This document shows positions 1-41,458 of a stretch of 41,458 nt of DNA, piece after piece. The notes below the pieces were generated by a model. It saw only the letters and a program-made list of their open reading frames with translations, made no database searches and was not told the DNA's origin. The translations under genes and the position numbers were made by a program. The DNA is taken from NCBI GenBank assembly GCA_903922605.1, contig CAIXUG010000033.1, positions 1 through 41,458 on the forward strand, written 5' to 3'. Position 1 is the first letter of the stretch, and each line of letters starts with the position of its first letter. The DNA is from an uncultured Verrucomicrobiota bacterium. GTDB lineage: Bacteria > Verrucomicrobiota > Verrucomicrobiia > Limisphaerales > UBA9464.

Positions 1-27
1 AGTAGCGCCCGGCCAAGTTGTCATATG

Positions 28-52
28 GGGGCTTTGCCCCAACGAAAGCCCC
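28..52. terminator. hairpin, possible terminator
   Basis: An 8-bp perfect stem (GGGGCTTT at 28-35 with AAAGCCCC at 45-52) closes a 9-base loop. It lies about 165 bases beyond the stop of the leftmost minus-strand gene. There is no clear T tract on the minus strand, so it could equally be an ordinary intergenic palindrome. Nothing else recognisable was found in bases 1-217. Confidence 0.25.
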
Positions 53-217
53 GAAGACGGTTTGGCGTCCCGTCGGTTTGGTTTCGACTCGGCGGTCCTC
101 ACGGCCACCGATCTGGGTCATCAGAGCGTCGCGGACCGCCGCTTTTAGCCGGCTTCCGTCACACCCGCTGTCCCCACAGCCCCAAACAAGTTCCGGCAGC
201 TTCCGTTCTGGCCGGTG

Positions 218-691
218 CTACGGCTGATTCAGGCGGAAGAAGCGGGCGGGCTGGTCGGCGGGTGTCACGAAGCTCTTGCCGGTGGGTGCGGGCTTGACTG
301 GCTGCCAGTTGAAGGGGCCATTCAGGCTGTCCGCCGATTCCAGGACCACGCCGTCGTCCGTCCACGTCAGGAGGAGGCTGGCTCCATCGCGAGCGATGAA
401 CAGGGTCGCCGCACCCGGCACCACCGCGACGGCGGGCGACACGCACACGGGTCCGGCCATTCCCTGGTAGGCATCGCCGGCAACGTCAGTGGGCGCGGCC
501 GGACTTGCGGAGGCGCTGAGGGTGTAGCCACCGCCGGCGAGGGTTTGCGCCGGCGTGCTGGTGCCGGGATTCGACAGCTGGTAGCCGGTGTCCGCCGCCA
601 GTGGGAGACAGCCGGGACCGCGGAGGAGGAAGAGAAGCGCCAGCACCGCAGGATGCGGCGGCCACCCGGGACAGCGTAAAGATCTGCTCAT
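218..691 (-). CDS. small secreted protein, verrucomicrobial C-terminal module
   Basis: Predicted 157-residue exported protein of unknown function. From Met at 691 it has a basic start, a hydrophobic stretch (AVLALLFLLRGPG) and a likely cleavage site near LPLAADT. The C-terminal part (LLLTWTDDGVVLESADSLNG, later PARFFRLNQP) resembles a short beta-rich module common at the ends of secreted Verrucomicrobiota proteins, of the form 'L-W...LE(S/T)...L...FYR(L)'. That resemblance is from memory, not a search. An in-frame ATG at 751 overlaps the stop of the upstream gene (ATGA) and may be used if the two are translationally coupled, but it would add a 20-residue polar leader before the signal peptide, so 691 is preferred. 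It follows the large YadA-head-like gene and is probably co-transcribed with it. Confidence 0.6.
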   Translation of the reverse strand: MSRSLRCPGWPPHPAVLALLFLLRGPGCLPLAADTGYQLSNPGTSTPAQTLAGGGYTLSASASPAAPTDVAGDAYQGMAGPVCVSPAVAVVPGAATLFIARDGASLLLTWTDDGVVLESADSLNGPFNWQPVKPAPTGKSFVTPADQPARFFRLNQP

Positions 692-747
692 AGGATTTCG
701 GGTTTGGCAGTTTGCGTGACGCCTCACGGCTTGACGATCATGATGGT

Positions 748-3700
748 TCATTTGGTGTCGCTATAATGCGCGGCGTGCTGCGACTGGTCGTAGCCCGCAC
801 CATGGTGTGTGATAAACCACCTTCCGGTGTTGTAGCTGTATTTTACGTAATAGGAGAGCTGCTCATCGGGATCCCCATTCGTCAGGTCCCGGTCCTTTTC
901 CGAGAACAGGATGAGCACCTCCGGGTGGCCGTTCAGCATGGGATGATCGAGCACCGTGCCGTAGCTCAGGAATTGGAAGCCGGTCAGGGCGTTCGCGTAG
1001 GGGTTAATCAGGGTCTCGTAGGTAGCACGGTGCAAATAAACCGCCGTTGGCGTGCCCACGCCCGCGCCCTGCACCTGGATGCCGCCCGACTTTACGGACA
1101 CGGCCGTTCCGTCCGGGGAGCCGGGATTGCCCACCAGTTTCGTTGCATTCACCGTCAGCCCCGAGACGTCGTTGACCTGGAGGTTGCCCAACACCTGCAC
1201 CTGCGAGGCGATGAGGGTGCCGTTCACATTCACGTTGCCATCAAATTGGGCGGCGTAGGTGTTCGCGTCGCTGTCGTCGGCCACGCCATGCACCGCCGCC
1301 GCACCGTGCGTCGCGTGTCCCTCCAACGCCGCGTGCCCGCTGCCGTCGGCCACCGCGTTGACCGGGGTGCCCGGCCCGCCGCTGGTGCCGCCGACAGGGA
1401 AACCGTCCACGATCAGCCCCTTGCCGCCGGTGTCGAAGCGGATTCCGCCGCGGGCGCGCACGGCGAACTCATTGTCGGTGATCGAGAAGAACTGGTCGAA
1501 CTGGCCGGCCAGTGCGTCGCTCCAGACGAAAGAGCCGGTATTGGTGGCCTGCGCGTAGAGACCAGCCGCGAAACTGAATTCGCCCGCCGCCGTGTTGCCG
1601 TACCCGCCGGGCACGGTGGCGTAGCCGGCATTGTAGAAGGTGCCGTTGCCCGGGCCGATGCTGTTGTTGGCGCCGCCGCCGATCGTGCCGCCGCCGGCGG
1701 ACACGTTGACCTGGTTGTTGAGCCCGCCGCCGATCGTGCTCCAGCCGCCATTCACAATCCGGTTCTGCTGGCCGCCCCCAATGTTGCCGCCGGGTCCCTG
1801 ATGGATCGCGTTGTTGGCGCCGCCGGAAATGGTGGAGTTCGCGGAGCCCGCGATCTGGTTCGCCCCGCCGCCCGCGATTACCGCGAGTTGGCTGGGTCCG
1901 CCGAGATCGGCCTCATCGTTGTGGATGACATTGCCCTGGCCACCGGCGATCGTGGCGCCGCTGGCATTGGTGATCGTGTTTTCGATCCCGCCCGTCAGCA
2001 CCGCACCGATCGAGTCGGAAATCCGGTTGTTCTCGCCACCTCCGACAAGCGAACCACCCGAATTGTCCCCCAAGACGCTGTCAAAACCGCCGACCAGCAC
2101 GCTGTAGGGCGAATTCGTGCCGATCTCCAGACTCGTCCCCGCGCCGATGAAGCTGAAATAAGAGGCGTTCGTCAGGTTGCTGCCTGTGCCGATGAAGCTG
2201 CCATAGGTTCCCGTCCCAGCCGCGTTGTTCGCCAGGCCGCCGACGATGTTGGGCGGGTTGTTGCCGAAGTCCGAGCCCTGTCCGAACTCATAACGCACCG
2301 CCTGCTGGCCGCCCACCTTGAGCGTCAACGGGTGCTGGTCGGTGGTCCCGAGGAACTGGTCGGCCGTCGTGCCGGCGTTGCCACCCAGTGCCCAGCTGGC
2401 AGGCGGTGTTACGGACCAGAGGAGTGCGCCATTGAGGTCCACGCTCAGCAGCTGTCCGGGCTGCGGATTGGGTGCGGACAATTTGGTGGAGGTCACGGCC
2501 CCGTCGCCCAAGGGAAAGCCGGTGCCGGCCGGATTGAAGAGGACGCCATCCACGGTCAAACCCTTTCCCCCTGTATCAAAGCGCACGCCGGAACGGGCTC
2601 GCACCGCGAATTCGTTCGTGATGATTGAGCCGAAATTTTCGTCGGTATAGTCCGCCCAGACGAACGATCCGTCATGGGTGGCCCGGGCCCGTCGGCCGGC
2701 CGCGAAGGAAGCCACGCCCGAGGCGACATTCAGGGCGCCGCCCGGGACGGCGGCGAATTCACCGTCCGCGACGTTGTTGACGCCGCCGCTCACGGTCGCA
2801 AACAGACCGGTCGCCGAACCGGCCTGGTTGTTGAAGCCGCCCCCGACGGTGGAGGAATTTCCCAGGGCCGAGTTTTGCAGACCGCCCGCCACCGTGGCGT
2901 AGGCATCCGTAGTCCGGTTGCGGGAGCCGCCGCCCACGACCGTGCCGACGTCGCCGCCGAAATTGTCGAAGCCGCCTGCAACGGTGGCATAGCTGCCGAC
3001 GATCTGGTTCGGGTGCGGCGTGCCATCAGCATCTTGCTTGCCCCCGCCGCTGATGGTGGCCCCGGTCGCTCCGGTCGCGACGGAGTTTCCGACGAACCCA
3101 CCGAGTACGTTCACCCCGCTCTCACCCGGAGCGTTGGTGGCTGCGGAAAGACGCAGGGCGGTTTGGTTGCCGGCCCGCAGTTCCAGAGGCCGGTTGTCGG
3201 TCGTACCAAGAAACTGGCCGCCCGTCGTGCCGGCGTTGCCGCCCAGGGACCAGCCGTTGCCGATCCCGCCGCCGACAGCCGATATGGTGATCGTGCCGTT
3301 GGCGCTTTGCAGCGTCACCCCGGCGCCCGCCTGCAGGAGCACGTCATCGGTCAGTCCATTGATCGAGCGCACGACCGTGCCCGCCAGCAGGCTGTCGGGC
3401 CGAACCGCGCCCGGCGCAATCTGCGCGTGGCCGATGCCGGCCGCGGCCACCCGGTCGGCCAGCCCCGCGTGGGCGGTTTCCTCCGCATACAGCGCGCCCG
3501 GCACAGAGGAAAACTGCTGGTGCGGTGACAGCGGCGTGAAGTTCTGCTCACCCGGTCGGCGCACGGACACCTCCAGCCAGTTGTCCTGGATCGAGGCGAG
3601 TCCGCCCAGGGCGGCGGGATCCACCGCGGCGCTGAAATCGCCGTTGTTCAGCGTGGTGGGCACCACGGGCGGATTGGGATTCACGAGGGTGCCGCCCGTC

Positions 3701-3879
3701 GGTGCCGAAAAATGGCGAAACTTCAACTCGGCGGCCCCGTTGACCGGATTGCCGTTGAGGTTGAGATGGCCGCCGTAGTTGAAACTCGCCGGCGCGGCTT
3801 GCAGGCCAGACGGGATGGCGACCAGGGCGGCGAGCGCAAGCGCGCGGAACGGGAAGGCGTAACGCATACCCTTACCCAT
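748..3879 (-). CDS. large secreted protein with YadA-head-like repeats
   Basis: About 1,043 residues. A signal peptide (MRYAFPFRALALAALVAIPS, cleavage near GLQA) leads into an N-terminal region of the type SFNYGGHLNLNG. Two long stretches follow of short repeats such as TVVGGGSRNRT, TVAGGLQNSA and TISGGANNAI, each about 14-16 residues with a GG and an N. This is the pattern of the left-handed beta-roll head of trimeric autotransporters (YadA/Hep_Hag). Each block ends in a near-identical unit, SFVWAD or SFVWSD followed by NEFAVRARxGxRFDTGGKGL. The last ~200 residues form a different domain (HPEVLILFSEKDRD, YYVKYSYNTGRWFITHH). No C-terminal 4-strand YadA membrane anchor is visible, so it is probably a secreted or loosely attached fibre or adhesin-like protein. 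Starts at 3888 (GTG), 3879 and 3867 (ATG) are all possible; no strong ribosome-binding site separates them. Confidence 0.8.
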   Translation of the reverse strand: MGKGMRYAFPFRALALAALVAIPSGLQAAPASFNYGGHLNLNGNPVNGAAELKFRHFSAPTGGTLVNPNPPVVPTTLNNGDFSAAVDPAALGGLASIQDNWLEVSVRRPGEQNFTPLSPHQQFSSVPGALYAEETAHAGLADRVAAAGIGHAQIAPGAVRPDSLLAGTVVRSINGLTDDVLLQAGAGVTLQSANGTITISAVGGGIGNGWSLGGNAGTTGGQFLGTTDNRPLELRAGNQTALRLSAATNAPGESGVNVLGGFVGNSVATGATGATISGGGKQDADGTPHPNQIVGSYATVAGGFDNFGGDVGTVVGGGSRNRTTDAYATVAGGLQNSALGNSSTVGGGFNNQAGSATGLFATVSGGVNNVADGEFAAVPGGALNVASGVASFAAGRRARATHDGSFVWADYTDENFGSIITNEFAVRARSGVRFDTGGKGLTVDGVLFNPAGTGFPLGDGAVTSTKLSAPNPQPGQLLSVDLNGALLWSVTPPASWALGGNAGTTADQFLGTTDQHPLTLKVGGQQAVRYEFGQGSDFGNNPPNIVGGLANNAAGTGTYGSFIGTGSNLTNASYFSFIGAGTSLEIGTNSPYSVLVGGFDSVLGDNSGGSLVGGGENNRISDSIGAVLTGGIENTITNASGATIAGGQGNVIHNDEADLGGPSQLAVIAGGGANQIAGSANSTISGGANNAIHQGPGGNIGGGQQNRIVNGGWSTIGGGLNNQVNVSAGGGTIGGGANNSIGPGNGTFYNAGYATVPGGYGNTAAGEFSFAAGLYAQATNTGSFVWSDALAGQFDQFFSITDNEFAVRARGGIRFDTGGKGLIVDGFPVGGTSGGPGTPVNAVADGSGHAALEGHATHGAAAVHGVADDSDANTYAAQFDGNVNVNGTLIASQVQVLGNLQVNDVSGLTVNATKLVGNPGSPDGTAVSVKSGGIQVQGAGVGTPTAVYLHRATYETLINPYANALTGFQFLSYGTVLDHPMLNGHPEVLILFSEKDRDLTNGDPDEQLSYYVKYSYNTGRWFITHHGAGYDQSQHAAHYSDTK

Positions 3880-3936
3880 AAGCAGCACGCGACCGCTTCT
3901 TTCAGCGGAGGTGAAACTATTTTCGGGAGCCCAACA

Positions 3937-6900
3937 CTACTTCGCCACCGTCACGTGCACTGGACCGCCGGGCGCGGCGGGTTGCCCGCGCAGCGCGGAC
4001 AGCCCGGAGTCAATGCCCAGCGCGGTCTGTTCGCGATCGAGCTCCCGCAGGTCCCAGACCTGCACCACATGCGTCGGGCACGCCACCGCCAGCCGGCCCC
4101 CGTCGGGCGTAAACGCAAAGCTGGAAATCAGTTCCCGCTGGGGATGCACCAGCCGCACGATCATCCGGCCGGTGGCGGCCTCGAAGAGGGCCGCCTCGTT
4201 GCGGTCAAACTCCGCCGCGACCAGGGAGCCATCCGGGGAGAACAACACCGGGCAGGCGTGGGCACCCCCATCCGAACGCACCGCGCGCCAACGGACCTTG
4301 CCGGTGGCAACCTCTTCGACGCGCAGGCTCTGTCCCGCAGAGACCGCAAGCCAGCGGCTGTCGGGACTGAAGCTGACCAGTCCGAGACCCGACTCCGGCA
4401 GTTCCCGCAGGACCGCGCCGTTGGTTGCGTTTCGGAGCGTCATTCCCGCGTATTCGTGAATGGTGACGACGAGTGACTGGCCGTCGGGGCTGACCACCGG
4501 CTTGGGAAATCGTCCCCACTGTTCACCGACCGGCCAGCGCCGGCCCTCCTCCCAGGCGAATATTTGCGAACCGATGCTGCCATAGATCCGCCGCCCACCC
4601 AGCGCCGTCGCGGCGACAAAGACCACGCCGGGTGTGTTCACCGGCACCGGACGGTCAAAGTGAAGCTCCCCGGCGTCGGCATTCCAAGTGAATGGTCATC
4701 GCACCATGCCGCGCGCCGTCGTGAGCAGCAACGCCGGCGATCAGCCACGACGTTGCAGCTGGTCGCGTGATCGGTCGGCAGGACGGCCAATTCGGTCCCG
4801 GTGGCGAGGTCACAGAGGCGCACCCCCTCGTAGGACGGAACCGCCAGCACCCGCCCGTCCGCCAGGGTTTCCACAATCCAAGGCCCCTTATGGCTGGCGG
4901 GATACTGGCTGGGCGGAACCTCCGCCAGCAGGCGGCACACCTGCGGGATGTCCGCATGTAACACGACCAGGCTCTGGCTTTGGTTTTCACCCAGTTGCCA
5001 GCGCACCAGTAGGGATTCGGCGCTCCAGCTCACATCGCCCGCTTCCGGCTGGGTCAGCAGCAGGCGGCCCGAGCGCGGGTCCCAGATGCGGGTGGTGGAA
5101 TCCCACCCCGAGGAGGCGAGCCAGCGGCCGTCGGGACTGAAGGCGGCGCTGGAAATTTCCGCCGAATGCCCGCGCAACCACAGCGGATTTTCGCGGTAGG
5201 GTTCGCGGCTCAGCACCGCGAGATTAAAACCGTCGCCGGTCAGGGCCAGGTGCGGCTGTCGGCATTCCACGCCATCGCCGGTCGTTCCGGGAGGTCCGGC
5301 AGCGACCATGTCTGTTCGGGTGCCTCGTTGGTGGCGTTCAGGATGCGGAGGGTTCCACCGCCGGTCACCGCAACGTGCCGGGCATCGGGGCTTACGGAAA
5401 ACCATGGTGACGCGATGCCCAGATCCACCGAGTGCAACACGACGCCGGCGGGCAGGCTCACGAAATCGAGCCGGCCATCGGCGCGGGCGATGGCAAGCTC
5501 GTCCTTGCCGGTCACGAACTCACAGACCTGGAAGGTGTTGGTGAGCAGCGGCGAGTTCACCCGTTGGCCGGACTGGACATTCCACGCGAGCAGATGATTC
5601 TCCCGATCCAGGCCGCCCAGCCAACGGCCATCCCCGCTGAAGCCCCACAGCGAGTTCACCGCGCCCTCCCCCCGCTCCAGCTCGCGCACCACCACATCGT
5701 CCGCCAATCTCCGCATGGACACCGTGCCGTCGGCTTCCACCCGCGCGTACCGCGCCGCCGATGGATCGGCGGCCACCCGGGCCAGGGCCTCGCCGGTCAG
5801 GGAAATGCGCCGGCGCTCCGTGAGATCGGGCAACGCCAGGATGGTGGCGGCGATCGAGTGTAGCGCGACGGAGTCCGGATGAACCTTCGCCGCAGCCCGC
5901 AACTCCTCCAGCGCGGTCGCGCGGCTGCCAGCCCGGCCGCTATCGTGTTCGGCGGACGCCCGCGCGAGCCGCGAGGCGAACAGCTCCTCGCGGGCGGCCT
6001 GTTCGGCGGTCTCGGCCCGTATCCGAAGCTGCTCCGCCCGCCGGAAATTTTCCCGCCCGAGCCGTGCCCGGTAGCCCGCCAGCAACAGGCCTCCGCCCGT
6101 CAGCGCGATGGCCAGCCCGCCCACCATGGCCGCCCGCCGCAGGCGCCGCAGACGCCGCTCCAGCTGCCGGACGCGCCGGACCGACTGCCCGCTTTGCAGC
6201 AGGGCCAGGTCGGCTTGCAATTCCGTCGCGGAGCGGTACCGACGCTCAGGATTGCCCTCCCCAGCCCGGAGGCTGATCTCATGAAATTCCAGCGCCCCGT
6301 CCGCATCGTCCTCGGTCAGCCAGTCATCCGGCAGCTCGGGAAACCGCTCGCGGTCCAGCCCCGTGCTGGCCTCATACAAAACCCTTCCCAGCCCGAACAC
6401 ATCGGCGGCCGGAGTGCCCGGACCTTCCGGCGGGATGTATCCCTCCGTGCCCACAAAGGTCCGCGAGCCGCTGATTTCGCCCACCAGGCCGAGGTCGGCC
6501 AGCTTGGCCCGCCCGTTGACGAAAATGATGTTCGCCGGCTTGAGGTCGCGATGTACCAGCCCGTGGCGATGCAGGTGCGCCAGCCCGGCCGCCAGCGCGA
6601 GGCCCAAGTCCACGCATTCCGCCACCGGCAGGCGCTTCAGGCGTTCGAGGTCATGCCGCAGGGTGCGCGGCTCATAGGTCTGGGGATCCAGCGCGACCGC
6701 CTGGTGGCCACCCACGAGATGCACCGTGTCGGCGTTCGTGTCGTCGGCCAGTTCCATCACATAATAGAAGCTTCCGGCCACCGGATTGCGCCCGACATGG
6801 AGGATCTGCACCAGCCCGTCGGCCGAGTGGCTGATCGGTTCGTACCGCTGGATGCCCGCGAACTCGCGCTCGAAAGGCCGGTCGCGCTCGAAGCGGTCGC

Positions 6901-7045
6901 GGTACACCAGCTTCACCGCGCGAAAGGCGCCCATGACATTCCGCGCCAGCCAGACCTCACCGTAGCTGCCCCGGCCAATCTGGCGGATCAGCTCGTGGTC
7001 GGGAATGGGCGGCGGCGGTTTCAAGGCGGCAGGCGAGGGGACCAC
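3937..7045 (-). pseudogene. Ser/Thr protein kinase with WD40 propeller, frame broken three times
   Basis: Reads as one ~1,035-residue membrane Ser/Thr kinase. Visible from the GTG at 7045: glycine loop IGRGSYGEVW (~23-32), AVKL lysine (~45), catalytic loop VHRDLKPAN (~164-172), DLG in place of DFG (~184-186), one transmembrane helix (~307-324), a coiled linker, then WD40-like blades (AFSPDGRWLASSGWDSTTRI, VSFSPDSRWLAV, AFTPDGGRLAVACP) to the end. The frame shifts near 5252 (AWNADSR then HLALTGDGF) and again near 4740 (CNVVAD then SPALLLTTARG). A TGA at 4696-4698 interrupts the last segment, after which homology continues in the same frame (PFTWNADAGELHFD). Both shifts fit loss of one base. 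The kinase domain and TM helix are intact, so a truncated kinase could still be made. It starts 40 bases after an ECF sigma factor, a common pairing in PVC bacteria. Sequencing error is a real alternative. Confidence 0.8.
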
Positions 7046-7084
7046 GGTGGCGGGTGACCTGGTGATGGCGGATCGGAATGGCGC

Positions 7085-7738
7085 TCAGGGACCGGCCTCG
7101 CCGACCTCGCGACGCAACTGCGCGACCTCGGCCCGGACCAGTTTCCCCACGCGATGTTTCGCAAGGTAAATCTGGGCGACGTTCACGTCGAGCTTGCGCC
7201 GGATCGTGGCGAGCGACGTCTCCTTCAGCGTGGCCAGGCTGAAGATGAGATACTGCCGGGCGCTCACCTTTGCGCGCACCCGGCGCAGGGCTGCGTCCAG
7301 CAGGTTCCGCTCCCATTCCGCCTGCCAGATCTGATCGAGCTCGCTGGCGGCCGGATCGGGCACGTTTTCCCAGAAACCTGCCGCCGCTTCCGCAGCCGGC
7401 TCGGCGGGAGTGACCTCGTGCTGCGTGGTCCGTCGCGCCCGGCGGAAATGCTCCGAAAGCCGCGAACGGATCACCGAGTGCAGCCAGCCCTTGAAGGAAC
7501 CGCGCGCGGGATCATAGCGAAACTCCGGCATGTGGCGGGCGACCACCACCAGGGTTTCCTGCACCAGATCCTGGCTCTCGCTGTCCGAGAGGCCGGCCTT
7601 CCGGGCCACGCCGTAGATCAGCCGCCAATAGGTGTCGAAAAATTTCCGCCAGCCCGCCTGATCCTCTTGATCTTTGAGGCGTGAAAGCAGGCTCTGACGG
7701 GTCGGCAGGAAACGGTCGTTCTCGGAATCACTGCGCAT
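7085..7738 (-). CDS. ECF-type RNA polymerase sigma factor
   Basis: 217 residues. Region 2 is clear: FDTYWRLIYGVARKAG, then DLVQETLVVVARHMPEFRYD and GSFKGWLHSVIRSRLSEHFR (about residues 29-100). After a variable linker, a region-4 helix-turn-helix follows (ARQYLIFSLATLKETSLATI, then RRKLDVNVAQIYLAKHRVGK). The final helices would bind the -35 element of target promoters. It lies directly upstream of, and in the same direction as, the WD40 Ser/Thr kinase. Such sigma-kinase pairs are typical of Planctomycetota and Verrucomicrobiota, and the kinase presumably controls the sigma factor; that is inference from context. No anti-sigma gene is nearby. The start (ATG at 7738) is the first in frame and gives a normal family N-terminus. 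Confidence 0.88.
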   Translation of the reverse strand: MRSDSENDRFLPTRQSLLSRLKDQEDQAGWRKFFDTYWRLIYGVARKAGLSDSESQDLVQETLVVVARHMPEFRYDPARGSFKGWLHSVIRSRLSEHFRRARRTTQHEVTPAEPAAEAAAGFWENVPDPAASELDQIWQAEWERNLLDAALRRVRAKVSARQYLIFSLATLKETSLATIRRKLDVNVAQIYLAKHRVGKLVRAEVAQLRREVGEAGP

Positions 7739-7835
7739 CGGTTCCGCCCGTGTATATGCACGGCCACCGGGTTTCTTTCAACCAATTGCCAAATTCTGGC
7801 CGGATCGGAGAGGCAAGGCATGGGCGTTCGGGGTG

Positions 7836-7905
7836 AAATTCTGTTCATTCTGTTAGACCCCATCTTCAGCGGCAGAGGAAGGAGACGGAATAGACAGAAT
7901 CACTG
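7836..7905. repeat. short interspersed repeat, 'GAACAGAAT' type
   Basis: In the gap upstream of the ECF sigma gene, the minus strand reads ACAGAATGAACAGAATTTC followed by ACCCCGAACGC. A very similar string occurs at 8745-8777 (ACAATGAACAGAATGGACAG, then a CCGAACGC end), and a further partial unit is at 7884-7905. These look like degenerate members of one intergenic repeat family. No promoter could be assigned with confidence in this gap. Confidence 0.45.
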
Positions 7906-7943
7906 AGAGACTGTCTCTGAGCGGCCAGAACACCAGCCCAACG

Positions 7944-8561
7944 TCATTGGAAATACTTCCCTGTGGTTTGCGCCTCTGTAAGGCAGGCCAGGACGAGTTC
8001 CTTTGCAAAAAGGCTGGCAACAGGTGCGATGCTGGCACTCAGCGGGTGCTCAGCGTCAGTCTTGCCTCCAATACCGGCCCACATGATGGGCGAGTAACTG
8101 AATTCCCCCGCATTTGCGACACCTTGGAACTCCAGTCGGAAATCGACATGATATTCTGATTTTTGCGCAACGCCTAGCACAATTCCCCCCGGACCGGTCA
8201 CATCAATCCGGATAACATTCCACCCTTCATAATTTGCCAGCTCACGCTTGGTTTTGACCTCGGCAACTTCGAGAAATGCGCCACTGGACCTGATCGCGTC
8301 GATAAATGGGGCCGGCCCCACTTGATCATTCCGCTTATGCGTAAACATCACCGCAACACGCGTTCTTTGAGTTGGCACCTTGAAGTCCAGCTTATGCGTG
8401 GCCTTGAACTCCGGGTCGACACTGAACCTGTTCGTGGCCAATCCTCCTCCTATCAAGAGAGGCACGCAGCCGGTCAAAAGTGAAATTAGAAACGCACAAG
8501 CAACAGCGAGGCTGGCTTGCGGGTGAATGCCGCCTGGTCTTTGGGTTCGTTGGGGCTTCAC
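7944..8561 (-). CDS. hypothetical lipoprotein
   Basis: About 205 residues, not recognised. A GTG at 8561 gives a basic N-terminus, a hydrophobic core (SLAVACAFLISL) and a lipobox LLTGC with Cys near residue 32, so it is probably a lipid-anchored envelope protein. An upstream ATG (8594) is in frame but lengthens the leader unhelpfully. The mature part has alternating hydrophobic strands (VAVMFTHKR, NVIRIDVTGPGGIVLGV, YHVDFRLEFQGV) suggesting a small alpha/beta fold; no catalytic motif is seen. It stands alone between two repeat-rich gaps, with the ECF sigma gene about 200 bases downstream on the same strand. No function is proposed. Confidence 0.65.
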   Translation of the reverse strand: MKPQRTQRPGGIHPQASLAVACAFLISLLTGCVPLLIGGGLATNRFSVDPEFKATHKLDFKVPTQRTRVAVMFTHKRNDQVGPAPFIDAIRSSGAFLEVAEVKTKRELANYEGWNVIRIDVTGPGGIVLGVAQKSEYHVDFRLEFQGVANAGEFSYSPIMWAGIGGKTDAEHPLSASIAPVASLFAKELVLACLTEAQTTGKYFQ

Positions 8562-9012
8562 GCAGTTTACGATGAAGGGCGTTGGCATAAACAATCTGTT
8601 CGGAGGATTTTAGGAAATCGTGAACGAATGAACGGATCTCTTGGTGATTTGCGTGATTTTCTTACCACCCCCCGGATTTGCAAGCCATTTGCCAGTGCCA
8701 AAGCACTGTCTAACAGGCCGGCGCAGCAAACCGTGAGCGTTCGGCCTGAATCTCTGTCCATTCTGTTCATTGTATCAGTCCCCTTCCGGAATTGAGGCGC
8801 GTCCGAGACCCAACATGCTGCCGACATCTTGCCGGCAGCGCTCGCCGAAACCTGCGACGGAAAAGCGCTCACAAGTCCTAAACAAAACCGCTGATCCACA
8901 CTGATCTGCGCCGAGAACATTCGTTTGGCTGCCGTTCTGTATCAGTGCAGATTAGTGGTTAAAGAATTTTTATCGATGCGGCCCGAGACCCAACTTGCTG
9001 CCGCGGAATACA
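8562..9012. other. intergenic region rich in short repeats
   Basis: About 450 bases without a convincing gene. It holds a 21-base direct repeat with one mismatch (8803-8823 and 8983-9003, CCGAGACCCAAC(A/T)TGCTGCCG), a 'GAACAGAAT' repeat near 8745-8777, and at 8881-8960 degenerate copies of the 'CTGATC(C/T)...CTGATCTGCG' type with inverted relatives. A small hairpin (CTGCCG 8818-8823 with CGGCAG 8833-8838) lies at the first 21-mer. The short open frames here do not look like real genes. Confidence 0.55.
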
Positions 9013-10389
9013 TCAATCAGAGATGGCAAATTGAATGATTTTAGTCTCCTTGCTCAATGTGCCACGCACAAACAGCACCGCGTGCAGATAGTTCAATCGG
9101 TAGCGATAGACTTGGTTGTCGCCCTCATTTTTTTGCTCGACCAGATCAAGCGACTGAATGGCCCCCAGTATCCTCACGTCGTCTCCGAATGCGGCTTCCA
9201 ACTCGCTGCTCAGTCTCGAAGCTAGTTCCGGGGTGAACCTGTGCGGGTCGAGCTTGCCGTCCGCAAAGTCTTCGATCACTGCTTTGATCCGGGCCGTCAC
9301 TTGGGGATCTTGGTCCGCAATGGGCTTCTCAGCCGGCGGAAGCAGTGCTGGCACATAGAATCCGGCCACCCTGCGAGCCAAGTCTCGCAGGTCGCGGTTC
9401 TCGGCGTTGGCCAGCACGATGATTGTGAGCCGGTCGTCGATAAACCGTTCGAAATCGGACGAGAATCCGGGAAGACCACCGTCGTGTCTTATCCGCCTAT
9501 GACCATTTATGGCATCAACAAACCAGCCAAATCCGTAAGGTTGGACCGTACCGCTTTTCAACGTTACCGGAGTCCACATCTGCTCCCGACTGGCCGCTTT
9601 GAGGATCGTGTCGGCGGACAGGGCCGCGTCCCATTTCGCCAGGTCAAGCACGTTGGAAAGAAAAGCCCCGCTAGGACGAAGGGCAATCCAGTCGGGGGCA
9701 TTTTGCAATCTGTGCCCCTTCGAGGAATAACCGCTGGCCCGATGGGGAACAATGTCCGCCGTGGTCGTCCGGCTCGCGCTCATCCCTGCGGGTACAAAAA
9801 GACGGTCGGCCACGAATTCCCCCCACGGTTTGTCGCTGACCCGACGGATGATTTCGGCGAGTGCGTAGTAGCCGGCATTTGAATACTCCCACTTCTCCCC
9901 GGGTGCAAAACGAAGCGGAAGCAAGGCCAGCGCCTTGATGACATCGGCATCGGATTGCGCTTTGAAGGGATCAAAGCCCGGCACTTCCCGCACCAATCCC
10001 GACGTATGAGACAGCAGATTGCCGATGGTGATGTCTCTCCAGGCATCCGGAGTAGTTTCAAGATGTTTGCCAATGGGATCGTCCAGGCCGATTTCCCCCT
10101 CTTGTGCCAGCAACATGATCGCAGCGGCGAGGAATTGTTTGCTGACTGAACCGACTTTGAAAACGGTGTCCGGGGTTGCGCGCGTGTCGGTCTCCACATT
10201 GGCCAGTCCGTAGCCCTGTGCCTTGATGAGCTTTCCATCCTTGGCCACGGCCAGTGAGAGACCCGGGATGTGCAGCCACTGCCTTTGAGTTTCGACGTAA
10301 TCGTCCACTTGGTCCGCAAATGCTGCCTGACAGGCAAGCAACGCCAGACTCAGTCCAAGGCCGCGTGATAGGAGTTTGCTGACGCACAT
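9013..10389 (-). CDS. serine hydrolase, class C beta-lactamase-like
   Basis: 458 residues with a signal peptide (MCVSKLLSRGLGLSLALLAC, cleavage near AAFA). The penicillin-binding/beta-lactamase fold is shown by SVSK (SxxK nucleophile and lysine, ~residue 79), YSN (YxN, ~168) and HDGG in the place of the KTG triad (~308). These motifs and the opening WLHIPGLSLAVAKDGKL are typical of the large beta-lactamase (class C)/esterase family, whose members hydrolyse esters, D-amino-acid peptides or beta-lactams; the substrate cannot be told. A ~100-residue C-terminal extension carries no known motif. A good ribosome-binding site (GAGGGG) sits upstream of the ATG. It follows the sigma-TIGR03435 gene by only 15 bases, so the two are probably one transcript. 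Confidence 0.85.
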   Translation of the reverse strand: MCVSKLLSRGLGLSLALLACQAAFADQVDDYVETQRQWLHIPGLSLAVAKDGKLIKAQGYGLANVETDTRATPDTVFKVGSVSKQFLAAAIMLLAQEGEIGLDDPIGKHLETTPDAWRDITIGNLLSHTSGLVREVPGFDPFKAQSDADVIKALALLPLRFAPGEKWEYSNAGYYALAEIIRRVSDKPWGEFVADRLFVPAGMSASRTTTADIVPHRASGYSSKGHRLQNAPDWIALRPSGAFLSNVLDLAKWDAALSADTILKAASREQMWTPVTLKSGTVQPYGFGWFVDAINGHRRIRHDGGLPGFSSDFERFIDDRLTIIVLANAENRDLRDLARRVAGFYVPALLPPAEKPIADQDPQVTARIKAVIEDFADGKLDPHRFTPELASRLSSELEAAFGDDVRILGAIQSLDLVEQKNEGDNQVYRYRLNYLHAVLFVRGTLSKETKIIQFAISD

Positions 10390-10404
10390 GTTAGTCCCCT
10401 CAGT

Positions 10405-11874
10405 TTACCTGGTTCTGTCCACGACCAGCATCTCGATGAGTTCGCTGCCGGGGACGAGTTCGAGGCCGAGTTCATTGAGCAAAGCCAGTTTCAGCCCTTC
10501 CGGATTTTTTCGGAATTCCTGTTCATCCCATTCCAGGTCAATGTCGAATCGGCTGGCAATCCAGGTGTGATCAATCACCGGCACTTCGAAGTAGCTCTCG
10601 AGCAACTCGGCCAGACCGGACAGCGGCTGGTTGGGAATCGAGCACTGCCCCGGCCCGATGACGGAGTCAGCCACTGCCCCGCGACCCGCCGTTGGTTTCA
10701 ACCCTGGCGCGTGCGCATTTTTTATTGTGAGAATCAGCACGTGCGTTTGCCGGGTGGTTTTCTTGCCCGTATAACCGAGTTTCCTCTCAATCTCCTTTTG
10801 CAACGCCTGTTCCGATCCGGTTTGCAGGTTGGCGATGAAATCATATCTCTCTTTTGGCAGTGCGGAGGGGAAAACGGTCCGGGAGGCCAGTGTTCCGTAA
10901 GCCGCCTGCAGAATCTCCCTAACCGGAGCGCCAATCCCGATGACTTTCCGGTTCCCTTCGCGACGGTCGTAGCCCCAGCCGCCGAAGTCAGGGACATTGG
11001 AGGGAACAACCCTCACTTGGGCTGGCACTCTCTCCAGCATGGCGGTCTGGACCCTCGGAGTTTGCCACGGATAAAGGGTTCGTTCCCGGATTGCCTGGAT
11101 GGTCACCGTGGTTGTTCCCACGACGAGCAGCACGGCGGCGCCCACGACCATCGCCGTTTTCGCTTTGGCCCACGCCATGATGTTCAACGCCCCTTTGATG
11201 AGGGCTGCGGTGGAGCCCACGGCTGTCACCCCCTTGGCAACCGCGACAGCGGTGGCGGTTTTCGCCAGCACCGCCGGAGCGGCCTGGACGGAGTTTGCCG
11301 AGATCGCCGCGGTCAGGACCGCAGCGGGCAGGACCACACCGCGTTTGGTAAAGAATAAGCGCAACTTTTCCACCGCGCGATTCAGACGCATCTTGGCCGC
11401 ATCTTCGCTTGCGCTCAGAGCGGCACCGACCTCTTTCATGCTCTTGCCGTCGAAATATCGCAGCACGACCGCGTGGCGGTCCGTTGCGCCCAACCCGGCC
11501 ATGGCCTCATCCAGCAGCGGGGTGATTTGCGACCAGGCCTCAGATTCGGTTCCGTTCAACAAAGTTTCCATCTGAACCTCCTGTTCCCGACGGACGCGCC
11601 GGATTTCACTGCGGACAAATGTCATCGCTGTTAGCCGCGAGGTTTCATGCAGCCAGCCGGCGAGGAGGACCTTTTTACCAAACTGCGGAGCTTTTTTCGC
11701 GAGAATGACGAAGACCGCCTGGGTGATTTCCTCGGCGGAATGCGGGTTGCGGGTATGGCGCAATGCGACCGAATGAACCTTGTCAACGTGTCGCGTGACG
11801 AGCTCGGCAAAGGCTTCCTCGGAGTGTAACTCGGTGTATTGCCGCAACAAAGCAATGTCGTCCGGTTCCTGCAT
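10405..11874 (-). CDS. sigma-70 (ECF) domain fused to membrane and TIGR03435-like domain
   Basis: About 489 residues in three parts. Residues 1-165 are an ECF sigma factor: region 2 (AFAELVTRHVDKVHSVALRH, then SAEEITQAVFVILAKKAP) and region 4 (LGATDRHAVVLRYFDGKSMK, then ASEDAAKMRLNRAVEKLR). An Ala-rich stretch and one strong transmembrane helix follow (MVVGAAVLLVVGTTTVTI). The last ~190 residues look like the TIGR03435 'soil-associated' domain (PVREILQAAYG, KERYDFIANL, PLSGLAELLESYFEVPVIDH, final FDIDLEWDE). The sigma part would therefore be tethered to the membrane with the C-terminal domain outside, which suggests signal sensing; this is inference. A TTG at 11880 is also in frame, but the ATG at 11874 is preferred. 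The serine hydrolase gene follows 15 bases downstream. Confidence 0.82.
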   Translation of the reverse strand: MQEPDDIALLRQYTELHSEEAFAELVTRHVDKVHSVALRHTRNPHSAEEITQAVFVILAKKAPQFGKKVLLAGWLHETSRLTAMTFVRSEIRRVRREQEVQMETLLNGTESEAWSQITPLLDEAMAGLGATDRHAVVLRYFDGKSMKEVGAALSASEDAAKMRLNRAVEKLRLFFTKRGVVLPAAVLTAAISANSVQAAPAVLAKTATAVAVAKGVTAVGSTAALIKGALNIMAWAKAKTAMVVGAAVLLVVGTTTVTIQAIRERTLYPWQTPRVQTAMLERVPAQVRVVPSNVPDFGGWGYDRREGNRKVIGIGAPVREILQAAYGTLASRTVFPSALPKERYDFIANLQTGSEQALQKEIERKLGYTGKKTTRQTHVLILTIKNAHAPGLKPTAGRGAVADSVIGPGQCSIPNQPLSGLAELLESYFEVPVIDHTWIASRFDIDLEWDEQEFRKNPEGLKLALLNELGLELVPGSELIEMLVVDRTR

Positions 11875-11984
11875 CTCCAACTAATTGCCGCCGGAGAGGA
11901 AAAGGTAACAGTCTTTTTCGCGTCGGGGCGGGCCATCTGTGCTGCCACTCAGCGGTCGCGTCGGCGTGCGTCTGGAAAATGATG

Positions 11985-12236
11985 ATTGCTGAGGAATCAG
12001 GCGAGTCTGCGGAGCTGCATCCATTGGAGGCGAGACAGATGAAGGATTCGGCGCTCTCGACCGTAGTAGTCACGGAGCAAGGGCGGTGGCGCAGGAGCCA
12101 GCCGAAGGTCCTTTCGGCGCGCCAGGGATACGCCAGCATCTTGATTCTCAGCGCCTTGTCGGCACGTTTGACGGACTCGATTAGGCTGGCGGAGGTGGAA
12201 TGGCCCTTTCGCGGCGGGGTGTCCTGAATTTCCGTG
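11985..12236 (-). mobile_element. degenerate IS5-type transposase C-terminal fragment
   Basis: One minus-strand frame gives ESVKRADKALRIK, WRAERTFGWLLRHRP and TTVESAESFICLA. This is the C-terminal signature of IS5/IS4-like DDE transposases (the catalytic Glu region '(V/A)ERTF.WL...R' and the following '..E...SAE.FI.LA'). The rest of the gene is missing, the sequence after RHRP is partly out of register, and no terminal inverted repeats were found. It is a dead remnant between the sigma-fusion gene and the UbiA gene. The wider gap 11875-12358 shows nothing else. Confidence 0.65.
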
Positions 12237-12358
12237 ATTCTTTATGGACCAGGCACACTTGCCCGAGGTGGGGTGCCACGATTCCAGATTCAGACCGGAT
12301 CGCCACCGGAATGGTTTGGCGTGTCGTTGGGGAGCAGTTCGCCTAGTCTCCGCGGGCC

Positions 12359-13222
12359 GTGGCCTCATCGCTTCCATCCGCCCGCACGCTGCTGGTGCTG
12401 GGCCGTGCCTCGAACCTGCCGACCGTCTGGTCGAACTGTTTCGCGGGCTGGCTGCTGGGCGGGGGCGGCCCGGGCCGCGCGCTCGCGCAGCTCTGCGTGG
12501 GCGGTTCGCTACTGTATCTCGGCGGCATGTACCTGAACGACGCCTTCGACGCCTCGTTTGACCGGCAATTCCGGCGGGAGCGGCCCATCCCCAGCGGGGC
12601 CATCGAGGAGCGGCTGGTGTGGCAGCTCGGATTTGGCCTGCTCGGCCTCGGCTGGCTGCTGCTGGCCGTGCTGGGCTGGGATTCAGCGCTGCTCGCCACA
12701 CTGCTCGTGGTGGCCGTGCTGGTGTATGACGCGGTCCACAAGGCGGTGGCGTTTTCTCCGGTGCTGATGGCCGCGTGCCGTTTCTTTCTGCTGCTCGTCG
12801 CGGCGTCGGCGAGCCAGGGAGGTGTGACTGGCGAAAGCGTCTGGAACGCGCTGGCCCTCGCGGGCTGGATCGTCGGCCTGAGCTACGTGGCGAAGCGCGA
12901 GAGCACCACCGGGCAGCTTCAGCGCTGGCCGCTGGCCCCGCTCGCGCTGCCGTTTCTGTTCGCCGCGCTCTACAATTTCCACGCCGAGTCGCAGGGCCGC
13001 GCGGTCGTGCTCGCCGTCGTACTGGTGGCCTGGGCCGGGTGGTGTCTGCGGCATACGTTCCTGACGGGCAACCGCAACCTCGGCCTCACCGTGGCGGGCC
13101 TGTTGGCGGGCATCTGCCTCGTGGATGTGCTCGCGGTCACGCCATCGTGGGCGGGCTGCGCGGTGTTCGGCGGGCTGTTTTTGGCGTCGCTGCTGGGGCA
13201 GCGCTTCGTGCCCGCGACGTGA
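12359..13222 (+). CDS. UbiA-family prenyltransferase
   Basis: 287 residues and strongly hydrophobic, with about eight or nine membrane helices. The first Asp-rich motif NDAFDASFD (N60, D61, D64, D68) is intact; it binds the Mg-diphosphate of the prenyl donor. The second motif is YDAVHK, with only one Asp, as in some UbiA subfamilies where Lys follows. Enzymes of this family move a polyprenyl chain onto an aromatic or other acceptor in the membrane (quinones, haem, lipids). The acceptor cannot be deduced and no quinone genes are near. The start is a GTG at 12359, giving a compact N-terminus (LVLGRASNLPTVWSN). Shikimate kinase follows by about 50 bases. Confidence 0.82.
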   Translation: MASSLPSARTLLVLGRASNLPTVWSNCFAGWLLGGGGPGRALAQLCVGGSLLYLGGMYLNDAFDASFDRQFRRERPIPSGAIEERLVWQLGFGLLGLGWLLLAVLGWDSALLATLLVVAVLVYDAVHKAVAFSPVLMAACRFFLLLVAASASQGGVTGESVWNALALAGWIVGLSYVAKRESTTGQLQRWPLAPLALPFLFAALYNFHAESQGRAVVLAVVLVAWAGWCLRHTFLTGNRNLGLTVAGLLAGICLVDVLAVTPSWAGCAVFGGLFLASLLGQRFVPAT

Positions 13223-13274
13223 GCCGGACAAGTTCGGGGTTCAAAGATTGGGGCGCAGGGTCCAGTCTCCCGCC

Positions 13275-13814
13275 ATGTCGCCGCCACGCCAGTTTCGAAA
13301 TGTTGCCCTCGTGGGCTTCATGGGCGCGGGCAAATCCACCGTTGGTTACCTGCTGGCCGAGCTGCTCCATTACGAGCTGGTGGACACCGACAAGGTGATC
13401 GAGCAGCGCGCGGGCCGGCGCATCAGCGACATCTTCGCCACCGATGGCGAGCCGGCCTTCCGCGCGCTGGAGTCGGCGCTGGTGCAGGAGCTGGAGTCGG
13501 CGAAGGACACGGTGATCTCCACGGGCGGCGGGTTGGTGGTGAACCCCGACAACCTCGCCAGCCTCAAGCGACATTCCCTGGTGGCCTGCCTCTGGGCGTC
13601 GCCCCAGGTCATTTACGACCGGGTGCGCCACCAGTCGCACCGACCGCTCCTCCAGGCGCCCGACCCGCTCGCCAAGATCGCCGAGCTGCTGGCGGTCCGC
13701 ACGCCGATGTACAAGCAGGCCGACCTGCTGGTCGGCGTGGATTTCCGCGCGCCCCAGGAGACAGCGCGGCACATCGCCGCCTCCCTGCGCCGGCTGCAGA
13801 CGGTGCCGGCCTGA
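13275..13814 (+). CDS. aroK: shikimate kinase
   Basis: 179 residues, the usual length. It phosphorylates shikimate at the 3-hydroxyl with ATP, the fifth step of the chorismate pathway, in the cytoplasm. Visible motifs are Walker A GFMGAGKST (14-22), substrate Asp in VDTDK (D37/D39), FR in EPAFRALE (shikimate-binding Arg ~63), STGGGLV (82-88) and the lid Arg in QSHRPLL. The start is the ATG at 13275; the open frame extends upstream but would overlap the UbiA gene. The next gene, queG, begins almost at once (13816), so UbiA, aroK and queG may share a transcript. Confidence 0.93.
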   Translation: MSPPRQFRNVALVGFMGAGKSTVGYLLAELLHYELVDTDKVIEQRAGRRISDIFATDGEPAFRALESALVQELESAKDTVISTGGGLVVNPDNLASLKRHSLVACLWASPQVIYDRVRHQSHRPLLQAPDPLAKIAELLAVRTPMYKQADLLVGVDFRAPQETARHIAASLRRLQTVPA

Positions 13815-13815
13815 T

Positions 13816-14928
13816 GTGTTCCGCGACGTGAAGGCCGCCGTCCAGCAACGCGCCCGCGAACTCGGCTTCGATGCCTGTCGCATCACCTCCGCTGCCCCCC
13901 CTGCCAGCGCGGCAGAGTTCCAGCAGGCCGTGGCGGAAGGCCGTCATGGCGAGTTGGCCTGGCTCGCGCGCAACGCGGAGAAGCGCACCGACCCGCAGCT
14001 CGTGCTGCCCGGTGCCAAGAGCGTGGTCGTGCTCGCCGTAAGCTATGAAAATGACGAGCCACGGAATTTCGAATTGCGAGTGGCGAATGACGAGCGGGGA
14101 ACAAGGGGCCAAAGTGCGCCCGCCGAAATTCGAAATTCGAAATTCGAAATTCGAAATTCAGGAACAGTGGCTCGCTACGCGCGCTATGCCGATTACCACG
14201 ACGTCCTCGTGGAACCGCTGAAACAGCTCAGCGCGTTTGTGGATGAAATCGGCGGTTCCGGCACACGCTCGCTGTGGTACGTGGACACGGGGCCGGTACT
14301 GGAACGCGACCTGGCCCAGCGCGCCGGACTCGGCTTTGTCGGCAAGCACACGAACCTGATTTCTCGCTCGCTGGGGAACTGGTTCTTCCTCGCCGAAATC
14401 CTGACGACGTTGGCCCTGGAGCCGGACACGGCGGAGCACAACCATTGCGGCTCCTGCACGCGCTGCCTGACCGCGTGTCCGACGCAGGCCCTGCCGGCAC
14501 CCTTCACGCTGGATGCGCGCCGCTGCATTTCCTACCTCACGATCGAGCTGAAGGGCAGCATCCCGGTCGAGCTGCGCCCGCTGATCGGCGACCGCATTTA
14601 CGGCTGCGATGACTGCCTGGCCGCATGCCCGTGGAACCGCTTCGCCCGCGAAGGCCAGCTCATGAAGGCGCACGCCCGGCCCGACCTGATCCGGCCCGAT
14701 CTGCTCGCACTGCTGGCGCTGGATGCCGCCGCGTTCAAGGCGAAATTCGCTGGATCACCGGTCCTGCGGACCAAACGACGCGGACTGCTGCGCAACGTGT
14801 GCGTGGCGCTGGGAAATGTCGGCGATGCGTCGGCGCTTCCCGCACTGGAACGTGCGGCGGCCGATCCCGAACCGCTGATTGCCGAACACGCCATCTGGGC
14901 GCTGTCGCAGATCAGCGAGCGACTTTGA
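13816..14928 (+). CDS. queG: epoxyqueuosine reductase with in-frame repeat insertion
   Basis: 370 residues. QueG reduces epoxyqueuosine to queuosine in tRNA using cobalamin and two [4Fe-4S] clusters. Visible are YVDTGPVLERDLAQRAGLG (active-site Asp and substrate loop, ~153-171), ferredoxin motifs HCGSCTRCLTACPTQA (~210) and CDDCLAACPWN (~263), and a C-terminal HEAT-like tail (ALGNVGDASALPALERAA). Between SYENDEP and ARYARYADYHDVL there are about 33 extra residues (including EIRNSKFEIRNS) encoded by an AT-rich palindromic repeat at 14063-14160. Normal QueG has a much shorter loop here. The insertion keeps the frame, so the protein is probably functional with an enlarged surface loop. Confidence 0.92.
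   Translation: MFRDVKAAVQQRARELGFDACRITSAAPPASAAEFQQAVAEGRHGELAWLARNAEKRTDPQLVLPGAKSVVVLAVSYENDEPRNFELRVANDERGTRGQSAPAEIRNSKFEIRNSGTVARYARYADYHDVLVEPLKQLSAFVDEIGGSGTRSLWYVDTGPVLERDLAQRAGLGFVGKHTNLISRSLGNWFFLAEILTTLALEPDTAEHNHCGSCTRCLTACPTQALPAPFTLDARRCISYLTIELKGSIPVELRPLIGDRIYGCDDCLAACPWNRFAREGQLMKAHARPDLIRPDLLALLALDAAAFKAKFAGSPVLRTKRRGLLRNVCVALGNVGDASALPALERAAADPEPLIAEHAIWALSQISERL
14063..14160. repeat. palindromic heptamer-repeat element inside queG
   Basis: Five perfect tandem copies of GAAATTC fill 14125-14159. The left end carries the inverted relative (GAATTTC at 14064-14070 followed by GAATTGC), so the element is an imperfect palindrome. It is AT-rich against GC-rich flanks and sits in frame within the queG coding sequence, adding about 33 codons. 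Confidence 0.75.
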
Positions 14929-14949
14929 AAGCCGCAAGGATGAGGCACG

Positions 14950-15008
14950 CGACCTCTCTTCCTCTCACTTTCTCACTCACTGACCCACTGGCTCACTGTT
15001 CACTGATC
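14950..15008. repeat. low-complexity CACT/CTCAC repeat between convergent genes
   Basis: The gap between queG and the YebC-family gene (14929-15010) is largely a degenerate series of TCACT/CTCAC units. On the minus strand it reads CAGTGAACAGTGAGCCAGTG and so on. It is consistent with a short interspersed repeat rather than a terminator; no stem with a T tract is seen. Confidence 0.45.
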
Positions 15009-15010
15009 GC

Positions 15011-15733
15011 TCAGGCGAGCGCCGCGTAGACGTGATGGACGTCGTCGTGGTCGTCCAGCTCGTTGAGGAAGGCGACGACCTCCTGATGGGCGGCCCCTTC
15101 GAGATGCACCGGAGTCTTGGCGATGTAGCGCATCTCGCTGGCCCCGATCTTCCAACCCGCCTTGGCCAGCCACGCGCTGACGGCGGCGAGATCCTTGATC
15201 TCCGTCAGAAACCGCGCGCCCTGGCTGCCCTCGGGAATTTCGTCGGCCTCGAGCGGTTCGACATTCTGCGCGCCCGCCTCGATGGCGTCGCCCTCGGGAT
15301 CACGGGACTTGTCGGTGTGGGTCGCCTCGACCACGCCCCAGTGACCGAAGAAGAAGTGCATGCTGCCGGGCTGGCCGAGCGCGCCGGCCTTGAACACGCG
15401 GCGGATTTCAGGCGCGGTGCGGTTCCGATTGTCGGTGAGACACTCGACGATCACGGGCATCTTGTGCGGGCCGAAGCCCTCGTAGGTGACCAGCTCGATG
15501 GTGACCGCCTCCTCGGTCTGGCCGCTGCCCTTCTTGATCGCGCGGTCGATGGTTTCGCGCGTCACCGAAGCCTTTTTGGCCTTTTCGACGGCGACGGCGA
15601 GCCGCGCGTTCAGGTCGGGTTCCGCGCCGCCGAGCTTGGCGGCGACCATGATTTCGCGGACGAGTTTGCCGTGGACCTGGCCCTTCTTGTGAGCCTCGAG
15701 TTCACGACCCTTCTGTTTCCATTGTGCGCCCAT
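15011..15733 (-). CDS. YebC/PmpR-family DNA-binding regulator
   Basis: 240 residues, the standard length. The N-terminus (GAQWKQKGRELEAHKKGQVH, then GKLVREIMVAAKLGG) matches the family signature of a KAK/KxKR-type basic start, and the middle has the conserved TYEGFGPHKMPVIVECLTDN followed by NRTAPEIRRVFKAGALGQPG. The three-domain arrangement is complete, ending in HLEGAAHQEVVAFLNELDDH. Family members bind DNA as transcription regulators, or assist translation of proline-rich stretches; this one may do either. It is convergent with queG. The name YebC is a family label only. Confidence 0.88.
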   Translation of the reverse strand: MGAQWKQKGRELEAHKKGQVHGKLVREIMVAAKLGGAEPDLNARLAVAVEKAKKASVTRETIDRAIKKGSGQTEEAVTIELVTYEGFGPHKMPVIVECLTDNRNRTAPEIRRVFKAGALGQPGSMHFFFGHWGVVEATHTDKSRDPEGDAIEAGAQNVEPLEADEIPEGSQGARFLTEIKDLAAVSAWLAKAGWKIGASEMRYIAKTPVHLEGAAHQEVVAFLNELDDHDDVHHVYAALA

Positions 15734-15946
15734 GAGAGGGGACAGTCTGGCGGAGACCGGGCGGAGACGGAAGCCCCAAGGCGTGCCGGCGGAATTTCAA
15801 ATTGAACCCCGGAAAGCAAACGACTGATCCCGGAAAATACCTTCCCTGACGCGCCGGGACGGAGTATTTTCACGAGGATATTCCAGCTTACAAGGTGGGA
15901 AGCATCCTTGGAAGCAAGGTCCATTGGCAAAGTCCTCCCTGGCCCC

Positions 15947-16465
15947 ATGAAACTGAAGTGCCTGCATTGCAACACGGTTTTGGATCTCGACCGGGAAGCC
16001 GATGGCGGCATCAAGCCGTTCGACTGTCCGGCATGCGGTTCGTTGAATGAAGAACCGTTCCAATTCATGGTCGCCGTGGCACCGCCTTCCTTGCCGCTGG
16101 AGCCCAAGCCGCAAAAGTTGAGTCCCAAACTGAAGCGGTCACTTGGCTTGGTCATTGCGGGTGTTTCGGCCGTCCTGATTGGGTTTTATCTATATGCCAA
16201 GTGGGACAATCATCGACGTATCGAGGAGGCGAACCGGCGGATGGATGAGGCGAACCGGCGGAAAGACGAGGCATTTTACGCGGAGGTTGAGCGGGATTTC
16301 GAGGCCTCGCGGCAACAGCTCGAACAAATCAGGCGGGACGATGAATCGGGGGCGCTTACCACCGAGAAGGCGAACTACTTCAAAGCCAAAGTGTTGAAAC
16401 ACATGAAGGAGGTGCGAGATTTGCGGGATCAATACGAACCCGCCCACCACTCTGCGTCTCATTAG
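15947..16465 (+). CDS. zinc-ribbon membrane protein, hypothetical
   Basis: 172 residues. It begins with a small zinc ribbon (MKLKCLHCNTVLDL and FDCPACGSLNEE, two CxxC pairs, residues 5-8 and ~29-32), then a proline-rich linker, one transmembrane helix (SLGLVIAGVSAVLIGFYLYA, ~65-84) and a highly charged coiled-coil tail (IEEANRRMDEANRRKDEAF, then repeated E/R/K). The first part would be cytoplasmic and the tail on the other side. No enzyme motif is present and the function is unknown. An in-frame start lies upstream at 15908, but the zinc ribbon placed at residue 1 favours 15947. It stands alone; the 256 bases after it show nothing recognisable. Confidence 0.7.
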   Translation: MKLKCLHCNTVLDLDREADGGIKPFDCPACGSLNEEPFQFMVAVAPPSLPLEPKPQKLSPKLKRSLGLVIAGVSAVLIGFYLYAKWDNHRRIEEANRRMDEANRRKDEAFYAEVERDFEASRQQLEQIRRDDESGALTTEKANYFKAKVLKHMKEVRDLRDQYEPAHHSASH

Positions 16466-16721
16466 CTTTCATTTGCCTCCTTCCGCTATGTCCGGCCGAG
16501 CATTCGCTCCCGACGCCTCGCCGGTCGTGGCCGGTACGCGGCGAATCAAGCACGTAAGGAAAAATGCGAGCTAACGCTTTCCCTGCCAGCGGCACCCTCT
16601 TCAAGGCGGTTTTGAGCGGCGGATCAGCGCCGTTGTCGTAGTCGCTAAATTCGGCCGCGGCAAATTGCGTCCATCGGCGGAACACGCTCGCCTTACGCCA
16701 AGCGGATGAGGCAGGCTGTGC

Positions 16722-17717
16722 ATGTTCCCACGCATGAGATTCCTGTCGAAATACGGTGCCCGCGGAGGCCTCCTGCTGTTCGTCTGGCTGGCTTGGCGGA
16801 CGGTGGCTGCCGCGGCGGGGCCGCTGTTACAGACCAACGACGTGGTCGCCTTCCTGGGCGGCGCGAACGTCGTGGCGGCGCAGCAATCAGGACAGTTGGA
16901 GGCCCTGCTGACGCTGGCGTACCCGGAGCACCGGCTGCGCTTTCGCAGCCTGGCGTGGGAGGGCGACACGGTGTTCGCTCAGCCGCGCGAGCTGAACTTT
17001 CCGCCCTTGACCAACCAGCTCGCGAAGATCGGCGCTACGGTCATCGTGTTTCAGTTCGGCCAGACCGAAGCCCGGGCGGGTGAGGCGAAGCGCGCGGACT
17101 TCATCCAGGCGTACGACCAGCTTCTCCTCGCGTGTGCCCGCCAGACGCCACGCCTGATCGTGGTCGTCCCGCCGCCATTTGAGGCCACGGGCGATCCGCT
17201 GCTGCCAGACCTCACCCGCCACAATGGCGATCTGGGCAAGTATGCCGCGAGCATTCGCACGTTGGCCGCCAAATACGGGGCAGCGGTTGTTGATCTCTCT
17301 GGAAAGGCTTTGCCGGCCGTACCGGGAAGTCCGGGCCGGCTGACCCGCGATGGCTGGCACCTCACGCCCGCCGGGCAGGCCCGCGTGGCCGCCAGCATGG
17401 CGCGCCAGCTCGGCGTGGAGGAGGCCACGTTGCGGGCAGCCATGCCGGGTGTGGCCGAGGACCGGAATGGCATGCCCTTCGAGGCGATCCGTCAGAAAGT
17501 CGTGGCGAAGAACCGCCTGTGGTTCCAGGCCTCGCGTCCGACGAACTGGGCCTTTCTCGGCGGTGACCGCACCGAGCAGCCGAGCAGCCACGACCACCGC
17601 GATCCCAAGGTGCGCTGGTTCCCGGCGGAGATGGAGCAGTTCGGCCCGCTCATCGCGACGGCGGAAAACGAGATCCACGAACTCGCCCGCAAGGCGAACA
17701 ACCCTCCACTGCGATGA
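16722..17717 (+). CDS. exported SGNH/GDSL-type hydrolase
   Basis: 331 residues with a signal peptide (GGLLLFVWLAWRTVAAAAGP). The fold is suggested by VVAFLGGANVV at the place of the GDS block, FQFGQTEA (block III region), a (D)GWHLTPAGQ block V near residue 210 (RDGWHLTPAGQARVA) and alternating strands. The usual nucleophilic Ser of GDS is replaced in FLGGAN, so either the register is different or the enzyme is inactive or altered. This protein type commonly precedes a PVC membrane-bound dehydrogenase gene, and here the next start overlaps its stop (ATGA at 17714-17717). The C-terminal ~90 residues (VVAKNRLWFQASRPTNWAFL and on) are typical of this PVC subfamily. Its substrate is unknown; a carbohydrate ester is a guess from the family. 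Confidence 0.75.
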   Translation: MFPRMRFLSKYGARGGLLLFVWLAWRTVAAAAGPLLQTNDVVAFLGGANVVAAQQSGQLEALLTLAYPEHRLRFRSLAWEGDTVFAQPRELNFPPLTNQLAKIGATVIVFQFGQTEARAGEAKRADFIQAYDQLLLACARQTPRLIVVVPPPFEATGDPLLPDLTRHNGDLGKYAASIRTLAAKYGAAVVDLSGKALPAVPGSPGRLTRDGWHLTPAGQARVAASMARQLGVEEATLRAAMPGVAEDRNGMPFEAIRQKVVAKNRLWFQASRPTNWAFLGGDRTEQPSSHDHRDPKVRWFPAEMEQFGPLIATAENEIHELARKANNPPLR

Positions 17718-20700
17718 ACGCTTTTCCGTCCCGACCCACCGTCCGTAGCCGCACACTGGCCGGCTGGTTTTCCCTCGGTTTGGTCCTGGGCCGGCTGAAT
17801 GCCGCAACGGACCTGGACCCGTCCGATCCCGCCGCCGAACAGGCATCGTTTCGCGTGCTGGACGGCTTTGAGGTGAACCTCTTTGCCAGCGAGACCAACG
17901 GCGTGGTGAAGCCGATCCAGCTCCGCTTTGACGCCGATGGCCGCCTGTGGATCGCCGGGAGCGTGACCTATCCGCAGATCAAACCGGGCGAACCGTCACG
18001 GGACAGCATCGTGGTGTTGGAAGATCGCGACGGCGACGGACGCGCGGACCACACGACCGTCTTTGCCGACGGCCTGATGATCCCGAGCGGTCTGGAGCTG
18101 GGCGATGGCGGCGTCTATGTCGGCAGCGGCACGGAGCTGCTGCACCTGCGCGACACCGATGGCGACGGACGGGCCGATGAACGGCGCGTCGTCTTCCAGG
18201 GTTTCGGAACGGGCGACACACATCAGACGATCAATTCCTTCACCTGGGGCCCGAGCGGCGAGCTGCTACTGAGCCAAGGGCTGCACGCGGTCTCCCGCAT
18301 CGAGACGCCGTGGGGTGTCGAGGAACTGCGGCAGGCCGGGGTGTGGCGCTTTTGGCCGCGCCGGCTCCGGCTGGACGCCTTCTGGGACGGGGCGATGGGC
18401 GCGCACAATCCGTTCGGGAATGTCTTTGATCGCTGGGGCCAGCCCTTCGTCTTCGCGGGCAACGGCCACGGGGTTTATTACCTCACGCCGGCGATGATCC
18501 GCACGGACCACTTCCTCGAGCAGAAATCGCTGTGGAACCAGGGCCGGAAATTCGGTGGCGGCGACTTCGTCGAGAACTCGCACTGGCCGGAGACGAATCG
18601 CAACGAGGTCATCTCCGGGGGGTACCTGCAAAACACCGTCGAACGGTTCCGCATCACCGACGACGGCGCCGGCTTCCGCGCCGAACGCCTCGCGCCGCTG
18701 ATCGAATCCACCAACACGGCCTTCCGCATCGTGGATGCGCGCTTCGGCCCCGATGGCGCGCTCTATCTCTGCGACTGGTATAACCCCGTCATCGGCCATT
18801 ATCAGGCCAGCTTCCGACATCCCGACCGCGACAAGGCGCACGGCCGCATCTGGCGCGTCACCGCGAAGGGCCGTCCGCTCGTGACATGGCAGAAGCTCGG
18901 CAGCCTGCCCACGCCGCAGTTGCTGGACCTGCTGAAATCGCCCGAACGCTGGAACCGCCAGCTCGCCAAGCGCGTCCTCGCCGACCGACCTACGACGGAA
19001 GTCACCGCCGCGCTCGGCCACTGGCTGGCGGCGGCGAAGGACACGTTGGACGACCTCACACTGTGTGAGGCGCTGGGCGTCTATGCCTCGCATGAGGTGG
19101 TCGAACACGGCCTGCTCAACCGCGTGGCCATCGCCCGCACACCCGACGCCCGTGCGTATGCGGCGCACGTGCTCGGGCATTGGGCCGACCGCTGGCCGAA
19201 GCCGCTGGAACTTCTCGGCAAGCTCGCCGCCGATCCGCACCCGCGCGTGCGGTTGGAGGCGGTCGTCGCATGCAGCTACGTGCCCGACGCGCATGCGGTG
19301 GAGACGGCGGCCATCGCCGCCGACCAGCCGTTGGATCCCTTCCTCGACTACGCCTTCACCCAATGCGTGCAGGCGCTGAAGCCGTTCTGGCGCGACGCGA
19401 ATGCCCGGGGCGAACTGACATTTGGCGGCGTTTCCGCGCGCCAGACCGCCTTCGCCCGCGCCGACCAGAGTGCCGACACCGTGGCGAAGGCCGCCGGCCG
19501 ATTGCGCCGCATTGCGGAAGTCGCGCTGGAGGCCGAGACGCAGAAATCGCTGCTCCAGGTTGTCGCCGAGTCGGGCGGGCCGAAGGAGCTGGGCGTGCTG
19601 CTGTCGCCGCGTGCGTTCTCCTTTGGCGAGCGCTACGATGCCGGCCTGCACGCGCAGATGCTGCGCGAACTGGCCGGACTGGAACACCGCCGCCAAGCGC
19701 GGCCCGAGGGTGATCTGACGGCTGCGCTGCAACCCCTGCTCAGTTCTCCGGCTTCCGAAGTTCGCGCGGAAGCTCTGCGCCTGATTGGCGCGTGGCACTT
19801 GGAGAGGCAGCGCGCCGACGTCCTGCGCGTGGCCCAGTCTGCCACGGAACCTCCGGCCATCCGGCGCGCGGCGGTGGATGCCTTGGGCGGGTTGGGCACC
19901 GAATCCGATCGCGCAGAATTAGTGCGATTGTCCGGCACCGGCGAACCAGCCGCCGTCCGTGCTGCGGCGATCCGCCAACTCGCGGGGATTAATCTGGCCC
20001 AAGCCGCGCCAGCGGCGGCGGTGTTGCTGGCGGAGCCGTTGGACGAAGCTGCCACTACCGAAGTCCTCTCCGCTTTCTTGCAGCAAAAGGACGGCGCGAG
20101 CGCGTTGCGAGCTGCCCTGAATGCCAAGGCCCCCAGCGCCGAGGCAGCCAAGATCGGGCTGCGCCTGATGGCCACCAGCGGACGACGCGAGCCGCAACTG
20201 GCCGAGCTGCTGACCCGGGCCGCCGGTCTCGGTCGCGCAGCTCCGCCTGTGAAGCTGGGCGATCTGGCGGCGCTGGTCCGCGAGGTGCAAACGCAGGGCG
20301 ATGCGCGGCGCGGTGCGGCGATCTTTCAGCGGCCCGAGCTGAACTGCGGTTCATGCCATGCGATTGCCGGTCCTGCGGGTAAGGTCGGCCCCGATCTCGG
20401 CGCATTGGGGACGGCGCAGACCGCCGAATTCATCATCGGCGCGATCCTGGAGCCGCAGAAAGAGGTGAAGGAGGGCTTTATGGCCTTCGAACTCGTCACG
20501 AAGGACGGCGAATCCCATCAGGGCTACATCCGCAATGAGACTGCCGGTGAGGTGGTGCTCTTTGATCCGCTGGGCCAGCAGACCGTCCGGCTGCGCCGTG
20601 ACCAGATTGCCGAGCGCCACCAGCACGGCTCGCTCATGCCCAACGGCCTGGCTGACACATTGACCCGCGAGGAACTGCGCGATTTGGTGAAGTACCTATC

Positions 20701-20719
20701 CCAACTGGGGCGGAAGTGA
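17714..20719 (+). CDS. PVC membrane-bound dehydrogenase with HEAT repeats and haem domain
   Basis: 1,001 residues with a signal peptide. The N-terminal ~400 residues form a beta-propeller of the TIGR02604 type (FRVLDGFEVNLFASETNGVV; VVLEDRDGDGRADHTTVFAD; LRDTDGDGRADERRVVFQGF; DTHQTINSFTWGPSGEL; GAHNPFGNVFDRWG; GALYLCDWYNP). The two DxDGDGxAD loops could bind calcium. The middle (~430-850) is HEAT-like alpha-helical repeats. The C-terminus is a cytochrome c domain with CGSCH (~878-882) and a distal Met candidate (SLMPNGLADTLT). Proteins like this are thought to oxidise sugars or related compounds in the periplasm and are abundant in planctomycetes and verrucomicrobia; the substrate is unknown. 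It is coupled to the SGNH hydrolase by a 4-base overlap. Confidence 0.88.
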   Translation: MNAFPSRPTVRSRTLAGWFSLGLVLGRLNAATDLDPSDPAAEQASFRVLDGFEVNLFASETNGVVKPIQLRFDADGRLWIAGSVTYPQIKPGEPSRDSIVVLEDRDGDGRADHTTVFADGLMIPSGLELGDGGVYVGSGTELLHLRDTDGDGRADERRVVFQGFGTGDTHQTINSFTWGPSGELLLSQGLHAVSRIETPWGVEELRQAGVWRFWPRRLRLDAFWDGAMGAHNPFGNVFDRWGQPFVFAGNGHGVYYLTPAMIRTDHFLEQKSLWNQGRKFGGGDFVENSHWPETNRNEVISGGYLQNTVERFRITDDGAGFRAERLAPLIESTNTAFRIVDARFGPDGALYLCDWYNPVIGHYQASFRHPDRDKAHGRIWRVTAKGRPLVTWQKLGSLPTPQLLDLLKSPERWNRQLAKRVLADRPTTEVTAALGHWLAAAKDTLDDLTLCEALGVYASHEVVEHGLLNRVAIARTPDARAYAAHVLGHWADRWPKPLELLGKLAADPHPRVRLEAVVACSYVPDAHAVETAAIAADQPLDPFLDYAFTQCVQALKPFWRDANARGELTFGGVSARQTAFARADQSADTVAKAAGRLRRIAEVALEAETQKSLLQVVAESGGPKELGVLLSPRAFSFGERYDAGLHAQMLRELAGLEHRRQARPEGDLTAALQPLLSSPASEVRAEALRLIGAWHLERQRADVLRVAQSATEPPAIRRAAVDALGGLGTESDRAELVRLSGTGEPAAVRAAAIRQLAGINLAQAAPAAAVLLAEPLDEAATTEVLSAFLQQKDGASALRAALNAKAPSAEAAKIGLRLMATSGRREPQLAELLTRAAGLGRAAPPVKLGDLAALVREVQTQGDARRGAAIFQRPELNCGSCHAIAGPAGKVGPDLGALGTAQTAEFIIGAILEPQKEVKEGFMAFELVTKDGESHQGYIRNETAGEVVLFDPLGQQTVRLRRDQIAERHQHGSLMPNGLADTLTREELRDLVKYLSQLGRK

Positions 20720-20812
20720 GCCCGGCGACAGGGTACAAGTAGGCCGGGATGGAATGACTTGCGTCGTGGCGATTGGCTTGTTTCACCGGGACACCTCGCG
20801 GACACTGGCGGC

Positions 20813-22111
20813 ATGAACCAACCGGAGTTCGACGTGATCGTCATCGGTGGCGGGCCGGGCGGCAGTTGTGCCGCCGCGGTGCTCGCGCGAGCAGGTCGCA
20901 GGGTGTTGCTGCTGGAAAAGGAGCACTTTCCCCGGTTCCACATCGGCGAGTCGCTGCTGCCATACAACCTCGCCATCTTCGAGGAGATCGGCGTGATGCC
21001 GACCATCCAGGCCGCGGGCTTCGCCCCCAAATACGGCGCGCAGTTCCACCTCGGCAACGCCTCGAAAGAGCTGAAGTTCGTGTTCCGCGAGGGCTGTTTC
21101 ACGGAATACACCGAGGCCTTCCAGGTCGAGCGCTCGAAGTTAGACGACCTGCTGCTCCGCCACGCCACGAAATCCGGCGCCGACGTGCGCGAGGGCGTGA
21201 CCGTCGAGCGCACCACCGCCGACGCCGAGGGCGTGACGGTCGAGGCGCGCGATGAGGCGGGCGTGGCGGCGACCTATCGCGCCCGCTTTCTGGTAGACGC
21301 CTCGGGCCGGGGTAATTTCACGGGCAACCAGGAGGGCATCAAGGTGCCGAATGCAAAGCTGAAGAAGCTGGCGGTGTTCGGCCACTTCGAGAACGTCGGC
21401 CTCGATCCCGGCAAGCCGGCGGGAGACACCGTGATCGTGCGGCTGGACAAAAAATGGTTTTGGCTGATCCCGCTCCGGTTGGCGGACGCGCAGCAGCCCA
21501 GCAAAGTGAGCGTCGGGCTGGTAATGGACCGCGACGAACTCGCCGCCGCCAAGCGCCCCGCCGAACAGGTCTTCCAGCATTTCGTGGACAGCAATCCCTC
21601 GGTCGCCGCGCGGATGCGCAACGCAAAGCTGGTCTCGCCCATGCATGTGACGAGCGATTTCAGCTACCGCAACCGCACCTTCTGGTCGCCGCGCGTGGTG
21701 CGCGTGGGCGATGCGGCGGGGTTCATCGACCCGATTTTTTCCAGCGGCGTCTTCATCGCGATGTTCTCCGCGAAACTCGCTTCCGAGACCGTGCTGCAAC
21801 TGCTGGCCCAGGGCGGCGACGGCTCGGCGGTATTTCCGGCCTACGAGCGCCGTATCAACGCGGCCATGCGCATCTACTGGGAGATGGTGGAGAATTTCTA
21901 CACGACGCCCTTCATGGAGGTGCTCATGGAGCCGCGCCCCAAATGGGACATCGCGTCGGCCATCAATGCCATCCTTGCCGGCGAACTCGAAGGCGGCTGG
22001 CGGCTCCGGTGGCGGATGCGCGCCTTCTTCTGGCTGGTCAAGATCCAGGCGAAATATCCGTTCATGCCAAAGCTCGACTTTCCGCGGATCTCCGGCGGAT
22101 CGCTTTCGTGA
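20813..22111 (+). CDS. flavoprotein of the flavin-dependent halogenase type
   Basis: 432 residues. FAD-binding GGGPGGSCAAAVLARAG (~12-28) is followed by HIGESLLP (43-50). Lys73 in GFAPKYGAQF sits where FDHs have their catalytic lysine. WFWLIP at 215-220 fits the halogenase WxWxIP motif, and GDAAGFIDPIFSSGV matches the second FAD motif. It could halogenate an ACP-bound or phenolic substrate, or be a reductase/hydroxylase of the same fold, since the family includes non-halogenating members. It heads the cluster: the next gene (GTG at 22108) overlaps its stop. The start at 20813 is chosen because the glycine motif then begins at the usual distance. A 93-base gap separates it from the dehydrogenase upstream. 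Confidence 0.8.
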   Translation: MNQPEFDVIVIGGGPGGSCAAAVLARAGRRVLLLEKEHFPRFHIGESLLPYNLAIFEEIGVMPTIQAAGFAPKYGAQFHLGNASKELKFVFREGCFTEYTEAFQVERSKLDDLLLRHATKSGADVREGVTVERTTADAEGVTVEARDEAGVAATYRARFLVDASGRGNFTGNQEGIKVPNAKLKKLAVFGHFENVGLDPGKPAGDTVIVRLDKKWFWLIPLRLADAQQPSKVSVGLVMDRDELAAAKRPAEQVFQHFVDSNPSVAARMRNAKLVSPMHVTSDFSYRNRTFWSPRVVRVGDAAGFIDPIFSSGVFIAMFSAKLASETVLQLLAQGGDGSAVFPAYERRINAAMRIYWEMVENFYTTPFMEVLMEPRPKWDIASAINAILAGELEGGWRLRWRMRAFFWLVKIQAKYPFMPKLDFPRISGGSLS

Positions 22112-22608
22112 ACGCATCCGGTCAATCCCTTTCGGTCCGCAACGGTCGGCGACGTGTCATGGACGCGATGCTGCTCGTGCTGGCCGGCGGACTGGCTGGT
22201 TGCGCCGGACCGGAGCTTCCCCCGATCAATCTCGCCGCACCCGGCTGGACCGTCCAGGAAACCCAGGCCGTCTGGCGTCCCAAGCGCGAGGCGCCGGAGC
22301 TGATCGGCGAGCTGCTGGTGGCGACGCATCCCGACGGCTCGCGGTTGGTGCAGTTCAGCAAGCAGTCGCTGCCGCTCGTCACCGCGCAGGCCAATACCAA
22401 CGGCTGGAGCCTTTCCTCGCCGCTGCGGTCAGGACGCTTCGGGGGCACACACACGCCGACCGACCGCGTGCCGTGGTTCCAGCTGACGGAATTGCCACCC
22501 AAGAAAGCCCCGGTCTCGGCCCGCTGGCAGTTGAACACCGAAGCCAGCGGCACCTGGCGGCTGGCCAACGCGCGCACGGGAGAATCCGTCGAGGGCGTGG
22601 CCCCGTGA
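22108..22608 (+). CDS. lipoprotein, possibly LolB-like
   Basis: 166 residues. Starting at the GTG that overlaps the preceding stop (GTGA at 22108-22111), a hydrophobic segment leads to a lipobox (LLVLAGGLAGC), so the mature protein would be lipid-anchored. An ATG at 22159 would give a shorter leader. The mature part (GELLVATHPDGSRLVQFSKQ and LPLVTAQANTNGWSLS) has the beta-strand pattern seen in LolB/DUF3261-like proteins that sit beside MMPL exporters in aryl polyene clusters; this assignment is inference. With LolA-like and MMPL proteins next to it, a role in delivering the product lipid to the outer membrane is plausible. Confidence 0.6.
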   Translation: MNASGQSLSVRNGRRRVMDAMLLVLAGGLAGCAGPELPPINLAAPGWTVQETQAVWRPKREAPELIGELLVATHPDGSRLVQFSKQSLPLVTAQANTNGWSLSSPLRSGRFGGTHTPTDRVPWFQLTELPPKKAPVSARWQLNTEASGTWRLANARTGESVEGVAP

Positions 22609-22627
22609 GCCCGTCCCGCCTTACCGC

Positions 22628-25600
22628 ATGAACCGTCGCCGCTGGCTCTGGCTGCTGTGCGCGATCCCGCTCGTCGTGGGGCTCGCGCGCCTGCGCTTCG
22701 ACGCCGACATTTTCAACCTGCTGCCCGGCGATCTTCCCGCCGTGCGCGGCCTGCAGCTCCAGCAGCAGAACTTTTCCAATGCGCGCGAACTCCTCGTCAC
22801 GCTGAACGCGACGGATGCCGAGGTGGCTAGCAATGGGGCCCGCGCCATTGCGACCCATCTCGCGACGCGCACCAACCTGGTCCGTTCCGCCCGCTGGCAG
22901 CCGCCCTGGCTCGAACAGCCCGCCGACGCGGCGGAAAATCTCGCCTGGCTCTGGTTGCAACAGCCGCCCGCCGAGTTCGCTACGCTGGTAACGAAGCTCA
23001 CCACCACCAACCTCCCCACGGTGCTTGCCGCCGCGCGAGAAACTCTCGCGACGTCGCTGGACCCGCAGGAGCTGGCCCGGCGCAGCTACGATCCCTTCGG
23101 TCTCACGCAATTGCCGATCGCCAGCGCCGGTGCGGCCGGCTTTGACCTGGGTTCGGGCATCTTCGCCAGCGCCGACGGCACGTACCGAATCGTCTTCGTC
23201 GAACCGGCCCGCGAGCGGATGAACTACCGCGAGGCCGGCGAATGGTTCGCCGCCGTACGTGCCGAGGTGGCGCTTGCTGTGGCGGCCTTGCCGAGCGGCA
23301 CGCCGGACCTGCATGTCGCCTTCACTGGCGGCCCGGCCTTTCTCTCCGAGATTTCCGGCGGCATGGAGAGCGACCTGAAGAGTTCCGTCTTCACCACCGT
23401 GCTCGTCATCGCCGGCCTGTTCTGGCTCGCGCACCGGAGCTGGCGTCCGCTCGGCTGGCTGATCGTCGCCCTGCTGCTCACACTGGCTCTCACGTTGGCT
23501 CTGGGCGGGCTCGTATTCGGCACGCTCAACGTCGTGAGCCTCGGCTTCGCCGCCGTGCTGCTCGGGCTCACGGTCGATTACGGCCTGGTAAGCTATCAGG
23601 AATTCGTCGCCGCGCCGGACAAGACCCCGGCGGAAATCCGGCACGAGGTCGCCCCCGGCATCGGCTATTCCGCCGCGACCACCGCCGGCACGTTTCTGCT
23701 GCTCGGTTTTGCCGGCCTTCCTGGGCTCGCCCAGCTCGGCGTGCTGACCGCCCTTGGCCTGCTCGTCGGCGCAGGTGTCATGCTGTTCGTGTTCCTGCCG
23801 CTGGTCGCCCGGCGGCGTCCGGTGCGCCCGGCGGGAGCGGCTCACAAGCCGGTAAAAAAGTTTCCGACCGGCATTTTTCCCACCGTCGCGGTGGTGATCG
23901 CGGTCATTACCGTCCTCGTCGGACGCGGCACGCCCCACATCACGGCCAGCGCCGATCCGCTGCGGCCCCGCAGCAGTCCGGCCTACAATGCGATGGATGA
24001 GCTGAAGCTCCGCCTCGGCCGGACCAATGAGCCGATGTGGGCGGTGTTCTCCGGGCACGACGCCATCGCCGTCGCGCAGCAGTTGGAGACGGCCAACTCG
24101 GTGCTCACGGCGGCGAAGGCGCGGGGCGAAATCAGCTCCTTTGACCTGCCGGCCGGCTTCTGGCCACGGCCGGATTATGCGGCCATCAATTTGCCGGCCG
24201 CCCGCGCGCTGGGCATCCGGGCGGAGGATTTTCGGACACAGGCGGAGGCCGCCGGGTTCACTGCCGATTCGCTGGGGCTCACCCGTGGCATTTTGACGGC
24301 GTGGGGCGGAGCTTCGGCAAACCAGTCCTTTCTCTGGCCGACCAACTCGACCGCGAGATGGCTGGTCTCGCAATTCGCCGCGCGGGATGCCGCCGGCGGC
24401 TGGCTGGCCCTGGGCGTGATCCAGCCCACGGGCACTTCGGACCGCACCCACGCCGAACTCGCGGCTTCGCTGCCGGCGGGCGTGCTGGTGACCAGCTGGG
24501 AATCGCTGGGCGCCTCGCTGCTCGGCCATGTCGCGCGCCGGGTCAGCCTGCTGATGGTGCTGATCGCGTTCGTCCTGGTCGGATTTCTCTGGCTGGCCTT
24601 CCGCCGCTGGCGCGAGGTGGCCCTGAGTTTCGTCGCGCTCGCGCTGAGTTTTTCCCTGCTGCTCGCGCTGATGACGCTGATTGGCTGGTCGTGGAACCTG
24701 CTGAGCCTGGTCGCGCTGCCACTGCTGCTCGGCTCTTCCGTTGATTCCACGATCCACGTGCAGCTCGCGCTGCGCCGGCATGGGTCGGATCTGCGTGCGC
24801 TCTGGGGCACGACCGGCAAGGCGCTGCTGCTGTGCGCCGGCGCCAACATCGCCGGCTTCGGCTCGCTCGCGTGGAGCAGCAATCTGGGCCTCGCGAGCCT
24901 TGATCTCGTGTGCGCGGTCGGTGTCGGCTGCGTGTTCGTGGTGTGCGTCGGCCTGCTGCCGGCGTGGTGGCAGAGGGTGGGTGGTGGCCGCGCGGCGGCA
25001 CCGGCGCCCCAGCAGGCATCATCCCTGTATGGGGCGCGCCTCTGGCAGGCAGGCCTGAAACTGGGCCGGATTTTGCCGCCGGCCATCTCGTACGCCTTCG
25101 CGCGGATGGGGGTCACCGCCTATGTGCTCGCCCGTCCGGCACGGTTTGCGGTCGTGGTGGAGAACCTCCTACCAGTGCTCGGCGATGAAGCCTCGGCCCG
25201 CCAGGCCGCCCGACGCAACTTCGCCGAATTCGCGCGTAAGCTCGTGGACCTGTGGCGCTACGAGGCCGGCGGCCTGTCCGCCGAAGCGGTACGGACCGGA
25301 TCCGGCTGGGAACACTTCGCCGCGGCTGTCGGCTCCGGTTCCGGTGTTCTGCTGGTCACCCCGCACCTCGGTAACTGGGAATTCGGCGCGCCGCTGCTGG
25401 CGCGACTGGGCGTGCGCCCGCTGGTGCTCACGGCGCCGGAACCGGGCGGACTCACCGAGGCGCGCGTGGCCGCCCGCGCGCGGCTGGGCGTGGACACGCT
25501 GGTCGTGGGCAGTGATCCCTTTGCCTTCGTCGAGGTCATCAAACGGTTGCAGGCCGGCGGCGTGGTGGCGCTGCTGATGGATCGCCCACCCGCGCCGACG

Positions 25601-25909
25601 CGTGTGGAGGTGGAACTTTTTGGCCGGCCCTTCGCCGCCAGCATCGCGGCGGCCGAGCTGGCGCGGGCCTCGGGTTGCATCGTGCTGCCGGTGTGCATCC
25701 TGCGGGATGCACAGGGCTACCACGCTGATGCGCTGCCGCCGGTGCCCTACGACCGCGCCGCCCTCGGTGACCGCGCCGCGCGCATCGAGTTCCCCGGGCG
25801 CATCCTGCGTGTGTTCGAGCCGGTGATCCGGCAGCATCCCGACCAATGGTTTCACTTTGTGCCGGTGTGGCCGGAGAACGATGGTCCTTCCGCATTGGCA
25901 AAGCCATGA
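22628..25909 (+). CDS. MMPL-family exporter fused to LpxL/HtrB-type acyltransferase
   Basis: 1,093 residues. Residues 1-~790 form an RND/MMPL exporter: N-terminal helix, periplasmic loop (SGGMESDLKSSVFTTVLVIA), a bundle of membrane helices (~255-400), a second periplasmic loop and a second bundle (~635-790; SSVDSTIHVQLALRRHG). Residues ~815-1093 are a lysophospholipid/lauroyl acyltransferase domain with the HxxxxE motif in PHLGNWEFG (His913, Glu918) and conserved PVCILRDAQGYH; this is the LpxL/HtrB fold that acylates glycolipids at the inner membrane. In typical aryl polyene clusters these are two separate genes. Its stop overlaps a downstream ATG (ATGA at 25906-25909). It may acylate the polyene or its anchor and then export it. 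Confidence 0.88.
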   Translation: MNRRRWLWLLCAIPLVVGLARLRFDADIFNLLPGDLPAVRGLQLQQQNFSNARELLVTLNATDAEVASNGARAIATHLATRTNLVRSARWQPPWLEQPADAAENLAWLWLQQPPAEFATLVTKLTTTNLPTVLAAARETLATSLDPQELARRSYDPFGLTQLPIASAGAAGFDLGSGIFASADGTYRIVFVEPARERMNYREAGEWFAAVRAEVALAVAALPSGTPDLHVAFTGGPAFLSEISGGMESDLKSSVFTTVLVIAGLFWLAHRSWRPLGWLIVALLLTLALTLALGGLVFGTLNVVSLGFAAVLLGLTVDYGLVSYQEFVAAPDKTPAEIRHEVAPGIGYSAATTAGTFLLLGFAGLPGLAQLGVLTALGLLVGAGVMLFVFLPLVARRRPVRPAGAAHKPVKKFPTGIFPTVAVVIAVITVLVGRGTPHITASADPLRPRSSPAYNAMDELKLRLGRTNEPMWAVFSGHDAIAVAQQLETANSVLTAAKARGEISSFDLPAGFWPRPDYAAINLPAARALGIRAEDFRTQAEAAGFTADSLGLTRGILTAWGGASANQSFLWPTNSTARWLVSQFAARDAAGGWLALGVIQPTGTSDRTHAELAASLPAGVLVTSWESLGASLLGHVARRVSLLMVLIAFVLVGFLWLAFRRWREVALSFVALALSFSLLLALMTLIGWSWNLLSLVALPLLLGSSVDSTIHVQLALRRHGSDLRALWGTTGKALLLCAGANIAGFGSLAWSSNLGLASLDLVCAVGVGCVFVVCVGLLPAWWQRVGGGRAAAPAPQQASSLYGARLWQAGLKLGRILPPAISYAFARMGVTAYVLARPARFAVVVENLLPVLGDEASARQAARRNFAEFARKLVDLWRYEAGGLSAEAVRTGSGWEHFAAAVGSGSGVLLVTPHLGNWEFGAPLLARLGVRPLVLTAPEPGGLTEARVAARARLGVDTLVVGSDPFAFVEVIKRLQAGGVVALLMDRPPAPTRVEVELFGRPFAASIAAAELARASGCIVLPVCILRDAQGYHADALPPVPYDRAALGDRAARIEFPGRILRVFEPVIRQHPDQWFHFVPVWPENDGPSALAKP

Positions 25910-26019
25910 ATACGCAATATCGCCAGAATTTCCGCCCTCATGGCATCGAGGTGCTTTTGAAAACAGAGTGGCTTTCGAAACCCCGTAGTCGTGATGGGGC
26001 CGGTTGTGGGTTTGTTTGC

Positions 26020-26185
26020 TCCCTTCCCCCTCACCCCGGCCCTCTCCCTCAGGGAGAGGGAGAATCGTCGCCCGACTTTCGGCGAAAGACTGGCGCGGGA
26101 ATGGCCGGACGCGCACGCAGACAGCCAATCAGTCCGCCCGGCTGTCCCCTCTCCCTGAGGGAGAGGGTCAGGGTGAGGGGGGAGG
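26020..26185 (+). repeat. palindromic repeat element A, copy 1
   Basis: Starts with CCTTCCCCCTCACCCCGGCC and ends in GGGTGAGGGGGG, with two internal inner hairpins (CTCTCCCTCAGGGAGAG at 26042-26058; CTCTCCCTGAGGGAGAG near 26149-26165). The middle reads GGCGCGGGAATGGCCGGAC. The same element, inverted, lies at 37150-37320. It separates the MMPL gene from the recognisable part of the LolA-like gene and is translated open across its length. Confidence 0.8.
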
Positions 26186-26934
26186 CAGCTTGCGTCCGTA
26201 TTCGATCCCACCTCGCACAACGCTTCCCAAACGATCGCTCCTCTTTCCGGCCCCTGAATTTTTCGTTCCTGCTATTTTCGCTGTTGGTTCTGCTGGGTGC
26301 CACCGCCGCCCTGGCGGGACCGGAGGACGACGCCCTGCTCAACCGCTGGCTGGCGCGGCAGACTAACGTCACGTCCTGGTCCGCCGACTTCGTACAGACG
26401 CGCCATCTGAAGGCGCTGACGCAGCCGCTCACCACGCCGGGCCGTGTGTGGTTCGTCGCGCCGGACAAATTCCGCTGGGAACTCGGCGCGCCCGCGCAGT
26501 CCATCGCCCTGCGCGCCCAGGACGACCTGCTGGTGATCGCCCCCCGGCTCAAGCGCGCCGAGCGCTATTCGTTGGCCGACTTTGCCTCGGGACCGATGAA
26601 GGACGCGCTCGCACTGCTCGACACGGGCTTTCCGCGCGACGCGGCGGATTTCCATCGCCGCTTTGACCTCCTCGGCCTTGGGCGGACGAATGACACCTAC
26701 GCCTTCCGGCTCCAACCGCGCGCCGCGGCCGCGCGCAAGCTGCTGCCCGAGCTGACCGTCCTCGTCGGCACGAATGATTTCCGGTTGAGCGGCACCGAAC
26801 TGGTCTTCACTGACGGTTCGCGCCTGCGGAACGATTTTACAAATGCCAGCGAGAACCCCGCGATCGATCCGGCCCTCTTCACGCCGCCGATGGATGCGAC
26901 GTGGAAGGTGACCGAACCGCTGAAACCGAAATGA
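26173..26934 (+). CDS. LolA-like outer-membrane lipoprotein carrier
   Basis: About 253 residues if the GTG at 26173 is the start. A signal peptide (NFSFLLFSLLVLLGATAALA) precedes the LolA fold: SWSADFVQTRHLKALTQPLT, GRVWFVAPDKFRWELG, ALRAQDDLLVIAPRLKRAER and a C-terminal SGTELVFTDGSRLRNDF. Such proteins in aryl polyene clusters carry the lipid product across the periplasm. The open frame begins much further up (ATG 25906, overlapping the MMPL stop) and runs through repeat element A, but the resulting ~100-residue leader would bury the signal peptide. The real start is uncertain; the ATG at 26101 is another option. Its stop overlaps the next ATG (26931-26934). Confidence 0.8.
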   Translation: MRGEAACVRIRSHLAQRFPNDRSSFRPLNFSFLLFSLLVLLGATAALAGPEDDALLNRWLARQTNVTSWSADFVQTRHLKALTQPLTTPGRVWFVAPDKFRWELGAPAQSIALRAQDDLLVIAPRLKRAERYSLADFASGPMKDALALLDTGFPRDAADFHRRFDLLGLGRTNDTYAFRLQPRAAAARKLLPELTVLVGTNDFRLSGTELVFTDGSRLRNDFTNASENPAIDPALFTPPMDATWKVTEPLKPK

Positions 26935-27368
26935 CCGCCATGCCCGACCCCCTCGTCACCGCGGTCGCCTCGCTCCCGCACGGCCCAGAGTTCCGCTTCC
27001 TGGACCGGCTGCTGACGCTGGAGCCCGGCGTGAGCGGCACCGGCGAATACACGCTGCGCGGCGACGAGCCGTTTTTGCGCGGGCATTTCCCGGGCGAGCC
27101 GCTGCTGCCCGGCGTGCTGCTGGTGGAGGCGGCGGCCCAGCTCGCCGGCATCGTCGCCCAGAGCGATCCCGCCCACGCGCCGATGCCGGGGCTGAAGCTC
27201 ACGGCCATCCGCGCCGCGAAGATTCTCGGCACCGCGCGCCCGGAAGAAACCGTGACGCTGCACGCCCGCATCACGGCCCGCATGGGGAAGCTGGTCTCGG
27301 CCCAGGCTACCGCCAGCCTGCGCGGAACGCTGATCCTGCAATGCGAGGTAACGTTGGCGGGCGGATAA
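26931..27368 (+). CDS. 3-hydroxyacyl-ACP dehydratase, FabZ/ApeP-like hot-dog fold
   Basis: 145 residues. It dehydrates beta-hydroxyacyl-ACP intermediates to the trans-enoyl form, which in a polyene pathway builds the conjugated chain since no enoyl reductase follows. The hot-dog motif RGHFPGEPLLPGVLLVEAAA holds catalytic His52 and Glu66, and the rest (FLDRLLTLEPG at the start, CEVTLAGG at the end) fits the single-domain FabZ-like family. The ATG at 26931 overlaps the stop of the LolA-like gene, so translation is probably coupled. It is the last gene of the first plus-strand block. Only one dehydratase is visible in the cluster. Confidence 0.88.
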   Translation: MTAMPDPLVTAVASLPHGPEFRFLDRLLTLEPGVSGTGEYTLRGDEPFLRGHFPGEPLLPGVLLVEAAAQLAGIVAQSDPAHAPMPGLKLTAIRAAKILGTARPEETVTLHARITARMGKLVSAQATASLRGTLILQCEVTLAGG

Positions 27369-27387
27369 CAATCTGATCCGCCTGGGC

Positions 27388-27714
27388 TCAGTGGTGGGTG
27401 GCCCGCTTGAAGACGTAGTCGTCGGTGGTCATAGCGGTGAGTTCGAAGCCTTCGCGCGCCAGCGCGTTCATCGCGAGGCTCATGTAGAACGACCGCTCAT
27501 CGGCCTTCTCAGGCCGTTTGATACCGGCAAATTTCGGGCCGAGAATTTCCACCGTGCCATCAGGCCGGATGAGATGAGTGTTTTCTCGCCCGCCCCAGCG
27601 TAAGGTGGCATATTCCACTGTGCCGACCATTTCACTGGCCGCCGGCAGTTTCAGTTCGGCGAGGCCAATGAGCAGTCCGACGGCTAGGAGCAGATATAGG
27701 GTTTTAATTTTCAT
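27388..27714 (-). CDS. small exported protein, hypothetical
   Basis: 108 residues with a signal peptide or N-terminal membrane anchor (MKIKTLYLLLAVGLLIGLAE). The remaining ~80 residues are mixed (EMVGTVEYATLRWGGRENTH; SFYMSLAMNALAREGFELTA) and match no family I recognise. Its start overlaps the stop of the lipoprotein gene upstream (ATGA at 27711-27714), so the two are translated together. It is convergent with the dehydratase gene, leaving a 19-base gap. Position inside the pigment cluster suggests a linked envelope role, but nothing in the sequence proves it. Confidence 0.65.
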   Translation of the reverse strand: MKIKTLYLLLAVGLLIGLAELKLPAASEMVGTVEYATLRWGGRENTHLIRPDGTVEILGPKFAGIKRPEKADERSFYMSLAMNALAREGFELTAMTTDDYVFKRATHH

Positions 27715-28118
27715 CGGGGGATGGTGATTTCCAGTCCTTCGGACTTTTGGTTCAGATCAAAGTAAAGGCGTTTTGGAATTCGGTCCTCCTGGCCAAACAT
27801 GAACTGCTGGGCGCCATTCAGGAACGATTTTGTCTGCACGAACTGGCCTGGTTTGACGGGAAACGCCTTGAACACCGTATGGCCGTCACCGCCGCCATGA
27901 AACGTGCCGTCCCGGTCGCCCCAGATCGTGACCTTCAGTGGGCTTAGGCCGACATATTCTCCGTCCACCTCGATCCGTGCGCCCGGATCATTGGTTTCAA
28001 CCAACACCTCGAAAGGGACGGTCCCGGAAGGGTGCCCTTGCGGGGTGGAGGCGCATCCCGCAACGAGCAGCAAGGCGGCGAGAGTGGTCAGGGAGGAACG
28101 ACGGGCATGTTTCATCAT
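27711..28118 (-). CDS. lipoprotein with PEGA-like domain
   Basis: 135 residues. Signal peptide with lipobox ALLLVAGC (Cys near residue 22), then a PEGA-like beta module (LVETNDPGARIEVDGEYVGL, then SPLKVTIWGDRDG). PEGA modules are found in surface and envelope proteins and are thought to bind other proteins or wall components. The end (FGQEDRIPKRLYFDLNQKSE) is unremarkable. It overlaps the small exported protein by 4 bases and follows the AMP-ligase gene by 52 bases on the same strand. Its role in the cluster is unknown. Confidence 0.7.
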   Translation of the reverse strand: MMKHARRSSLTTLAALLLVAGCASTPQGHPSGTVPFEVLVETNDPGARIEVDGEYVGLSPLKVTIWGDRDGTFHGGGDGHTVFKAFPVKPGQFVQTKSFLNGAQQFMFGQEDRIPKRLYFDLNQKSEGLEITIPR

Positions 28119-28170
28119 GGAGGTGGTTGGATTGATTGCCGAAGTGTTATTACCCCCTTCCCGTGCGAAG

Positions 28171-29439
28171 CTAGGAATTGTTGTTCACCAGCCGCGCCCG
28201 CCATTCCGTCCGTGACAGCTTCCCACGTCCGTTCGCGGCCAGAGCTTCCACTAGGCGCCAGTGCCTTGGCACCTGCCACGCCGGGAGGCGTGCGAGCGCA
28301 AACTCCCGCAGGGTGGTCGCCGTGAGCGACGGGTCGGCCTCGACGATGGCGGCCACGGCCTCGCCGCGCTGCTCGTCCGAGGGCACGCCGAGGACGAGGC
28401 ATTCGCGGACGTCGGCGTGCTGACGCAGCACCAGTTCGATGGCCTCCGGCGCGACCTTGCGTCCGGCGACGTTGATGAGGTCATCCGCGCGCCCGCGCAG
28501 GAACAGGCCGCCATCCGGCGCGAACTCCACGAGGTCGCCCGTGCGATAATGTCCCGCACCCAAGCGGCCATCGGGGTGGGGCCAGTAGGTCTCGCCCACC
28601 GACGGGCCGCTCACTTCGAGGCAGCCCTCGTCGGTGCGGCCCAGCTTCACGCCATGCAACGGATGCCCGACGAAGCTGGCGTCGGACCGAGGCGTCGTGC
28701 CCGCATCGTAGGCGATGCCGCCGCATTCGGACGCGCCCAGGAAGTTGTGCAGCTTCAGCCCGCTTGCGGCGAACACCGCAGACTCGAGCGCCAGCGCCAG
28801 CGGCGCGCCGGCGGAGATGGCCAGCCGCACACCCGTTGGAATCGCCGCCGCCTCGTGCCACGCGCGCCACATCGCCGGCACTGCCGCCAGGGTGAACGCG
28901 CCGTAACCGGAGGCGCGGGCCGCCGCCAGCACCATCGCGGGCAACGGGGCTGGCACCAGTACCAGCGGGATGCCGTGCAGGAGCAGGGGCAGCACGAGGT
29001 TGGAGAAGCCGTAGCTGTGTGCGAGCGAGATGACCCCGAGGTTCGGCCAGTCGGGCCGCAACCCCATCGTGGCCACGATGGCATCGGGATCGGCGGCGAG
29101 CTGGGCGGCGGTGAAGGCGACACATTTGGCCGTGCCCGTGGTGCCCGATGTCAGCTTCAGGTGCGCGATGTCGGCCGGCAGTGGCGGAAGGTCGGGAGCC
29201 GTTTGGCCGAGCTCGAGCGGGCAGGCAACACGTCCGGCGCGCCAGGCGCGGAGCAGGGTCAGTATGAATTCGACCCCGTTGCCCGTGGGATACACGGGGC
29301 CGGCTTCAGTCATCTGAGGTTCCGCATCCGCCGTCGCAAGCAGCTCGCCGAATGTCCACGTCCGGGCCGTCGCGGCATCGTGCAGCGCGATTTCCCCTGA
29401 GTGGGCGGAGGCGATCTTGCGCCAGCGTTGGTCCAGCAT
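28171..29439 (-). CDS. AMP-dependent acyl/aryl ligase
   Basis: 422 residues. It activates a carboxylic acid as an acyl-adenylate for transfer to an ACP; in aryl polyene clusters the homologous enzyme loads the aromatic starter. Motifs are TSGTTGTAKC (97-106, phosphate-binding loop), NFLGASECGG (~240, adenine region), HYRTGDLVEF (~300) and the C-terminal NGRGKLSRTEW with the catalytic Lys. At about 420 residues it is shorter than full-length acyl-CoA synthetases, as is common for cluster-linked AMP-ligases. The start at 29439 is preferred over 29484 because it removes an extra 15-residue leader and leaves room for a divergent promoter. It is on the opposite strand to the PKS genes. Confidence 0.87.
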   Translation of the reverse strand: MLDQRWRKIASAHSGEIALHDAATARTWTFGELLATADAEPQMTEAGPVYPTGNGVEFILTLLRAWRAGRVACPLELGQTAPDLPPLPADIAHLKLTSGTTGTAKCVAFTAAQLAADPDAIVATMGLRPDWPNLGVISLAHSYGFSNLVLPLLLHGIPLVLVPAPLPAMVLAAARASGYGAFTLAAVPAMWRAWHEAAAIPTGVRLAISAGAPLALALESAVFAASGLKLHNFLGASECGGIAYDAGTTPRSDASFVGHPLHGVKLGRTDEGCLEVSGPSVGETYWPHPDGRLGAGHYRTGDLVEFAPDGGLFLRGRADDLINVAGRKVAPEAIELVLRQHADVRECLVLGVPSDEQRGEAVAAIVEADPSLTATTLREFALARLPAWQVPRHWRLVEALAANGRGKLSRTEWRARLVNNNS

Positions 29440-29640
29440 TGCGCCGTGTGTTTGCCCGCCGATAGCGTTGTGAAGCAAGCCCAATGAGTTTTCCTGCGAA
29501 AATGGCCATGTTCGTCCTCGGAGCAGGCAGGACCGTCCGCGCGCTTGGGCTGGGCGCAGGGTGGGGCGAGAATCCCCGCGAGCCGCGGCGGCCTAGGCCC
29601 GGGGTGGCACGGCTCGCGGGGACGCTCGCCCCACCGAGGT
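29440..29640. promoter_or_regulatory. divergent region holding a palindromic repeat
   Basis: About 200 bases between the start of the minus-strand AMP-ligase gene and the recognisable part of the plus-strand lipoprotein gene, so it must carry outward promoters for at least one side. No clear -35/-10 pair was identified. Most of the right half is the repeat element B copy at 29561-29634. Confidence 0.4.
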
Positions 29641-30464
29641 TTTCTCCGACGGGGTTTCTTTGGTACCCAAGCATAGGTGGCCTTTGGCGGTGTTGGGGCT
29701 GGCTGCCGCTTGCCATGCTCTGGGTCGGCTGTGCATCGTCGCGGCCCGTGGTATTGGCCCCGCTCAGACATCCCGACGACACGCTGGGCTTCCGCAACGA
29801 GACGCTGTGGAGCTACTCGCGCGATCCGCAGACCGGTCGGCAGGTCCATGAGCGCCGCGAACCCCCGCCCGATTACACGCTGCGCTGCTTTGTGCTGGCG
29901 CGGGTCGTGAAGCAGTTCCACATCCACGCCCGCTTCGAACCCGCGGCCGCGCCGCTGGACACCGAAGAATACCGCCGGCGCTTCCGGCAGGTGCTCGCCC
30001 GCAGCACGCGCACCGCAAGCCCGGAGGCCGACCGGATCGTTTTTCCCGGCTTCGCCAACCTGCGGGCTTTCAGCGTCGCCCATGAGGCGATGATGCGGAC
30101 CGAGGCGGGCGGCGCGTGGCAGAGCTATTTCCAGCGCGGGCAGTGGCGGATGGTGCTCCCCTTCAGCCGGTCGGGGCAGGTGAAGGAAGCCGCGCGGCTA
30201 GCTGCCGCTGTCCGGGCCAACACCGCCCCGGCGCTGCATGTGTTCACCTTTCCCGCACTGACCGTGAACCACGCGGTGGTGCTCTTCGCCGTCACGGAGA
30301 CGCCGGCGCAATATGTGTTCGACGCCTACGATCCCAACGCGCCGGACGAGGTGCTGGTGGTCACGTTTGACCTTGAGCACCGCACGTTTTCGCTGCCGCC
30401 GACCGCCTATTTCGTCGGTGGTCCGGTGAACGCCTACGAGGTCTATTGCCGGCTATGGCGTTAA
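29484..30464 (+). CDS. lipoprotein, uncharacterised, start uncertain
   Basis: Up to 326 residues. The real N-terminus is unclear: an export signal (GWLPLAMLWVGCASS) with a lipobox-like WVGC lies at ~29690-29730, but the only in-frame ATGs are far upstream (29484, 29502, 29508) or immediately before the Cys (29715). Everything between is palindromic repeat element B read as protein. The mature part is conserved-looking (RNETLWSYSRDPQTGRQVHE; YTLRCFVLARVVKQFHIHAR) and ends in NHAVVLFAVTE, FDAYDPNAPDE and AYEVYCRLW. The His and YDPN near the end recall papain-fold proteins, but the catalytic Cys could not be placed; this is a weak hint only. It ends 12 bases inside the convergent membrane-protein gene. 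Confidence 0.6.
   Translation: MSFPAKMAMFVLGAGRTVRALGLGAGWGENPREPRRPRPGVARLAGTLAPPRFSPTGFLWYPSIGGLWRCWGWLPLAMLWVGCASSRPVVLAPLRHPDDTLGFRNETLWSYSRDPQTGRQVHERREPPPDYTLRCFVLARVVKQFHIHARFEPAAAPLDTEEYRRRFRQVLARSTRTASPEADRIVFPGFANLRAFSVAHEAMMRTEAGGAWQSYFQRGQWRMVLPFSRSGQVKEAARLAAAVRANTAPALHVFTFPALTVNHAVVLFAVTETPAQYVFDAYDPNAPDEVLVVTFDLEHRTFSLPPTAYFVGGPVNAYEVYCRLWR
29561..29634 (+). repeat. palindromic repeat element B, copy 1
   Basis: A 25-base inverted repeat (starting GTGGGGCGAGAATCCCCGCG, ending in the reverse complement, GCGGGGACGCTCGCCCCAC) with two mismatches flanks a GC-rich core (CGGCGGCCTAGGCCCGGGGT). A second copy is at 41182-41255. It lies in the 5' part of the lipoprotein open frame. Confidence 0.8.
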
Positions 30465-30848
30465 ATCCGCCCCGCGTTTGGCGGCGGATTTCGCGGCCCA
30501 GGCCTTTCGGAGGGTGCTGAGTCCGAGGAACAGCCAGCCGAAGAAGATGACCCCGGAAAGATTCACGCCCATCGAGTAGCCCAGCTTGTAGGTGCGGCCC
30601 TCGTTGATCTCCGCATAGATCGGCTGGTCGTGTCCGGCCAGCAGGCTGGGCCAGGCGACCGGCATCATCGCGCCATGCACCATGCCGCGAAAGAAACCGG
30701 GCGGGGTCGTGAGCTTCGCATCCGCGCGCATCGCCACGCCGCACAGCCACGCGAAGACGAACATCGACGTCGCCGTCAGGGCGGCCTGGACCAGCCAGTG
30801 CCGGCGGCGCGGCGGAGAAACAGGGGCAGCGGGGGTCATGTTGCTCAA
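30453..30848 (-). CDS. small membrane protein, hypothetical
   Basis: 131 residues with two clear membrane helices (LVQAALTATSMFVFAWLCGV, ~20-40, and GVNLSGVIFFGWLFLGLST, ~95-113) and a partly hydrophobic stretch between (FFRGMVHGAMMPVAWPSLLA). No family is recognised. It lies 89 bases after the GT2 gene on the same strand and probably shares its transcript, so a link to glycosyl transfer or anchoring is possible. The stop lies 12 bases inside the opposing lipoprotein gene. Confidence 0.65.
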   Translation of the reverse strand: MSNMTPAAPVSPPRRRHWLVQAALTATSMFVFAWLCGVAMRADAKLTTPPGFFRGMVHGAMMPVAWPSLLAGHDQPIYAEINEGRTYKLGYSMGVNLSGVIFFGWLFLGLSTLRKAWAAKSAAKRGADLTP

Positions 30849-30936
30849 GGGCGGACGATGTTTTTAAGCGGATGGGCCGCGCAAGCCGAATACGGCGACA
30901 ATGCAGTCTGCCGGCGGAGTTCTCCGTAACCGCGCT

Positions 30937-31701
30937 TCATCGCCCCGTTTCGCTTTGCTGGGGCAGGTCGGCCAACTCACGAACTCCAACGCTGGTCGTA
31001 CCCAGGGTGGGGGCCACCCAGACCGACTCTCCGCGCGTCTGCTGATACCAGCGCCACCAGCGCCAGTAGTCGCGCAGCGGGGAAATCTTGCTGCATTCAT
31101 TCGCGTAGCGGACCTGCACGGGCACAAAGGCGATGCGATGGCCGGCGCGGGCGAAGGCCACGCACATCTCCGACTCGATCTCGAAATGCCGCGTGCGCAA
31201 CGCGAGGGCGTTCAGCGTGGGTACGTGGGCGAGCCGGAAGCCGCACTGGGAATCGGGCAGATCCACGCCGGCGAGTTCGGAGATTCGGGCACTGAGCCAG
31301 CGGTTGGCCCAGCGACGCAACCAGGGCATCGCGCGGGAGCGGTCCATGCGGTTCCCGACGATGAGCTTCGCCGCACCTTTCTCCGCTTCGGCCAGAAGGC
31401 GGGGCACATCCTCGGTGGCATGTTGGCCGTCGCCATCCAGCATGAGCGTCCAGGTGAAGTCATTCTCACCGGCCCAACGCCAACCGGTTGCCAGCGCTGC
31501 GCCTTTGCCCTGCGGACTCTCGTGCCGGAGCACGGTCGCGCCGGCAGACGCAGCGGCGGAGGAGGTGCCGTCGGTTGAGCCGTCGTCCATGACCAGCACC
31601 GTGGGCAGATAATCCCGCACGCGGCACACCAGATCGCCAATGACCGCCCCCTCATTAAGGCAAGGTATGATGGCGCAGCAGTTGGAGGGCAGGGGCGGCA
31701 C
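30937..31701 (-). CDS. glycosyltransferase family 2
   Basis: 254 residues. Inverting-type GT-A fold: IIPCLNEG (11-18), DDGSTDGT (39-46, nucleotide binding), DGDGQH (89-94, the DxD metal site) and VGNRMDRSR. The C-terminal part (DSQCGFRLAHVPTLNALALR) with a conserved C-G-F-R is typical of dolichol-phosphate-mannose-synthase-like GT2 enzymes. It moves a sugar from a nucleotide donor to an acceptor, probably lipid-linked; in aryl polyene clusters such enzymes glycosylate the lipid product. It is divergent from the radical SAM gene, leaving a 108-base promoter region (31702-31809). Confidence 0.88.
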   Translation of the reverse strand: MPPLPSNCCAIIPCLNEGAVIGDLVCRVRDYLPTVLVMDDGSTDGTSSAAASAGATVLRHESPQGKGAALATGWRWAGENDFTWTLMLDGDGQHATEDVPRLLAEAEKGAAKLIVGNRMDRSRAMPWLRRWANRWLSARISELAGVDLPDSQCGFRLAHVPTLNALALRTRHFEIESEMCVAFARAGHRIAFVPVQVRYANECSKISPLRDYWRWWRWYQQTRGESVWVAPTLGTTSVGVRELADLPQQSETGR

Positions 31702-31809
31702 TCGCCATAGCGTCCCGAGTCTGCCTCACGAAGTCTATGGGGGTTTTACCCCAGAGCGAACTTGAGCTTTGAGCTTTGGGCTTTGGCCCCGGTTTCGCTA
31801 GGGTGGCGC
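31702..31809. promoter_or_regulatory. divergent promoter region
   Basis: 108 bases between the minus-strand GT2 gene and the plus-strand radical SAM gene. Both transcription units must start here. It includes a short direct repeat (GAGCTTTG at ~31765 and again soon after) that could be a regulatory site, but no sigma-70 promoter could be assigned by eye. Confidence 0.4.
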
Positions 31810-32831
31810 GTGATCGCAACGTGGTTTCCCACTGCCACCGACCTGGCCGCCACCGGCGCCGCGCAGGAACGGCTGCATGAACTGGCCGCCACCGCGACAC
31901 GCAACCGTTTCGGCCGCAGCGTGTTCGTCCGGGCGGTGGTCGAGGTGTCAAACTTCTGCCGCGAGAACTGCCACTACTGCGGCATGCGCCGGGACAACCG
32001 CAGCCTCGCCCGCTTCCGTGCCCGGCATGACGAGCTGGCCGAGCTGCTCGTGAACCATCGCCCGCCGAGCATCACCGACGTGAACATCCAGTCCGGCGAG
32101 GATCCGGTTGCCGCCCGGGAAGTCGTGCTGCCCCTCGTGCGGACCCTGCGCCAGGAGACCGATCTCGGCGTGAGCGTGTGTCTCGGCACCTTGGACGCGC
32201 GGCTCACCCGCGAACTGCAGGAGGCGGGCGCGACGTGCTACATCATCAAGTTCGAGCTGGCCGACCCGCAGCTTTACGACGAGCTCGAAGCGCCGGGAAC
32301 GCTCGCGGAGCGGACCGCCCACATCCGCTCCCTGGTGGCGACCGGCTGGCACGTCAGCTCGGGCTTCATCGCCGGGTTGCCGGGGCAGACGGTGGAATCA
32401 GCCCTGCAAAATTTCCGGTTGGCGGCAGATCTGCCGCTCAGCGGGTGCAGCGTCAGCCCGTTCGTGCCGGGGGATGAAACGCCACTGTCGGCCGCGAGGC
32501 CGGCCGCCCTGGATCCGACCCTGAACTGCATGGCAGCATTGCGGCTGATGCGGCCCGATTGGACCATCCCGGCGGTCAGTGCGCTGAATCTCGCCGGTCC
32601 CGACGGCGGCTACCGGCGCGGCCTCGCGACAGGGGCGAACCTCGTCACCATCAACCTCACCCCGACACAGTGCGTAACGACTACCTGCTCTACCGGCGCG
32701 ACCGTTTCATCATGAATGAGGAACGAATCCTGTCCGCAATCGAGGCCGAGGGGTTGGAGCCCTCCACCCAGAGTCTCGCCGACTTTTACCGGAACGCACG
32801 GTCCGTCATCGCCCGGGAGGTCGCGGCATGA
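31810..32831 (+). CDS. radical SAM enzyme, BioB/HydE-like, one frameshift
   Basis: About 340 residues once corrected. CRENCHYC (Cys50, 54, 57) binds the [4Fe-4S] cluster that cleaves SAM. The fold is that of biotin synthase and HydE (VNIQSGEDP; SGFIAGLPGQTVESALQNFR; the end NLVTINLTP, then NDYLLYRRDRFIMNEERI). The frame breaks at ~32664: translation from 31810 ends in a nonsense tail at 32715, while family-like sequence continues one frame over to 32831. One missing G in the CCCCG run would restore it. The corrected end overlaps the next gene by ATGA, which supports the repair. The GTG at 31810 is preferred to ATG 31762. The substrate is unknown; a role in starter formation is inferred from context. 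Confidence 0.82.
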
Positions 32832-33598
32832 AAGCACCCGAACCGCAGGCCCCGCACACGGTGCTGACCGATTTCTACACCACCCCGGAGGCGCGCGCCG
32901 GTTTTGTGAACCGGCTGTTCGACAACACCGCCCGGCACTATGACCGCGTGAGCAGCCTGTTTTCCTTCGGCAGCGACAAGCGCTACCGCAAGATGGCGCT
33001 GCAGGCCGCCGGCCTTCATCCCGGCATGAAACTGCTCGACGTGGCTACCGGCACGGGGCTGGTCCTGCAGGCGGCGCTGGACATGGGTATGCCTGCGGCA
33101 GACCTCATCGGCATCGACCCGAGTGCAGGCATGCTGGAGGAAAACCGCCGGCTGCACGCGGTGAAGCTGATCCAAGGCGTGGGTGAGCACCTGCCATTTC
33201 CGGACGCCTCGTTTGATTTCATCTCGATGGGCTACGCGCTGCGGCACGTGGCGGATCTCGGCGTACTCTTTGCCGAATTCCGGCGCGTGCTGAAGCCCGG
33301 GGGACGGATCCTGATCCTCGAAATTTCCCGGCCGAAGTCGCGCCTAGCGTTCTTCCTGATGAAGATTTACATGGGCAAACTGGTGCCCTTCTTCACAGGC
33401 ATCTTCACCGGCCAACGCGAGGTCGCGCGGCTGATGGAATACTACTGGGCCACCATCGCCGAATGCGTGCCGCCCGACACCATTCTGGCCGCGATCCGCG
33501 CGGCGGGCTTTCAGGACGTGCGGCGGAAAATCACCGGCGGCATCCTGAGTGATTACACGGCGGTGAACGGGGCGGCGCCGACCGCCCCGGTCAGGTAA
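32828..33598 (+). CDS. SAM-dependent methyltransferase, UbiE/MenG-like
   Basis: 256 residues. Motif I LLDVATGTG (69-77) binds SAM, with GIDPSAGMLEENRR, PFPDASFDFISMGYALRHV and LKPGGRILILEISRP (the last being the post-II/III region of the UbiE family). The N-terminus (RLFDNTARHYDRVSSLFSFG) matches the UbiE signature in which the enzyme binds a prenylated or aromatic acceptor. In this cluster it more likely methylates the aromatic head or polyene chain than a quinone. Its ATG overlaps the (corrected) radical SAM stop, so the two are coupled. Confidence 0.85.
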   Translation: MKAPEPQAPHTVLTDFYTTPEARAGFVNRLFDNTARHYDRVSSLFSFGSDKRYRKMALQAAGLHPGMKLLDVATGTGLVLQAALDMGMPAADLIGIDPSAGMLEENRRLHAVKLIQGVGEHLPFPDASFDFISMGYALRHVADLGVLFAEFRRVLKPGGRILILEISRPKSRLAFFLMKIYMGKLVPFFTGIFTGQREVARLMEYYWATIAECVPPDTILAAIRAAGFQDVRRKITGGILSDYTAVNGAAPTAPVR

Positions 33599-33622
33599 TT
33601 TTCGTGCTGACACCCTGCGGTC

Positions 33623-34867
33623 ATGCTCTTTCCGCTCCCACCTCGGCCGGCTGTTTCCCCGCGCGTCGTTGTCACGGGGGTCGGGATCGTGACGCCGCTG
33701 GGGCTGGGCTGGTCAGTCAATGCAGAGGGCTTTCGCACGGGACGGCGTGCGTTCCGGCCGGTCAGTGTTTTTGACGCCTCCCGTCAGCGCACCCAAGTGG
33801 CGGGCGAGGTGGATCTGCCGGCGGCGTTACCCGCGACAGGCCTCGGGTTCCGCCAGCAGCTCCGCCTCGAACGCGCCGCCCGCATGCTGCTGCTCGCGGC
33901 GCATGAGGCGTGGACCCAGGCCGGTTGGACCGCGACGGACGATCCCCTCCCGCTGGTGCTCGGCACGACCAGCGGCGGCATGTCGCTGGAGCAGGACTAT
34001 TATCGCCAGGCCATCAGCACACGTCCGAGCGACCGCCAGCAAATCACGCGCCTCACCCACTATCAGGTCCAGCGGCAGGCGCTCAACCTGGCGGATGCCT
34101 TCGGCTTTCACGGCCCGGTGACGATCATTGCCAACGCCTGCGCCTCCGGGGCGAACGCCCTCGGCCAGGCCTTTGAGCTGGTCCGCTCGGGTCGGGCCAC
34201 GCGTGCATTTGCGGGCGGCTATGACGGGCTGAGCCAGCTTGTGTTTGCGGGCTTCGATTCCCTGCAGGCGCTGTCGCCGACGACGTGCCGGCCCTTTGAC
34301 GCGAAACGCGACGGCCTCGCGCTCGGGGAAGGCGCGGCGATGCTGTGCCTGGAAACGCTCGCCTCGGCGCAGGCGCGGGGCGCGGAAATCCTGGGCGAAA
34401 TCACCGGCTACGGCACCGCGACCGATGTCCACCACCTGACCCAACCCCAACCACAGGGCGACGCCGCGCTGGCCGCGATGACGGCGGCCTGTGCCAACGC
34501 CCGCGTGATCCCGGCGGATATCGGCTACGTGAACGCGCACGGCACCGGCACACCCGCCAACGACGGCGCGGAAGCCCAGGCCATCACGCGCTGGGCCGGG
34601 GCACGGGCGACGACGCTGCCGGTCAGCTCGACCAAGGCGGGCATCGGCCATCTGCTCGGGGCCGCCGGCGCGGTCGAGGCGGTTGCGTGTCTCATGGCAC
34701 TGCGGGGCCAATGGCTGCCGCCGCAGCTTCACCTAGAGACGCCTGATCCGGCCTGCAGCTTTCCGCTCGTGCGCGTACCGCAATCCGCCAGCTTCGAGTA
34801 CGCGCTGACCAACTCGTTCGGCTTTGGCGGGGCCAATGCGAGCCTCGTGCTCCGGAGGTTCGCATGA
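33623..34867 (+). CDS. beta-ketoacyl-ACP synthase (active KS subunit)
   Basis: 414 residues, a full FabF/KAS II-type ketosynthase. The catalytic triad is intact: Cys173 in NACASGAN, His306 in VNAHGTGTP and His343 (with Lys338) in KAGIGHLLGAAG. The N-terminal VVVTGVGIVTPLGLG and C-terminal NSFGFGGANASLVL are conserved family ends. It condenses malonyl-ACP with the growing chain. The next gene starts inside its stop (ATGA at 34864-34867) and codes for a partner without the active-site Cys, so this is the catalytic half of a KS-alpha/KS-beta pair. Confidence 0.92.
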   Translation: MLFPLPPRPAVSPRVVVTGVGIVTPLGLGWSVNAEGFRTGRRAFRPVSVFDASRQRTQVAGEVDLPAALPATGLGFRQQLRLERAARMLLLAAHEAWTQAGWTATDDPLPLVLGTTSGGMSLEQDYYRQAISTRPSDRQQITRLTHYQVQRQALNLADAFGFHGPVTIIANACASGANALGQAFELVRSGRATRAFAGGYDGLSQLVFAGFDSLQALSPTTCRPFDAKRDGLALGEGAAMLCLETLASAQARGAEILGEITGYGTATDVHHLTQPQPQGDAALAAMTAACANARVIPADIGYVNAHGTGTPANDGAEAQAITRWAGARATTLPVSSTKAGIGHLLGAAGAVEAVACLMALRGQWLPPQLHLETPDPACSFPLVRVPQSASFEYALTNSFGFGGANASLVLRRFA

Positions 34868-35886
34868 GCCGCGTTTTTCTCCATGGCTGGGGCGCGGTTT
34901 CGCCAGCGGGCTGGGGCGTGGAAGCGCTGCATCAGGCATTGCTGGAGGGTACGCCGCTGCCCGTGCACCCACTAGTCCGGCCCGGTCGCGCCCAACCGCT
35001 TCCGGTTCGTCGCGTGCCGGCCTTCTCGCCGCGTCCCGCTTTCCTCGCCCATCCCCGGCTGCGACGGACGAGCCCGATCACCCACTTTGCCGTCGCGGCC
35101 GCGATCGAGGCCCTCGGCAGCGACGCGGCACGGGTCGCAACCGGTGAATTGCGGCTGGGCATCATCTTCTGCGCCTTTGCCGGCTGCGTGAGCTATTCGC
35201 GGCGCTTTTACGATGAGACACTGCGTGATCCGGCGACGGCGAGCCCGCTGGTGTTTCCCGAGACGGTCTTCAACGCGCCCGCGTCGCACCTGGCGGCTTA
35301 CTTCGGCAGCACGGCGGTGAATTACACGCTGGTCGGCGACCAGGGTGAGTTTGTGAAAGCGCTCGCGCTCGCCGCCGACTGGCTGCTCACCCGCCGGGTC
35401 AATGGCTGCCTCGTCGTCGGGTCCGAAGAGTCGGACTGGCTGTCCGCCGATGCCCTGCGGTTGGTGGCGCCGTCCATCATCACCGCCGAAGGCGCGGGCG
35501 CGGTCTATTTGCGGAGCGATCCGGGTCCGGTCGAACTGGTCGCCGTCACCGAGCCGCAACTGTTCACCCAGAACCGGGGTCCGCGGGAGGCCCTCCGTCA
35601 GACGCGGGCGCAACTGGACGGCGTACTTGGTGCGGACTTCCTGCTCGTGACCAGTGAGCACGATTCGCAGCTCGTTCCTGATCCGTTGGCAACGTCGGAC
35701 TGGCTGCACCGGGCGAAGCAACGGATCACGCCGGCACCGGTCCTGGGAGAAGGCTTGGGCGCCGGCAGCGCGTGGCAGGCGGTAGCGGCGAGCGTCGCGC
35801 TGCGGGACGGTGAAGCGGCTGAGGCGGTCATCGAGGTAGTCGGCAGCAACGAGCAGGCGGTGGCGGCGGTGCTCCGGCGGGCGTAA
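34864..35886 (+). CDS. chain-length-factor-like ketosynthase (KS-beta)
   Basis: 340 residues, a shortened ketosynthase fold (HGWGAVSPAGWGVEALHQAL; LGIIFCAFAGCVSYSRRFYD; PSIITAEGAGAVYL). At the nucleophile site the partner's NACASGANAL aligns with GDQGEFVKAL, placing Gln160 where the Cys should be. No HGTGT or GHxxGAAG histidine motif is present. Cys-to-Gln is the mark of chain-length factors in type II PKS and aryl polyene systems. It should pair with the preceding KS to set product length. Coupled by a 4-base overlap to that gene; the KR follows about 47 bases later. Confidence 0.85.
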   Translation: MSRVFLHGWGAVSPAGWGVEALHQALLEGTPLPVHPLVRPGRAQPLPVRRVPAFSPRPAFLAHPRLRRTSPITHFAVAAAIEALGSDAARVATGELRLGIIFCAFAGCVSYSRRFYDETLRDPATASPLVFPETVFNAPASHLAAYFGSTAVNYTLVGDQGEFVKALALAADWLLTRRVNGCLVVGSEESDWLSADALRLVAPSIITAEGAGAVYLRSDPGPVELVAVTEPQLFTQNRGPREALRQTRAQLDGVLGADFLLVTSEHDSQLVPDPLATSDWLHRAKQRITPAPVLGEGLGAGSAWQAVAASVALRDGEAAEAVIEVVGSNEQAVAAVLRRA

Positions 35887-35933
35887 GCATTTCAACCTTC
35901 CTTCGCGGGCTGCGGGCCGTCATTCGTGGGGAC

Positions 35934-36659
35934 GTGCGTGTCTTCTTGATCACGGGTGCCAACGGCGGCCTGGGCCGGGCCATCGCCCGCGCCTTTCTGG
36001 CCGAGGCGGAAACCAACCAGGTGTGGCTGGGCGTGCGGTCGCAACGCGCAGACGCCGAGGCGCTCGCCGCCGAATTCCCGGGCCGCGCCCACTTGGTGAC
36101 GCTAGACGTGACCGATCGTTCTGCCTGGGATGCCACCGTGACGACCATCCGCGAAGCCCACGGACGGCTCGACGTGCTCGTGAACAACGCCGGACGCCAT
36201 GAGGATTCGCTGCTCGCCACGATGCCGCCCACCGCCTGGTCCGGTGTGCTCGCAGCCAATCTGGACGCGGTGTTTCACGGCTGCCAGGCCGTGCTCCCGA
36301 CGATGATCGGCCAGCGCGCCGGCCGGATCGTGAACGTCGCCTCGATCAGCGCCCTGCTGGCCCCGGCTGGACAGGCGAATTACGCCGCCGCCAAGGCCGG
36401 AGTGGTCGCACTCACGCAATCTCTGGCCAAGGAAGTTGCCCGCATCGGCATCACCGTGAACGCCTTGTGCCCCGGCTACATCGAGACCGAGGCGCTGGCC
36501 GGCATGGCTCCCGAACGACGGACCGCCGCGCTGGCACAGGTGCCGATGCGCCGGTTCGGGCGCGCCGAGGAGGTCGCTGCCGCCGTGCGCTTTCTGGCGA
36601 GCGCCGAGGCCGCCTATATCACCGGCGCCGTGCTGAAGATCGACGGCGGCATTCTCTGA
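35934..36659 (+). CDS. 3-oxoacyl-ACP reductase, FabG-like SDR
   Basis: 241 residues. Rossmann motif TGANGGLG (7-14), NNAG (84-87), and the catalytic Ser137-Tyr150-Lys154 (NVASIS, QANYAAAKAG). It reduces the beta-keto group on ACP using NADPH. The C-terminus (AAYITGAVLKIDGGIL) is the usual FabG end. The GTG at 35934 starts the family-like N-terminus directly (MRVFLITGANGG). It sits between the KS pair and the ACP, all on the plus strand. Confidence 0.92.
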   Translation: MRVFLITGANGGLGRAIARAFLAEAETNQVWLGVRSQRADAEALAAEFPGRAHLVTLDVTDRSAWDATVTTIREAHGRLDVLVNNAGRHEDSLLATMPPTAWSGVLAANLDAVFHGCQAVLPTMIGQRAGRIVNVASISALLAPAGQANYAAAKAGVVALTQSLAKEVARIGITVNALCPGYIETEALAGMAPERRTAALAQVPMRRFGRAEEVAAAVRFLASAEAAYITGAVLKIDGGIL

Positions 36660-36722
36660 AGGCAGTCACTCGTTTCGGTTGTCGCGCGTCCGAATCCTCC
36701 GCATGTTGGGGCAACGACTCCG

Positions 36723-36995
36723 ATGAACAGTGAACCCCTCCGTCCCGAACTGCTGGCCGAGCTGAAGGCCTTGCTGGTGGAAACCCTGATGCTACAGACC
36801 CCGGCGGCCGAGATCGCCGACGACCAGCCGCTCTTCGGCCCCGGGGGCCTGGGGCTGGACTCCGTGGACGCACTGCAACTGGTGGTCGCTCTCGACAAGA
36901 ACTACGGCCTCAAACTGACCGACGCCGAAGCCGCCAAGGGCGTGCTGCAAAGCGTCGCCGCCATGGCCGCCGCCGTGGCGAAGAAATCGGCCTGA
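36723..36995 (+). CDS. acyl carrier protein
   Basis: 90 residues, four-helix ACP fold. The phosphopantetheine site is GLDSVDALQL with Ser47. The flanking sequence (DDQPLFGPGGLGLDS; LDKNYGLKLTDAE) is of the kind found in aryl polyene and type II PKS clusters. It would carry the starter and growing polyene chain for the KS pair, reductase and dehydratase. It is the last gene of the cluster and the only ACP visible. No phosphopantetheinyl transferase is in the window. Confidence 0.92.
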   Translation: MNSEPLRPELLAELKALLVETLMLQTPAAEIADDQPLFGPGGLGLDSVDALQLVVALDKNYGLKLTDAEAAKGVLQSVAAMAAAVAKKSA

Positions 36996-37005
36996 CGGGC
37001 GCGGT

Positions 37006-37418
37006 GTAAACGTTGCGGCCTGATCGCTACCGATTCGCCCCGTTTGCTCAACCATGCTTCGGCTAGGGCCGTTATAGAAATACTGTGGCCGCAGTAAAAT
37101 GGGTCACTCCCATGCCTCTTAGCGAATGGGAACTTCGGACGGACAGAAGCCCCCCTTCCCCCTCACCCTGACCCTCTCCCTTGGGGAGAGGGGACAGCCG
37201 GGCGGCTTGGTCGGTTCTCCAGCGGAGTGTCAGGCCATTCCCGCGCCGGTCTTTTGCCCGAAGACGGACGATGATTCTCCCTCTCCCTGGGGGAGAGGGC
37301 CGGGGTGAGGGGAAAGGGAGACTCCTGCCAGCGGGCGCCTCCGAAACGTCCGCCGGTTGCCACCTTTGTTCTGGCTACAGATTTTATGGAACCGCTATAG
37401 GGCAGCTTTGCGGGGCGT
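37006..37418. other. intergenic gap with repeats
   Basis: 413 bases between the ACP and the SDR gene. It is mostly repeat element A copy 2 (37150-37320). Flanking it are two short similar strings (CCGTTATAG at 37069-37077 and AACCGCTATAG at 37390-37400). The latter is repeated, inverted, at 41363-41373. No gene was recognised. Confidence 0.6.
37150..37320 (-). repeat. palindromic repeat element A, copy 2 (inverted)
   Basis: Reverse complement of the element at 26020-26185: both share the ends CCCCCTCACC(C/T)(C/T)G and GGTGAGGGG, two CTCTCCC(T/C)...GGGAGAG hairpins and a core reading GGCGCGGGAATGGCC. The copies differ by scattered substitutions, so the family is not newly spread. Confidence 0.8.
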
Positions 37419-38207
37419 TTACCCCCAGTGTGCCGCCCCGCCGGTGGCCGCGCGGTCCAGATGGGTGTAGCCGCCATCCACAAAGAGCAGCTGTCCGGTG
37501 ACATGGCTGGCGCGTGGCGAGGCCAGCCAGACGATGGCATCGGCCAGCTCGGCGGGCTTGGTGAGCCGGTGGCCCAGGGGCACGCGGCCCGCGATTTCGG
37601 CGCGCGCGGCGGCAGGATCGGGCTGAGTGGCAAACCAGCGTCGGTATTGCTCCGTGTCACATTCGGCCGGCACCACCGCGTTGACGCGCACCCCCTGCGG
37701 GGCCAGCGCGAGCGCCCATTCGCGGGTGAGCGCGTTGATCGCACCCTTCGCGGCGGCGTAGCCGGAAGTGGATCCCTGTCCGGTAACGGCGACCTTGGAA
37801 CTGACGCTCACGATCGCCCCTTTTGCGTCGACGAGATGCGGTGTCGCAAAGTGCGTGAGCGCGAAGACGTGCAGCAGGTTGCGCCGCAACGAGCCCAGAA
37901 ATTCTGCCGGGGATGCGCTGAGCGGCACCGCGTCATTCACGCCGGCGTTGTTCACGAGGATGTCGAGCTGTCCGAAGATGCAGACCGTTTCGGCCACGGC
38001 CCGTTCGCAGGCGGCGTCTTCCGTAAGGTCGGCTGGGATGAAGATGCTGCCATGCAGTTCGGCCGCGAGGGCGCGCCCGGCGGCCTCATCGCGATCCACG
38101 AGGGCCACGCGAGCGCCTTCGGCGGCAAACGCGCGGGCCGTGGCGGCCCCGATGCCCTGGGCCGCACCGGAAATGAGCACGGCCCGGCCGTCGAGTTCGA
38201 GGTTCAT
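37419..38207 (-). CDS. SDR oxidoreductase, L-fucose-dehydrogenase-like
   Basis: 262 residues. Short-chain dehydrogenase: SGAAQGIGAATARAFA (NAD(P) binding, ~14-29), NNAG (~87-90), and the catalytic SVSSKVAVTGQGSTSGYAAA followed by K. The C-terminus (ASHVTGQLLFVDGGYTHLDR) with CDTEQYRRWF in the middle resembles L-fucose dehydrogenases and their relatives, which would oxidise a sugar lactol to the lactone; this is from family memory and moderate. The open frame continues upstream through a tRNA gene, so the ATG at 38207 is the start. It is not obviously part of the pigment cluster. Confidence 0.78.
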   Translation of the reverse strand: MNLELDGRAVLISGAAQGIGAATARAFAAEGARVALVDRDEAAGRALAAELHGSIFIPADLTEDAACERAVAETVCIFGQLDILVNNAGVNDAVPLSASPAEFLGSLRRNLLHVFALTHFATPHLVDAKGAIVSVSSKVAVTGQGSTSGYAAAKGAINALTREWALALAPQGVRVNAVVPAECDTEQYRRWFATQPDPAAARAEIAGRVPLGHRLTKPAELADAIVWLASPRASHVTGQLLFVDGGYTHLDRAATGGAAHWG

Positions 38208-38296
38208 ACGGAAAGGGGAAGCCGGGCAGCGAAAGGCGTCAACGACGGGGAATGGAAAAGCAAAACGCGGTTCCCGGATTGGAACCGCGTTGAAAA

Positions 38297-38373
38297 TGGA
38301 GCGAGCGAAGGGATTCGAACCCTCGACATTCACCTTGGCAAGGTGACGCTCTACCAGGCTGAGCTACGCTCGC
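38297..38373 (-). tRNA. tRNA-Gly(GCC)
   Basis: A full cloverleaf on the minus strand: acceptor GCGAGCG/CGCTCGC, D-loop GCTCAGCCTGGTAGAGC, anticodon stem TCACC/GGTGA with loop TTGCCAA (anticodon GCC), and T-arm GAGGG-TTCGAAT-CCCTT. The discriminator base is T (U73) and the 3' CCA is encoded in the genome. It sits 90 bases upstream of the SDR start. Confidence 0.95.
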
Positions 38374-38462
38374 AATCGCCAGAGCACGGAGATAGAAGCG
38401 AGAATGCCGGGGGGAATGCAAGTGGAGTTTTTATCCATCTTGTTTCACGAGGCGGAAGCACG

Positions 38463-39542
38463 TCAGGGCGGCGCCAGAATCTTGGGCAGCAGATCGTCGC
38501 AGTCCAGGCCCCAGAGCGCCCAGTGCTGACTGGTGTACTCCCCGGCGCTGGCGGCCTGGAAATAGAGGTGCCAGTGGCCGTTGAACTGGTAAAGCGCCGG
38601 CGTGGCGACGTGAAACATCTCCGTGTCCGAGTAGTTCGCCCAGGTGGTCTGGTCGATCAGGAGGGTTGGGAGTTTCTTCCAACCGGTGGTGAGGCTGGTG
38701 CTGACCGCCACATCCGCGCCCCAGCGGGTGCCGCCGTTGTAGCCCTCGAAGAGCAGCACGTAGCGCCTGCCGATCTGGTAAACCTGATGCCACTCGAGGT
38801 AGCGCTGTTCCGGGGCCGCGGTGAGCAGATCGGGGCCGGGGACTTTGGTCCAGTGTACGCCGTCGGGCGAGGTGGCCCGGCGCAGGCCCGGCAGCACGTC
38901 CTTCGCGGTGCGGTAGGAATAGAGCGAATGCCAGACGCCGTGCTCCCGAAATACCGCGCCCTGTGAGACGAAGGTCTCATCGTCGCGTCCCTGACCCTGT
39001 GGCGAGAGGATCGGATTGCCGGGATGCCGCCGAAGGTTCTCCGGAGTGATCCCGCGATAGCCATCCTCGCCGACCGGACAGGTCGCCAGGCCAATGGCGT
39101 CGTAGTTCAGCCGGGCGTTGTTGCCCGTGTAGTAAATCCAGTATTCGTCACGCTCCTGGTGATAGATGACCGCATCCAGCCGGATGGAGGAGAGCTCGAA
39201 GGGGATGCTGGGATCGCGGCTGAGGATCGGATTCTGCGGGTCTTCATGCCAGACCAGCGGTGAGGAAGCATCCGCCCAGGCTTTGCCAATGGCCCCACCG
39301 CTCCCACCAAGCTGCATCGCCGAGTAAAACATCACGAGCTTCGTGGGCTGCTTGGGGTTTACCAGGATGATGGGCTCGTTGACCTGCCCCTCCTTCCAGC
39401 CGCCACCGCCGTAACTGATGATTTTGGTCGGTCCGGTCGATTCCCTCGATCCCTCCGCCGCCCTGGCACCAATGCCGGGGGCGAGGATTGCGAGGGAAAG
39501 GAGCGCCGAAGCAAGGCAGCGGCCGAGGGGCAGAAGTTTCAT
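38463..39542 (-). CDS. exported five-bladed beta-propeller glycosidase-like protein
   Basis: 359 residues with a signal peptide (MKLLPLGRCLASALLSLAIL, cleavage near GARAAEG). The repeats NPKQPTKLVMFYSAMQLGG, SIRLDAVIYHQERDEYWIYY, DDETFVSQGAVFREHGVWHS and HVATPALYQFNGHWHLYFQA are characteristic of the GH43/GH32/GH130-type propeller, with Asp in RLDAVIY and an acidic residue in SDTEMF as candidates for catalysis. Such proteins cut beta-linked furanosides or pyranosides (xylans, arabinans, fructans); the actual substrate is unknown. It is followed, with a 7-base gap on the upstream side, by the YdcF-type gene in the same direction. Confidence 0.8.
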   Translation of the reverse strand: MKLLPLGRCLASALLSLAILAPGIGARAAEGSRESTGPTKIISYGGGGWKEGQVNEPIILVNPKQPTKLVMFYSAMQLGGSGGAIGKAWADASSPLVWHEDPQNPILSRDPSIPFELSSIRLDAVIYHQERDEYWIYYTGNNARLNYDAIGLATCPVGEDGYRGITPENLRRHPGNPILSPQGQGRDDETFVSQGAVFREHGVWHSLYSYRTAKDVLPGLRRATSPDGVHWTKVPGPDLLTAAPEQRYLEWHQVYQIGRRYVLLFEGYNGGTRWGADVAVSTSLTTGWKKLPTLLIDQTTWANYSDTEMFHVATPALYQFNGHWHLYFQAASAGEYTSQHWALWGLDCDDLLPKILAPP

Positions 39543-39549
39543 CGGAACC

Positions 39550-40329
39550 TCAAATCCAGCCCTTCCAGCGATAGTAGAACCACCCGATCTGCTCGTGGAC
39601 CCAGAAATTCATGAGCTGGAAGCCGCGCTCCTGTGGCACCAGCAGGAACCGCTGCTCCGAGCCGCCGGCATCGAGTCCCAGAAATTCGGCGCCGACCGGG
39701 GTGATCTCCAGGCCAAGCTTGCGGAAGGTCGCCTCGGCCCGCCGCAGATGGTAGCCGGAGGACACGACGAGGATGCGCTTCCAGCCCTTGGATTTCGCGA
39801 GCTGCACGGTGCGCTCGGCCTCCTCGTGGGTGTTGGCGCAGATGCCGAGCAGGTGGACTTCGCCCGTGGGCAGATTCCAGGCACGGAACCAGGCGACGAG
39901 CAGCTCCGAATCCGGCCGCAGCTGCCCCTGGTATTCATATTTCGAACCGCCCAGCACCAGCGCCGGCGCGTGGGTCGTGCGGACCAGTTCGACGGCGGCG
40001 AGGATGCGGTCCGCCGCCTCACCCACGCCGATGTGCAGCGGTGAGCGCAGGGTAAATTCGTGCGTGCCGCCGAGCATCACCACCGCGTCCGCCTGTTTGG
40101 GCTGGCTGTGCCCGAGCGGATCGTAGGGGCGCTCCAGCCCGGCGAGCAGCCACGTCGGAAAGCTCGTGGCCCCAATCAGGTAGATGAAGGCGGCCAGGAG
40201 CAACGCCACCAGCCCCACGCCCCGGCGGCCCTTGCAGAACTGCCAGACGGCCATGACCAGCAGCACGGCCCAGATCAGGCCGATGGGTTCCAGCAGGGCG
40301 CAGAGAGAGTCGTAGAGCAGCGCAGACAT
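39550..40329 (-). CDS. YdcF/ElyC-family (DUF218) envelope protein
   Basis: 259 residues. Two N-terminal membrane helices (IGLIWAVLLVMAVWQF and GLVALLLAAFIYLIGATSF) precede the DUF218 domain: ADAVVMLGGTHEF, LVLGGSKYEYQG, NTHEEAERTVQLAKSKGWKR and ILVVSSGYHLRRAEATFRKL. Family members (ElyC, SanA, YdcF) are linked to cell envelope synthesis, in some cases lipid-carrier metabolism; the exact reaction is not known. The C-terminus is rich in Trp/Tyr (QIGWFYYRWKGWI). An upstream ATG/GTG at 40344 is also in frame, but 40329 is the more usual start. Confidence 0.82.
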   Translation of the reverse strand: MSALLYDSLCALLEPIGLIWAVLLVMAVWQFCKGRRGVGLVALLLAAFIYLIGATSFPTWLLAGLERPYDPLGHSQPKQADAVVMLGGTHEFTLRSPLHIGVGEAADRILAAVELVRTTHAPALVLGGSKYEYQGQLRPDSELLVAWFRAWNLPTGEVHLLGICANTHEEAERTVQLAKSKGWKRILVVSSGYHLRRAEATFRKLGLEITPVGAEFLGLDAGGSEQRFLLVPQERGFQLMNFWVHEQIGWFYYRWKGWI

Positions 40330-40368
40330 GGGCGTCGCAACCAAAGTGTCCGTCCCCCGAGCGCGGCG

Positions 40369-40917
40369 TCAGTGAAATTCCGAACGATATTTCGCGTAGC
40401 GGCCGGTGATCGCGAGCACGTAGTCCCGCGTGGAGGGGAAACCGATCTGCGTGACAAAGGCGGCGCTGTTGGTGCGCGCCGCGCCGGTCATCCACTTCAG
40501 CACGTTGCCACGGCCCGCGTTGTAATCGGAGAGGGCGTAGGGCAGCGGATTGTCCGTGCCGGCGTAGCGGCGCAGCAGCTTCGCCAGGTAGTAGCTGCCG
40601 GCGAGGGTGTTGGTGCGGGGATCAAACACGCATTCGTGCTCGAAACTGGTCAGCCGCGCGGCTCCGGCCCACTCGTGTGCCGCGTCGTCCATGAGCTGCA
40701 TCAGGCCGATCTCGCCGGCCTTGCCCACGGCCTCCGCGTCGAAGTTGCTTTCGCGCCAGACGACCGCCTTGACCAAGGCGGGGGGCAGTCCGTAGCGCAG
40801 GGCGGCCTGGCGGATGGGCACGTCAAAACGGTGCTCCTGACGGTAATGCCAGTAGAAATAGGCCGCCGAATCGAGCCCAATGAAAAGGGCGAACCAGATC
40901 AGCCAACGACGGTTCAC
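40369..40917 (-). CDS. lytic transglycosylase, SLT domain
   Basis: 182 residues. A short N-terminal anchor (WLIWFALFIGLDSAAYFYW, 5-23) leads to the SLT fold: VVWRESNFDAEAVGKAGEIG (catalytic Glu56, motif I), GLMQLM (motif II), then NPLPYALSDYNAGRGNVLKW (motif III, the NAGRG being diagnostic). It cleaves the MurNAc-GlcNAc bond of peptidoglycan in the periplasm with 1,6-anhydro product. The GTG at 40917 gives a normal start; the open frame extends upstream but that part is cysteine-rich, low-quality and in a repeat-like region. Confidence 0.87.
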   Translation of the reverse strand: MNRRWLIWFALFIGLDSAAYFYWHYRQEHRFDVPIRQAALRYGLPPALVKAVVWRESNFDAEAVGKAGEIGLMQLMDDAAHEWAGAARLTSFEHECVFDPRTNTLAGSYYLAKLLRRYAGTDNPLPYALSDYNAGRGNVLKWMTGAARTNSAAFVTQIGFPSTRDYVLAITGRYAKYRSEFH

Positions 40918-41181
40918 GACGCGATGACACGGGGTTGGCCGGAGGTTGTCGACCGCAAACGCAAGCTCACACACAGCACGCCTACGGAACCGAAACCAAG
41001 CCGCCCCACCACACATATCGCACCCCAACCCGTCTAAACAGGAGACAGCGGTGGCCAAAGCTGGTTACGCCCGGGTCGAAAGTGCCATTGGACCGGGGCG
41101 TATCGTTCACCGTGGTTAGCTCTTCCAGCAAACCTGTGCGGGCCCGGTGAAAGCTGGCGCTGGCGGCCGAAAGCAAACCCG

Positions 41182-41255
41182 TTGGGGCGAGCGTCCTCGC
41201 GAGCCGGGCCGCCCCAGACCTAGGCCGCCGTGGATCGCGAGGACGCTCGCCCCAC
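41182..41255 (-). repeat. palindromic repeat element B, copy 2
   Basis: TTGGGGCGAGCGTCCTCGCG on the left pairs with TCGCGAGGACGCTCGCCCCA on the right, around a core with the same CCTAGGCC-like centre as the copy at 29561-29634 (here ACCTAGGCCGCCG). Orientation cannot be fixed with certainty because the element is nearly palindromic. Confidence 0.75.
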
Positions 41256-41433
41256 CACGCACCCGGAGTCCAACACTGACCAAGGTGAAAAGATGTACCC
41301 ATTGGATCTCTTTGCAAACATGCGACTTAGGTAGCATCAGAATAATGATCCGCGCAGGAATGCTATAGCGGTTTAATCACTTCTGTAGCGGATGAAAGCG
41401 ACCGGCCCCGGTAATTTGGACCCATTCCATTAG

Positions 41434-41453
41434 CACCGGGCTTCAGCCCGGTG
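41434..41453. repeat. REP-like hairpin
   Basis: A perfect 8-bp stem (CACCGGGC with GCCCGGTG) closes a TTCA loop. The string ACCGGGCTTCAGCCCGGT is a common intergenic palindrome in bacterial genomes. It runs to the end of the window, so the surroundings cannot be judged. Confidence 0.6.
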
Positions 41454-41458
41454 GCCGG

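Follow-up and report, generated by a model that had tools for sequence, protein, structure and literature searches.

The gene sets described for the aryl polyene (APE) locus of Escherichia coli, the arcuflavin clusters of Azoarcus sp. BH72 and the proposed ladderane loci of Kuenenia and Desulfotalea are the closest described counterparts of the locus studied here. In E. coli, loss of apeK lowered pigment only partly, according to the available part of PMC8253772, so that a thioesterase does not clearly define APE clusters. The arcuflavin clusters, as far as their genes are listed in the available portion of PMC3949708, differ from our locus in having their own XanB2-type chorismatase for 3-/4-hydroxybenzoate as well as resorcinol genes, and no radical SAM gene is named there. 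For the ladderane loci, the accessible portion of PMC2649909 describes a phenylacetyl-CoA ligase, phytoene-desaturase-like enzymes and Cys-less ketosynthase paralogues, one of which, from Rhodopirellula, has an Asp in this position. Verrucomicrobial clusters have been labelled "ladderane" or "aryl polyene" in published surveys.

The window, i.e. the whole stretch of 41,458 nucleotides analysed, contains a gene set of the polyene-lipid type at positions 20813-36995, the families of which were recognised by Pfam and NCBIfam (Table 1). In agreement with the initial annotation, the genes for the halogenase-like flavoprotein, MMPL protein, LolA, FabZ-type dehydratase (DH), AMP ligase, GT2, radical SAM enzyme, UbiE-like methyltransferase, ketosynthase (KS), chain-length factor (CLF), ketoreductase (KR) and acyl carrier protein (ACP) were all found in place, and they are arranged in five alternating strand blocks (+ - + - +). 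The acyltransferase is also present but is not a gene of its own, as it makes up the C-terminal region of the MMPL protein (PF03279), and the correct frame of the lipoprotein between flavoprotein and MMPL is 22159-22608, not 22155-22631. Beyond the earlier list, two more conserved genes, for the predicted papain-like lipoprotein and the small membrane protein, reside inside the cluster. Gene set and strand scattering had been taken as peculiar, whereas a comparison of synteny showed both again in relatives: the series DH+, ligase-, papain-like+, membrane protein-, GT2-, KS+, CLF+ is repeated, strands included, in 11 other contigs, and the arrangement is therefore more than chance.

Table 1. 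Features of the cluster, with positions in the window and supporting evidence.
Feature	Position	Strand	Evidence or remark
Flavin-dependent halogenase-like enzyme	20813..22111	+	Trp_halogenase PF04820, E 1.5e-32
Small lipoprotein, position before MMPL conserved	22159..22608	+	Lipobox LAGC
MMPL/RND exporter fused to LpxL-type acyltransferase	22628..25909	+	PF03176 and PF03279
LolA-like periplasmic carrier	26266..26934	+	PF03548, E 1.2e-13 on longer frame 25846-26934
FabZ-type dehydratase	26934..27368	+	PF07977; ApeI match E 1.6e-8
Small exported protein	27388..27714	-	Signal-like N-terminus by eye; homologues in 3/35 loci
Small PEGA-domain lipoprotein	27711..28118	-	PF08308, 22.4 bits (cut-off 20.8); 3/35 loci
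AMP-forming acyl ligase, proposed starter loading	28171..29484	-	PF00501/PF13193
Predicted papain-like lipoprotein, putative Cys enzyme	29484..30464	+	Actual start probably lies deeper inside the frame
Conserved small membrane protein (by eye)	30453..30848	-	17 columns invariant in window and 24 relatives
GT2 glycosyltransferase, like ApeJ N-terminal half	30937..31701	-	PF00535
HydE/PylB-like radical SAM enzyme	31762..32715	+	164.6 bits with the HydE model (cut-off 254.6)
UbiE-like methyltransferase	32828..33598	+	PF01209, E 1.8e-32
Ketosynthase, C-H-H triad	33623..34867	+	PF00109/PF02801
Chain-length-factor-like dead ketosynthase (CLF)	34864..35886	+	fabF model, E 9e-10
Ketoreductase	35934..36659	+	PF13561/PF00106
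Acyl carrier protein	36723..36995	+	PF00550

Comparison with the E. coli APE system was based on sequences of the Sakai locus, to which letters were assigned by gene order, the gene table (in the part of PMC8253772 available) stemming from strain CFT073. Ten of the 19 APE-locus proteins (ApeE, F, H, I, J, M, N, O, Q and R) matched the window in tblastn (E<=0.01); as ApeE and ApeF share the single ACP match, ApeO and ApeR share the single KS and ApeN is marginal (0.007), seven window genes are matched. The aryl-polyene plan proposed earlier is borne out by homologues of the Sakai KS, KR, ACP, dehydratase, ligase, exporter and LolA, and of ApeJ in both its halves. Common to both systems are KS, dead KS partner, KR, DH, ACP, acyl-ACP ligase, glycosyltransferase and acyltransferase (ApeJ), LolA, RND exporter, a lipoprotein and a methyltransferase. 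In contrast to the E. coli locus, the window features one ACP, one DH and an acyltransferase fused to the exporter, lacks a match to the E. coli methyltransferase, and adds the halogenase-like enzyme, the HydE-like radical SAM enzyme, the papain-like lipoprotein and the small membrane protein. ApeK, ApeP (second dehydratase), ApeG, AcpT and ApeC, the latter being the E. coli CLF by role, found no match in the window by tblastn. The single ACP and single dehydratase among the cluster genes scanned and the absence from the cluster of thioesterase (ApeK), phosphopantetheinyl transferase (AcpT) and ammonia lyase had been stated before and still hold; two genes of the phosphopantetheinyl transferase family are located elsewhere in the genome.

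Motifs are intact in KS, ACP, KR, DH and the flavin enzyme. The residues of the KS triad are kept in 74, 74 and 73 of 75 aligned sequences, while CLF has an Asp aligned at the catalytic Cys column, as do all 77 of 77 sequences. The best NCBIfam model for the ACP is PRK09184 (52.5 bits, cut-off 70), which is the sole family found for E. coli ApeE at E<=1e-6 (90.8 bits). In pairwise comparison, KS and KR score higher with E. coli FabF and FabG than with the APE enzymes (KR identity 41% to FabG vs. 36% to ApeQ). In a KS tree calculated without CLFs, the window KS family formed a clade of its own; the best tree groups it with ApeR at weak support (58/69), and topology tests gave p-AU values of 0.53 for grouping with ApeO, which is no worse than the unconstrained tree, and 0.055 for grouping with FabF, which escapes formal rejection. 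A position beside ApeO and a Streptomyces KS, weakly supported in a tree including CLFs, was lost once these were removed.

The acyl ligase is 22% identical to ApeH over 325 aa (E 4e-8). Neither UbiC nor an Rv2949c-like lyase nor an aromatic ammonia lyase was found in the whole genome (95.84% complete), which leaves an aryl starter without known source; in the search for a XanB2-type chorismatase (PF21168), the control itself matched nowhere. For the product, the label "aryl" is thus unproven. The export genes resemble those of E. coli: the exporter is 25% identical to ApeM over 500 aa and its acyltransferase tail matches ApeJ residues 252-449 in profile comparison, GT2 shares 34% identity with ApeJ over 223 aa (E 4e-28), and the LolA-like carrier matches ApeL as a profile (E 5e-11), albeit not in tblastn. 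The lipoprotein preceding MMPL belongs to no Pfam family, found no match in profile comparison with ApeN and ApeA, and yielded an all-beta model of low confidence; homologues occur in 9/35 loci and in 3/80 of a second set, whose loci mostly end before the gene.

To describe the distribution among relatives, loci were anchored on CLF, which 58 of the 146 genomes sampled from the order carry. The best 80 of 331 loci were analysed, 42 of them having 9.9 kb or more of sequence on the 5' side; every locus was found through its CLF, and the 10-kb flank excludes far genes. Among these 42 full-flank loci, KS is encoded in all 42, ACP in 35, KR in 27, GT2 in 22, ligase in 21, the small membrane protein and the HydE-like enzyme in 20 each, the papain-like protein in 17, MMPL in 12, and LolA and DH in 11 each. 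Genes for B12-type radical SAM enzymes (two members Pfam-checked) and CrtI-like proteins (one member Pfam-checked) occur in 14/80 and 9/80 of the best 80 of 331 loci, respectively, and 14 of the 42 full-flank loci lack HydE-like, B12-type and CrtI-like genes altogether. In the locus of Haloferula sp. BvORR071 (L146), a KS-CLF pair is present and none of the remaining cluster genes was matched within its stretch.

The solved chains nearest to the flavin enzyme are ChlB4, halogenase 3e1t, the FADH2-dependent halogenase 5buk and PltA. WxWxIP, the Lys of GFxxKxG and DPxFS[SA]G are conserved in 13/13 aligned members including the window, the first two of which we take to be the flavin-dependent halogenase motif and the catalytic Lys. 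Halogenase-like folds are able to serve other reactions. Among the best 80 of 331 loci, this gene occurs in 12 and a second, distinct halogenase-like gene in 13. The initial annotation regarded the enzyme as unusual; a halogenase is already contained in the arcuflavin gene lists, which, in the part given in PMC3949708, also share methyltransferase, exporter, LolA, acyltransferase, AMP ligase, ACP and glycosyl transferase with the window. The UbiE-like methyltransferase gene was detected in 6/80 loci (best 80 of 331); comparison with solved structures returned no match named anammox and was uninformative either way.

The radical SAM enzyme had likewise been listed as an unusual addition, which is supported in part: the E. 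coli APE cluster has no match, and the enzyme is conserved in relatives. HydE-like genes are present in 40/58 CLF-positive genomes vs. 6/88 others (Fisher p 1e-15, uncorrected for kinship), a count that left out distant radical SAM matches (n=9, E 1e-21 to 1e-43, including 8 genomes with nothing closer) and a second CLF piece of genome G145. In 22 genomes the gene lies 2.1-7.9 kb from CLF, in 17 it is found solely on a contig other than that of CLF, and a single genome has the two 336 kb apart. The CxxxCxxC motif is invariant in the window and 30 relatives. A chance presence as HydE of a hydrogenase system, in keeping with the best NCBIfam model and the nearest solved chains, both of which are HydE, is extremely unlikely and already largely refuted: the score falls below the HydE cut-off, no [FeFe]-hydrogenase was found in the genome, the control having matched in Thermotoga maritima, and the gene is linked to CLF in many genomes.

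On the basis of homology, catalytic motifs and conserved linkage, the cluster probably encodes a variant APE-like pathway of the type II polyketide class, the product of which would be a polyene lipid of the outer membrane. The AMP ligase would load a starter acid onto ACP, KS and its dead partner CLF would add malonyl units, and KR and DH would leave one double bond in each round; as no separate enoyl reductase was seen among the cluster genes scanned, the chain would stay a conjugated polyene. Halogenation of this polyene by the flavin enzyme and its methylation by the UbiE-like enzyme are probable, a sugar or lipid anchor would be attached by GT2 together with the exporter's acyltransferase tail, and MMPL, LolA and the small lipoprotein would carry the lipid to the outer membrane. 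The HydE-like enzyme may make or remodel the starter or head group. That it supplies a starter or new head group in place of the routes from chorismate and tyrosine used for known aryl polyenes, and that the Verrucomicrobiota family bridges aryl polyenes and ladderanes by swapping HydE-like, B12-type and CrtI-like modules on a KS-CLF core, is a speculative and rather improbable extension.

In a pathway of the type proposed for anammox bacteria and Desulfotalea, the radical SAM and other enzymes would turn ACP-bound polyenes into a hydrocarbon or ring lipid and not into an aryl polyene. The proposed ladderane loci share with the window, by description in the portion of PMC2649909 available, the Cys-less KS paralogue, radical SAM enzyme, ligase, glycosyltransferase and a methyltransferase compared with UbiE/MenG; ladderane-type clusters have been published as well represented in soil Verrucomicrobia, and the family includes the B12-type and CrtI-like genes mentioned above. 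The relatives' proteins of these two types, however, have no match in the window, and the exporter, LolA and the parts related to ApeJ are indicative of the export of an APE lipid. In that part of the source, no experiment ties the ladder structure to the ladderane genes. We regard this route as unlikely. A pathway of a modified fatty-acid or lipid A type, forming a special non-polyene acyl chain for an envelope lipid, would agree with FabF and FabG being, of the E. coli proteins compared, those nearest to KS and KR, and with LpxL-type acyltransferase and LolA as envelope parts, but appears quite unlikely given that no separate enoyl reductase was seen among the cluster genes scanned, and in view of a FabF-like gene elsewhere in the genome that groups with E. 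coli FabF and of a dead KS partner and halogenase-like enzyme, both unusual among fatty-acid parts.

The KS-CLF core is common in the order, yet we know of no product of this family, and none was found in open-licence literature. The family offers a testable explanation for the survey labels of verrucomicrobial clusters and, with the HydE-like enzyme, a candidate for a radical SAM reaction in the synthesis of polyene lipids.

Neither the small membrane protein nor the small exported protein belongs to a Pfam family. In the papain-like lipoprotein, Cys, His, Asp and Asn are invariant in 21 sequences; its model (pLDDT 90) gave nothing significant with Foldseek alone, and a second structural comparison returned mostly papain-like proteins at Z 5.6-7.9, which may reflect a common arrangement only. 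The radical SAM frame is shortened near its end by a one-base shift relative to the nearest relative, and since the rest is intact to the same stop, an assembly error or very recent mutation is indicated. Polyene genes were absent from the one plasmid neighbourhood inspected for a match of the radical SAM query; the plasmid matches comprise 11 records, mostly annotated as HydE or Bradyrhizobium radical SAM genes.

The best reading of this locus is a predicted cluster for an aryl polyene (APE)-like polyene lipid, belonging to a common verrucomicrobial family. The host genome comprises 5.3 Mb on 90 contigs, with a completeness of 95.84%. Most of the gene identities proposed in the initial annotation, which had described an APE-type cluster with an unusual gene set and scattered strands, were confirmed by Pfam and NCBIfam; the acyltransferase is indeed present, but forms the C-terminal part of the MMPL exporter. 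The annotation was extended by two conserved genes that match no family; they encode a lipoprotein predicted to be papain-like and a small membrane protein. Ladderane-type clusters have been described as well represented in soil Verrucomicrobia and an aryl-polyene cluster has been reported from a cultured member of this group (PMC7298704 and PMC9865893, respectively; further literature basis: PMC8358021, PMC3949708, PMC2649909, PMC9821293, PMC10132072 and PMC11968836). No characterised member of the present family was found in the literature.

Location of the cluster and of individual features in the window and in a related locus
Sequence	Positions	Feature	Remarks
Window	20813-36995	Cluster	Seventeen genes, five strand blocks
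Window	30453-30848	Small membrane protein (by eye)	17 columns invariant in the window's copy and 24 relatives; unassigned in Pfam
Window	31762-32715	Radical SAM frame	Off by one base near end relative to L068, source of its nearest relative; rest intact, same stop
Window	9013-10389	Serine beta-lactamase-family protein	Adjoins next feature
Window	10405-11880	Sigma-70 factor regions and DUF3738 domain	One frame
L035 (relative's locus)	8287-10816	PaaK-like ligase beside patatin-like protein	Read by eye; flanked by radical SAM gene and second halogenase-like gene

Aligned ketosynthase (KS) sequences retain the Cys-His-His triad in 74, 74 and 73 of 75 cases, respectively, and the ACP serine (59/59) and the YxxxK motif of the ketoreductase (KR; 55/55) are invariant. 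In the chain-length-factor-like partner (CLF), aspartate occupies the column of the KS catalytic cysteine in all 77 sequences, and the CLF of the window, aligned with its KS, has histidine in neither His column. Among the genes of the cluster, none was seen to encode a separate enoyl reductase; PF13561, a Pfam family named enoyl reductase, does match the KR, but this protein is FabG-like (41%). Genome-wide, two matches to the ketoacyl-synthase N-domain reach threshold, the cluster KS and a FabF-like protein on contig C62. In KS trees the FabF of the host falls with that of E. coli; the cluster KS family forms a single clade (100/100) whose deep placement the trees do not fix.

For comparison, all 19 proteins encoded by the APE locus of E. 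coli Sakai were used, with Ape letters assigned by gene order from the CFT073 table in PMC8253772. Ten of them have a counterpart in the window at E ≤ 0.01: ApeE and ApeF both hit the one ACP, ApeO and ApeR the one KS, and ApeH, ApeI, ApeJ, ApeM and ApeQ are also matched, while the marginal ApeN match inside the MMPL gene (E 0.007) is probably due to chance. ApeA, B, C, D, G, K, L, P and AcpT gave no match in the window at this threshold. Profile comparisons linked ApeL to the LolA gene (E 5e-11) and the exporter tail to ApeJ residues 252-449, the acyltransferase part; the GT2 protein resembles ApeJ as well (34% over 223 aa). The KS scores higher with E. coli FabF (211 bits) than with APE enzymes (188 bits), as does the KR with FabG (186 vs. 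135 bits), and the ACP scores highest with ApeE (52 vs. 30 bits for AcpP).

CLF matches below E 1e-20 occur in 58 of 146 sampled genomes of the order, the host included. A scan of named genomes yielded 331 loci, the best 80 of which were retained; these carry verrucomicrobial titles (including three labelled Akkermansia and one Haloferula) apart from seven plain "bacterium", one Betaproteobacteria MAG and one Proteobacteria MAG. Nine of these 80 loci, and 7 of the 35 loci of another, overlapping set, share the gene order DH+, ligase-, papain-like+, membrane protein-, GT2-, KS+, CLF+; five contigs are common to both sets, which leaves 11 distinct ones. Given this recurrence, the alternating strand blocks are a layout passed down by descent.

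UbiC, aromatic ammonia lyase and an Rv2949c-like lyase were not found in the host genome, by searches with positive controls in E. coli, five genomes and three genomes, respectively. Supply of the starter unit via a radical SAM route would be a bold possibility. The radical SAM protein resembles HydE (164.6 bits with the HydE model, under the curated cut-off of 254.6); a search of the host genome for an [FeFe]-hydrogenase was negative. Its frame shift is an assembly error or a very recent mutation. Matches at E ≤ 1e-20 occur in 54 of the 146 genomes; 46 hold a close homologue, the other eight, with distant ones only, being dropped from the count. CLF is present in 40 of the 46, and the remaining 18 CLF-positive genomes have no close homologue (counts ignoring kinship). 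The two genes lie 2.1-7.9 kb apart in 22 genomes, 336 kb apart in one and on separate contigs in 17, partly because assemblies are broken; five more radical SAM matches are second copies on other contigs. No report of a HydE-like gene in such a cluster was found among the open-licence papers listed as hits.

Among the best 80 of the 331 loci, 30 contain the HydE-like gene, 14 a B12-type radical SAM gene (seven with two or more in tandem; label based on a Pfam scan of two members) and nine a CrtI-like gene (label based on one member). HydE-like and B12-type genes co-occur in five loci, HydE-like and CrtI-like genes never within the stretches covered. The tandem B12-type genes stand beside KS-CLF in L103, L104, L127, L131, L133, L136 and L147, an arrangement recalling proposed ladderane loci. 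In L111, L116, L118, L120, L137, L138 and L145, which are without the HydE-like gene, the CrtI-like flavoprotein adjoins a large exported protein near KS-CLF that is phosphodiesterase-like, just below the Pfam cut-off in L120.

The papain-like protein has invariant Cys, His, Asp and Asn in 21 sequences and a confident structure model; Foldseek returned no significant match, and a second look gave mostly papain-like entries. In the periplasm, this protein may act on an acyl or peptide bond, by cleavage or by transfer. For the flavin enzyme, the closest solved chains are halogenases, and all 13 aligned members retain its motifs; in relatives, a second halogenase-like gene replaces or accompanies it.
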